Shown here piece after piece: positions 1-64,000 of a stretch of DNA of 64,000 nucleotides (position 1 is its first letter; every line of letters starts with the position of its first letter). Made by a program: the position numbers and the translations under genes. The notes beneath the pieces are model-generated. The model searched no databases and was not told the origin of the DNA. It was given only the letters and a program-made list of their open reading frames with translations. Source of the DNA: Membranipora membranacea (taxonomy: Eukaryota; Bryozoa; Gymnolaemata; Cheilostomatida; Membraniporidae); NCBI GenBank assembly GCA_914767715.1, contig OU612069.1, positions 3,782,001 through 3,846,000 on the forward strand. The letters run 5' to 3'.

Positions 1-3000
1 TGGTTGTCACTCAGGCCGTCTTCACTATGTAGAATATATCTTAGCAGCAACAGGTATAAGTTGGAGGTTCTCTCTATTCTTGTTCGTTTGCTCTGGGAAG
101 ATCTAATTAGTTTTGATTGCGCTTACTTACTAATTGCTACAAAACGAATCTCTGGCTGGCTGTATCCTGTTTGGCTCACTACTGCTACCTCTCGCTGATA
201 TGATGGTCTTAGATGGAATAACCAAACTGGAACATAAATCTTCTTAATGTCTATAGTGCAACATGAGTATCCGTATGAATAACCTGTGATCTTCAACTAT
301 TATAATTGGATTTCTGTGATAAGCCCGCATTGCTATGTAGATTAAAGGCTATGGAGTTTCTTACATTTAGTGTTAGTAACCACAATTTGTTTTCTAAAAT
401 AGTGTGTGGGCTCAATCGAGCGGCACCCAATACAATAGGGGAATTTTCCCTAAATGTTCTTGGGCTATTTTGTATGAGTCCGCTGTCTATTTTTAAACGC
501 AGCAATGAATAAACAAATTGATTAGAACAGCACGGAGTCAAACCGGTACACAAGTTTACGTTTTATCGGGAACATTCATGTGAAAGATGAGTTAACAAAA
601 TAATATCTGTCCGCTTGTAGACCACAGAGAAACAAATAAACATTGTTTACATTTAACCTTGTGAGGTGAAGCCAACGATGCTTATACAATTAACAACTAT
701 GTTTGTTGAGGCTACCCTGACAGTGTATATTGCAATCTACTCAGGGCTGATGAGTGGACAACGGGCTGAAATATGTTCCATATAATCACAATCCCTGGGT
801 CATGGGATGGGATCTGTTACATTGTCATGCATTGCACCACCTAGTTAGTCTTCTCTTCCTACGTCGGCCAACTTGGTATTAATCATGTTGCTCCTGTCAG
901 GACGAGGAATCGAGGGGGAGTTGCCACTCTCCTGTTGCAACCGCTTGCAACATACCTCATAATTAGGATATCCTACCCCTTCCTCTCCGCTATTATGATT
1001 CTGGTAGAACTACCAAATTCTTTCTACTGTATATTTACCCTTCTGGCGTGTTGAAAACTGCCGATAGATCAAAGATACTCGAGGCTTAGCTGCGACAAAT
1101 TCTTAAATCAGATTCTCAAAATGTACAACTAGTGTTTGGGATTTAGCAGGACTTGGTCTACCTGACCCTGGTTATTTTCTCAGTATATGTTCAGTTTGCT
1201 CATTTTGTAACCGTCTGACCTAAAAAGGTCTGCACGGAGGACTGTAGCATATGATCACACAGGCTGGTAGCTGGTGACTACCGTTGTCACGTTACAAATG
1301 TGCACACTCTAAATATATCCAAGATTTTTACTCGTTGATTCTACTACCAACCCTTATTAGGTATGCAGAAGTTCATATATATTGGTTGTTTGTCTGTATC
1401 GGACAAGCCACAATTCATCAAGTTTGTTAGCAAAAAGGGATGGGCCAACCCAGGTAAATCTTTAAAAAAATTGAAATTCCATAACTGTCTACTTGTTTAT
1501 CAGTTTTTCTCATAAAATTTGACGTCAAACCGAAACAAACTATTAAATTTGCCCTGCATTCTTGCCAAAATGTACTAATGCCTGTCAAGTATTATAACCA
1601 TGCAAACCACAACTTCTGTATGATAATTGAATACTGTCTCGCTATCCTACAATTGTTTATATCTGAAATGAAGAGATTCAGGTCAAATAATAGCGCAGCG
1701 ACAAAAGTTTCACTCAACTTTCTGTTCATTGACCTGATTATTAGGTCAATAACTTTCATAACACAAATAATAACAGTCCCTCATGGCTTGACTATTCATC
1801 ATGTCTTATCAATGCTCTCGTTGTAAATATATCCTGTGTGACGCATCTCCGATAACCAGTACATGATGTCACCAAATTTATCCTTCTTATCAAAGTTGTT
1901 TACACACTGATTCCCACAGTAAAGCCTACTGCAATCAGTTTGAATAATAGGGTTAGCGTAAGGCACATCTTGATTATCAATAGCTCTCGTTTCCTTTGAG
2001 GACAACCCGCATTCAAAAGCGGAAACAAATGCAGTCTTAAGTTTTTCAAATTTGTTGACTTTATCGCAAAGGCAATCACAAACAATCACGGAACTACATG
2101 TGTATCCATATTACTCATCATTTGAAATCGATTTATTAGCACAATAAATGCTGATGATAGTTGCTATTCATGAATTCTCAGCTGTGGTCAACATGGTCTT
2201 GACAAAAATACTCTTACAAAAAAAGGATGTGTGCACAAAAATTTTTTGTGTGGTTGCAATGTGACGCTTTATAAGCCAGTGAGCGTCATAAGACCGCACT
2301 AGGTTAGCTGACATAAATAATAATAAAACCAAAGATTATAAATTATTCATTGATAAAACGTTCTAGTAAAGCAACAGCTCATCACCTCTAATGTTTGTTT
2401 TTTCCTTGATGTTTTATCCCTGAGTAGAAAATCCCAATGAACATTACTCAATTACCCTGTTGATTACTTCAGCAGAAATAGAGATTTTTGCTGTTGGTCA
2501 TTGTCAATTGTGGTCATTACATTCAAAGCATAGGACCCTCATTGATATCACATTGTGTTGACTATACCAGTACTATAATGTACCAAAAGCTGGGAAGTAA
2601 TGGTGAAAGTGGAAAGATTTGTCGGAGGGGGGGCAAGCAATAATCAATTTAGGAATCCAGCTCTTATAGGATATTTGTTTAGAGGTTTGCTGACACATTT
2701 CTAGAGCATTGTTATCATGCTGTGCCGTATATTCCCAGATTGATTATTTTCCACAACTGCCAATATTTCTTTTATTTGTACACCTTGTGATTGAGTTGTG
2801 ACAGTTACAAATAGCAATATCTTAATAAATGAGGATGGCTACATATGTAGAATGGTACAAGTTCGAGTTGTGGTGAGTTTAATCTGCATACCTGTACAAG
2901 GAAATTGATGGTTCCATTGGAGTAGTAAAAACTCTATGGTAATTACAGCAATTTAACTGGCAATGTTTGACTACGGGAATCACTTCACAGACACAGCCAA

Positions 3001-6000
3001 ATTATTTTACTTATTTTTCATGACCCATTCTAAAAACCTTTGTTTTTCGCTATTTCAATGCTGTGTTTTTTATGTGAGCGTTCAATTTGATCAGTAACGA
3101 TACTGAATGCAATATAATGTCAATCAATAAAAACACTTTTTTTTGAGAGAGGTGCATAAGTGTAGCTAGTCACATGTTTTGTAAGCTACTGTATAACACA
3201 TAACATAAGAGGGATGCAGAATGGTGTTGCCCCTTAGATTGGTGCTTTGTGTGTGACGCTCAAACCAAAAACATGCCGCCAACCCAAAACTTGTAGCCTG
3301 TAGCTTCAACACTCCAATTTTGCTGGGTAGTTGACGGATGATGGGATTTCGATTCTTAGCAAAAATAATTTTCATAATCAATTTTCTGAAAACATTTTTA
3401 AATTGTAGTTGTTGCCTCTTTGGCACTGCGCATCAGCTTCAGACCGTAGGTAAAATAGTGTTATCATAATTTGGGTGGGTAAGCCAAGTTGAATAGTTGA
3501 TCCAAGCTGGTACCAAGACTTTATTACCAAGCAAATCAAATCCCAATTTATGGGCGTTGAGATTTTGTCCATTACAGCTGAGCTGATCATATAAATGTTT
3601 TGGATTATTGTGCCTGTAGTACTCTTTCATGACTACTATTTTCTGATTAGAGCAGATTTATAAATTGCTTTAATCTTTTATAAAATTTTGGTAATCCACC
3701 GTTATAGTTGTTCTACCTTCCTGGTATCTGCACCTGGCTTTTCTTTGATGCCTGGAAGTTAACAAACACCAGTACTCGGTCTCATCTTCCTTACCGGCCA
3801 CACTAACTACAAGCTTCCAAGAAGTCACCCTCCATAAACATTAGTAAAAAGAAGATATATCATTGTGTTTCATCATCACGCATAATAAAACTATCTCTGT
3901 TTTTCTTGCTATAAATCTTAATAGTTTTCTTGATGGCTCGGTAACTGGACAGATTACTGTAATTATGTATATGGTTTCCTATTTTGAGAGATTATAGCTG
4001 GCCATAGCTGACGGATTATGTGATCACTAATAAGGAAACTTAGATCGTAGGGCTATTAAACAAATCAAACGCATGATTTTAAGAAGGATAGATGCTTGAA
4101 GATTACCGGCTTGATTACTTGATTAAAAGATTAGCTGATAATCATGCTTGTGTGAGTCAGGGTAATGTCCAAAGCACACAGCACAGGGAATTATAACTCC
4201 TTTGTCCTCTGTCCCACCTACCAAGTATACAGGGGGGGGGGGGGGGCGTTCAATTAGAAACAGCAAAGATCGCAATATGATCACTCACTCAGGTTGCATG
4301 AGACCTGCTAGGGGTCTCGCTCTTAGATCGCTCACTCATTGAAGGGTCTAAATATATTCTGAGCATGCGATCTGGGAATGATTTTGTCTAATTGAAACAC
4401 CAAGTGAGCGATAATTTTGAGCGATGTGATAGTAATAAATTGCTTTAGTAAAACATCGCTCATTCTAATTGAAAGACCCCCCTGGCTCACTTCAACTAAA
4501 GCTGGCAGGATTGGTGTGCGGTTATCAGTTGCTGTTAGATGCACCCAACAGCTGATTTTCTGCGAAAGATTCAACTTATGATACCCAACACCCTTGCCAA
4601 CTACCTATCTTTTTTCGAAAAGTTGGAGGGCAACCTGCACATTTGTGTAGAGTTGTACACTTCAGTAGCTCTCTAGAATTAATAGCCCTGCTCAACAATC
4701 TATGCAGGATGTGACAGATCAGTGCACTGATTTCAGTCTAAAAAATGACGTTAGGAATGTTTGATTTTATTGCAAATCAGTGTGTTGGTTATCCGTTTCT
4801 GATACAGGAGGATACAACTTCTAACATGAAGACCTTCAAGTACATTATCAGTTGACAATACTCTAACTTTCATCACTTCCTTTAATTCAACGCTGTTGTA
4901 TATTTATCCTGTGCGCTTTCAAAGTGTCAAAACCTATAGAGGGTTGCGCTGGACATGACCATCCATCTTCATGAAATCAGATAAGAGCCCCTATCATTGC
5001 TATTAAATGTGACATTAAAGACGGTACTGAGAGCTGGTACAAAGGTTGACCTTCCTGTTTCTAAAGGAACGGATAGCATGCTGGGAAGAAGTATACTGGG
5101 ATTAGCCTCTTATCGAGTGCCGCATGGACATTCCGTCCGATATTTTCAAGTCTCAACTCACAGTCACCCCTTTTCCGTTCAACGATCCCTTGTATGCAGC
5201 AGGGCTAGATTGTTGGCCCAATTTCCCCCCTCAAATGAGTTTTAGCATATACATTGATTCTGCTCGGTCCTAAACTAAATGTCGAGAAAATAATTTTGAT
5301 TCATGTGTTAATGAAGAAGAGGAAAGCCTAGTTTAGACTTGAGTGCAGTTAATTGCCCATTCAGGGCATTGGTCACTTTTGATATAACGCCTTTTCTACT
5401 TCCGGAGCAGCTGTGAGAGTTAATATACCGATCAGCACTTAAACCTATTAGGATATTCATGATACTGTTTGACACTGAGAATATAAGAATCCTATCACAT
5501 CTCGATGCCAAAACACTGTAGGTAGCTTTGGTCCCTGCCCCACCCTCCGACTAAGTATTTTTTCCGATGGTACCAGGGTGTTAGGTTGAACCTATCACTT
5601 CTTTTGTAACAGTTTCAATTACCTACCATAAGTGTTAAATCTTACCAGCTTGTTAAAATGACAGTTTGTTTCAATTGCCAAAATATCATCATGATGAGGG
5701 TGACCAAACCACAGCCTGATAATCATAATTACAAAACCCTGATAAAGTTCAAACAAGTTAAAAAAATAGATCAAAAGCAACAAATTTCAGCAATCTATCT
5801 CTGAATGTCGTCAAAGCAGACTATTTCTGTGGTTTAGTAACATGACTAAGATAGATCCACTCTGGTAATTTTGTGACGAGGATGTGATTTATGAGTATGG
5901 GTGTTAAAGATTAGTCAAGCATTACATTTCTATGTTTGTAACAGTTCAGTGCAACCCGTCTATAAATCCAACTCTCGATCTAATCACTGTGAATAATCAT

Positions 6001-6445
6001 CTAGCTTTGACAGGAAGCTGGATACTGATACATTTTTTTGCCTGGAGTAAACGATAAACAAACAACTCTTCGACATTCTTTGCTGTTATTTATGTTCAAC
6101 GTAAATAACAACAAAACAACAGAGTTTGTACCAACCTGGAAGTGAACACCTAAGCTGTCTTGGAGAGGCTGTTTTGAACTATTCTGCTGCATTCATAGAT
6201 CGTGAGCAGACCATTGACTGTCTACCGATCGGAACGAAACAAAGCATTCTCCTGGATAACAGCTAACATACACTGCTCAACGCTGACATCATCAAGATTT
6301 CTGGATCTATAAGATTACTCGGCGAGTGTTCACTCTCATCATTGGGAGGCAGTATTATATTCTTGGAGACCATACGGATACAACATGTCTTCCGTCTGAA
6401 GTTGTTGAGATTAACAGAAAAAAAGGGAATTGTTACTTTTAGACA
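1..6445. other. Upstream non-coding region, no supported gene
   Basis: I see no convincing gene here. Open frames are short and lack family motifs, with one weak exception on the minus strand at 1799-2089, listed separately. There is a G homopolymer near 4231-4246. The end of the region should contain the promoter and 5' untranslated region of the receptor gene that starts at 6446, but I could not identify a clear core promoter. Confidence 0.5.
1799..2089 (-). CDS. Possible coding exon, unrecognised Cys-containing product
   Basis: A 96-codon open frame on the minus strand rich in cysteine (CDCLC near the start, then YCGNQC about residues 57-62) and in charged residues. It is less hydrophobic than random AT-rich frames in this window. 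A possible acceptor (acatgtag on the minus strand) lies just before its first codons, so it could be a terminal exon of a longer gene. I recognise no domain. It may equally be chance; no second exon was found. Confidence 0.2.
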   Translation of the reverse strand: MIVCDCLCDKVNKFEKLKTAFVSAFECGLSSKETRAIDNQDVPYANPIIQTDCSRLYCGNQCVNNFDKKDKFGDIMYWLSEMRHTGYIYNESIDKT

Positions 6446-6541
6446 ATGAATACGGTTATGATACTCAGTTGGGCACTGCTCTACATCTGCCTAAGCGGTC
6501 TCCTTGGCCAGGCCGAATCACAGCTTCAAACAGAACGAGAG
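6446..6541 (+). CDS. GPCR exon 1: signal peptide
   Basis: Thirty-two codons from ATG to a GAG|GTAAGA donor (phase 0). Residues 4-21 form a hydrophobic leader (VMILSWALLYICLSGLLG) and GQAES gives a plausible signal-peptidase site. This fits a class-B receptor with an extracellular N terminus. Confidence 0.75.
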
Positions 6542-9500
6542 GTAAGAGGCACATCTCTTATGCGTTGCTTGTACTTCTTATCATACTAAATTAGTGATAC
6601 TACAAGGCAGACATTGCCTGCGTGCCATTGCTTTGTACCAATTAAACCAACCGAGTTTCACAATAGCTGTGATGCTCAGTTGGTTGTTTGTGTAGTGTGC
6701 TGTTGCTGGATGGTAGCGATCAGACAAGGTAGATCACTGCAAGTTATACCTGACCTAACAGAGCGGCCTAACACAAAGGGTGATCGACCTAGTGCTGCCT
6801 GTATGACACCAGTCATATATCAAGAGATTCCCGCTTCAGGCAGCCTACCAAGTGATCTCTCACATGTCATAGCGAGAATTTGTTGCCTGTACTTGGTCAG
6901 TTTTTGACATAGTGTGTTATCTGGCTTTTGTCCTACATTTCCATTGCTACCACCCAAACTGCAGCGCTGCTTGGAGATACTTCATGTCAATGTTTGGTTC
7001 TTGTAGTAATGGGCTGTTAAGTGACTAGAGTAGGTATACTGTCAGTCCGTCAGAGATAGCCATTTGTCTCTGCTGATTCTATATGTGTGTATCTCTACAT
7101 GGTGGCAATCTTCTGCCCATCGTAGCCCAGCCTTGGGGTAAAGCTAGGTTAAAAAGTATTCAGTTGATGATACACCAGTACAAGAAAAGCCAATACCCCC
7201 AGTGGCCAGTGCAAATGGAGACTAACAATCTATAGTCTTTGGCGTATATGTGAGACCAAAAGGGGAGTCACCAAGTTTCACACAACAAGCTGGGTTTTAT
7301 CCAGGCAAGGAGTTAAAGACTTTAACTCCTTGATCCAGGCATCCCGCACCTTTAAATTGTTTTGAGTGATTTATTCCATTCTCTTCACACCTGAACCCAA
7401 GATCTCTTTGACGATTATTCTTTTAACAAATACTCATGATGAGTGTAACTGTAGCAGTGGTGGCATACACCCTGTTCTGCTCAAATCCAAAAGTTCATCC
7501 CAGGCCATGAACACCTTGGCTACCATTTAGACACTGATTGAGAGCATTCCCGTAAATATAATAAACCTTAAATTCTGTCATTTGTGATGAACTTCCAGCT
7601 AAGGGTCTCTCCATCCCTCCCGATTGCCCAAGACTCGATGTTCATCAGGCGCTTTCGGTTATACGTTATCTCCCTCGTTCCCACAACTTTGGGATAGTTG
7701 AATTTGTATTTATGGATGTTTAACATTGCAGTAAGTTTTAGACTGAATAAGCGTCCACCTAATGCACATTAGAAAGATGTTATCAGGATAATCCCAAATA
7801 TTTCTGGTCCGTGAAGTGACTTTAATTTTATTGCTATTCATGCTAAAATTGCAAACGTAATGCTCAGCTTAATATCTTATCATTTTTTTTGGTTGACAAA
7901 AGAACTCATTTCTGGCTAACTCAATATTATTTTTCAACTGGGCCACTAATGTAGAACAAACTTGCCGGAGCTATCATGTATTCTTGATCCATCCAACATT
8001 TTATTTTCACCTCATTGATATCAAATATGAATCAGAAATGGCGATGTATTAATAGGCGTTATGCCATCAACTCTATACAGGATTTGATGAAAACATATAT
8101 AGGCTATCAACTCCATATAAAAATATGGGATTATGGCGTTCTTATCCTACTCTGCTCTCCAAGGTCTGCTACCTTGCTTTACCAAGAATAAAAATGTTAG
8201 CCTTTATTTCTCCCTGTTATAATTTGTTATTTAACTCTATAGCGATATTTAAAATGCTATTATTGTTGATTAATCAATCACAACATAAAAATACCACCAC
8301 GTTATATCCAATTTTTGCCTCCCCTTACTTCTAAACAAATTGGCCATAAAACTGTTAACAATATGGAATAAAAACTACCATCAAGATATCTAAGAGTATG
8401 AATCAAACTCATTAGCATAACTGCTTACAGATTAAAGAGGGAGTATACTCTTAATCTTTATTGTTATGCGAATAAACTCGATGGCATTTGGCACAGTCTT
8501 TGTACCACGCTGGAATTTATGCGAGTCACATACTTCCACCTCCAGTGTGCCATCTGGTGATCTGAACTTGTCTAAAGCCGTTTGTGTGAACTAACATTGT
8601 CCCTGGCAGGATGGAACACAACATGTTTGACAGGCTAAAGCTCCGCTTTCTATTTTAATTTTGACGACCATCTATGGATACCGCTGAAAGAAACATACGA
8701 CAGCTAATTCTTGTCGCACAACTTACTTTTGTCTGATGTTATCTGACTCTGTTCTCCTTTGGAGGCCAGCCTCTTATTTGCATCTCGATTAACGACACAA
8801 AGTTTTGGAAACAATATGATATATTAGTTACTTTATGGAACTAAATAGAAACTTACAAGAATAAACATTTTGGAATGTACTTGGTATCAGCTGATTCAGT
8901 TAAAATTTTAACAATTAATGATCTTTCTTATATCAACGAAAAATCAACAATGGTTAATAGTCCATGCAGGTCATGAAAAAACCTGAAGCTCTGTCCTTTT
9001 GATGTACCAAGAAAATTTTCTAGCGAGATAGATCAGTACAATATTTTATTCTCTATCACAATCGGTTTTCAAATATAAGTGTTTAAAAGGATTGCTAAAC
9101 TTAAACTATCCCTCTCTTACTTTTAAGGCTTCATCAGGAGTATGTTTAGCCCAAGGTTACTGTACAGCAGAAGCAGCAGTGGAGGCTATAATCTCAGAAC
9201 TCAGTCTATCTCAAGAAGAGGCGGAGGAGATAACACGATACACACATAACGACACGATACTGGTGTGGAGAAGCTGTGGCTGTTCTCATGATTGTGATCT
9301 GACTAAAAACTGCTGTCCTGATGCTCAGAGAAACACAGCGGTGAGTGAGACTCAATATTGATTTGATTTAAATTGAACAAACTGAATCATTGTTTAGTGC
9401 AATCTATGTGCTTATGTTAAGGCTCTCATGAAGCCAAAACGCAATAACTTAGAGATCAAGTTTTTGAGCTGTTGGTGGATATTGAAATGTTCAAGCAGTT

Positions 9501-12500
9501 TTGACATGCAACCAGGAAGATTGAGACTTGATATTGCTTCGATCGCAACAAAATTGAGAAAAATTATTTGCTTATTTTGTCCAGCGTGTTCAAAGTCCAG
9601 AGTCTGTATCGAAAAAGTGTCCGCATTGTGATAAAACATTTTCAGATTCCTGATTAAATGTTGAATTACTGTAGCCTTTTCACTCGGCCACCATTACATG
9701 GCCATGTGACAAGGCTAAAATTATTGACCTACAACATTCATCAGGTAAATTAAATCTGGCCCACTTAAGCTCAGAGAACCTAGCCTTGTTACAAGGCTAC
9801 AGAGAACCAACAAGCCTGTGGTCACTGTTTTCCATTAAAAAGAAATTGATGGATAAAACCCCAAATATTCAACAAGGTGGTATAAGGAGCCCATCCAACG
9901 AATATCCCAAATGCGCCCAACTGTTGGTTTCTTGAGTACATAACCTAATTTTGTTGAAGATAGATATACTTTAGATTGGGCTTAAGGTTCGGCCAAGGTT
10001 GATCAAGAGTTTTTTTTCGTAAATTAACAGAACTAAATTATTTCATTGAAAGCTAAGGATAAACATCTATGGCTTTGTTCTGATTGATGGCACACTATGA
10101 ACCAAAATTGCATGCGGATCTTGTTAAATAAGGACCAAGCATGGGTTCTCGTATGTGAGTGAGTGAAGCAAATGCGTCAGCTCTAGCTCTTTGTTGTGTG
10201 CTGCCTCAATTTCTTGCCCTCGCCCCTTGTTCAGATAAATGGAACTATGACTATAGTGTTTTGATCTAAATTAACCTGGCTATTCTGACATAATATCCTA
10301 AAAAAATGTTCTCATCCAACACACAGAATCACAAAACTTTTTGATCCATTTCCAAATTAAATCCAGTATCAAAACAATTTGATGTTTGCATTTTACCGTG
10401 AGAACCGAACTGAAAATTGGACTATGAATGCATTTTCGTTTGATAATCCTGAAGCAAGAGATTGGTTAATCTAAACTTGAAACAAAATAACAGCAATGAA
10501 GTCATGTAATTTGGTGCACTGCTATTACATTATGTTTGATGAAATAGATCTAATGACCAAAAGGGAGAATATTAAACCCAAATGCATTAAGCTAGGTATA
10601 TCTAACTGGTTTAATTATGGTGAACTTGATGTGAATGTGAGGATGTAGACTAAGATGATCTGAACATAAATTACTTAGTTTAGGCAGAATTTCATTCAAC
10701 ATCATTCCCGGCCCACAATGACCCAATTATAACCAACACCTGAAAATTTGACACCCTATACTTGAGGGCAATCACTTTACCAAAAATATCTGAGTAATCT
10801 TTATGTTGAGTGACTTTTTGGCAAATTGAATAATTACAGCTTTCACAGGATCAAGACTAGCAAGGCTTCAAAGCCAACGACCTGCGTAATATAGCGTTAA
10901 TAACTTCAACAATCCGATATTACTTGTGTCTGATGGTACCTAAGAATAATGGCAAGTGTCAAAATTTGAAGGGATATGGTGCTACAAGAACCACTCAGCA
11001 TCAGGAAACAAGGAGACAAATTGGGTGACACCAATTGACACAAAAACAGGCTGTTCACTTTGTCCCACCGTGAGGAGATGTCATCGCTTACTGCACTGTC
11101 AAAAATGCATACTGAAACGGAACAGAAAGTTTGCATATCCTGGATCAGAACAGAACAGTCTTGCATTGCCAGATTTTCAACTGCAAACCTAAGCAACGGC
11201 AATGCCATAAAATCCATACATTTCTATGTATGATAATTAATAATTCATTGATCCTAATTAAACATATCCCTGAGTGCCACTGCTCTGTACCGAAATTACT
11301 TTCCAAAATGTGTCAACCCGTAAAATTTGATTTTTATTTGAATTTTAAACATCAGCCAACTCATATAAATGTGATATAGAGCCAATAATCATGCGTAGAA
11401 CCCAATCATCAACATATACAACAAACCTACACTGTAAAATTTGAATGTTTTTATGCAGGTCAACCAAAATTTTTAATTTATACACCATCGCTGTCCACCC
11501 CAAGGGCTATAACCAAGTGTAGACCGCCAACTAATCCTTCCATTTAATCTTCCGTATAGGGGTGTATCATATATCATGTGCTGTAACATCGAAGAAAGGG
11601 CCTCTGCTAGGACTCCTCCCACCAAAAAAGGAGAAACAGGCAACAAACTGCCATTGAATGAGCTGCGAAACTGTAAACTTTTCATTGAGTGTTCAACTTA
11701 TCCTTGTTGTGATTTGCAGGCCGTTCCTGTCTCAGTTCTAGAAGAGACAGTGAGGATCGGATGCAGTAATACTCGTATCAATAACAGAATTGTCCCAGTG
11801 GTTGAGTCATGCCCAGAAGATCCCTCTATCCTAGAAGAAATCAAAACTCTCTGCCATGAGGGTAAGTTACATTATCTGCTTGGGAAGACATTTATCATTA
11901 TGATGTCATATATAATATATATTTATATAATTTATGAAATTATAATTCAAATATTATTATTAGTAGGTAATATTTGCTCCTCAGTTTTTGCCACTACCAC
12001 CTTCTAACTTAAAGCAAATTAGATCTATTTGTTGTCAAAGATGAGAGAAGGCATAAGAGAGTCTTGGTCTAGTCAAAGGGTAGACAAATTCAAAATGTTT
12101 GAACAAAATACTAGGATCATCAGAGTGGCGTAAACAGCAAATGAGAACAAACACATTTATAAGAGGAAACAGAATAGTTTTATTTGCTTTTAGATGGCCC
12201 TCATTTCCTTGTTGATGGGCATTAGGTTAACAGAGGAATTCATGTGTTAAATATGACTCTCTGTACCCTTTTTTTGGCCAATGTATTGACACCCCATCAG
12301 CCAATCAAAGCCAACAAAGTGGCTAAAGCCTAACCCTCTTAGTGCCAGGTGTTACAGTTCTAAGGGTGAAAGATTGCTTATGCTTCCTATTTTTATATCA
12401 TATATATTTCACTATGATTCTAAATGTTTTATGGGTAACTGTCTACGCTGCATCGCAAGAAGATAAATTATAATTGTGAAGGCGGAGCATCGCAAGAAGA

Positions 12501-15500
12501 TACCTTTGATGCTAGACTATTTATGATTTTCATTATGATTGCGTTGGTTGATGAAACATTCCTTCTGATTCTCATCAGCCTAAGAAACATTACTTACAAT
12601 TATGAATGGTCATATTTATATTTAGAGTAAAGCTTATTCGGAAGTTGTGGCTCTGTTGAGCAATAACGAGATGTATTTTTAGTGCTGCTATATACAGGAT
12701 GTACAAGTTGATTTCATCAATTGAAAAGGAAACTGTCCACACTCACCCCCTTTAGAAATTTTATCTTTGATTATGATATTATCACAGACTAAAGATCTTT
12801 CAGATCCTTAAACCATGACAATGTTTACTTTGTTCCCCCCTCTTAACTAGCCTTATCTCAAAGGCCCCTTTCCTGTTCCAAATCTGAAAAGGGGCCTTTG
12901 AGATAAGGTTACCTCTTAACTACAGCCTTATGGTTCATAAACCTGACATGTGTACTTTCCCCAGCATCGCTGTCACCTTCATCGCTGTCACGCTGGCTTA
13001 TCCTATTTGTCCCTGTCAGTGGAATCTTAAACATTGCCACTTAGCCCCAATTGTATCTCACTCTGGATCAATCAGATTTGGATTAATCATTAGCCCACTA
13101 CCTCCGCCGCCATTAAGAGCATGTGCACGACACTTAGCACAATCAGGCACTGTCATGTTGTGCATTGTAGATCTTTTGAATCATCTCTGCTTGACTCAGA
13201 ACCATTATTTGATGGAACACTTTCAGGTGTTTTTCCTCTATGAAAAGGATAATAAGATCTAGTTGCAACTGTCATGGGTCAACCAGCAAACTGAAATCGG
13301 ACATTCCTATATTACGCAGTATAGGAGAACTACAACCTGTGCAATAGCAAACATCATCCTCCAAACCCGTATAAATGAATCCACCATAGCAAATGGGCAT
13401 TCCTACTTGAGGCATTGGTATTTGCCAACCAATGTACAAGTTGCTCCCATGTCAAGTTGTATATCTAATTCCACTACTATATTTTACACCTATTCTAGGC
13501 TTTCTAGCATAATGTTACCTATCACATACTTAAATTTTAGTGACCTAATCAATCAGAAATAAATCCTACCATAACAAATTGTCTCCTCAATGAAAAAGAA
13601 AAGATAACTCCTTCTTGAAATTTACATATTTTGGCTTTTGAGATAATATTTTCCCACACACATAATGTATATATCAAATCTTTGTTATTACCATCCAGGA
13701 CCTCAATCAAGTTATTCAGTATGTAAATATCAAACAACCTGCTGTGGTGCCCTTGTATCATTCTAAACATTGAAAATTAAAAATGACATTACAGAAAAGG
13801 TCCACTTTTGTATGGGCGGTAGCCATTTTCATGATATAATCATAGAAAAGGGTTTGTTGGTGCAGCCTTTTTTGGGTGTACAGGAGCTGTACTGGACATG
13901 TCCTATAGCATTCATATGGCGCCTACAGCACAAACATCAATGCTTTACCGGCCTTGATTGCTGTAAGACATGTCCCATTCAGCACCTATCACACCTCTTA
14001 CAACTCCTGTCACCAGCAACAGTTTTAAGAACAGCATAATCTCTTGTAATTGTCGATTCTTTATTTCTTCTGTTGTTTATGCTTGCCTGTTGAGAGGCTG
14101 AGTAAGCAGGTAAAACTACTCTGTACAATGAGAATAATGTAAGCAGGATTGCATAGAATATTTTCAAGTAAGCTGTCAAGTGACTTTCTAAGGTCACCTT
14201 GTCATAGTTTATCATTCCCTGCAACTTATTGTTGTAGGTAAGCCAGATGGTGGGAAATTGGTGAAGTTCAGCAGTTCCAAATCTTATGTGACATATTCTA
14301 ACATATACTGTGCCATGTGTCATGGAGAAGAAATGCCTGATCTGTTTCCCTGGAGTATAACATTAGCCTGCAACACACCAATAGTTGAACCTAATGTCAC
14401 AGATACCAGTATAGCCAATACAACTCTTTTCCAGCTAAGCTCGTAAGTAGGACTCTGCTCCTGTAAAATATAACTACAGTGTATATGCAAAAAGTGGTCC
14501 GAATCCGTATCAGCAATGAGGCAGTTCACTCACCATAGAAGTCAGTAGACGCGTGCTCAAAGTGTACTCCTATCAATGTTACATGTCAAGTCAGTCTGTG
14601 TGTTAATTAGGTCAGGGAAGAATTGCTGTAGCTTCTTAGAATTGTAGGATGAACTGAGAAGACAACTTCAAAAAGCAGGGAATTTTGGATAACTACCTGC
14701 AATAAGGATACAACAAACCTAGCCAATTTGTTTGTTCTGATGGTGGGTTCTGATTGGGTCTCCCCACCCACAAATCAGAGCCAAAACATTGGCTTCAACC
14801 ATATAGTTATTACATACTCTATATAATAACTCTTTGGCTACAACATACATTATGATGTAAATATTTCTCACCTGTCACGCGGCCACAGGTTTTGGTTTTT
14901 CTGGTTACCAAAAGCCAAAACCAAAAACCAAAAAACAAAAACCCGTGGCCGCGTGACAAGGCTAGGCCTATACAATATAAGCCTTTCTCTATGCAATCGG
15001 ATTCGCTTATTAAGAAAGAAAGAAACGTGTGAAAACGAGGTTCTCAGAGCTGTATGCTATTCATAAATGTGACAAGCACCAACATATGTTTATTATAGTA
15101 ATTAAACAAAGTTTCTGTATTATATCCAGGAGTAGCCTATGTGTTTACGATGAGACAAGTGAAGAGCCACCAGCAGATCTGGCTGATGATATCGGTGACA
15201 CATATGGTGTGCTTCTCACCTCAGGTTTAGATGAAGACACTTACTGTGACATGTTCAATCAGATTATCTCTATTTGTCCGGAAGGTAAGCTACATACCTC
15301 ACTCCAGTGGTCTAAGTGACACACTCCCTCCAGAAGAAGATATAGCAATTTTTAAAAGCTTTTTGCATCACCAACCAAATATTATTTTTCCAATTTAAAT
15401 TCATTTGATTGAATATATTTCTGAAGTTATAAGGAAGATTAGATTTGAGATTCGTTAGTCTTTGCAAATCTATTATAATTATCTACAAACTCTTGTTTCA

Positions 15501-18500
15501 TTTAAGAGCTGACTGCTTTTGATGATTGCCAAACCTGACAGGATTTATGAAAGCAAAACCGAAGTTTGATAAGATGTAGCCCAATGTATCATGAGTGAAA
15601 TTTTGATTGCTGTTAGGTTCGTTTTCTAGCTTAACAATAAAGCAGCTGTGTACATTTGTTTGAATCTATATAACTCCTTGCCTACTTCAGGTGCTGAAAC
15701 TGATATTGATGAGGCCTGCCGAAACAAGCCTGCTTCTTATGTTATCAACGATGATGGAAATATTATTTACAGAAATATCGAATGTGCTAAATGCCATGCT
15801 ATTGATCCCATAGGTATGTATCCAGACCAGAATGAGGAAGCAATCATGTCCCATGCCTTTGCTTTTTTTTTGTATTTCTGGGCTTATTCTTGTAGATGAA
15901 TCCTTTTTATCTTCCCTATTACATCACTCAAATGATTTATTCATACAAAAAGTTGCGCATTTTTTTGAGAAGGTTGATTGTGAGGTGCGGATTACTTCCA
16001 CACCAATATCCTACACAGATTTTCTGCCTCCCTATGATCTATTCATATCCATCGCTGACAGAGTTCAGCATTGTGTAACAAATCAGTTGTCCCATTAACT
16101 GCTTTTAACAATCAGTTTTCTTCGACTTTTTAGAGGATTTAAAATGCCAGAAGTGCACATCCAGATCATGTAAGTCAGGGACCGGGACTGATCAAGGTCA
16201 GTCTACCAGTTTTGCTGTGCTGATACAACCATACACATCAAAGCAGGCTTCCTGCAAAGGTGCGTAACATGAATTAGCAATCTAAGCACTAGATGTAAGT
16301 TAATCGTCAATGTACAACCATCCATGTTTTGCAGGCAGCTAACATAAATAGACAATATTATTGGTTCTATTTCCAGTTTTAGCAATTTGACCCTGTTGTT
16401 ACACTTGAGAACTGTCGCTTTTCAGTCAGGAAGTAAGATGTCTGTGAGCCCTGAAAATACATCTAGCATTCCAAGTCAAGTTTTCTTCAGTGCACTGTTT
16501 CGTTTCATGCACTTTGATTGGCAATCAGTATCTATTTTAAGGACTTGATAAATTATCTGTTCTTTTTATTTTTTTTATTTCCATTCTCATTTGTAGCCTT
16601 TAATTACATCGGTGAAGAAGAGAGGTGTAGTGGAGATCTAGCAAAGATACCGTCCTGTAATGCTGGTAGGTAGCAGGGCCATAGTTTAGAAAAAAATAAA
16701 GGGCAGACAAAAATTCAAGGCGAGTGCGAATCATCACCAAGAGATGTGTTGTAAGCTGTTTCCCAATCAATATAACCAGTATATAATAAGCAAACGGTGA
16801 TCCCAGAGGAGCTGATTCTGACATGGATTATTCAATTATAGTGTTTTTAGGCCACTGTATCTAGCTATCTAGGGGAGGTAGTGCCACCCTGTCTCCCCTA
16901 GAACTACAGGCCTGGGTAGACACGTGTTTAACTATTACAGAAACTTTTAATACTCACCATAGTTGATCAATCGTTTCAGGGATTTAGTATTTGATTGTGG
17001 AAAATTGTCAGGATTTAAATAAATCACCAGTGAAGGTAACAACATACCGTCATGCATCAGGTGTGCGCCAACAAAGAGCAAATGAATATAGTCAAGCAGC
17101 TAGTTCTGCGGAAGTTGTGCAATATTTTACATTCAACAATTCACAGCACTTCTAGGTAAAAACTATGTAGAGTGTTGGAAATTATTGCTGAAAATGACTG
17201 ACTGTATCCTGGCCCCTCTAAATCCTATTGTAATCCCAAATGAATATCACCTAACTATTCATTGTAGGAGAATATCTTGACACAACAACATTGACCTGCA
17301 TTCCGATCTGTCCAGAGGGATTTGTCCTTTACAAAGGTGTCTGTCAAGAACCGAGACCAATGATATCTTCTAACTGTGATGACATGGTGAGTACACGAGA
17401 GTATCTCAGATTTCCCAGTTTACAATTTCATTTAATTTTCGCCATTGAGATTAGGTTAACAAGAATCCAAACACAGATCGATAGGAAAGGAATGTTTTAG
17501 AACCTCATAGATTAGCCCTTCCCAATCTTAATGTTGACTGCATTGATGCTTTGAGATTGCAGCCTTGGAGAACATCAGTATCAATGCGATGGAGTTTATA
17601 ATATACAATTTTTTTTGCATTTAGATTTTTCCCTCAAACTGCCAGCCGCACACAAGAGAATTTTTTACTTTGCAGAAGTAAAGGATTAAACTGAATATAT
17701 TTTTGAGTGAAATATTATCAACCTAATCACAATGTGATGCTTACTCTAAACGCTATATTTTTTTTGTATTACAGGTAACCTATGGATCATACAAAGCGAT
17801 CGCCGCTGAAAATCAGATAGAGACATCAGTGTTTAGCAACAACGGCTTCATGATGGAGTTAATTAATGGGTCCCTGATCTGTCACAGCTGTACTAGAACA
17901 GTCAAAACCTTTAAAACAGAAGGTCTCACCATACACAACAACGGATCAATGAATATAGACAACGTAATCGTCGACCAACCAATGATAGCAAGGGAAGAAA
18001 ACTCTACATACCTCTGTCTACCGGCCACAAAAAGTGGCCCCAAACACAACAAGATACGGAAAGCGACTAACCAGGACATTTTGGAAGTACAAGGCTGGCT
18101 CACAATTGTTCTCTGTATAGTGTCCATCATCTGCATCATTCTGTTCTTCATCGCTTTCTTCTCAGTGAAGAGAATGAGAAATATTCCTGGTTCTACCATT
18201 GCTGGAAACATGCTGATGTTCTTCTTCGCTTATATTACCTTCTTGATCAAAGATTTGGTGAAGGTTGACGGCTACGTACCCAATGAAATGGCGTGTAAGG
18301 TTATAGCTATTCTGATCAACTACTTCTTCCTGTCTGGGTTTGTGTTCATGATCATCTACGCTGTGTTGATCATTAGGTCACTGGAGTTTGTCGACCTTGA
18401 CACGCGCTACACATCAATGTATGTCTTTCAACTGTGGATAGCTGGAATTCTCACTCCTTTTGTGTTCATCTTGCCGGCAATACTAATGGACAATTTCAAG

Positions 18501-19244
18501 AAGGAATCTGTTTGGTCTCCAGGCTATGGCCACAAACACTCATGCTTTATGGAGAACCGAGAAGGGAACGTTATTTTCTTTGTTGCTCCTATCGGACTGT
18601 GCCTGGTGATTTCTTTTGTCATTTATGTCATTGTTGTACATCGTCTAAGACAGATCGCCGCTGCTACAAGTCGTGTCCGCCAATCTCATAAAGAAAAAGT
18701 GTTCCTCTGTCTAAAACTCATTGTTGTGCTGGGATTCAACTGGTTGTCTGCCATTCTTGCCTCAGCAGTAGACCAACACAAGTATCCGACAGCAAGCGCA
18801 GCTCTGACAACAATCTTCATCATCTTATGTTGCCTCCATGGTTTCTTTGGATTCATAGTTTTTGTCGTCAGTGGCAGCAATCTCAAACTGATCAAAGACA
18901 AAATCAACTACTCAAAAGTCTCCTCAGAAGGTTCTTCGTCAGTCGGAAGAGCTACAAGAACTCTATCTGGTCCCGGGGGTAAAGGCACTTCTACAGCAGC
19001 CAGCGAGATGTCCACAATGCTCAGAGGGTTTGACAATAAAGCATCACCAAAATATTCACCTATACTTGGAGAAAAGTTCGCACATGAACCTCTTAAAAAA
19101 CATGATTCCGTTGACAAACCCGTATTAGACTCACTGAGTCCCACAGGAGGACCTCCAACAAATGGTGTAGCTAATGGTGTCAATAACGAATCACCGCTAT
19201 CTACACGATCGAATAACTCGCAGCGTAAATGTGACTTCTTTTAA
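6446..19244 (+). CDS. Methuselah-like 7TM GPCR (10 exons, about 905 aa)
   Basis: Cell-surface receptor of the secretin/adhesion-like (class B2) superfamily, Methuselah-like group; ligand unknown. Proposed coding exons are 6446-6541, 9128-9340, 11720-11861, 14238-14442, 15130-15284, 15691-15813, 16134-16259, 16597-16665, 17268-17386 and 17775-19244. Every junction is GT-AG, and the phases (0,0,1,2,1,1,1,1,0) chain without a stop, which strongly supports the model. Order of parts: signal peptide, somatomedin-B-like Cys motif, cysteine-rich ectodomain with several N-x-S/T sites, seven helices, and a Ser/Thr-rich tail of about 120 residues. I see no clear GPS autoproteolysis motif, as usual for Methuselah-like receptors. 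The start is the first ATG followed by a hydrophobic leader. A further small exon in the long introns 1-3 cannot be excluded. Confidence 0.87.
6542..9127. other. GPCR intron 1
   Basis: About 2.6 kb with no gene inside. The frame at 6614-6907 has no recognisable domain. At 7307-7331 there is a 25-nt palindrome with 12-nt arms (AAGGAGTTAAAG) around a single A. Confidence 0.6.
9128..9340 (+). CDS. GPCR exon 2: somatomedin-B-like Cys motif
   Basis: Seventy-one codons, phase 0 at both ends, between a TTTTAAG acceptor and a GCG|GTGAGT donor. The end of the exon reads WRSCGCSHDCDLTKNCCPD, which matches the somatomedin-B core spacing Cys-x-Cys-x3-Cys-x5-Cys-Cys-x-Asp. Two more cysteines (GVCLAQGYC) lie at the N-terminal side, after which comes an acidic, probably helical stretch (LSLSQEEAEEI). 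In known proteins such motifs are disulfide knots used in extracellular protein contacts. Since exon phases match, it may be skipped without frameshift. Confidence 0.78.
9341..11719. other. GPCR intron 2
   Basis: About 2.4 kb. It contains an imperfect hairpin at 9673-9716 (18-nt arms around AGCCTT-TCAC-CGGCCA) and a small palindrome at 9781-9799. Frames at 9428-9631 and 10906-11379 overlap each other on both strands and show no protein motif, so I left them out. Confidence 0.6.
11720..11861 (+). CDS. GPCR exon 3: ectodomain
   Basis: 142 nt, phase 0 in, phase 1 out, from a GATTTGCAG acceptor to a GAGG|GTAAGT donor. It encodes a soluble segment with three cysteines (RIGCSN, VESCPED, TLCHEG), continuing the Cys-rich ectodomain. 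The run of reading frame upstream of 11720 is intronic, since it lacks an upstream acceptor in phase. Confidence 0.72.
11862..14237. other. GPCR intron 3
   Basis: About 2.4 kb, no coding content that I can support. It holds a hairpin with perfect 21-bp arms at 12851-12908 (listed separately). Confidence 0.6.
12851..12908. repeat. Perfect 21-bp inverted repeat (hairpin) in intron 3
   Basis: The left arm is 12851-12871 (CCTTATCTCAAAGG and seven more bases) and the right arm 12888-12908 is its exact reverse complement, with a 16-nt loop. It may be the remnant of a miniature inverted-repeat element. A small-RNA precursor is possible but unproven. Confidence 0.8.
14238..14442 (+). CDS. GPCR exon 4: ectodomain
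   Basis: 205 nt, phase 1 in, phase 2 out, between a TTGTAG acceptor and a GTAAGT donor. It encodes VTYSNIYCAMCHGEE, the Y-x-N-x-Y-C-A-x-C pattern recurring in the ectodomains of Methuselah-like and related invertebrate receptors, and has glycosylation sequons (NVT, NTT). Confidence 0.78.
14873..14958. repeat. Hairpin with 14-bp GC-rich arms
   Basis: Arms TGTCACGCGGCCAC (14873-14886) and its exact reverse complement (14945-14958) enclose a second inverted repeat of T/G-rich and A/C-rich tracts. The arm resembles the imperfect hairpin at 9673-9716 in intron 2, so both probably derive from one miniature repeat family. Confidence 0.75.
15130..15284 (+). CDS. GPCR exon 5: ectodomain
   Basis: 155 nt, phase 2 in, phase 1 out, from a TATCCAG acceptor to GAAG|GTAAGC. 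It encodes an acidic stretch (DETSEEPPADLADDIGD) followed by TYCDMFNQIISICPEG. The acidic insert lies between two cysteine-containing modules. Confidence 0.75.
15691..15813 (+). CDS. GPCR exon 6: ectodomain Cys module
   Basis: 123 nt, phase 1 to 1, acceptor CTACTTCAG, donor ATAG|GTATGT. It contains IIYRNIECAKCHAID, a second copy of the Y-x-N-x-x-C-A-x-C pattern seen in exon 4. This points to an internally duplicated extracellular module. Confidence 0.78.
   Translation: MLKLILMRPAETSLLLMLSTMMEILFTEISNVLNAMLLIP
16134..16259 (+). CDS. GPCR exon 7: ectodomain
   Basis: 126 nt, phase 1 to 1, acceptor CTTTTTAG, donor AAAG|GTGCGT. It encodes DLKCQKCTSRSCKSG and then SFAVLIQP, a short hydrophobic strand following the Cys module. 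Confidence 0.74.
16597..16665 (+). CDS. GPCR exon 8: ectodomain
   Basis: Only 69 nt, phase 1 to 1, acceptor CATTTGTAG, donor GCTG|GTAGGT. It carries two cysteines (ERCSGDL, IPSCNAG). It is accepted because its phase and Cys pairs fit the flanking exons. Confidence 0.65.
17268..17386 (+). CDS. GPCR exon 9: ectodomain, C-P-x-G-F module
   Basis: 119 nt, phase 1 in, phase 0 out, acceptor CATTGTAG, donor ATG|GTGAGT. It encodes CIPICPEGFVLYKGVCQEP, a Cys-Pro-x-Gly motif typical of the membrane-proximal ectodomain of Methuselah-like receptors, then SSNCDDM. Confidence 0.78.
17775..19244 (+). CDS. GPCR exon 10: seven-transmembrane domain and tail
   Basis: Terminal exon of 489 codons plus stop, entered in phase 0 from a poly-T/ATTACAG acceptor. 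Residues about 108-131 (TM1), 140-160 (TM2), 172-201 (TM3), 215-238 (TM4), 265-289 (TM5), 308-331 (TM6) and 339-365 (TM7) of this exon are hydrophobic helices. A cysteine at the top of TM3 (NEMACK) and one in the second extracellular loop (HSCFMENREG) can form the family disulfide. FNWL in TM6 and CLHGFFGF in TM7 resemble class-B2 helices. The Gly/Ser-rich tail has many possible phosphorylation sites. All seven helices on one intronless exon is notable. Confidence 0.92.
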   Translation, partial: VTYGSYKAIAAENQIETSVFSNNGFMMELINGSLICHSCTRTVKTFKTEGLTIHNNGSMNIDNVIVDQPMIAREENSTYLCLPATKSGPKHNKIRKATNQDILEVQGWLTIVLCIVSIICIILFFIAFFSVKRMRNIPGSTIAGNMLMFFFAYITFLIKDLVKVDGYVPNEMACKVIAILINYFFLSGFVFMIIYAVLIIRSLEFVDLDTRYTSMYVFQLWIAGILTPFVFILPAILMDNFKKESVWSPGYGHKHSCFMENREGNVIFFVAPIGLCLVISFVIYVIVVHRLRQIAAATSRVRQSHKEKVFLCLKLIVVLGFNWLSAILASAVDQHKYPTASAALTTIFIILCCLHGFFGFIVFVVSGSNLKLIKDKINYSKVSSEGSSSVGRATRTLSGPGGKGTSTAASEMSTMLRGFDNKASPKYSPILGEKFAHEPLKKHDSVDKPVLDSLSPTGGPPTNGVANGVNNESPLSTRSNNSQRKCDFF

Positions 19245-19940
19245 TTTGCCATTAGTATTAAAGGCTCAAAAATTCTGAAAGATGATTATTATGTTGTCAT
19301 GTAACTTTGCATTTTGGGATGCTCTATTTTTACTGTATATTATATGAATATCAGGGACATTCCAAATTTTACTATCTACTGTACTTTTGTTCTATAGTTG
19401 CAATCTCTCTATTTACTATTTCCCCCCCCCCCCCCCCCTAAATGATTTAACAGATTTCTATTCTGTTAGCCTGTTTTCTCAGAATGATGCAATATACACC
19501 TGTTTTATTTTGACGGCAATTTTTGCATGTGAGCTGCAATTAATGTTACTGCTAGTCCTTCGTATGTTAGAGAATCACAACATTATTTCGCTATTTAATG
19601 TGTGCATGAATTGAATTGAATAAGACTTTTCCTTGCAGTCTGTGCCACTAGATCAAATATGATGTTGGCACGGAAATTATGCTATGTATGTAGTAACATT
19701 ATAGTGATCACGCTGCATATTTTCCTGTTGAATCACTCTTTGTGTATTCTTATTCAAGGCACACATTTTGCTACCATGTTCATCTACTAATACTAGTATT
19801 GTCATAATTAAAAGTGCCAAACTGTTTTTTCTTTGTATGGAATATTTCAAACATCCCTCATTAGCGTGTCATGAATGATATTTTAATTTCTTTGGTTTGT
19901 AAGAATGAATTGGTTTAATAAAAAAAGTGGTTTACAAAAC
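19245..19940 (+). other. GPCR 3' untranslated region
   Basis: AT-rich sequence after the stop codon with a C homopolymer near 19422-19438. The best polyadenylation signal is AATAAA at 19917-19922, about 675 nt after the stop. Confidence 0.5.
19917..19922 (+). terminator. Polyadenylation signal of the GPCR gene
   Basis: Canonical AATAAA on the coding strand downstream of the GPCR stop codon, with a T/G-rich stretch beyond it. Confidence 0.5.
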
Positions 19941-20599
19941 TTGGTAAAGTGAGTGCCTCCAATCATTATTAGTCGCTTTACTGTGAATTCTGTCATTGTC
20001 TTTCACTTTCAAACATGTCTCTATGTCAGGTTCAATACTATTTCCTTGCTCTTTGATTATAAAATTGTTATTGTTTTGTGTGATCACAGCTTGTGAGGTT
20101 TTGCTCTATGAGTTAGATAGCATATGCTGCGAACAAACAAGCTCAGTCTGCCTCCATCAAGCATTTTCATTTATTTGATGAAAGAAATGCCTGTAGAGAA
20201 TTTATGCAATATTGAAACTACTTGTAAGGAGTTTTATTTCCTTCATATACAGCTTGCGTGTCAAATCTTGTTCACCTGCATAATTGATCTTCACACCTCA
20301 GGCTTGAGTATATGATTACTCATTGAGTTATGTTCTCTTGCATAGAGGGGAGACAACTTTCCCTTGATAATTGTCCTCATTATTTCTCCGTTTCAACATG
20401 TCCTTATTAATGCCAATATAGATATAGAAGACCTGCGCGGTAAGGGTCAATAAAGGCAATTATGCACCCAATATATTTTGGTATACTGCTTAAAATATCA
20501 AATCTACGATAATTGTTATATGAATCTTTGAGTGCCTCAAAAACAGCTTTGTACAAATTCTCTATAATAAAAACTGAATGTCATGTCATGTCGCCAATT

Positions 20600-21208
20600 T
20601 TTCACTTTTTTGTCTCAGTTGCATACATATTGGCAGGTGGAAAAATAACTACGGTAATTAATGAGTATGTTGCTGGGATGAGTCATTACATGATGGAAAG
20701 TGCCAGTCATGATGATGGGGTTATGTTCAGTTGTTTCCTAATTTGTTTAAATTTGATTATCAGATAATACTGTCCGAGTGTTTATGCTCGAGCTGTATTG
20801 GTGGTTGCTGCAAAACAAAACCTTGCTGAAAATAGTTCTCATAATTTATCGCTATGCTACTCGCATGCACGGTTTGATCAGACAGTGTCATAAAAATCAA
20901 AACAATATGTTCCTAAATTACCTTGTATAGCCTAATAACAAATCACTTTTTTCTGACCTCGATAGCGATATAAGGCTATTAATTGAAGCTATATTAGCCC
21001 CTTTCCTTTATTGGTATCGTATTGAAGGTCTCAGGCTGTAATTGAGAGCATTGCACACAAGCAAATCTTTCTCAACTTGTCTAATCTTCTAAAGTTTTTC
21101 TCTCTTCATCACTCTATGACATATAAATGTGTATTCAATGCTCCATTTTCAGATCATTGTCTTCCAAGAGCGGGACGAAACTTTGGAAAAAAGATGAGGT
21201 ATACAACC
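20600..21208. repeat. Dispersed repeat shared with 49.4-50.0 kb
   Basis: From the TCTCAGTTGCATACATATTGG stretch (about 20615) to the GTATACAACC target (21199-21208), the sequence closely matches 49415-49992. A shorter related piece is at about 41955-42060, and the TTGCTGGGATGAGTCATTA part recurs elsewhere in the array. Both long copies contain the same run ending in AGAGCGGGACGAA. After the inserted element the match resumes at 24073. Confidence 0.8.
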
Positions 21209-24072
21209 ATAAACATATAAATACTCTAGACTGGAAACTATTGGCTATTTGATAAAGGCTCAGTGTCTTCTCTAATTCAGTGACGCGACGTCACTGCGCT
21301 ATTCACTTTTTCTTTGTAGGGCATAGGCTAGAATAGGAGTTATCTCCACATGAATCTAATGTGTGAATAAAATACCTTCTTATTTCTAAATATGACCACT
21401 ACAACTGGGTAAAACCGGTGAATGTTACAGAACATGTACTAATGAAGTATAAAATGTGATCAGTATACCGTGCCATCAAATATTGTGTGTGCCATAACAA
21501 CATATGCTATAGCATGTTTCTGGTTTTAACATTTGTATGAAAAATGGTGCGTCAACTTTTCAAAGTTCAAGTTTTTCTCAGAGTTTCACCTAATAAGCCG
21601 CATCTGATCTTTCCAGCTGTCAGGCGTGTTAACGAAAGATGGGAAACACTAATGGTTCTCGAGTAAGGTCCGATTTCAAATGTATTTTTGTTAACTAAAT
21701 GCTTAAAAACTCAGAACACTTAGTCTTTGTTCTTTATGGTTCTTGCTCTTGGCTACTAATAAATTTTTAGTGCGGTGAACTAAAAATAAAAAAAACATCT
21801 CAGCAGCCATCGCAAGTAAATATAAACTGTAGATACAACACAAGCAAGTCACCTTGACTGCTGCGTAGTGGTGTACGGCACATCAGATCATTTGATCTTT
21901 ACTGGTGATATCTATAACACTAGTTTGTTCCCTCGGAGGACGGTGGTGGTGGCGGGATATTTAAAAAGCTGTGTATCAAATCAGTTTTTACCTATGTATA
22001 GTCGATATTGAGCCAAGATCTACAAAGTTGTCCAGGGACCTAAGTCTGCAACATGAGTACGGCTTCGTCTGATTCAACTTTTCTAAGGTAGGAAAGGCGG
22101 AAGATTTTTCTTCTGTCTGCGACTTCCTAATGTATTAAACAGAATCCACAGAGAGCCATTAGAGTCCAGCTGCTGGTACCGAGAATTTGCAATTCGTACC
22201 CTATACCCATATCTACTATACCCTATAGCATGAAAATATTCACTGATTTAAATTTAGCAACCTGGCCAAGAATAGGAAAACTTACTAGTGATTCATTAAT
22301 GAATATCGATTTTGTAAATCCGCAATGTACACCGACATCACTGCGCTTTTCAAAACTCCATCATTTTTATGCAGTAGCATGTAAAAACAGTCTATCAAAG
22401 ATTATAGAGTCAGGCCATCTCTCATTATTCAGTTGTGCTGAGCATGCAAGCAGCCTTGTGAGGGAAATAATCGGTCGTTACGTAAGGATCCGCGCTCATC
22501 ATGAGGCCGCTTTGAAAACGGATGCAAACACTCTTATTCGGTCCAAAATGACCCGCCTCCCTATATTCAGCCATGTCCGATAAGATAAGTCTCGGTAAAT
22601 ATACAGCCACTAAATTATCGATTGATTTGGCCAGTCTGAGCCACTTTTATTTTCTCTACAGCATGCACATTAAACTCAATATTTATGTGATTGATTGGGC
22701 CAGTCTGGGCCATTTTTTGAATCGATAAGAATCTTGCTTAATTTTTGAAGGTCTTTAACTTAACAAAAGTTTTTCCTCAGATTGATTGGGCCAGTCTGGG
22801 CTGCATTTAAATCATCCATGATAATAGTTCAATTTCTTATCCCTATCAAATATTTTATTCATGTCCTGTCACAAGCCAGCGGATTATTCCCACAAGGTGA
22901 GTTAAATTGTGGTATTTTATCAAATCTTATTTCCTCTGCGATGAAGAGACCTGTTGTTCTGCCAGTTAATTTTCTTCAAAAAAAAGTCTCAATACCCACC
23001 AAATGTTGGGGAAACACTAGACATCCAGGTCATATGTGAGATTATAAACCCTCAACGTTATTGAAAGATGTCACTGCTTATAATTTGTTGATTTTTACAC
23101 AGATTGATACATGTGTATCAGGGAGGGATGTGTAGGAATACCATGTCAATCTAAGACCAAAATTTCTAGCTTATGCTAGTTTAAAGTCTCAGTAGATTGA
23201 TCCAGAAGTAGCTAATCTTCAACAAAATGATCATGCAAAATCACTGAATCGATATGAAGAGCAAAGACTCAGTGTTCTGAGCTCAGATTTTAAGCCTTTA
23301 GTTGACAAAATACATTTGAAACTAAACCATACTCAAGGACCATCTGTATTATCCGTCTTACGGTTACATGTCTGACAGTTGGAAAGATCATATGCAGTTA
23401 ATTCAGTGAAAATGCTGAGCAAAACCTGAAATTTACAATAGTCGATGCACCATTTTTCATACAAATTCTTCAGGCCAGAAACAGCTATAATGTAAGTTGT
23501 TATTGCACGGACAATATTTCATTGCACGATATACTGATCACATTTTATACTTAATTACTTTATGCTCTATAATATTCGCCAGTTTTACCCAGTTGTAGTG
23601 GTCATATTTAGAAATAAGAAGGTCTTATATTCACACATTATATTTATGTGGAGATAACTCCTATTCTGACCTATGCACTACAGAGAAAAAGTGAATAGCG
23701 CAGTAACCTCGCGTCACTGAATTAGAGAAGACGCTCTAAGCCAGTAGTTTCCAGTCTTGAGTATTTATATGTTTATGTCATTGAATTCCATATCTGGAAT
23801 AGCATCATTAGCTTTCTTTTGCAAAACAAAGGGCTTGCAAAAATAGCCAGTCCCCAGTAGCAATCTAGAAATGCCCTAATCATCGACACTGTATTGGGTA
23901 TAATTATTGTTTGCAATTTTGTAAACAAGACAATTTCTCAGGCTAATTATTCATGCTACTAGGGACAGCCAATCAGATAACAGTCAGATGGGTCCCTGTG
24001 TTTAGTGTCCTAACCGTATAACGCTATGATACTATTTCCATTCTAAGAGAAGAATCTAATTCAGTGGTTTAT
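21209..24072. mobile_element. 2.9-kb element with long inverted repeats, probably MULE- or foldback-like
   Basis: Arms of roughly 280-330 bp face each other: the left begins ATAAACATATAAATAC at 21209 and the right ends GTATTTATATGTTTAT at 23776. Both arms share features such as ATGACCACTACAACTGG. The target GTATACAACC is present at both ends (21199-21208 and 24073-24082) and only once in the paralogous copy at 49983-49992, so this is an insertion with a target duplication of 8-10 bp. About 290 bp beyond the right arm (23778-24066) is flanked by GTTTATG repeats and looks like a nested insertion. I see no transposase; a 117-codon frame at 22230-22583 is unrecognised. Confidence 0.7.
22619..22802 (+). 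repeat. Three spaced copies of a GGCCAGTCTGGGC motif
   Basis: Near-identical 22-nt motifs (GATTGATTGGGCCAGTCTGG) occur at about 22619, 22690 and 22780, inside the long-inverted-repeat element. Between them the sequence is unrelated, so they may be subterminal binding sites or a decayed tandem repeat. Confidence 0.6.
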
Positions 24073-24082
24073 GTATACAACC

Positions 24083-24770
24083 AAGGGAACAATAGTGGCA
24101 CTAATCACCTGGCGGCGCATAGCAAGCGCTAATCGATTGTGCCGTCTCACCATCCCCCAAAGAGAATGGGTTGATGGCATTAAATAGACATCCCGCTATT
24201 TGCTACTCGGTGTTGTGTTCTCTCATCCAACAGCACATTCCAATCAACCATTGGCACCCTGTGAAACACAACATGTGTGTTACGGTTATTGGCCTTGCAT
24301 GACCCATTGCTGAGACTCATTGTAGTGAGTTTAGCTGTCTTTCCAGCATGTCTGCATGTCTTTCCATACTGTCATATGTTTTCATGAGTCAGTCAGTAGA
24401 CGAGTACACAGGAGAGTTAAACACCCCAGGGTGCTGGGGGCTGGAACAAATAACCTTGAAAGCCCCACCAGTGGGACTCGAACCCACAACTCCTGCGGCA
24501 CTAATCGCCTGGCAGTGAATAGCAAGTGCACTAACCAATGGCGCCATCTCACCATCCCCAAAAAAGAATGGGTTGATAGCGCAAATTAGACAGTCCGCTA
24601 TTCAAGTTGTGTTCTCTCATCCCACTGCACATTCCATTCAACCAATTCCACCCTGATAAACACAGCGTACTTGTTAGGGTTATTGGCCTAATATGGCCCA
24701 TTGCTGGGACCCCTTGTAGTGAGTCAGCTCTCTTTCCGGCTTGTCTGTATGTATTTCTATGCTCTGTTTA
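24083..24770 (-). mobile_element. tRNA-derived SINE-like repeat, two tandem copies
   Basis: Reading the minus strand, about 24590 to 24455 contains an A-box-like segment (ATGGCGCCATTGGTTAGTGC) and a B box (GGGTTCGAGTCCC), i.e. a tRNA-like head. A related head lies near 24160-24085. Each is joined to the same tail containing GTTGTGTTCTCTCATCC and GGGTTATTGGCC. A third copy is at 49990-50205. The heads would serve as an internal RNA polymerase III promoter in an active element. Confidence 0.7.
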
Positions 24771-25520
24771 TGACAAAACAGAGGGTGGGCTGCCCCTAAA
24801 GAGGTACGCAAGTTGCCCGAAGTCCCCGTACTGAGAGTGTGATACATCCTAGAAAACTAGAATGCATCCTAGATGTGAGGCCATGGTGGACCTCCTAATC
24901 GTAGATGTGCAGCGAGTTGCCAGAAACTGAAACAGGCACAAATCAGCCATTGGCGGTGACCTTTGATCTTAGCCAATATGCCGAGAACCTGCTAGCAATT
25001 CACAATCCAATGTCTTTCCATGCTGTTTAGTAAGAAACAGAAGATTGGGCTGCCCCTAGAGAGGGACACAAGGTGCCCTAAATCCTCATACTGAGAGTGT
25101 GATACATCCTAGAATACTAGAATGCATCCCAGAGGTGAGGCCATAGAGGACCTCATAATCATGAATGTGCAGCAAGCTGCCAAAACTGAACTGGCACTAA
25201 TCAGCCATTGTGGCAGTGACCTTTGATCTTAGCCAATAGGCCGAGATCCTGCTAGCAATTCACAATCCAATGTCTTTCCATGCTGTTTAGTAAGAAACAG
25301 AAGATTGGGCCGCCCCTAAAGAGGGACGCAAGGTGCCCTAAATCCTCATACTGAGAGTGTGATACATCCTAGAAAACTAGAATGCATCCTAGAGGTGAGG
25401 CCATAGAAGACATCATAATCATGAATGTGCAGCAAGCTGCCAAAACTGAACTGGCACTAATCAGCCATTGTGGCAGTGACACTTTGATCTTAGCCAATAG
25501 GCCGAGAAGGGCATGTATAA
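24770..25520 (-). repeat. Three ~260-bp tandem repeats headed by U2 snRNA 5' sequence
   Basis: The motif TGATCTTAGCCAATANGCCG recurs at 24964, 25224 and 25485 (spacing 260 and 261). On the minus strand it reads TTCTCGGCCTATTGGCTAAG followed by ATCAAAGTGT, which matches the 5' end of U2 snRNA almost base for base over about 30 nt. The rest of each monomer is shared (GATACATCCTAGAA, CAGCAAGCTGCCAAAACTG) but is not U2. This is a U2-derived repeat or SINE, not a functional U2 gene, because the Sm site and later stem-loops are absent. Confidence 0.75.
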
Positions 25521-25693
25521 CCATCATAGCCTGATCTGTCTTTCCATGCTGTCAGTCAGTAGAAACGATTATTGGCATGTGACTCGCGCTTATTTTTACC
25601 TGAGCTAATGTCACAAATGCAAAAGCGCTATCATATTATTTTTGCTAGAAAGCGGATGAGCATGTCTCAAAAAGTACCAGTCGAAAGGGTCCT

Positions 25694-27900
25694 CCATAGA
25701 GTTATTATATACTCGAGAGTGGACAATGGGTACAAAAATAGCATCAGTTTTCGTCCTACTTAATTATTGCGAAATCCATAACACAACGCAATCTGATTGT
25801 GCATGGCTAGTGCCTCTATCATATAACTTATCATTGAGAATATATGTATTGGGCGTGGAAATTTAGATTTTTAGAGCGCTTATACCCAATTTTTTGGAAT
25901 AAATTTTATGTGACACTATGTGGATCACTTGCAGGTATTCTCACTCGCAGCCATTAGAAAATACTTCGATGTTTTCCCATTAAAATAAGCCAAAATCTCA
26001 ACCGCAAACACATCATTGTGATGAAATAGAAACTACCGGGCTAGCTTAATTTTTTTCATTCACTGCCACTTGCCAGCCATATTAGCTGTCTCCTGTCTCT
26101 CTTACTTATATGTTACACACTCAATGGGCTTATTTTATTTTTGATTTAATGAAGTACAAGCAGACTGTGTAGGAATGATCGGATGCGGAGGTGTAAAAGT
26201 ATTGTATATGATGTTGATGTTTTCATTTACAAATAAACAACCATCAGAGAAAATTGCATCACACCACCCCCCCCCCCCCCTGAACCAAATGATCTCTTTT
26301 ATTTGAGTATGGTGAGAAATCTGAAAAATCTGCAAACCAAATGTCACATCGGTGAAAATGCGAAATTTTATTGGCTTTTTCAGCACTCATATAACCATCT
26401 TAATATCAGTTGTGTGGGTAGAATTTTCTGAAAGTTGGAAGAACGCAGAGGGTGGGTGCAAATAGAAAGATTTGATCCAATGATATATATAAATTTGGTT
26501 AAAAGATTTTAAATCACATTGTATACTATCATAGGTGGTTTAAAGATGAAATAAATTATTAAAGTCTCACATTACGCCCTCTGTACTCTTCTCAATTGAA
26601 GATTAGAGTTGCAAATACACAATATTATGGTGTTTTCTACATAATGTGTTGCAACTGATAACTTACTGCAATTTTCATACAATTTTCCAGACTGAGTTAG
26701 GGAATTCAAGAAAATCTAGAGTCAATCTGGACAATAGTATTAATCTTGAGTTTTCCGTTTGACGTTTTTTTGCTATTCTCAGCAGAAGGGTTTATGTATT
26801 TATTGATTAAACCTGCTGTGTTGGCTTGAATAGTTTCGGCAATACAAACACGAGTGGCCACTCTGGAGAAGAAATTTAGAGCGTTAAATGACATCGCCAA
26901 ACCAAAACCCGAGATCTTCAAGCTCAAATTTTTTGAGCCGCTGGTTACTTATACGCATTGTATAATTGGAAGTTATAATACTGGACGGATAAAATGAACT
27001 CACTGAGTGTGTAACATTTCAGTTAGAGAGAAAGGACATAGTCAAACTGGCAGGCAAGTGGTAGGGGCAAAACCCGGCTAGCCAGGTAATTCGGATTTTA
27101 TCCTGATGATGTGTTTGCGGTCGAGATTTTTAGTAATAACACAAATCGTTTCGCTCCCTGACTGGTAAAGAAATCACTTGCAAGTCATCTAATAGTGTGA
27201 CATGAAAAGTTTTACAAAGAAAAAAAATCTAAAGACGATAAAGGCAAGCAGGGAGCTTTTTCACCTCCAATCGCTTTTCCACAGGCTACTTGTACCCCAT
27301 GATATCACAAATCATCCTCAGTAGCTGGAACTGTACAGATAAAATAAACTGACTGAGTGTGCGACATATTAGTTAGAGCGACAGGACACAGTCGAAGCCC
27401 TGTCATTGCGGTTTAAGCTCATATGTTTGCAGTTGATATTTACTTATTTTAATGGGCGAATAAGAAAATTTTTATACTGACTGGAAGATGAAATACCTGC
27501 AGGTGATCTAAATGTAAATGGTGTTACATGTGAAATTATCTGAAAAAATGGCTTTAAGTGCTCCATAAACTAAATTTTTATGTCCAATTCTAATCTTTTA
27601 AATGAAAAAAGTCAACCATTCATGCACTATCCACGCACAACCAGATTTTGTTGCGTCATGGAATTGAAAGTGAAAGTACCTGCAAGTGATCCACATGGTG
27701 TCGCAAAAAATTTTTCCCGAAAAAATGGCTATAAGCGCTCTAAAAATCTAAATTGCCATGCCCAGTACGTAAATTCTCAATGATAAGTTATATGATACAG
27801 GCACTAGCCATGCACAACCAGTGTCATGGATTTCGCAATAATTAAGTAGGACGCTTTTAGCACTGCATTGTCCACTCTAGAGTATATAATAACTCTATGG
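25694..27900. mobile_element. 2.2-kb element with long, internally duplicated inverted repeats
   Basis: The left end begins CCATAGAGTTATTATATAC at 25694 and the right end finishes with its reverse complement at 27900. Similarity between arms continues for about 250 bp and, in pieces, up to 26140 on the left. The right arm contains extra diverged copies of the subterminal segment (about 27000-27345 and 27347-27560), giving a period near 350 bp. I see no clear target duplication and no recognisable transposase; a 73-codon minus frame at 26706-26927 is unidentified. It is probably a non-autonomous foldback or MULE-type element. Confidence 0.65.
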
Positions 27901-28379
27901 CAACAGGCATGCTGGCAGTTTTTCTTTATATTATATTCTTTATATTCAGCACATTGTTATACCCTTGAAAGACCTTTTATTTAAACTCTTAATATTTCAC
28001 TCATTAAATGCAATTTTTAGAAGAAATGAGGATATGCTGCCGCGCTGCAGCTGACATGATTGCTTAAACTGGGTACACCCTTAATTTTGGATTCAGCACG
28101 TTGTTCCACCCTAGAAACACGCTTTATTGAACTCTTAACATTTCACTTATTATATGCAGTTTTGAGAAATAATGCGGATATGCTGCCGCAAGACAGTATC
28201 ATACTAATATCATAAAGATCTGACATTATACTAATTGAAATTTTTAAATTTGTCCTGATCTAACACAAGCAGACTTCTGCAAGTTTACTTGGTAAATAAA
28301 TTGGCAAGTCAACAAAATCCCCATAATACAGTTTCAACCTGGAATTCCCTGAAGATTAGATTAGTAAGATTACACAGAA

Positions 28380-28570
28380 TAGGACTTATGTCACCACACA
28401 TATAATGCAAAAACAAAACACCTTTTAATTTCTAAATATGACCACTACAACTGGGTACACCCGGTGAATTTTACAGAAGAAACATCAATGAAGTACAATA
28501 TGCGATCAGTTTCCTGCCATCAAAAATTGTCCGTGCCATTATTTTATAGAGCAGTTACAGCTAGGCTGCT
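28380..28570 (+). repeat. Partial copy of the 21.2-kb element's inverted-repeat arm
   Basis: TTTCTAAATATGACCACTAC and the following 130 bp match the left arm of the element at 21209-24072, with the same order of sub-motifs (GTGCCATNA, GATCAGT). It is a solo arm. Confidence 0.65.
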
Positions 28571-29576
28571 TCTGGCCTAAAACAATCCTCCAACATTGAT
28601 GGTAAGTTCAATTCACACTTTTTAAGTAGTTCTCACTCCAAGCTAAAACAAATTTGATAAAGCTCTTTGTAGAGGTGAATACTCATTCCATAGAGATCTG
28701 TATTTGACAGTTTGAAAAGGTATATGGAGTTTTATAGTACTTTAGGAGGTTATTTACTGGTGCTCAGTGAGTATAAAGCAAACCAGGTGAGTGTGAAAAT
28801 GACTCAATCAGTATTAGGTTTAGTGGACATTGGTCTGAAGATTCGACATGGAAGATAACAAAACAAAAATATAGAATAACAAAAAATTTATTTGAGCTTT
28901 GTTATTTCAAGCCTGCGATGATTTCCTACTGTGAATACTTTACTCATCTTGGTATTTGTCCGCCTCACAAGAAAATTTTCTCAATTGGTTCGATAGCTAG
29001 TGAAAAAAGTTGATACACTGTCTTTTTTGTGACCATGAGGTTGCTACTTTTGTTTTTAATTTTCTGGGCTAGGTGCAAAAATATTCAACTACTGAAAGTG
29101 CACTTCCTTGTCATGTTATTAATGGGTATATCACCGGGTTGTGTGATTTCATGTAGGATATATCTTGTCATGATGAAACTGGGATACAAATAAACAACGC
29201 TTATTGTTTATTAACAATGATTGAATTCTATTGGTTGACTCCCAAAGAAACGCTTAATTTAGAATTATGTTACCTGGTGGAAAATGACTATACAAATTGA
29301 TGGCTTTTTGGTTGGCACATGTTAACGGCAGTTCAGGAAAAGTAAGTCAGAGAAAATTAGAATATATTCTGGGTGGTCAAACAACCAACATTGATTAGTT
29401 TGCTTAAATATGATAGTTTTTCATTCTTTACGCTTCAGCGGTATTGTCGAGATATCATTTTACTATTCTCACCCACTTACTGCATATCGCTCTGCAAGTG
29501 TTTCAAAAATGTGTTGTGAGTTTACTCAGTATAATTCTAAATATTCCATCTATGTTAACTTCGAGACATCTTGATT

Positions 29577-30743
29577 ATGGAGGTTTCACTTGTCCTCGCT
29601 CTGACTCTTATGGTTGTGATGGTGTTCTCTACATCTGGAGTAGAAGCCAGTTCTCACCATGTAAGCTTTTATCATGTTATTCAATGTATATCTAGGTACA
29701 GTTTATTCACTGGTGATTGATCGAGTAAAGCTGTAGCTCCACGAGACGATGTAACCACAGGCCGATGGCATGTCTAGACATGCTCAGCCGATCTCACACT
29801 GCTACACAGGCCTATGAGTTAGTACACGATGGTCTAGTGAGTCATAGTGGGGTTATAAATCAGGTGCCTAGATTGACCAATGAACTCCCTCAGTTCAATC
29901 GATTGACCAATGATATTTAATGGGCTTGTTAACAAATGACCGGATATAGATGTCATATTAAATCCGGGTCTTTGTCACTTTGAATCTTCACCAAATAAAA
30001 TTTCAGTGTTCTGTAAAATTGATTTTCCTATGCTATACTATGGATGTCATGTCAGGACAGCTTCCATTTCCAAGTGATACAGCTATTACCTTCCATATTT
30101 TCACTACAGCACCACTCCTATCTTTGTAGTTATTGTCTTTTTTATCATAAATAGGAGGATGTGATTTTACTGCAGATATTATCAGCTCCTCCATTTTTGA
30201 TAGCCTGTCACAATTTAATAGATGACTGTTTAACCGCGTAATTATTGAAGCAAGCAATCAACAACCAATCAGCATAGAGGATCGTCCAGATCACTCGGGC
30301 AAAAGACCAGCAAGTTCGATGTCCACTTAACACGAGTAATCACTCGTGCAGATCCACCGATTAACCACTCGTGACCCCAAATGGATGTAAAAATCGTCTC
30401 GTGTAGCTACAACTTAAAAGACGCCTATGCTACATTTTGGTGTTACATTATCTAATAAACGCTATCAAGATCTTAGTACATACACACATGTGCTTGAACG
30501 AAGTTCAGATTCAAAGTTTGAAAGGCATTCACAGAAAGCTATTTGTTGTCAAACCAATTACTGAACTGGCGTCATGACATTGATGACTTCATAATAACAG
30601 CGACTTGTTTCATTCCATTTCAGAAGCCTTGTTGCAGAATTGTATATTGCAATCACTGTAACTTTTGGGGATACAAGCCATCATGTAACCAACGGCCAAG
30701 AACAGTCTGTGATCATCAGTGTAAAGATCATCATTGGGCGTGA
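29577..30743 (+). CDS. Secreted Cys/His-rich peptide, copy 1 (7 Cys; leader lost)
   Basis: Two coding exons, 29577-29660 (28 codons, phase-0 GTAAGC donor) and 30624-30743 (39 residues plus stop, after CCATTTCAG); 67 aa in all. Exon 1 is a signal peptide (MEVSLVLALTLMVVMVF and then STSGVEA). Exon 2 begins KPCCRIVYCNHC and ends CDHQCKDHHWA. Its cysteine pattern is CC-x4-C-x2-C-x8-C-x7-C-x3-C: the sister pattern of six plus one extra cysteine at the position that is Tyr in copies 2, 3 and 5. Relative to the other copies, the promoter and leader exon are deleted near 29366 and the leader acceptor AG is AT at 29552-29553. The coding part is intact, so it is either recently silenced or expressed from a different start. 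I do not recognise the family. Confidence 0.62.
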
Positions 30744-30906
30744 CAGTAAACTTTCTTAGACTTGACCAGCAACCTCTGATGAAGGACCTTTAAGTTAACT
30801 TTCACTATTCATGATTGCTTTATTGGAAACTTTTATTGATTGTTAATTACCATCTACTTTTTTGTTCATATTCTTTTTTTAATAGGCGACTTACCAGGCC
30901 TTTGAA

Positions 30907-30912
30907 AATAAA
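30907..30912 (+). terminator. Possible polyadenylation signal of peptide copy 1
   Basis: AATAAA about 165 nt after the stop codon, comparable to the spacing in copies 2 and 4. Confidence 0.35.
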
Positions 30913-31547
30913 CAATTTTCATCAAGTTGTCTTCCCTTGGAAAAGGGACAGTAGCATTGAGCACATCATTAGTGATGACAGAATTCATGGAATAACTCCT
31001 ATTCCAAGAAAGCTAAAATTACGGGGTTTCCATAGGATCATGTCAGTGTAGTAAGATATCTGATAGCATAGTTTTCGATACCCTACTTGGAATTATTTGA
31101 TATTTTTTTATGTACTGCCCAGTGGTTTTTTCAGGTAACTACAGTAAAGGCATGTTGCTCATCACAGCAATAAATTGACCTAAGGTACACCAGTACGCAT
31201 TTTGGCATAGATATGTTATGCTATGTTTATTGTCTGCTATGGTAAGGTAAAATAGAGGTATCGTGCTGATGACAAGTGAGGGCACTGTGCCTGTACGGGG
31301 ATAAAGTGAATGTTGGATGAGACCATTATAATAAAATTATTCAGACAGAGATGTAAACTATGAGCGATGTCAGTAGCCAGGTATTGCCTAGCAATAACAA
31401 AAATATACCTGTACGTCCTCTGAAGTCCTATTGTCAGCTCCGTTACAAGTTTTAACGACATAAATGCGACAGATTTTTAAACAGACTGTCATACCTATGC
31501 CAGGCCAGGTCAGGCCAAATATAAGCAGGTCAGGCCAAATATAAGAC

Positions 31548-31859
31548 TTAACTTAATTTACTCAAATGAGAGATAATTTCTGGTTCCATTTCAAAGAACA
31601 AGCAGAGATTAGTTTTCATTCCGGAGCTGAACAGCTCATCATAATCTAAAACTTCCATCTTGGATTGCGATAAATTATTGTAAAATAAAGAAAAAACATT
31701 GTTTGTTATACCAGTGATCATCATCTGACATTCGATTTGGCCATAATAAACAGGCTTTGTTTTTAGTTTCCCTTTTTTATCGATGCACGAGGGATTATCA
31801 GATGAAGGTGACATAATACCCAGTAGCATACCTGTATCAGTATCATAGATCTGATTCAT
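31548..31859 (-). pseudogene. Possible YqaJ-type nuclease domain fragment
   Basis: A 103-codon minus-strand frame. It reads LLGIMSPSSDNP then KPVYYGQIECQMMITG, resembling the strand-helix of YqaJ-like exonuclease domains (substrate-binding S-P-D and the Y-Y-x-Q-x-Q-x-Q-M-x-x-T-G helix). It ends in FFEMEPEIISHL, like the domain's C-terminal end. YqaJ genes are often carried by mobile elements in invertebrate genomes. The catalytic E-x-K strand is not evident, so this is at best a degraded fragment. Confidence is limited because I matched it from memory of the family pattern only. Confidence 0.35.
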
Positions 31860-33922
31860 GCAGCTAAATTTTCAGATCGAGCAATGCTGTCTCGCAATTA
31901 CCTATTAGCAGTTTTTTACCCATTAGAAATGTTGATGCTGACATTTGTTGTAAACCACAGTCCTACATTTCACTACATAGAAATCTTGATTACTATTAAC
32001 CGCACTCATTCTAAGTATAGACTTGTTTGTCATCATTTTATGCACCACTTTTCTTGTCAAGACTCGCACAGCCAACCAGCTAATCGACGACCCTCCATTT
32101 ATCCTTATGATGTAGCCTGCAGCATTATTACAAACACAGTGTCACCGCACAAGTTGTAGAGATTATTATTACTTCCATACCAATTATCCTAACTAGGAAG
32201 AGTTACGCAACATATGTAAGAGGGCGATAATTTTGGTACAACAACCAATAAAATGTTTGTTGCCGACCCCCTTGATGTGTATGCTATCTAGCCTAGCGTC
32301 TCTATACCAGTACAATACCCTCACAGCAATCCCAAGAAATGAAACTATTAAGCCCTTTTACTCTGGTTCATGGTGAGACACTGAACATAATTTATTTCTT
32401 GAGCAGTGCTGTTCATATTCTGCACATGTTGTGCTATGGATTGGCTGCTTGATAGTGTTTCATAACATCAACTTTCTTCCTAACTTTGTTCAATTCTTGA
32501 ACAGCAGCGATTGTAGCTGTAGATTCCTGATCAATACTTATGATATCAGGTTTTTGTGGAGTTTTGTTACTGTCCTGAAGTTGACCATAACCATTGTAAA
32601 TCGTCTTTTAGGCAAAGATTATAAATTATTATTAGGATTATTATGGTACTACTATTCAATTGACTGCTGTCCCTTATGACTGTTACAGCATGTTACAGCT
32701 CTGCTATGTAATGAACCTGGCTTAATCCCATTAATCAATTTAACTGAAAAATTTGAGTTTACACTGTGAATCTGTCTGGTCATTCATGAGAATATTTGCT
32801 CACTGCTTCGGGCAAAGATAATCCTTGTTACATCATGACGGAAAATGTAAATTTGTCGCAACTTGATTAATGCCGTTTTGCATCTCAGCTGTCCGAGAAA
32901 CAGTGCACCCACAGCTGGGGAATCAGGGATAGCATTGTCGTTGGAGGATTGTTTTTTTGTTAAGACACTGTCAGAATGAGATTGTCCCAGTTTGGAGATA
33001 AATTTATCTATCTCAAAGTATGAGATGGGTGTCAAGGGACATCATACATTTAAGTCGATTAGGGTCTGGAGCTGACCCTCCAATCTTGGATAATGTCATA
33101 TTGTTTTTTTTATATTTCCTGGTCCCTTAGGCCAGGCACTTCTGAGGTTTCAGCATTGTATAATGTATACGCTCTGAACAGAGTTCCTTTCTTTCTTCCT
33201 TACAAGATCTTACATATTGTGATGTTACTTGATGTCTGATGACCAAATAGATAGACATTCATATGGGTGCAGCATTAAATACACCTGGTTTTAATCATTC
33301 ACACTGCAGTATTTATAATCTTTGCTTCAGTGTTTTGTGGTACAAAAACCAGGTTAGATATGCCAGACCCAATGTTTGCAGTATATTTCATAGGTGTGTG
33401 CGTCATTCAGACCACTATTATATCACAGAGTAAGTGTATCAATAATTTCTATACTATTACTTTTACCACATATCCCAGAATAATAACCTTGTTTGTTATG
33501 ACACTACAAGAATAACATCCCTAGTTTGAAGGTTTGAGGAGCTAGAATTTTTTTCTATATCCCAATGTGTTCCTTGGTAGATTATGCACCTGATCTGAGA
33601 ATGCCACTTCCAGAAAATCTGATTAAGACAGCTATCACACATGCATTTGCATATAAAAATAGTCTTCAGGGTTATTTGGTATGGTAGTTTTTGGGTGATA
33701 AGTTAACAACATTGAGTTGCCTACTCATGCACCGCCCAACTATTCCAGGCGATTTGTGATGAGCCTGTTATTGGGGAAATACTGTTATGTTAATGGCTAT
33801 TGTGGTTAGATAACAAGTCTGTCTCATGACGTAAAAGTTCAAAAGAAATTTCTATAATGTGTATACACACTATTTGATGAGTTGAGACTGCTAATCAAAA
33901 CAACCTTTATATCTGTTTTAAG

Positions 33923-34018
33923 CCCATGTCGAAGAAAAGATTAGAAGAAACACTGTACATTACAAACAACGACTATGACTTTGACGCAATCCCTGTCCGC
34001 TGTTTTTCAAGCATGAAA
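33923..34018 (+). other. Exon-like segment, function unknown
   Basis: 96 nt between a GTTTTAAG acceptor and a GTGAGC donor, open in phase 0 with 32 charged and aromatic codons (LEETLYITNNDYDFDAIPVR). It looks coding by composition, but I found no partner exon and no family. Confidence 0.2.
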
Positions 34019-37000
34019 GTGAGCGATTTTCATTTCGGACCGATGCGCTTGTTTGCTCTTTTTAAAATAAGATTATAATGGAGCAACTGATTCTTCTTGC
34101 CGACAAAGCCTTGCTTATTTCAGATTCACCCAGAAATGGTCCATGCAATGCTTTATAGTTTGTACCAAATCTTGCAATTTACCAAACACTAGCCTCCCAA
34201 ATCAGATCCATGCTGACGAAATAACTCAAAAACTCGACAAATCAATTTCATAAGTGACTGTTGTGTGCTTTGACATGTGGTCTCATAAGACCTGCTGCAC
34301 TCAGTCAGTAATGTTGATAGTCTATGTTAAGATGTGCTGAGTATCTGTGATGCACCCAGATGGACAAGATCTAATGAAAAAATAGAAAGTTTCTCCAGGT
34401 ATCCCACTGCTAACACGATTATCAATACTCTTTAGGAGGCAATCAAATTCATTTAAATTTTACATCACCCTGAAGTCCGAAACAACTAGATGACAAATTT
34501 ATTGAGTTGAATTTACCTTGTGACTTGTATTTTCTAGTTTTTAAACAATGTAAACAACACAGTTTATCCAAAAGTGTTCAAACATCAGAATATTTGCAAC
34601 AATTGTTGAAAAGATTGTCAAAACCCCAAATCACTCAGTATTAATCATTGCATATTTTGAATTTCAACATCATCCTAATGCCTGAAATGTCGAGATTTAC
34701 AAAGAATTTATTTTAGATTTCTGTGCGATTTGGAAATACATATTTTCAAGAAAAACAGACAATCTACCTGTGTAAATTTTGTATCTTCCATTGAAATTCT
34801 ATTGAAAGCCGCTATTCATGAAGCTAAATTGAAGCATATCACTGGTTTTCATGCGGGCTGAAGACGGAGTTTGATTGGAATGTCATAGCCACAATCTCAT
34901 TTATTCATCATATTAATGTAAACAAACCTTGAAATACTTAGCGATGCTTGATCTGCCTTTATATTGCCAATTTTCCTCTCGAGCAGTAACCATGGTTAAC
35001 AGAAAATGTTGTATCTGCCCAAACACTGTGGGTTATTTCCAGTGGCCGAAATCATACAGTTTTAAACTTGATTGGTGGGACTACTTCAGAGATATTTTCC
35101 CTCTGATAATCACATGGACTCGACGTCGATTTGCTACAAATGCCTCCTAAATGATATTCATTCTCGCTCTCACTAGAGCTGTTAATCTCCCTGTAATTTT
35201 CACTCTCACTGTCTGATGAGCTAGAGCTAGAGATTTAGGTCGTTAGCTTTGTCATTGAATTATGAAATGTCATATACTATCCCATTTTACCAGCTAAACC
35301 ACATGGGACAGATAAATAATGCCTTGTATTCACTCATTCATTCAATAGATAAATTCTGTGTGTTTTGATATCACATGCAGAATATCGAAACCACTGTGTC
35401 ATAACAATAGGCCTCAGTTACAAAGTACTGTATATTCCCATTGTAATCTGAGGTCCAAAAAGGTATTATTTTCAACAAGTGATCACACCTCCAAAGGAAA
35501 AAAACTAGTACATTTTTAATACCTTCTCAACCCAACTGTGAAGGCAAATAAGTCTTAACTGGGCCACAGGCTGCTTTTGAACATAGAATAATGTTTAAAC
35601 TAGACTGAGATCTCTAGAATGATACCAAAAAACCTGATCCTTTACAAACACTTTAAGAAAACAGAGAGCATCTATTTTTTCTTGATTGCACACAGAATTT
35701 CTCTCAAATGGATTTTCTACTAATGCTACCACCACAAACACTGTCACTGTATAATTGTCAGTTTGTGATGGTAAATAACACTACACCTCATGTTTAGTTC
35801 ATAATAAAACTCATAGTTCATTGTCCGTGCCAGTCTCTATCGTCAACATCCATATTGTTAGTAGAGGTGATAATCACCAAGCCGCTTTGGTTGGAATCGC
35901 TGCCTGACAGGTCGTGTATTAGGTGCTGTTGGAGTAGCTTGCTCAGCTTGGCTACCGTTTGAACTGTCAACATTTTGCCTCTGTGGGTTGATTTGGGTAG
36001 CTGGTGAAGGGAGCATAGTTCTGGAGGGCATATCCGCAAATGGAAGCCTTGTCTCATTGACCGATATACCTTCAGGTGATTGGTTATACTCTCCGGGCAA
36101 TCCAGTGAATGGTTTGTCGGCTGTAACTGATTGGTCATCATATATCCACTATAGCTCGGTGTGTTCGGTTACCTGAAGTTGTCACTGCCTGCACCATCAA
36201 AAGAACTTGGCAGCGTCTTACACATGGAATATTACATTTAAATACCCTCCAATCTCCAGACTTAAAAAACCAGCTGTGGGCCACTGACCTCCCTTACCTT
36301 ATAAGGCTCATGGTAGAATGGGGCTCGACATTATCTCTCAACACAAGAACCAAGTTGCCAACAACTATTCATGATCTGATCTCCTACAATTTTTAGCTTC
36401 AACCATTTGATGTTTCAGCTCCGAATCCTTGTCTCGAGTCCCTATATCATCATAAGCTAGTCTGACACTGGGTATCTTAACCTTCAATTTTCTACCAAAC
36501 AATATTTCAGTCGGAGCCTTTCCTGTAATTGAGTGTGGTGTATTCTGGTATGTGTCAAAGTACCTCTGTACTTCTGTTTTATAGCATTTTCTCCCAGCTA
36601 TTGCGATCTGGATTCTCTTTATTAATGACCGATTCTGACGTTCAACCTCCCTATTAGCCTGAGCCCAACAAGGTGTAACCAAATAATGCTTAAACCCCAT
36701 ACACTCGAGAACTCCCGAAAATCAGGTGATATAAACTGCGGAGCATTGTAGGTCTTCAATGAGAGTATCATTTTTCAAATCCTTGAATGCGGCCAACTCC
36801 TTACTCTCAAGCAAAATTTCAGATTTAGAGTCCTCGCATAGTGTTTTTCTACGGAGCCTGTCGGTCAGGAATAAACTTAGAGCAATAATGACCCACGCCC
36901 AGAAAACTTTTCATTTCCCCTACAGTTTTGGTACAGTAGCATCTTGCATGGCTTGCACTTTGTCGGCGCCAGATAAACGATGACCTAGAAAATCAATATC

Positions 37001-37208
37001 CTATTGAGAATTGAAACTTTTTGGAATTCAAAGCCATGTTCAATCTACCAAGCCTTGCCAGGGTCTCCTCAAGTCAACTATCATGCTCAACCTGGGTTGT
37101 ACCATGCGCAACAATATCATCGGCTAAGTTAACAACACCCGGAATACCACCGATCATGTCTGAGATCTTGCGCTGATATGTTTTAGGAGCACTACATATT
37201 CCGAAGCT

Positions 37209-37215
37209 AAGACGC
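37209..37215 (+). repeat. Target-site duplication of the LINE (left copy)
   Basis: AAGACGC occurs at 37209-37215 and again at 38744-38750, immediately flanking the LINE. Joining the gypsy halves across a single copy restores continuity of the reverse transcriptase reading region. Confidence 0.75.
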
Positions 37216-38745
<1,530 letters not shown>

Positions 38746-39256
38746 GACGCTCGATCGATACAAACCTGCACGAGTTGTAAAGGTTGTAATATCCCTTGAA
38801 TCTTCACTCAGAACAAATTGATGGAAACCCATCCGCATATCAATCATTGACAACACTGTAGAACCATTCATATCCATCAATAGTAGGCACTGGAAAATGA
38901 TGTCTTATAATGGCTTTGTTAGCCTGTCGCATGTCCACACATAATCGAATACTACCATCAGGCTAGGGCACTATCACAACCCCACTACTCCACGTAGTTG
39001 GACCTTCAACATTTTCTATGATATCCATGGAAACTTGCTCATCTAAATGCTTTTCCAGCTTTCTCTCATAGCAAATGGCACATGTCAATAGTGTTGAACA
39101 ACTGACTTGACTGATTCATCAATACTCAACTGTATTTCCTGTTCAACCTTGCCCAACTTATCAGAACAGACTATGATATTTCCGTTTCAAAGCATCCATG
39201 GAACTTGGTCCAACCTGATTGCATATGAAGCTGCTCAATCGGCATAATTGAGCAGC

Positions 39257-39688
39257 TGTCACATACACTGTATGTGACACGCCTAGGTGCATGACTCTAC
39301 ATGAAGTTAGGCATTGTATTTTGCACTGTCATGGTTGCCATGGTCTTAATCTGATTAATTGTTATACTCTTCCGCATTTACTTCCATTTTTTGCACATTT
39401 AATTACCATCTAAATGCGGAGGTTGGCCATCAAAATAATGACGTATCATCCCACCTGTTTCTATTTTTACGACTTATTTATACAGGTCAGTATTAAGAAC
39501 AGTGGTTTTTGCTCTGAAGATTCAGTTACAACTTGGCGTTGCAATTTATCAGTTGCCTGGGGCATTTGCCCAGGGTGTAGTTCAGTAATAAAATCATCAA
39601 ACTGCCGAAAAACTGCATTCAGTATTGTAAAGTCATCTCATATGAACTCTGCCAGCAGTGAACTGTCGTGATCTTTCTCGATCCGACA
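39257..39688 (+). repeat. 5' long terminal repeat
   Basis: Begins TG and ends CA. It contains a short inverted repeat at its left edge (GTCACATAC-AC-TGTATGTGAC). Confidence 0.88.
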
Positions 39689-39690
39689 AT

Positions 39691-39707
39691 TGGTGCCCAA
39701 CCGAGTG
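39691..39707 (+). promoter_or_regulatory. Primer-binding-site-like sequence of the LTR element
   Basis: TGGTGCCCAACCGAGTG starts with TGG as expected for pairing with the CCA end of a tRNA, two bases after the LTR. I did not match it to a specific tRNA. Confidence 0.6.
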
Positions 39708-40698
39708 AGGAGAGAACTTCACACCTTCAGATGATGAGACTGATAGCGTTGAATATACAAGAAAGAGGATGGAGATTGTGGACTTGGAGGAAAATGTCTT
39801 TGGAGTAGATGATCTAATGCAAGCAATATAATGGAACCATATGTGTCTACATCGTCTACATTACTATAAGGGGAAATGGAGACGGACTTTTTAGATGATG
39901 TAGAGACAAAACATATGGAAGCTGATATACTAGTGATGACATTTGATCTTCTGCTCATGATTCACCAACTGACAAGGTACCTCTGCAATTTCCTGATTTT
40001 ATTCAACCAGTTCTATTCAGTCTCAGTCTACAACAGCAGACAAACTACTCTGGTGGTGTGAACACTGTAACTCAAAAAAATAGAAAAACTTCAATAAAAA
40101 CATTAGGCAACCGTAACCTAAGATCCGCTAAGAATAAAAGATTATGGAATGCAGCTGACTACAACCAACTGGCAACTGATCTTAATATAGCAGCAGTATT
40201 AGTGCAAGGATCAGCACAAAATAATATGGTCACTGTATTAGTTAGGATGTAATGAATTATTTGATATTATTACCATCGACACAACCTTGATCATGCAATT
40301 TATATATTTATCGTTTGAATTTCCTGCGATGCCGATTTTTTAATGATAGTTGTGCAGGAAAAGCAGCATTATAATATTTCATGAATTTTATACCTTCGTC
40401 TGTCCTGTAATCTAAGCAAAGCTTAGGTTCTTAGATCTAGAGTTGAGAGGAAAGTGGGATATATTTTTTTTTGTTAATGGACCTGAAGCAGTTGTTAAGG
40501 TTCTTCAGCCTTGGAAGGGAATGTCATGATTTTGTTATGACCGTCTTTTATGCATGACATTTTTGATTTGTTTGTATTTCAGGAGATTTTGAGGTTTTAA
40601 ATTTTATATTGCAATGATTATCCTTGTGTGACATAAGCTATAATGTTTTTTGAACCAGTTAAAGCGATCGAGGACGATCGCAACCAGGGGGGTGCATG

Positions 40699-41130
40699 TG
40701 TCACATACACTGTATGTGACACGCCTAGGTGCATGACTCTACATGAAGTTAGGCATTGTATATTGCACTGTCATGGTTGCCATGGTCTTAATCTGATTAA
40801 TTGTTATACTCTTCCGCATTTACTTCCATTTTTTGCACATTTAATTACCATCTAAATGCGGAGGTTGGCCATCAAAATAATGACGTATCATCCCACCTGT
40901 TTCTATTTTTACGACCTATTTATACAGGTCAGTATTAAGAACAGTGGTTTTTGCTCTGAAGATTCAGTTACAACTTGGCGTTGCAATTTATCAGTTGCCT
41001 GGGGCATTTGCCCAGGGTGTAGTTCAGTAATAAAATCATCAAACTGCCGAAAAACTGCATTCAGTATTGTAAAGTCATCTCATATGAACTCTGCCAGCAG
41101 TGAACTGTCGTGATCTTTCTCGATCCGACA
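40699..41130 (+). repeat. 3' long terminal repeat
   Basis: Same length as the 5' LTR. The differences I see are TATTTTGCAC versus TATATTGCAC and ACGACTTATT versus ACGACCTATT. Confidence 0.88.
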
Positions 41131-41134
41131 CAGC

Positions 41135-42480
41135 TGCTATATTCAAATTGTACCCATATCCTGTACCAGCAAGGAATGATAACCCTTGAAACAGTGCTTG
41201 CTTTAACCATAGATGTAATTTATAATTCAAAAGAGTGCGATTTATTATAGCAAGAAACCGAGGAGCTGAAACTACAGGCATATGTCTGGAAAGACAGGCT
41301 ATTTTGAAGAGAAGATTTGCAAATGACTTTATTAGATCTCAAGAGAAGGCATATCTAACAAGCAGTCAATCTGCAATTTCAGAGGGAAATGATTCAAATC
41401 ATATCTCATGTATGCAGCAGATCGCCAAATCACAAACAAATTCAGATTTGTCACATTGATTGACACACACATGATTCAAATTGTAGGTGATTTGCCTCCA
41501 CTCTGCACTGCAAATCAATTATAAACCCATTGCTTCTTCAAGATTCAAACGATCACCCTACATTGAGTGCCACTGTGCCTCTGCATATGCTTTTTTGTTG
41601 AACAAATACATTATAGGATACTCAGAATATCATTACTTTTGAATATAGTGTGAAAAATCAAAACTGAGCTTTAGGGAACATATTCTTATCGGTTCCAAAT
41701 TTTGTGGCTTGTGAAACAAACGTGTAGGACCACATTGCTGTCATCAGCGGCAAATTTCACTATATTATGTATGTACATGTATATATGTGACAACGAACTA
41801 AACCAAACCAAGAAAAAAAACCAAACCAAATGGTATTCGTGGCGTTTCAGACTTTGTTCGGAATTTGTTCCATCTCTCTTCAGCAAAAATCATTGCTTGA
41901 CCTTCTAATAAGGATATTACCATACGGTATTTCAGTGCCAAATTTGCATATTTTTCGTCTCAATTGCATACAGACTGGCAGGTGGAAAAAAACTACTGTA
42001 ATTAAAGACCACGTTGCTGGGATCAATTCATGATGGAAAGTGCCGGTCATTATTATTGGGTTATTGTTAACTGTTTCCTGAATTCCTGTTCAAAATTGAT
42101 TTTTTAGATTGATTACCAACACAGTTCGAGTACCTGTGCTCAAACTGTATTTATCGCTATGCTGTCTGCACGTTTGAACTAACAGACTCACAAAAAAGGA
42201 TCAATAATATCATAATTTAGACTGAATAGCAACTTTTTCTAACTCATGATCTGATCACAAAGAGAGGCTAAAATAAAACAAGAAATCCCCTGTATGTGTA
42301 CTAACAAGTCTCTATAATGAATGCTGGACCTGAACCACAGGCTATCTTCAAATAATCGATAAAGTATCATGAGGAGAGCTAGTCATTTGCTGCTCAACCA
42401 TGTCTTTGTTAGTAAAAACCACAGCAACAAACAACCCACAAACATTGTTGGGAGTTCAATATGCTCTTTCAAAGTTAGTA
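41135..42480. repeat. Diverged array-unit sequence without a gene
   Basis: About 41300-41600 resembles 54070-54400 (AAATGACTTTAT, GATTCAAATT-TAGGT-ATTTGCCTC), and 41940-42080 resembles 20615-20740 and 49430-49550. No coding exon is present. Confidence 0.5.
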
Positions 42481-43615
42481 CTTACCCAAATAATCTGAAA
42501 TGCTGCTTGTAGTCAAGAGGTTATATTGGTGTTTGGCAGGGGAATCTGAAATTTAATGAAGAAAAAATCAGCTAAGTATTCTAATGTTGCTTGGACAGGT
42601 AGTGACTGGTGCTCCGTAAATAAAATGTGAGAGTGAAGGTGACAAAAGTTGTTGGTTTATTGGACCCTGGTCTGTGAGTTTTGTTGTTTCAAGCCTGCAC
42701 AAAGATGCTTCCCTCCTGCAAAAATTTGACTTCTTTAGGGTATTAGTCTAACTTGTCTCACTAGCTATCGAAGAAGCTTTGATAGTATTATGTTTGTGTG
42801 TTGGTGATGTTTTTTCAATGTTATTGGGAGACGCAGACGCATCTTACTTGTAGCATGGTTTACATAGAAAAGAAACAGCCACTGCATTGTGGTCGTTATA
42901 AAAGAACAATAGAATCTGTTAGCAGACTAATTAACTGTCATCGTTAAGACATGGCATATATAACAGATAGCTAGCGAAACAAATTGGTACAAACTGTTTT
43001 TGTTTGTCCTACCCATAAGGTTGCGACTCACATTTAATTTTCTCATCTAGGTGCCAAAACATTTAATTGTTGAAAGTTCACTTCCTCGTCTTGTCACTTT
43101 ACACACAGGTTGACAGGTGGAAACAGTTGCAATGTAATTAATGTGTATATCACTGAGATATCTTGTAATGATAAAATCAGGATATCTTCATCATTTTCCT
43201 GATGTGGTAACAGTTAAGCAAGAACGATCGAATTCTATTGGTTGCCTCTGGGAAAAAACTCTTGATTTTGGATTATTGCATGATATAAAGCTTTGGTAAT
43301 GATTTATATGGCTATGAGGTTGGCACATGTTAATGTGATTTGCGGCAAAAGCAAGTCACACAAACTACAGTATCGATCAAAGCTTTTCCTGATATCTGTT
43401 GATATTATAATTGATCACCAAGAAAAACCAGAAAACTTGTTGAAACTAGCCTTAATCATTTGGCTGCACACTATGTTTGAGTTGCTATTCATGGAACATT
43501 TTATGTAAATATATTTCCTCTCAACTAAAAAGTGCCATGCCCCGCTATTTTCTGCTTTGTCACTTATTTTCAATTTCGTTTCTGATTATAATCATCTCAA
43601 TAGCAGCACAGAACA

Positions 43616-43692
43616 TATAAATATCAGAGTGCGAGACAGAAATGTCATTGCAGACTGAGAAGTCAACAGAATCACAACTTACAACTATTTTG
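43616..43692 (+). promoter_or_regulatory. TATA-Inr promoter and leader exon of peptide copy 2
   Basis: TATAAATA at 43616-43623 lies 31 bp before the A of an initiator-like TCATT (43647). The predicted 46-nt non-coding leader exon 43647-43692 ends at TTTTG|GTGAGT. The same elements with the same spacing appear upstream of copies 3 and 4. Confidence 0.65.
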
Positions 43693-44393
43693 GTGAGTTT
43701 TATCCTATTCTGGGTGGTCAACCAACCAATAGTGATAATTTTCTTAAATATTGAACAAAATTTAATCTTCACGCTTCCGTGGTATTGTCAAAACATAATT
43801 TTACCATTTTCTCCCTCTCACTGCTTGTTACTCTTCAAGTGTTTTAAAATTTGTTGTGAGTTCACTCAGTATAATTCTAAATATTCCATCTAGGTTAACT
43901 TTGAGTTATTTGGAAGATGAAGGTCACCCTTGCTCTCGCTCTGGTTCTGGTCTTTTTCCTGGTGCTCTCCACATCTGGAGTAGAAGACAAACCACACCAT
44001 GTAAGTTTTATCTTATTTCTGAGGTATATGTTGGTAATGTTTTTTTACTAATGATCAGTCGAGTAAAACAGGCATATGTTACATTATAATTATCATCATC
44101 ACATCCAATCAATAATATTGAGCTCTTACTATATATATACATGTGCTTGAACAGAGTATAGTTTCAAAGTGATCCATAAATAAACTATTCAATGCTCAAC
44201 CTGATTCTGTATTAGCGTTTTGCCATTGCCTACATCACATTTATGAGGAACTTGTTCTGTTCATTTTCAGAGACGCTGTTGCAAGTATAAAACTGTATAT
44301 TACAGTGATTGCTCTTGGGGATGGAAATCATCATGCTACCCTCGGTCAAAAAGAGTTTGTATTGTTTGGTGTAAAAATCATCACTGGGTATAA
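43647..44393 (+). CDS. Secreted Cys/His-rich peptide, copy 2 (6 Cys, 68 aa)
   Basis: Leader exon 43647-43692, a 201-bp intron, then exon 43894-44000 with the ATG at 43917 (28 codons, phase-0 GTAAGT donor), a 270-bp intron and terminal exon 44271-44393 (40 residues and stop) after CATTTTCAG. The signal peptide starts MKVTLALALVLVFFLVLSTS. The mature exon starts RRCCKYKTVYY and ends CKNHHWV, with cysteines CC-x9-C-x7-C-x7-C-x3-C. Histidines (PHH before, NHHW after) bracket the core. Net charge is clearly positive. Predicted secreted, disulfide-linked peptide; defence, toxin-like or metal-binding roles are all only inference. AATAAA follows at 44549. Confidence 0.72.
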
Positions 44394-44548
44394 CAGTAAT
44401 GTAATGTGAGACTGGACCAACAACCACTGATGATGGACCTTGCAATTGAACTGAAACTTTAATAATTTCTGATAAATATGTTGGAAACTTTAATTGATCG
44501 AGAAATTCCATCTTCTCTTTTGTTAATATTATCTTTTTAATTGTTTTG

Positions 44549-44554
44549 AATAAA
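44549..44554 (+). terminator. Polyadenylation signal of peptide copy 2
   Basis: AATAAA 156 nt after the stop codon. Confidence 0.45.
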
Positions 44555-44865
44555 ATATACTTAATAACAGCATTGAACAAAAAAGCAAAAAATCTTCCCC
44601 AACACATGATATAGTGCTTGTCAAGTAAGCAATTAATGATACACACTTTTTCAACCAGCCCTGGTAATTTACGAATCTTAAATAGTTACTAATATTGACA
44701 AGATTTTCTGTGAAAATGGGATCCGGTTAATTGGTTTGCAACTCAATCTTGTTCCTACCTTACAAAAATGGAAAGCAGTTATTTTTATTTTGATAACACA
44801 CAGCATTTCTCTGAAATGGATTGTCTCCTACTGATAACACCATAAACACAACTACCGCAACTGTT

Positions 44866-44915
44866 ACCACCACCACCACCACCAACACCACCACCACCAC
44901 CACCACCACCACCAC
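44866..44915 (+). repeat. (ACC)n microsatellite
   Basis: About 16 ACC units with few interruptions. A diverged counterpart of this A/C-rich tract lies at about 62640-62730 downstream of copy 5, showing that it belongs to the duplicated unit. Confidence 0.85.
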
Positions 44916-44919
44916 AACA

Positions 44920-45700
44920 CATTAAGTTTGTACAGAGAGGTATAGTTGAATGCATGTCCATCAATGAAATGAAAAAAAAAATTAAAAATCACAGAAAGAC
45001 CGAAGCAATAAAGTCTAGCAGTCAGTTCTGCAGTAGATAAAAAATATTTGTTTCTCTAAAAAATATTATTTCTGTGTAAAAATCATGGTGTGTTAGAAAT
45101 TTCCCCCCCCCCCTCCCTCATCTTGTGCTGTACCAGCCCAAAAGCTATCACTTCCAAATAATTTAAATTGGTTATTTTTGTACACCAAAGTTGGAAATAA
45201 ATATATTTTTGGTCTAGAAATATTGCAAAACTACTGCAGGATTTGCTGCCAGACTGAATATTGTTTTGGTATTTCTGTAGTTTTTAATCAACGCATGCAG
45301 TGCGTAATATCAGCCCATGTTGTATGTTGCATAAATTAGTCACGACATTGTCAACAAGACTTCAGTTTTGTGTTTATGATAAATGCATGTGTATATTAAA
45401 TAACAGAAACCAATATCAAGTAGCTCATATCACTTTTTCAAAAAAATTTTGGAAAAAAAATGGAAGAAATGGCTGAATCACAGTCCTGTGCACTACCACA
45501 TATGTGTAGTTATTCCAGTTGAGGGTGTGCTAATTATAGTTATTTGTCTAATATGTGCCACGGAAGCTTGACATCATTGAACAAATTTAACAACAGCTCA
45601 TATATCTTCAATTTAGATCAGTTAAAATCTGAAATCTTGAGCAGGAAAAAAGCTGGAGGTGCGTGGGTATTACCAATCATTTGTGTATATGAATTATCCA
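44920..45700. other. Non-coding, nothing recognised
   Basis: AT-rich array-unit flank, with counterparts of the C-homopolymer region (45104-45116 here and about 62926-62936 downstream of copy 5). No coding content that I can support. Confidence 0.5.
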
Positions 45701-45714
45701 CAATTATGACATGC

Positions 45715-45845
45715 CTTTTGCGCAAGAGGGCCGGGTTCAAATCCCGGTGGAGGCATATTTTATTTACATATCAGCATGGCTGAGCGGTTAGAGTGTTCAA
45801 TCTCAGCGCAAGAGGCCAGAGTTCCAATTCCGGTGAGGCCAGATC
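45715..45845 (+). mobile_element. tRNA-Leu/Ser-like SINE remnant, partly duplicated
   Basis: 45770-45842 has an A-box-like ATGGCTGAGCGGTTAGAG, GCGCAAGAG and a degenerate B box (AGTTCCAATTCC). Just upstream, 45720-45756 is a second 3' half with an intact B box (GGGTTCAAATCCC). The half-plus-whole arrangement is typical of tRNA-derived repeat dimers rather than of a working tRNA gene. Confidence 0.55.
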
Positions 45846-45849
45846 ACAA

Positions 45850-46780
45850 AAGCTTTTTTTTATCTTGAGTCCTACCTACCGGGTGATGACTAATGATATT
45901 AACTCTTCAATTATATAAATATACCACATTGATAACATCTTTTGTGCGCTATATGCTATGACTGTATTCACTGAGAATAATTGTGGGGGGAGTTCTGCCA
46001 CATAATAGGACAACAATACTCAGGCTGTCTATCTCATAGGTGGTATGAAAAGGACAGCCATTTAAATTTGCAATCAAATAACATTGCCAATTGGCCATTC
46101 ATCATATCATCAACTCAATCGACAACCTGAGTGTATGTCATTCACACCCCTGAAGTTTTGAGGCATATATGATCGCGGCATTTCTAGTAATATCAATTAA
46201 TTGAGGAACACTGAGAAACCAAAGTAATAATTAGCCTGGCATCGAGTTTCCTACGCAAAATATTTACTCCATAAAAGTCTGTAGCACTTCTGTATAATAA
46301 CATGTATAGTGTTTGAGATTGTTCCTCCCTTATCAAAAATGAGGTTTATTCCTAGTGCTTAACCAGCCCAATGAGCTCCATTTCCATCTATTTTAGAGAA
46401 TGTAAAGGCTAATAAGTGACGTTATCTACCACTGTACATTGTCTTCTTACAATAACTTCACTTATTTCACCTACGTTGCAGGATTCCTTCTCGAATACTG
46501 CGCCGGTGTATTCATCTCCTGCTCCCTTCATCTAGATCCATATTTCACTATCTCTGCAGCTTCTCTCCAGTACCTGATGCTAACTGTTCAAGAGCTGTCA
46601 TTCTCCCTTCCGCCATACTAAATATTGGGTCGGCCTTTCGATTGTCTTTGATCATTAATAATGACTTGTTCAATTCAATTGAAAAGTTATAATTTCGAAC
46701 TAAATACAGCCATATGCCCTCAACAGCTCAACCACTACTACACAAATGCAAAGAATACCTACTGCAAAATATTGCTTACA
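45850..46780. other. Non-coding, nothing recognised
   Basis: No family motif in any frame; the 46439-46621 frame is a chance open frame by composition. Confidence 0.5.
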
Positions 46781-49100
46781 TTTATACTCCTAGGAAAGGT
46801 AGTGACTGGTGCCCAGCAAATAATTAGTGAATGGCAAATAAAGAGTGAACGACAAAAGTCAAATATTTTCGCTATTTCAAGCCTGCCCTTATAAGAGGGG
46901 TGTTAGTCCACCTAAAGGGATTCAGTTGCTAGCTAGTAAAACAAACTTGTAACTGTAATGACATGCATTTTCAGTTTCCCCACTCTCCAAAAGATGTCTT
47001 GGCCTTCTCATAAGGTTGCTACTTTGTCTTATTTTCATACCTATATGCCAAAACTTTCAAATGTTGAAAGTTCACTTCCTCTTCTTGTCAACATCTACTG
47101 TAATTAATGAGGATATCACTGGGATGAGTCATTACATGATGTAAGTGCCAGTCATGATGATTGGGATATCTTCAATTGTTTCCTGAAGTGTTGAAATTTG
47201 AATTTTATCATTGTATTTTGAGATGAAAACCTGGTGGAAATAATACTTATAACTTATGGCTATGCTGCTGGGACATTTTCACAATGGTTTGAGTAAAATA
47301 CATTCAAACATATTCCATCAATACTTTCCTGATTGAACTTCAATGGTCACATTACAAATGATTTTCACAATTCAATTGTACACATTATTGGCAGGTGTAG
47401 AAAAAATCTACTGTAATTAGTGAAAATGTTTGCTGGTATGAGTTTTTACATGATGGAAAGTGCCAGTCATGATGAATGGAATATCTTCAATTGTTTCCTA
47501 AAGTGAAAAAATTTGATGATCAGATATTTGAATTTTAATAGTGTTTTTGCTATGAAAATCTCGTAAAAATAATGGTTATAACTTATTGCTATGCTGCTGG
47601 AACAAATTCACAATGGTTTGAGTAAAAGACATTCAAGAATATTCGATCAATACTTTCCTGATTGAGCCTGAATGTTCAAATTAAAAAACAGTTTTATAAT
47701 TTTTGATTATGATGAGAGGCTTATACTTTTCAATTTACCAATGATATGAGTAATGATAGTGAGTAATTTGATCAAACATATTAAATTTTTGAAAAACTGA
47801 TGAATGCGTTTTAGGGGTAACCAGAGATCTAATGTTTTACATAATGGAAAAGGCTTCAAGATGTGTTTTAATTTTTTTTCGAATGATTACTCTAAAATGC
47901 ACCAGAGCTTAGCACAGTCAAGCCGCCAACAGCTGAAGTTTTCTCCTAGAGGCTTAAAATAGACAAGCATAGAGGGATAATTATCTGTTAGAATTAAGTT
48001 TCACTAGTTTGGAGTTAATGTTAAAGGGAGCATTGTATCCGCACCTTTGAGTTAGGACTTAACTCCTGACAGCCAATCGATAAACATCATTGGTATGCTC
48101 AAAATCAAGTTAGTTTTTACTCCAGTCTAAACCAAACTGAAGTTAAGATGTAACACTGGAAGTTCCATTTCCATAGACAACAGTATATGACAGTTTGAAG
48201 GGGAATCTGGAGTTTCCTGAAGAAGAAATCAGCTGAATATTCTCATTGTTCCTATTTTCATTTCTTATCATTTTCTTGATACTCGTTAGGATAGGTAATG
48301 ACTGGTACAAAGTATATACAAAAAAGAAATACGGAGAAAATACAGAGTAAATGAGGTGAAGGTGACTCCATAGTTTCTTATTTTATTGAACGTTGGTCTG
48401 AAGATAAGATATCAAAAGATTTATTTTGAGATTCATTATTTCAGTACAGCACAAAAACGATGTATTTCTCATGTGATTAACTTACTTCTATTAGGTATTA
48501 GTTCACCTTCGGGAAAAGTTTTCTCAATCCATCCTGTTGCTAGTGAAACAAATTGGTTCACCGACACAACTGCATGGAAATCTATTTTCAGATCCATCAC
48601 TTTCCGACGATGATTTCCCTTCTTACTGAGTTGATACTTAGCATCATTTTGTGATTAGGTGCCAACATTCAATTCGATTGTTGAAAATGTCAGTTGGGAA
48701 AAATAATACTGCAAATAATGGGAATATTGCTCGGACATGTCAAGTCATGAAATAGATATTTTGTCATGATCAAATAAGATGAGCACCTCTGTTCCAGGTC
48801 ATTTTCTCCTTCAGGATGGTCACAGAGATTTGAATCGCGTAAAAAGATATGGAGAATCAATATACTAGGAAATATATACTTCCAGGGGCTCCCGATGTCC
48901 ATCATCCTTAATTGTTACTAGGTTTGTTAAGTGTTGACTACTTAAGGTGTCTTCACCTTTGAATGACTTCAGAGGCTTGGGATTAACTCCAACCTCCAGA
49001 CCTATCCGGGGTTAAATCAGTAACTCAAGATTTTCGTTGGTTAAATAGATTGGGGATTGGGCCCAGCCTCAATGTTAATATTAGCTTGACAATCTTTAAG
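46780..49100. repeat. Array unit remnants without peptide exons
   Basis: 46790-46900 resembles upstream sequence of copies 1 and 2 (GGTAGTGACTGGTGC). 47370-47960 closely resembles 54730-55450 (TGAGCCTGAATNTNCAAATTA, GCCGCCAACAGCTGA). 48000-49090 closely resembles 57010-57960. These are partial duplicates that lost, or never received, the gene. Confidence 0.75.
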
Positions 49101-49414
49101 AACTCTTGATAAGCATATGAAAGTCTTCATATCTTACAATCGGCTGTTGTCTTGTAATTAGGATTGGGAAACACTGAAATTTGTCATCAAGTTAGTGTTG
49201 AACATATTATTTAAAATAATATCTATCGATCTTTATCTGCCAAAAAGATTGGGAAATTCAATTTATAGTCAATTTTAAAGAGCTTATAAGGTTTAGGATG
49301 AGGTTAAGGTTCAATCGTTGGTCCTGTGTTGTCAGGATCAACAGCAACCAACACAAAGATCTATTGTCTCTGGGTTTTGCAATGCCCTACTGAATGAATG
49401 TTTTTCAATTTTTT

Positions 49415-50210
49415 GTCTCAGTTGCATACATATTGGCAGGTGGAAAAAAACTACAGTAATTAATGAGTATGTTGCTGGGATGAGTCATTACATGATGGAA
49501 AGTGCCAGACATGATGATGGGGTTATCTTAAGTTGTTTCCTGATTTGTTTAAATTGATTATCAGATTGATCACTAATGCAGTTCGAGCATAAGCACTTGA
49601 ACTGTATTGGTGGTCGCTGGAAAACGAAAACCTTGCTGGAAATATTGCTTACAATGCTACTCGCACGGTTTGATCAAAAATCAAAACAATACGTTCCTAA
49701 TTTAACTTGAATAGCCTAGTAACAAATCACTTTTTTCTGACCTCGATAGCGATATAAGGCTATTATTCGAAGCTATATTAGCCCCTTTGTTGTATTGGTA
49801 TCGTATTGAAGGTCTCAGGCTGTAATTAAGAGCATAGCACACAAGCAAATCCTTCTCAACTCTTCTAATCTTCTAAAGTTTTTCTCTCTTCATCACTCTA
49901 TAACATACAAATGTGTATTAAATGCTCCATTTTCAGATCAGTGTCTTCCAAGAGCGGGACGAATCTTTGGAAAAAAGAAGAGGTATACAACCAAGGGAAC
50001 AATAGTGGCACTAATCGCCTGGCAGTGTATAGCAAGCGCTAAGCGATTGTGCCATCTCACCATCCCAAAAAGAGAATGGGTTGATGGCATTAAATAGACA
50101 TCCCGATATTCAGTACTCGGTGTTGTGTTCTCTCATCCAACAGCACATTCCAATCAACCATTGGCACCCTGTGAAACACAACGTGTGTGTTAGGGTTACT
50201 GAGTTCATTA
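49415..50210. repeat. Uninterrupted copy of the 20.6-24.3 kb repeat
   Basis: Matches 20615-21208 and then 24073-24260 continuously, passing through a single GTATACAACC at 49983-49992. It is therefore the empty-site version of the 2.9-kb insertion. It ends in the tRNA-like SINE tail (GTTGTGTTCTCTCATCC). Confidence 0.82.
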
Positions 50211-50850
50211 AAGTCAATTTGGGCAAATCTTAGGGTAAGAAGTTGTCTTCTCTTATTGTTGAAATTTGGTGGCTCATTTGCAGTATAGAGTCATCACCCC
50301 ATCTATCTATCTGTGTAAAAAATTTTAGTTTCAAGCATGTGGATAGACTGCTTCACAGAGTAAAGGGATTCAGAGTAAATTTTTTAACAATTGTCAAGGA
50401 AAGAGTTTTTTACTCCTTGGTCAAGGTACCTGCAAGCTTTGTGTCACGGGTAAAGTTATGGGGAGCTTGATGCCAAAAACTCCTTTCATCTATTTGTCAC
50501 AATTATAGGGTTCTGGAGAATGAACTGTTTTCAAAGTTTTGGATTACAGTAAAAAATAGATTATGCAGGCTCTCCCGTAAAAATTTCTCTTTGTACAGCC
50601 TTACCCCACAATTAGACTTGATGTTTTATGCTTAAATTACACCTAACTATCCTAGCTAAATTGATACGGTGGGTATAGCTAGCAAGGCAGTATTGTGGCA
50701 GTTTTTACAATAGGATTAACTATTACAATCCTTGAATGATGCTGCCACATGATGTACCCTTGGTCTGTGCAATCATTGAACCTTAAATTTCTAGAAAGGG
50801 CCTCATATCAAATGCATCTGCGGTCCATTGTCTACTGGGTTTTGGTTGGC
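50210..50850. other. Non-coding, nothing recognised
   Basis: The 50243-50470 frame has no recognisable domain. Confidence 0.5.
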
Positions 50851-50861
50851 ACCCAGGTGTG

Positions 50862-51415
50862 AAGTGAAGTGAAGTGAAGTGAATTTATTTTAGTAATTGT
50901 GTTAGAAACACATTACAATTTAGGCGTGAGCCATATCTCTCTCAGTTATTTAAAAGACGAATACTAAAAGGCACAAAGCTGCACAAAAATCTTGATGTTC
51001 TAGTTTTTGGCATGATAAAATATTTGCGATTACTTTTATGACAATTGCGTAAGATGTGTCTATCATCAGCGATAAAATGTTGAGCTAAATTGAAAATACT
51101 CATGTCAACTAAACAGGCAGCGTCAAAAATGTAGCTGTTTTTTAAAAACGGACTTAAAAGCATATTCTTTTGTCTTTCTGTAGCACCAGTGTACCAGAGT
51201 TCAATATTATAGGTAAAAATGGGTTGGATCAGTGATTGGATAAAATTGTGTTGTTGATACTGGTGAGGTTTAAAATGTTTGAATCTAGACAAAGCGTAAA
51301 ATCTTTTCTTTAATTTACTATAGACACATTCAGTGTTTGAGCACCATTTAAGATCACAGTCGAAAAATGTACCTAGGTATTTAAAACTATCTACCTTCTC
51401 TATAGGATTACCATT
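50862..51415 (-). mobile_element. 5'-truncated LINE fragment with (TTCAC)n tail
   Basis: The minus strand encodes the C-terminal part of a LINE polymerase: VDSFKYLGTFFDCDLKW is the typical block after the catalytic domain, followed by LIQPIFTYNIELWY and a Cys/His-containing end. The frame ends at 50942. The 3' tail is (TTCAC)n at 50861-50883. The flanking repeat is uninterrupted at 52310-52450, so both insertion edges are visible; about 5 bp of target were lost. The first 20 residues of the longest open frame belong to the flank, not to the LINE. Confidence 0.8.
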
Positions 51416-52500
51416 ACCTGCCTGCAAACAGAGAGCAACCTGGCGCAGATATTGTGGCCTGGCCACTAAGGCAACGAATTTTGGCGCCTATGCTCCAGGA
51501 TGTGGCTTGTGACAAGACACCTGATTTAAATCAACCTTCAATTTTAATCAGTCTTGAGACACAAAGGTTATCCTCAGGTTTTGATATTCCAATTTATTAC
51601 ATTGCCTTCAAATCCTTTGGAAAAGATAAACAAGGCACAACAGTAACAAATTCTTTCCCTGTAATGAAACACAGAGACTGCAATACAACTGGTTGTTTAC
51701 AAATAAGATTTTCTTGAGGGATTAGAAAATTTACTCTGAGAAAACAATGTCTGTAATTGCTCTAACTGATATCTTCATCCAGCTTAGGTCTCAATTGTAC
51801 TTGGATCGTTTCAATACACCGCGTGGAGAATTGCTTCCAATTTTGTTTGGAGGTCATCTCAGATTTGTTGCTTATTGAGGCAGCCCACCTGTTTGGCTAA
51901 CCGAATCCTCAAAAGTAACAACATATAAACTTGTTGCAGTATAGATGCAGTCCCAGGGTACCCTCCACTTGATTGTGCAATAACTCCTGTAAGAAGGTTT
52001 ACCCGGCTAGCCAAGAGTGAAGTGATCGTAACCTTGTATACCTTTTTAGAAGCATGGACCATGTTTTTGTTGAGTGAAGGCGACAAGGTGTCATGGTCGA
52101 TTGCAAAAATGTAAATATATGAGTAGCCAGCCACTAGAGCCTATTGATTCAACATAATATGATATGATATTTTAGATGCAATAAAATTGGTATAAAAAAT
52201 CGGGGCACTCAATATGGGCTAAATCTTTTGTATCAGAATTGGGGTTTCGGGCTTGGAATACTGGTTGGAAAATATATTTGGACTGAGCAGGAATTACAAA
52301 TTATTTAGCACTGGGCTTTGGTGGCCACCCAGGTGTGCTCCGACCTGCCTGCAAACAGAGAGCAACCTGGCGCAGATATTTCGGCCTGGCCACTCAGGCA
52401 ACAAGTTTTGCCACCTATGCTCCAGGATATTGCTTGTGACAAGATATCTCATTTAAATCAACCTTCAATTTTAATCTGATGTAATAATGCCTTAATACAT
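51416..52500. repeat. Repeat flanking the LINE and its second copy
   Basis: 51416-51560 (CTGCCTGCAAACAGAGAGC and on) matches 52347-52480. The frames at 51454-51717 and 51859-52134 lack motifs. The material between is unassigned. Confidence 0.55.
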
Positions 52501-52959
52501 GAATATCACCGGGTTGTGTGATTCCATATAGGATATATCTTGTCATGATGAAACTGGGATACAAATAAACAACACTTTATTGTTCATTAACAATGATTGA
52601 ATTCTATTGGTTGACTATTCAAGAAACTTAATTTAGGATTATGTTACCTGGTGGAAAATGACTATAAAAATTGATGGCTTTTTGGTTGGCACATGTTAAC
52701 GGCAGTTCAGGAAAAGTAAGTAAAAATAATTAGAATATTGATCAAAGCTTTTCCTGATATCTGCTAATACTATAATCGATCACTCAAAAAAACAAGGAAA
52801 TTTTGTTGAAAGCGCTTTCATTGAGTTGCTATTTATGATAAATTTTATATAAATATATATCCTTGCAATAAAAAAGTGCCAACCTCCGCTATTTTCTGCC
52901 TAGTCACTTGTTTTCAATTTCGTTTTTGATACTAATCATCTCTATGGTAACTTGGAACA

Positions 52960-53036
52960 TATAAATATCAGAGTGTGAGACAGAAATGTCATTGCAGACT
53001 GAGAAGTCAACAGATTCACAACTTACAACTATTTTG
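52960..53036 (+). promoter_or_regulatory. TATA-Inr promoter and leader exon of peptide copy 3
   Basis: TATAAATA at 52960-52967, initiator-like TCATT with A at 52991, leader exon 52991-53036 and donor GTGAGT. Nearly identical to copy 2 over the whole block. Confidence 0.65.
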
Positions 53037-53710
53037 GTGAGTACATATTTTGGGTGGTCAAACAACTAACATTGATTAGTTTATTTTTATTATGTACGCT
53101 TCAGCAGTATTGTCAATATAATGTTTTACTATTTTCACCCTCCCACTGCTTGTTGCTCCACAAGTGTTTTAAAATGTGTTGTGAGTTCACTCAGTATAAT
53201 TCTAAATATTCCATCTAGGTTAACTTGGAGATATTTTGAAGATGAAGGTCACCCTTGCTCTCGCTCTGGTTCTGGTGGTTGTGTTAGCGTTCTCTACAGC
53301 TGGGATAGAAGCCAGATCTCACCATGTAAGGTTTTATCATGTCATTGAGGGTTATCATTGTAAGGTTATTTCACTGATGATGAACCGAGAAAATATGCAT
53401 ATGATACATTATGGTGTCACCACATCCAATTAATGGTCTTAGGTCTTAGAACAAACATACATGTGCTTGAACGAAGTTCAGATTCAAAGCTTCACAGGCA
53501 TTCACAGAACACTATTTGTTGTCAAACCAAATACTGTGCTGGTGTCATGACATTGCTGACTTCATAATAACAGCAACTTGTTTTATTCCATTTTAGAAGC
53601 CTTGTTGCAGAACTGTATACTACAAATATTGCTCTTCGGGATGGAAACCATCATGTTCAATTAGATCAAGAAGATATTGTAGCCGTTGGTGTAAAAATCA
53701 TCATCATTAA
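52991..53710 (+). CDS. Secreted Cys/His-rich peptide, copy 3 (6 Cys, 65 aa)
   Basis: Leader exon 52991-53036; exon 53219-53325 with the ATG at 53242 (28 codons, GTAAGG donor, phase 0); terminal exon 53597-53710 (37 residues and stop) after CATTTTAG. Signal peptide MKVTLALALVLVVVLAFSTA with a likely cut after GIEA, leaving RSHH at the mature N terminus. The mature exon starts KPCCRTVYYKYC and ends CSRWCKNHHH: CC-x7-C-x7-C-x7-C-x3-C, two residues shorter than copy 2 before the third cysteine. It is strongly basic and ends in a histidine triplet. All parts of the gene plan are present, making this and copy 2 the best candidates for active members. Confidence 0.75.
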
Positions 53711-53719
53711 TCTTATGTG

Positions 53720-55480
53720 AGACTTGACCGACAACCACTGAAAAGGAACTTGAAATTGAACTGAAACTTTAGCTATTCATGATTATTATATTTCAAACTT
53801 TAATAGATTCCAAATTTCCATCTAATATTCTTTTGTTAATGTTTAAAAAAATATAACTATCAACTGCATTGAAAAGAAACCAAGAAACCAGTTTATTCTC
53901 TCTCAGATGTTCTGTAGTGGGAAGCAACACACCAATCAATATTAATATTGATACTATTTGTATCCTGGCTTTGCTGTGAATATGGGATCTGTTTGATTGG
54001 TTGGCTACTGAATCTCATTCCTATATTTCAAAAAAGAAAAGTAGCTATATTTTCTTCATAGCACACAGCTATTTCAATGAGCAGATTTGCAAATGACTTT
54101 ATCGCATCACAGGAGAAGGTTGGTCTACACAGACGATCTGCCTTCATAGGTAGATATTTCATATCAAGTTCAACGTGACCAGCAAATGACCAAATCACCA
54201 AAAGCACAGATTAGTTTCATGAGTGTCAAATGATTCAAATTTTAGGTAATTTGCCTCAACTTTGCTGTGAGTCACAAACACTACCATTGGTTCTTCACAA
54301 TTCAATGTCATAACATCACCAAAAATTGAGTGCCTCAGCACTAATGCCCCAATTCTAGGTTTATGTACAAGTCTATGCATGAGCCCAAACATCAGCAGTA
54401 ATAATAACACCCCAAAATCCAAAACAGAAATTGCCTAGGATCATGTAAACAATAATACACAACTGAAACTGTGCAAATTAAGCTTGACACATTTGAAATT
54501 TGGCAATATTAAATTACGAGAGAAATATTTTCAATTGGTTCAATAGCAGAAGAAACAAGATGGTACAATGACGCTGCTCTCATGGTATTCATGGCTTTTA
54601 CACTTTGTTCTAAATCTGTTCTGTCACTCTATAGCAATAATCATTGCTTGACCTTATCAAAAGGTTATTACTATGGTGTTATTTCATTGTTTTGGCAACA
54701 AATTTTTTCTTTGTTGTCTAATTTGCACACATATTGGCAGGTGTAAAAAATCTAATGTAATTAGTAACAATTTTGCTGGTATGAGTCTTTCCATGATGAA
54801 AAGTGCAAACTATGTTGATTGGGATATCTTCGATTGTCTCCTAAAGTGTTGAAATTTGATGTACAGAGATTTGAATTTTATCAGTGTTTTTTTTTTAGAT
54901 TAAAATCTGATGCAAATAATGCTTATACTTATAACTATGCTCTGCTATGCTATGCTATGCTATGCTACGCTACGATACGTTATGCTATGGTATGCTGTTC
55001 TATGCTACGCTACAATACGCTAAGCTATGCTATGCTACGCTATGCTACGCTATGCTATGCTATGCTATGCTATGCTATGATATGGCTATGAACATATTCA
55101 CAATGGTTTGAGTGAAAGACAAAAATATTCGATCAATACTTTCCTGATTGAGCCTGAATTTCCAAATTAAAAAGCATTTTTACAATTCAATTTACCAATA
55201 ATAAGAGTAATGATAATGACAAATTTTATCCAACAAATTCAAATTTTGAAAAACTGATGAATGCATATTTAAGATAACCAGTAGAATGCTCTCTCATTGA
55301 CCTCACTATTTCACTCAATGGCAAAGGCTTCCAGATGTTTTTCTTTTTTTCCGATAAATTAAAATCAGGATCATTACTTTACAATGCACCAGAGCTTAGC
55401 AAAGTCGAGCCGCCAACAGCTGAGGTTTCTCCTAGAGGCTTAAAATAGAAAAGCCTATACATATCTGTTAGAATTTATTT
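53720..55480. repeat. Array-unit sequence downstream of copy 3
   Basis: Contains the 3' flank of copy 3, a segment like 41300-41600 (54070-54400) and a segment like 47370-47960 (54730-55450). No exon of the peptide family. The 54195-54422 minus frame is not supported. Confidence 0.6.
54938..55085 (+). repeat. (CTATG)n pentanucleotide satellite
   Basis: About 28 units of CTATG with CTACG and GATACG variants. Confidence 0.92.
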
Positions 55481-55486
55481 TCACTA

Positions 55487-57013
55487 TGTATGTATGTATG
55501 TATGTATGTATGTATATATTTATATCAATTCTCATGATAAAATCAATTTTTCTCGTGTGCTCTGTGAATAAAAATAAAGTTTTAAAAATTATAATAAAAC
55601 GCTGACTAGATTTATGATAAATGAATCAAGCTATTCAATTGAGCAGTTTTACTCATAATGAGCGAAAACAGTATTTACAGCAGTTTACAAGGTAGGCTGG
55701 CACTCTGTATCCACCAGATGGGAGTTGTTCTAGCGTTATGACAGTCTTTGCCCGAAGCGAACATTCTCAGGCATTTAGTTTTGAAGTACTTATCGAATAT
55801 ATCGTCTATGGTTGTAACTTCAAGCCTGCCTTTGCTTACGTGCCTCTACGTGCTGTGCTGATGAGGTGATTGTACTGGTTCTTAATATCAGATGAGAGGT
55901 GTCCATATATAATACATAGGTGATATTGTAGGACACTTTCGAGAAATGAGGCGTATGCCAGCTTAATGGTAGTTGTCTTGACATTCATAAAGGCTAGCTG
56001 CTTCATGATGAATAGTTGTTTGTTAGCTTTGCTGATGATGTTTTTGGTGTTCGTATTGAAGTTAAGCTTATGATTGAGTGTGGTGCTATTTGTATTCATC
56101 TACTCGTTCGATGGCGGAGTTGTTGGTCATGATGGGTGGAGGGTCAGGATCATCGCGTAGATTACAGCAAACAAGCTCTTTGGTTTTCTTTGTGTTGATG
56201 AGCAGACTGTTTCTTGTGCACCATGATCTGATATTATCGATTTAAACTTGCAGTGATGATTGTGATTTTGGCGAGATGAATTCTAATATCACAGTGTCAT
56301 CGGCGTATTTAATGAGGGTGTGATCATCGCTTACTGCCATGTCGTTTACGTAAAGTGAGAAGAGGATAGGACTGAGGACACATCCCTGAGGGCATCCAGT
56401 TGATGTTATGATGCTGTTAGATAGAGTGTTACCTACTTTCACTCGCTGTGTACGTGATGACAGAAAGTTATATGACCAGGATACGATGTTGGGGTTTACT
56501 TTATGAACTGACATCTTTTGGACTAGGGTGTTAATGTTGATTGTATTAAAAGCACTGCTAAAGTCAATGAAAATCGAGCGTACATAATTCTTTGCAGAGC
56601 TATTGAGATGTTTAGTGATTTTGTCAAGTAACAACGATAGTGCATCGTCTGTTCTGCTGTTACGATTATAGGCAAACTGGTTACTATCGGCAATGTGAGC
56701 ACTGATGTGGGGCGCTACAAGTTTCTCAAGACACTTAGCGAGGATTGGTGTCAGGGCGATGGGCCTAAAGTCTTTAGGTTATGTTGCGCCTTTCAGTTTA
56801 AGTAAAGGCACTATATTGGCAGCTTTCCAAATATCGGACACAATGGCACTTTGTAGCGAGATATTGAACAATGTACACATAGGAGCAGCTATACAATCTG
56901 CTAGTGTTCTTATCATCCGTGCCGATATCCCATCAGGGCCACTACTTTTACCAACGTCTACGTTCCTGAACACATTGTACACATCACTGATAGTAAAAAA
57001 TGTCATTACCTAG
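55487..57013 (-). mobile_element. 5'-truncated LINE with (CATA)n tail
   Basis: On the minus strand, 57006 to 56242 is one frame interrupted by a single stop near 56776. It contains GKSSGPDGISARMIR, DFRPIALTPILAKCLEKLV, NQFAYNRNSRTDDA, FIDFSSAFNTI, GCPQGCVLSPILFSLYVND and the catalytic box IKYADDTVIL. The thumb and C-terminal region follow to about 55690, frameshifted. The 3' tail is a (CATA)n run (55487-55513 read on the minus strand). In the duplicate unit at 48000-48030 the flanks run together without the LINE, giving the empty site. It is related to, but clearly different from, the LINE at 37.2 kb. Confidence 0.87.
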
Positions 57014-58100
57014 TTAGGAGTTATTGCTAAAGGGGGAATAGTAACCGCACCTTTGAGTTAGGAATTAACTCCTGAGCAACAAGATACCAACAAACATCAT
57101 CGGTATGCTCAAAATCAAGTTCGTTTTTACTCCAGTCTAAACCAAACTGAAGTTTAGATGTAATACTGGAAGTTCCATTTCCATACACAGCAGTGCATGA
57201 CAGTTTGAAGGGGAATCTGGAGTTTCCTGAAAAAGAAATCAGCTGAATATTCTCATATTCCTATTTTCATTTCTTATCATTTTCTTGATACTCGTTAGGA
57301 TAGGTAATGACTGGTACAAAGTATATACAAAATAAAAATACGGAGAAAATACAGAGTAAATGAGGTGAAGGTGACTCCATAGCTGCTTATTTTATTGGAC
57401 GTTGGTTTGAAGATTAGATATAAAAAGATTTATTTTGAGATTCCTTATTTCAGTACAGCAAAAAAACGATGTATTTCTCATGTGATTAATTTACTGCTAT
57501 TAGGTATTAGTCATAGACCTACTAATAATTATTAGTAGGTCTATGGTATTAGTTCACCTTCGGGAAAAGTTGTCTCAATCCAACCTGTAGCTAGTGAAGT
57601 CATGAAATAGATATCTTGTCATGATCAAATAAGATGAGCACCTCTATTCCAGGTCATTTTCTCCTTCAGGATGGTCACAGAGATTTGAATCGCGTAATAA
57701 GATATGGAGAATCAATATACTAAGAAATATATACTTCCAGGGGCGCCCAATGTCCATCATCCTTAATTGTTACTAGGTTTGTTAAGTGTTGACTACTCAA
57801 GGTGTCTTCACTTTTGAGTGACTTCAGAGGCTTGGGATTAACTCCAACCTCCAGACCTATCCAGGGTTAAATCAGTAACTCAACATTTTCGTTGGTTAAA
57901 TAGATTGGGGATTGGGGATTGGGCCTATGGGCGCAGCCTTAATTATAATATTAGCTTGACAAACTTCACGAACTGTACTCTTGATGAGCATATGAAGTCT
58001 TCATATCAAACAACCGGTTATTTTTTTTGTAATTTGGACTGGGAAACACCAAAAATTGTCTCATCACTAATTCATGTGGTTTGAAGTCGCTGAATAAACC
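57014..58100. repeat. Array unit homologous to 48030-49090
   Basis: Long collinear match (CACCTTTGAGTTAGGA-TTAACTCC at the start, GATTGGGGATTGGG near the end). It differs by an inserted 34-bp palindrome and by loss of about 150 bp after TAGCTAGTGAA (57587-57600) relative to the other copy. Confidence 0.8.
57504..57553. mobile_element. 34-bp perfect palindrome flanked by an 8-bp target duplication
   Basis: CATAGACCTACTAATAA followed by its exact reverse complement occupies 57512-57545. GTATTAGT flanks it on both sides (57504-57511, 57546-57553) and occurs once in the homologous unit near 48494-48502. It is either an extremely short inverted-repeat element or a relic left by two transposon ends. 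Confidence 0.75.
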
Positions 58101-58619
58101 TCACCTAGGAGCCAAATATCCAAATGTTGAAAGTTCACATCCTCGTCAAGTAATTAATGGGTATGCCACTGGGATGTGTGATTTCATGTAGGAGATATCT
58201 TGTCATGATGATATTGGGATACAGATAAGCAACGTTTATTGTTTATTATCAATGATTGAATTCTATTGGTTGACTCCCTAAGATACGCTTAATTTATGAT
58301 TATGTTACCTGATGGAAAATGACTATCATGATTAATGGCTTTTTTGTGGGCACATGTTTACGGCATTTCAGGAAAAGTGAGTCAACAAAATTAGAATATT
58401 GATCCAAGCTTTTCCGATATCAGTAACATTATAATTGATCACTCAAAAAACAAGGAAATTTTGTTGAAAGCACTTTCAATGAGTTGCTATTTATAACAAA
58501 TTTTATGTAAATATATTTCCTCACAATAAAAGAGTGCAAACATACGCTATTCTCTGCCGTGTCACTTATTTTCAGTTCATTTCTGATACTAATGATCTCT
58601 ATAATAGTAACTTGGAAGG

Positions 58620-58697
58620 TATAAAATATCAGAGCGTGAAACAGAAAGGTCATTGCAGACTGAAAAGTCAACAGATTCAAAACTAACAACTACTTTG
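58620..58697 (+). promoter_or_regulatory. TATA-Inr promoter and leader exon of peptide copy 4
   Basis: TATAAAATA at 58620-58628, initiator-like TCATT with A at 58652, leader exon 58652-58697 (46 nt, the same length as in copies 2 and 3), donor GTAAGT. Confidence 0.62.
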
Positions 58698-60177
58698 GTA
58701 AGTTTTTACATACTCTTGGTGGTCAATCAGCCAACATTGATTAGTTTCTCAAATATGATAATATTTTCATTCTTTACACGTCAGGGGAAGTAAAAATATT
58801 ATTTTACTATTTCCACATGTATTTTCAAATTTGCTATTCTACTCAAATTCAAATGTGTTCTTAGTTCACTCAGTATAATTTGTGATATTCTATCTAGGTC
58901 AACTTGAATATATTTGGAAGATGAATGTCACCCTTGTTCTCACTTTGGTTCTGGCTGTTGCCCTGGTGTTCTTTACATCTGGAATAGAAGCCAGATCTCA
59001 CCGTGTAAGTTTTATCATATTATTCGATGTATATCTAGGTGCTAGGTCTAGGTTTATTTACTGATGATTGAACGAGTAAAAGATGTGTATGTTTCACTAC
59101 TTTTATTAAGATCACATCCAATTAAAAGTGTTAAGCTCTTACTATATACAAACATGTGCTTGAACCGAGTATAATTTCAAAGTGATCCATAAAAAAACTA
59201 TTTGATGCTAAACCTAATTCTGTTAGTTAGACCGAGTAAAAGAAGCATTTGTTACATCCCAATTGATTGAGTTTAGTTTCAAAGATTGACAGGGATCGAC
59301 AAAACACTATTTGCTGTCTAACCTAATGATGTGTTTGTTTCATGTTTCATATCGCAATAACAGCAACTTTCTATGTTCCATTAATTCAGAGCCGTTGTTT
59401 AAAAACTCTTGACTCGTGACTCTTGGGTATGGAAAGCATCATGTTAACTTCGTTTAAAAATAGATTTTAGGCATCGGCGTTAAGATCATCATTGGGAACA
59501 GCAGTAATGTTACCGTAATCCCTCACCTATAAGTCACCGGACTTATAAGTGAATCACCCCCCTCAGAAAAAATAAAAAAGCTCCAGCTATAAGACACCCC
59601 ACAGCTATAAGACACCCCACCGCTCTAAGACACTCACTACACTACACTCACTACAAATGAACTAAGTAGTTTTGGGAAAAAAACTGCCCTCAGTGGGTTT
59701 CGAACTCACAACTCCATGTTTACAAGTCGAACGCTCTACCACTGAGCTATTCATCTTCGGTGATTGTTAGAGGTTTTGGTCCAAAGTAAATATAATAATG
59801 CTTCAAATGATAGTCGCGTCTATATACTACTCTCTTATAGCCGCCTTCACTTATACGTCGCGCGATCTATAGGTGAGGGATTACGGTATGCATGACAGGA
59901 AAAAAAACGTTCCATGGACGACCTTGAGACTTGAACTGAAACTTTAAATGGTTCATGATAATTATGTTGGAAACGATTATTTTTTTGTGAATTCATTTGT
60001 AATGTATTGGTTGTAGATCATTTCTTCAATACCTCATTTATTAAATTTAGGAAAATTGAGATGTAATTATATTCTTATCTTTTTTTTTTCTAGAGGTGTT
60101 GTTGCGAGGGAGCTAATTCATATGATTATTGCAATGAACGATCCTTGTCTTGCTGTTTACCCACTCGCCACCAATAA
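58652..60177 (+). CDS. Peptide gene copy 4: family signal exon joined to a new Cys-rich exon
   Basis: Leader exon 58652-58697 and exon 58898-59004 with the ATG at 58921. The signal peptide MNVTLVLTLVLAVALVFFTS ends in SGIEARSHR, with a GTAAGT phase-0 donor. The ancestral mature exon (59390 on) is dead, but at 60094-60177 a different exon follows a long pyrimidine tract and CTAG. It is open in the right phase and encodes 27 residues: RCCCEGANSYDYC then NERSLSCCLPTRHQ, six cysteines as CCC-x8-C-x6-CC. This would give a 55-residue precursor. It lies downstream of sequence homologous to the 3' untranslated region of the other copies. AATAAA follows at 60320-60325. Splicing to this exon is predicted, not shown. 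Confidence 0.5.
59390..59506 (+). pseudogene. Dead ancestral mature exon of peptide copy 4
   Basis: After a TTAATTCAG acceptor the sequence starts like the other mature exons (AGCCGTTGTT). The second cysteine codon is lost, a stop (TGA) comes at codon 10, and the downstream match to the other copies (ATGGAAAGCATCATGTTAAC, GATCATCATTGGGAACAGC) is frameshifted. It cannot encode the family peptide. Confidence 0.78.
59513..59886. mobile_element. 374-bp TA-flanked miniature inverted-repeat element with a tRNA-like insert
   Basis: Perfect 19-bp terminal inverted repeats (CCGTAATCCCTCACCTATA at 59513-59531 and its reverse complement at 59868-59886) are flanked by TA on both sides, as for Tc1/mariner-type insertion. 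It sits just after the stop position of the dead exon, in the ancestral 3' untranslated region of copy 4. Confidence 0.78.
59688..59760 (-). repeat. tRNA-Thr-like sequence inside the miniature element
   Basis: The minus strand reads AATAGCTCAGTGGTAGAGCG (A box), CTTGTAA as an anticodon loop with TGT, and GAGTTCGAAACCC (B box). The acceptor stem does not pair, so this is a tRNA-derived repeat rather than a functional gene. Confidence 0.55.
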
Positions 60178-60319
60178 CATATGTCGAGTATCAATTGACT
60201 AAGCAAGGCAAAAGATTGACAAACTTGAATATCATTATAAATTTCTAACTATTTCACTATTGAAATGATATACTATTGCAATAATTTTTTGTGAGCTAGA
60301 TAAGATTTATTTTTCTGGA

Positions 60320-60325
60320 AATAAA
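60320..60325 (+). terminator. Polyadenylation signal after the new exon of copy 4
   Basis: AATAAA 143 nt after the stop of exon 60094-60177. Confidence 0.4.
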
Positions 60326-60580
60326 CATCAGGAACAGGAATTTAAATCAGTGAGTAACAATCGGCTGACATCAATCCAAAAGATGGTATATTTGATGATT
60401 CAGATTAAATGAGATGTATAGCTCCATAATGCTATAAAAATCATCTTGATCTCAAGATACCGCCCAATTAGATACCTAAATTTGACATATTTACTGATAC
60501 ATACAGGCAGCCCTATGACTTTAAGATCACGAAATAATAAAATCTTTTAAAGTTTTCATTGTCAAAACTGATATATGCAG

Positions 60581-61210
60581 TAGTGTTGTATTCAGGGTCG
60601 AGTCAACGGGTCGGGTTTCGGGTTTCTGTGGTCGGATCATGTTAGGGTCAAGTCGGGTCAGAGGTCTACATCTTTACGGGTCTCAACTACTAGAGTGATA
60701 GTCAAAATACTGCGTGCACCTGGACTCGAACCTGTGACCTAGTGCACGATCTTAACCACTATGCTATGGATTTTAGATGATGATTCCGGAAATAGAGACT
60801 ATACGATGATAAAACATATAGCTATTAGTCATGCTTTTGCTGTGATTATTATGAACGGCTTACAACACTACATAAAGCTTTCTTCAGACATCTATAATTC
60901 AATAAATTCTTGACAGAATTTGATGAAACTTAGTCTCAACATAGTTCATTATGTCTAGATGATATATTACAAACTGAATCAAACTTAACATGTTCTATTA
61001 GCTAATTGCACTAGTGATTAGTGGATGAATATCCATCATTCTGTTAAATTGTGATATCTGAAGACAGTGTAGGAGTAGGACATGACTTATGAAGTCGTAA
61101 TGTAAATCCAATTCACGCGCTCTTTTCGACCCGACCCGGCTCGTACCCGAATTTAGGGAAATTTCAGTGGCTCGGCTCGTTTTCATTTTTGCTGGCTCGA
61201 TACAACACTA
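60581..61210. mobile_element. 630-bp hAT-type miniature element
   Basis: Perfect 10-bp terminal inverted repeats, TAGTGTTGTA (60581-60590) and TACAACACTA (61201-61210). They are flanked by a perfect 8-bp target duplication ATATGCAG (60573-60580, 61211-61218), the hallmark of hAT elements. The ends also share diverged GGGTCGGGTT / ACCCGACCCGG stretches. No transposase is present. Confidence 0.87.
60708..60775 (-). repeat. tRNA-like sequence inside the hAT-type element
   Basis: The minus strand has TAGCATAGTGGTTAAGATCG (A-box-like) and AGGTTCGAGTCCAGG (B box). It is tRNA-like, with no evident acceptor stem. Confidence 0.5.
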
Positions 61211-61218
61211 ATATGCAG

Positions 61219-61600
61219 TTGCGTGAGTAGTCATTGGCTATAACAGGAAATGACAGTTAATGTATTGAATGGATTACAATGTGGAATCCTCAACATGAAC
61301 AAGCAGCAAGCTGGCCTACCTGCTACAGCCTGGCATGCTTTTCTTACCAAACAGAATACTGGACACGACTTAACGCTGCTATGTATATGTGTGGTCTATG
61401 AATGAAAGCAGGAGAATATTGCAATGGGGGCAAGACATTGCTTGAAATGCATAATTTTCTTGATAAACTCTCTTATCATATTACTAGTGCACCCAGTAAA
61501 TGTAGTTCTCATACTGGTGGCTAGTAGACCTCTCATGACCAGAGCAAGGGGGGAAGGTTGACTAATATGGACATCAGCAAAATATTCAGGCTTGTCACTT
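61219..61600. other. Non-coding, nothing recognised
   Basis: Unique-looking sequence between the hAT-type element and the fifth array unit. Confidence 0.5.
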
Positions 61601-62283
61601 GGTAAGGTCTATTTGCTGATGATGAACCGAGTAATAGACGCATATGTGTGATATTGAACAAGTGGTGACACTAATATCTCTTTGGATATTTTAAAATCTT
61701 AATTTAATTGCCAAGGGAAACAATTTGTATTTCCGGTCAACGCTATAAAAAAACTCACGTTTGTTTATAGTCTCGATACCATGTGATACCGTGTGAGAAA
61801 CCTAGATGTTTTTCGGTTTATATGTTTCCGGTATCATCAGTATGGGTCTACAGACTTTGTAGACTAGAGTGGCACAGGAGCATTTGAGGTCGTATGCCCT
61901 TCCTGAAACCACCGTGATACGCCGAGAATCGAACATGGGACCTCTTGACTGAAAGACCCATGCTCTTTCCATTGCCACGGCCACTCCTTTAAAGGCTATG
62001 TTTCTTCATAATCACACTCACCATTTCATCACAGTTAGAAGTTATCATATCCAACTAATTAATTTATGTAAGGTTTGTAAGGGATCCACGTAAAACCATT
62101 TGATGTATCCTGTATTGGCATCTTGAAATCAACAACTATTGTTCTGTTCCTTTTCAGAGCAGTTGTTGCAAAACTGTATCTTACAGTTACTGCAGCTCTT
62201 GGGGATAGAAAATATCATGTACAGTGAATTCAAAGAGGAATTGTCAGCAATGGTGTAAAGGTCATCGCTGGAATCGACAGTAA
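61601..62283 (+). pseudogene. Peptide copy 5: signal exon missing, nonsense in mature exon
   Basis: From GTAAGGTCTATTTGCTGATG (61600) the sequence matches the intron of copy 3 (GATGATGAACCGAGTAATAG), but the signal-peptide exon that should precede it is absent. The mature exon 62158-62283 follows CCTTTTCAG. Its first 16 codons are open (SSCCKTVSYSYC and on), a TAG stands at 62206-62208 where copies 2 and 3 have a Trp codon, and the rest of the frame keeps the remaining three cysteines. It is a recent pseudogene, since only one codon breaks the exon. Confidence 0.8.
61900..61985 (-). mobile_element. tRNA-derived SINE remnant in the copy 5 intron
   Basis: On the minus strand, GTGGCAATGGAAAGAGCATG (A-box-like) precedes ATGTTCGATTCTC (B box), and a unique tail runs towards 61740. 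It overlaps a chance 60-codon frame. Confidence 0.55.
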
Positions 62284-64000
62284 AGTGTGACTGGACTAAC
62301 AACCACTGACGAACGACCTTGGGCTTGAAATGAAACTTTAACAATTCATCATTACTATGCTGGGACTTTAATCGATTGTGAATTTCCATCTACTATTTTG
62401 TTCATATTCTATTTTAATTCATTGAAAAATATACTTGTTAACTACAAAGATCAAGTTATTTTCTCAAACACATGATATTGTGGTAGCTTAAGCAGCCAAT
62501 CGAAGGTATCCAACTTCTTCAACCAGCCCTGTTACTTAATAATATTATAGACAAGATTTGTAAGCAGGCCTGGCTGAGAAAACTGGATCTGATTAATTGA
62601 TTTACAACTCAATCTTATCCCACCTATCTATCGCACACACAACTGCCACTACACCAAACACTAACACTACTACTGCTTTCGCAACGATAACCACCACTAC
62701 CACCACTACCATGACCACCACTCCCACTACTAGACAGTAGGTTTCGGTAGAGAGTCATAGTTGAATATTTACCAATGAAATAATGTTATTAAATGTAACA
62801 GACAAAAGACAAAGACAAAAGCAATATATAACTTGGCATTTAGTTCTGCAGGAGTCATGTACTAGTTTTACTCTGAAAAATTAATAGCACTTCTGGGTAA
62901 TTCTTGTGTACAGTGTTGGAAATCCCCCCCCCCCCTGATCTATGATGTATCAAAGCCTAGTGTCGTGCCAGTCCAAAAGTCTACAACTTCCAAATAATTT
63001 TGATTTCGATTTTTAAACAATAATAAAAAAAGAATATTCATATTTTGCATTGTCAAGGGCATGGAACAAGAGTCGATAACATAGCAGCTCTCTTAAGTAG
63101 ATGGAAGTGGTAGATGGAATCGCTTATCGATGTAAAACTTTATGAAGCTAGGGTTGGTGACACATAGTTCGATGTTATAGTTCAGTCCCAATGCTCAAGT
63201 CTTGTGGCAACTTTCGTTTTGAGTGATATTTCTAAGGTACACCTCTGGTTATGATAGTTGATTATATTCTCATTCCTACATCATATCCATTCTGAAGAAA
63301 TTATAATTGCTACAATTATTTACAAAGTAGTCTGCTCTGATCCTTTTTGGAAGGACTCATTGCCGTTCATATCATAGCTCTCTCTAGACAAATGAACCAG
63401 TGCTGCAGTAGACAGAAACTTGTGCAGTGGTCTGTGGGGTGGGGAAGAGGAGATGGCATCTTTTATTACAAAGTTGGAATTTAACCACAGATCAATGAGC
63501 ACGACACCAGTTCTTTTCTACCCCAGATTTTTGCTTGCAAACCCCAGATCCAAAATTATTTTCGCGCTTTGCGCATATCTGGGGTTCATTAATAAAATCA
63601 ATATGCCAGCTTGCTTGGCTCAAAAAAGTCTGACCCACTTCAATATGCTAATTTCTAAAAGTGGCCCACTGGCAAAAAAATTTGAGTTATATACAAATTA
63701 TATCAAAGTTTAGCAAAATCAAGCAGCCTGCAGTTGTTGTTTTTCCCTTAGTAGAGGACTACATATTATTTGTTAGAGTTTATTCCATTTGTTAAGAGTT
63801 TAGTTCAGTGTTGGATTTTGGGGGGAACGCAACGGGATAGTGTCCCCCTTTTTACTTTGTCTAGGGAGATATATCATAACCACTACGATGGCAATAAGCC
63901 TTGGGTTTGCAGGCTTGGGCCCATGATTTTCAAATGTTATCACCACAGGACCCAGCCGGGGCACTAGGCAGCCCCCTGGACTGGTTACGTCATATTTTTC
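62284..64000. repeat. 3' flank of copy 5 and edge of a further array unit
   Basis: 62300-62940 parallels the 3' flank of copy 2 (ACTTTAA-AATTCAT, A/C-rich microsatellite, C homopolymer near 62930). At about 63715-63800, CAAGCAGCC-GCAGTTG and TTTGTTAGAGTTTATT recall 47925-48000 and 55405-55480, so the array probably continues past the window. No further exon was found. Confidence 0.5.

What the first reader, a model, noticed from the sequence alone, without database searches (positions are those of the whole stretch)
28600..64000. Tandem family of tiny secreted Cys/His-rich peptide genes, family unrecognised
Five copies share one gene plan: TATA-Inr promoter, 46-nt leader exon, 28-codon signal exon with a phase-0 donor, and a mature exon of about 40 codons. 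The core pattern is CC-x7-9-C-x7-C-x7-C-x3-C with histidine pairs on both sides. The frames are too short for ordinary gene calling, so the family is easily missed. The mix of intact, altered and dead copies is birth-and-death evolution, common among defence and venom-like peptides. I cannot match the scaffold to a family I know.
Basis: partly seen in the sequence, partly recalled or inferred. Interest (0 to 1): 0.88.

Follow-up and report, generated by a model that had tools for sequence, protein, structure and literature searches.

The report
Sea-mat cluster of secreted cysteine-rich peptides
A small gene cluster in a kelp-dwelling sea mat (a bryozoan) appears to make tiny secreted, disulfide-rich, positively charged peptides, probably for defence, that match no family we searched.

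Summary
Five related copies lie on the + strand, but only two in the window (A, 43647-44393; B, 52991-53710) have the whole plan: TATA/Inr promoter, 46-nt leader exon, 28-codon signal exon, Cys-rich mature exon. c1 has open exons but lost promoter, leader and exon-2 acceptor. c4 keeps promoter, leader and signal exon; its mature exon is broken and an inverted-repeat insert follows; an unrelated-looking six-Cys exon lies downstream. c5 has a stop and no signal exon. A third complete copy starts 1 kb past the window; a divergent complete gene lies about 114 kb past it.

The window is chromosome 5 of the bryozoan Membranipora membranacea (chromosome length matches the genome note). Genome searches with leader, signal and mature exons found confident matches only in this cluster, but missed known divergent members. 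Conservation mostly falls from promoter/leader to signal to mature exon; within mature exons the cysteines are fixed and the rest drifts. No significant relative was found in Pfam, NCBIfam, PDB sequences or 5.8 billion proteins.

Best reading: a lineage-restricted cluster of secreted cationic disulfide-stabilised peptides, most likely antimicrobial. Expression and function are inferred. New family of a known kind.

The parts
29577..29660 (+). copy c1, signal exon coding part (open, GT donor); exon-2 acceptor lost, promoter and leader missing upstream (junction near 29365)
   Evidence: similarity to B jumps from 52738 to 53045
30624..30743 (+). copy c1, mature exon, open, 39 codons + stop, 7 Cys
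43611..43646 (+). copy A, TATA box and promoter block (with the leader 97.7% identical to B over 88 nt)
43647..43692 (+). copy A, 46-nt non-coding leader exon, GTGAGT donor
43894..44000 (+). copy A, exon 2: short 5'UTR and 28-codon signal sequence (ATG 43917), phase-0 donor
44271..44393 (+). copy A, mature exon, 40 codons + stop, 6 Cys
52955..52990 (+). copy B, TATA box and promoter block
52991..53036 (+). copy B, 46-nt leader exon
53219..53325 (+). copy B, exon 2 with 28-codon signal sequence (ATG 53242)
53597..53710 (+). copy B, mature exon, 37 codons + stop, 6 Cys
58652..58697 (+). copy c4, 46-nt leader exon behind a TATA/Inr promoter
58898..59004 (+). copy c4, exon 2 with open 28-codon signal sequence (ATG 58921)
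59390..59510 (+). copy c4, remnant of a family mature exon, no long open frame from its acceptor
59511..59888 (.). insert with 18-bp terminal inverted repeats (by eye) and a marginal tRNA-like stretch (59692-59750, minus), which splits the c4 similarity to A and B
60094..60177 (+). open exon candidate, 27 codons + stop, 6 Cys, behind a strong pyrimidine tract and AG, phase 0, downstream of c4; AATAAA at 60320; homology to the family not established
62158..62283 (+). copy c5, mature exon with an in-frame stop at 62206-62208; no leader or signal exon found

Best explanation
A lineage-restricted, tandemly duplicated family of host peptide genes in the bryozoan Membranipora membranacea. Each intact gene has a TATA/Inr promoter and three exons (leader, signal, mature) and would give a 65-70 residue precursor whose signal peptide sends it to the secretory pathway. 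Signal cleavage would free a basic peptide of about 5-6 kDa with probably three disulfides. It most likely acts as a defence (antimicrobial) peptide at the colony surface or in body fluid, possibly helped by metal binding at its His-rich ends. Shown by sequence: gene plan, homology, splice signals, fixed cysteines, restriction of confident matches to one cluster. Inferred: expression, splicing, secretion, disulfides, antimicrobial action, metal binding.
For: Gene plan and homology. In 3 of 3 pairs of open mature exons in the window the six shared Cys codons have 0 non-synonymous changes over 16 sites, while the other codons have pN 0.27-0.35. Mature dN/dS is 0.37, 0.40, 0.40; in three neutral simulations (29 or 35 substitutions; B to A, B to c1, A to B) an open frame with all six Cys survived in 0.0006-0.0018 of trials. 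Gaps are multiples of three in 3 of 3 mature-exon pairs and absent in 6 of 6 signal-exon pairs, but mostly not multiples of three in introns and 3'UTR. Net charge of the exon-3 part is +8 (A), +9 (B), +4 (c1), pI 8.8-9.8. Confident genome matches: leader 6 places at up to 2 mismatches, signal exon 5, mature exon 5, all in this cluster. A further complete copy c6 and a divergent complete gene d1 lie outside the window. Variable mature parts behind conserved signal parts, with gene gain and loss, are common in defence and venom peptides (general knowledge; for mussel myticin-C compare passages of PMC3164099).
Against: No transcript, peptide or activity evidence. Outside the cysteines the mature exon changes almost as fast as intron 2 (whole exon A-B 74.6% against 70.3%), so selection on the rest is weak or diversifying, and dS rests on about 20 sites. 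Signal-exon dN/dS is 0.71, 0.72, 0.73, 0.49, 1.38, 0.52, and signal frames would stay open by chance in 76-78% of trials. Only 2 of 5 copies in the window are complete. d1 has 5 Cys and no flanking His pairs; its mature exon is only 42-49% identical in DNA, so its kinship rests on promoter, leader and gene plan. The AlphaFold model is poor (mean pLDDT 63.9, pTM 0.31, 3 sequences) and Foldseek found 0 PDB matches. Metal-binding, structural, signalling or toxin-like roles are not excluded.
Confidence: 0.55

Rival explanations
1. Secreted metal-binding or structural peptides (cuticle, adhesive, mineral or matrix): Cys, His and Tyr bind copper or zinc or cross-link.
For: His pairs at both ends in A, B, c1; His at signal-exon residue 27 in 5 of 5 core copies (c1, A, B, c4; c6). 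If the signal is cut after residue 24, the new N-terminus is X-X-His (RSH or SSH) in 4 of these 5, the copper/nickel-binding ATCUN form (motif definition recalled; the abstract of PMC7232333, seen in the listing, reports it in Cys-rich hepcidin 25).
Against: No signal-cleavage predictor was run; A has KPH behind an unlikely cleavage context (by eye); d1 and d2 lack that His; small fast-changing clusters are unusual for structural proteins (general knowledge).
Confidence: 0.2
2. Peptide signals (hormone-like, pheromone or allorecognition ligands) rather than killers.
For: Small secreted Cys-rich precursors are also typical of signalling peptides; the well kept promoter and leader suggest tight regulation. 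d1 gave a sub-threshold Pfam match to Orexin (E 0.065, 13.6 bits, cut-off 22.6).
Against: Tandem gain and loss, high positive charge, no significant relative found in other animals.
Confidence: 0.12
3. Toxin-like (venom or anti-competitor) peptides; the cysteine order CC-C-C-C-C is that of conotoxin framework IV.
For: Same order of cysteines (framework IV given as CC-C-C-C-C in PMC7551347, passage); conserved signal, variable mature part.
Against: Loops 7-9/7-8/7/3 differ from conotoxins as recalled; no propeptide between signal and mature exon; no sequence match; injecting venom is not known from bryozoans (recalled).
Confidence: 0.08
4. Non-functional remnants of a decaying family that makes no protein.
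For: 3 of 5 copies in the window are broken or incomplete; signal exons have dN/dS 0.49-1.38.
Against: Fixed cysteines and frame-preserving gaps; intact promoter, leader, splice sites and frames in A, B and c6; promoter/leader block 97.7% identical between A and B over 88 nt, against 78.5% for the 5' flank and 81.7% for intron 1.
Confidence: 0.05

Closest known systems
Mussel myticins (Pfam PF10690 Myticin-prepro)
   Same: Small secreted Cys-rich peptides with a variable mature part behind a signal peptide; the only weak profile match seen for more than one member (B 8.6 bits, c6 10.7 bits).
   Different: Both scores are far below the cut-off of 28.5 bits, and A, c1, d1 and the c4/60094 combination did not match it; no C-terminal region like that of myticin-C (domain plan in passages of PMC3164099); cysteine spacing differs (recalled).
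Conotoxin framework IV
   Same: Order of cysteines CC-C-C-C-C.
   Different: Different loops (recalled), no propeptide, no sequence similarity found, different phylum; cysteine order alone is not homology.
Big defensins and beta-defensins
   Same: Six-Cys cationic secreted defence peptides; big defensin is reported from a transcriptome of the bryozoan Flustra foliacea (PMC7203481, passage).
   Different: Their CC pair lies at the C-terminal end and big defensins have a hydrophobic N-terminal domain (both recalled); here CC is N-terminal.
Hepcidin-type ATCUN peptides
   Same: Cys-rich antimicrobial peptide with an N-terminal copper/nickel site (PMC7232333, abstract in the listing).
   Different: Analogy only; the N-terminus here is inferred, and cysteine number and spacing differ (recalled).

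Membership tests
Myticin (PF10690) | Profile score above the curated cut-off (28.5 bits) | tested here: not met
   Best 10.7 bits (c6) and 8.6 bits (B); none for the other 4 of 6 sequences scanned
Any Pfam or NCBIfam family | Profile score above the curated cut-off | tested here: not met
   6 sequences against Pfam (5 predicted precursors and 1 hypothetical c4/60094 combination) and 2 against NCBIfam, a prokaryote-oriented library: 0 above cut-off. Best sub-threshold: DUF4400 E 0.012 and Fungus-induced PF10917 E 0.018 (15.8 bits, cut-off 24) for the combination
Conotoxin framework IV | Cysteine order CC-C-C-C-C | tested here: met
   A, B, c6 and the L005 exon fit (4 of 6 aligned mature exons); c1 has an extra Cys, d1 lacks one
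Conotoxin framework IV | Sequence homology to a conotoxin gene superfamily | tested here: not met
   No Pfam, PDB-sequence or protein-database relative; the protein search needs shared 5-residue words, so a remote tie could be missed
Defensins (big, beta) | Cysteine spacing with a C-terminal CC | tested here: not met
   CC is N-terminal in 6 of 6 aligned mature exons; the defensin spacing itself is recalled
Antimicrobial peptides (functional class) | Killing or growth inhibition of microbes | not testable with these tools
   Needs assays with synthetic peptide
Antimicrobial peptides (functional class) | Secreted, cationic, small | tested here: inconclusive
   Net charge +4 to +9 and 4.6-5.0 kDa for the exon-3 part of A, B, c1; signal peptide judged by eye only
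Expressed spliced genes | RNA reads across the predicted junctions | not testable with these tools
   RNA-seq run ERR6464929 is named in PMC10290214 but reads could not be searched

The most novel reading that the evidence does not exclude
A bryozoan-specific effector system in which one regulatory cassette (TATA/Inr promoter + 46-nt leader + signal exon) is kept while the mature exon behind it is freely diversified and even replaced (the six-Cys exon at 60094 behind c4; the 5-Cys exon of d1), with a copper-binding X-X-His N-terminus in most core copies.
Probability: 0.2. Interest if true: 0.68.

Novelty: new variant of a known kind. Interest (0 to 1): 0.45.

Why it matters
Little seems to be in print on gene-encoded peptide effectors of bryozoans (searches of an open-licence library), though the phylum is mined for drug leads (PMC6722838, title in the listing). 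A compact, single-locus family with a diagnostic leader exon gives a clean handle: expression can be read from an existing RNA-seq run, the peptides are short enough to synthesise, and the ladder of complete, altered and dead copies makes the origin and turnover of a taxon-restricted gene family directly testable. It is also a reminder that such small split genes are easily missed: the protein database holds at least one named Watersipora subatra protein but gave no relative of this family; whether that means absence or missing annotation is open.

Tried and rejected
Rejected: chance open frames; membership in myticins or any Pfam family; the C-type lectin resemblance among PDB sequences (best E 0.014, one short stretch), taken as a Trp/Cys coincidence; a viral or prokaryote origin (62 and 126 pattern matches, 0 confirmed relatives). 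Homology of the 60094 exon to the family was tested and not established: shuffle p 0.284, 0.035, 0.021 (free) and 0.37, 0.179, 0.031 (cysteines fixed) against B, A, c1; no BLASTN match to a family exon; the mature-exon profile did not list it at E up to 5. Fold prediction gave a poor model and 0 PDB matches. A paper search for four peptide strings found 0 papers. Searches on Cys-rich and antimicrobial peptides of mussels (20 of 56 listed) and bryozoans (9 of 9, 10 of 36, 12 of 14) listed no title on this family; the library holds open-licence papers only. In the Bugula neritina neuropeptide paper (PMC4990251) I saw 12 of 16 passages on cysteine/disulfide/genome; none describes such a family. 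In Flustra foliacea (PMC13326412, passages) chromosomes have 39-40% GC, which does not fit the window.
Full report
What the window is. The large open frame at 17727-19241 is the end of a secretin-family 7TM receptor gene (PF00002, E 1.8e-19). Of 7 protein relatives found, the only named one is from the bryozoan Watersipora subatra (52% identity); the best is unnamed at 66%. The genome search places the window at G000:C5:3782001-3846000 in an assembly of 339,339,785 bases and 18 contigs; C5 has 29,963,023 bases. The genome note of Membranipora membranacea (PMC10290214; part 1 of 3 read) gives 339,374,674 bases, 21 scaffolds, N50 29,963,023 and chromosome 5 of 29.96 Mb. The exact chromosome length makes the window chromosome 5 of this sea mat; the small differences in total and number of sequences remain unexplained.

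Anatomy. BLASTN of exons against the window finds five copies on the + strand. A and B have a TATA box 31 bases before an Inr-like TCATT (counted by eye), a 46-nt leader ending at GTGAGT, an intron, exon 2 with 28 codons from ATG to a phase-0 GT donor, an intron of 270-271 bases, and mature exons of 40 and 37 codons. c1 (29577-30743) has open signal and mature exons, but the equivalent of B 52739-53044, with promoter and leader, is missing, and the exon-2 acceptor reads CTAT where A, B and c4 read CTAG. c4 keeps promoter, leader and signal exon; its family mature exon has no long open frame, and the downstream similarity is split by an insert with 18-bp inverted ends and a marginal tRNA-like match (29.3 bits, gathering 29; ARAGORN found no tRNA). 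c5 has traces of intron 2 and a mature exon with one in-frame stop.

Coding evidence. A-B identities: leader segment 98%, intron 1 82%, signal exon 81%, intron 2 70%, mature exon 75%, 3'UTR 78%. The 3' end of intron 1 and the start of exon 2 are also high (90-98% in 40-column windows). Gaps in mature exons are 3 or 6 bases in 3 of 3 pairs; elsewhere mostly not multiples of three. Mature dN/dS is 0.37, 0.40, 0.40; signal dN/dS 0.71, 0.72, 0.73, 0.49, 1.38, 0.52. The shared Cys codons carry no non-synonymous change in 3 of 3 pairs; other codons differ at 27-35% of non-synonymous sites, close to the 30% difference of intron 2. The scaffold is fixed and the loops are nearly free. Random substitution kept an open frame in 14-16% of trials and an open frame with all six Cys in 0.06-0.18%.

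Beyond the window. I held chr5 3722001-3985999 (264 kb). A complete copy c6 starts at 3847056, 1 kb past the window: signal MKVTLALALVLVVVLVFTTSGIDARSHY, mature exon of 42 codons with six Cys. On the minus strand of L005 lies a divergent six-Cys mature exon beside a damaged signal exon; the first codons of a similar signal exon lie 23 kb away in L007, each next to a similar repeat (by eye). A weaker mature-profile row in L007 (E 0.3) was not followed. In L016 the complete divergent gene d1 has the same promoter/leader (80-84% to A, B, c4, c6), a signal exon at 57-64% to the core copies (compared from one base early) and a mature exon at 42-49% with 5 Cys; d2 on the other strand has promoter, leader and signal exon but only seven codons of mature exon.

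Which part is kept. Promoter+leader is more alike than the signal exon in 14 of 15 pairs that have both; the exception is B-c6 (90% against 93%), and A-c4 and B-c4 differ by only one point. The signal exon is more alike than the mature exon in 10 of 10 pairs that have both.

Extent. In the 264 kb, both strands, the leader core (up to 5 mismatches allowed) occurs 6 times, each with 0-2 mismatches, control 0. In the whole genome it occurs at 6 places with up to 2 mismatches, all here, and at 2 more (other chromosomes) with 3 mismatches, against 1 in the reversed control. The first 35 bases of the signal sequence match at 3 places (A, B, c6), control 0. Signal-exon DNA finds 5 places (c1, A, B, c4, c6) and the B mature peptide 5 (c1, A, B, c5, c6), all in the cluster. 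These are lower bounds by the tool's own statement: the last two searches missed the known divergent members d1, d2 and L005, so remote relatives elsewhere in the genome are not excluded.

Relatives. Pfam (6 sequences), NCBIfam (2), PDB sequences (profile) and two searches of 5.8 billion proteins gave no significant relative; the best sub-threshold rows are given in the membership table. In one search, 22 candidates shared words and none scored E 10 or better; no candidate shared three words. Split genes of 65 codons may be missing from predicted proteomes, so absence elsewhere is not proven.

Mechanism. Most likely these are secreted, cationic, disulfide-stabilised defence peptides. Shown: homology, splice sites, a signal-like N-terminus by inspection, fixed cysteines, charge. 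Inferred: transcription, secretion, disulfide pairing, antimicrobial action. His27 of the signal exon is present in 5 of 5 core copies; if the signal is cut after residue 24 it is the third residue in B, c1, c4 and c6, which would make an ATCUN copper site. A fits badly, and d1 and d2 lack it. This is a lead, not a result.

The 60094 exon. It is the only other + strand frame of its kind in the window, lies in phase 0 behind c4's working-looking promoter, leader and signal exon, and has an AATAAA 143 bases after its stop. Tests of homology to the family were weak or negative. Replacement of a dead mature exon by a new Cys-rich one is the bold reading; a chance frame or a separate gene is the dull one.

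Verdict. A real, apparently undescribed and lineage-restricted family; ordinary in kind (clustered Cys-rich secreted peptides), new in sequence family and phylum, with the less usual feature that promoter and non-coding leader are generally the best kept part.

Noticed in passing
9032-19241 (+): Secretin-family 7TM receptor gene (PF00002); frames at 9032 and 11513 resemble, by eye, the extracellular part of the Watersipora subatra relative P0003. 6 of 7 protein relatives are at 51-66% identity, one of them named.
   Followed up: partly
59511-59888: Insert with 18-bp inverted ends and a marginal tRNA-like stretch on the minus strand, inside the broken c4 copy; looks like a MITE or tRNA-derived element.
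   Followed up: partly
60094-60177 (+): Open 27-codon six-Cys exon candidate downstream of c4's promoter, leader and signal exon; may be a replacement mature exon.
   Followed up: partly
37211-37996 (+), 56245-56778 (-), 36368-36721 (-): Retroelement fragments between the peptide genes: reverse transcriptase by Pfam for the first, the other two reverse-transcriptase- and integrase-like by eye.
   Followed up: no
48004-49185 vs 57010-58060; 39257-39688 vs 40699-41130: Segmental duplications at 88-92% and 99.5% identity between the peptide copies.
   Followed up: no
L011, L012, L013, L015 (chr5 3915443, 3917648, 3931080, 3947122): Cys-rich frames that look, by eye, like repeats of longer secreted multi-domain proteins, between the two parts of the cluster.
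   Followed up: no
L005 1653-2100 (-) and L007 5080-5115 (-): Two pieces of what may be one divergent family gene, 23 kb apart, each ending at a similar inverted-repeat element.
   Followed up: no
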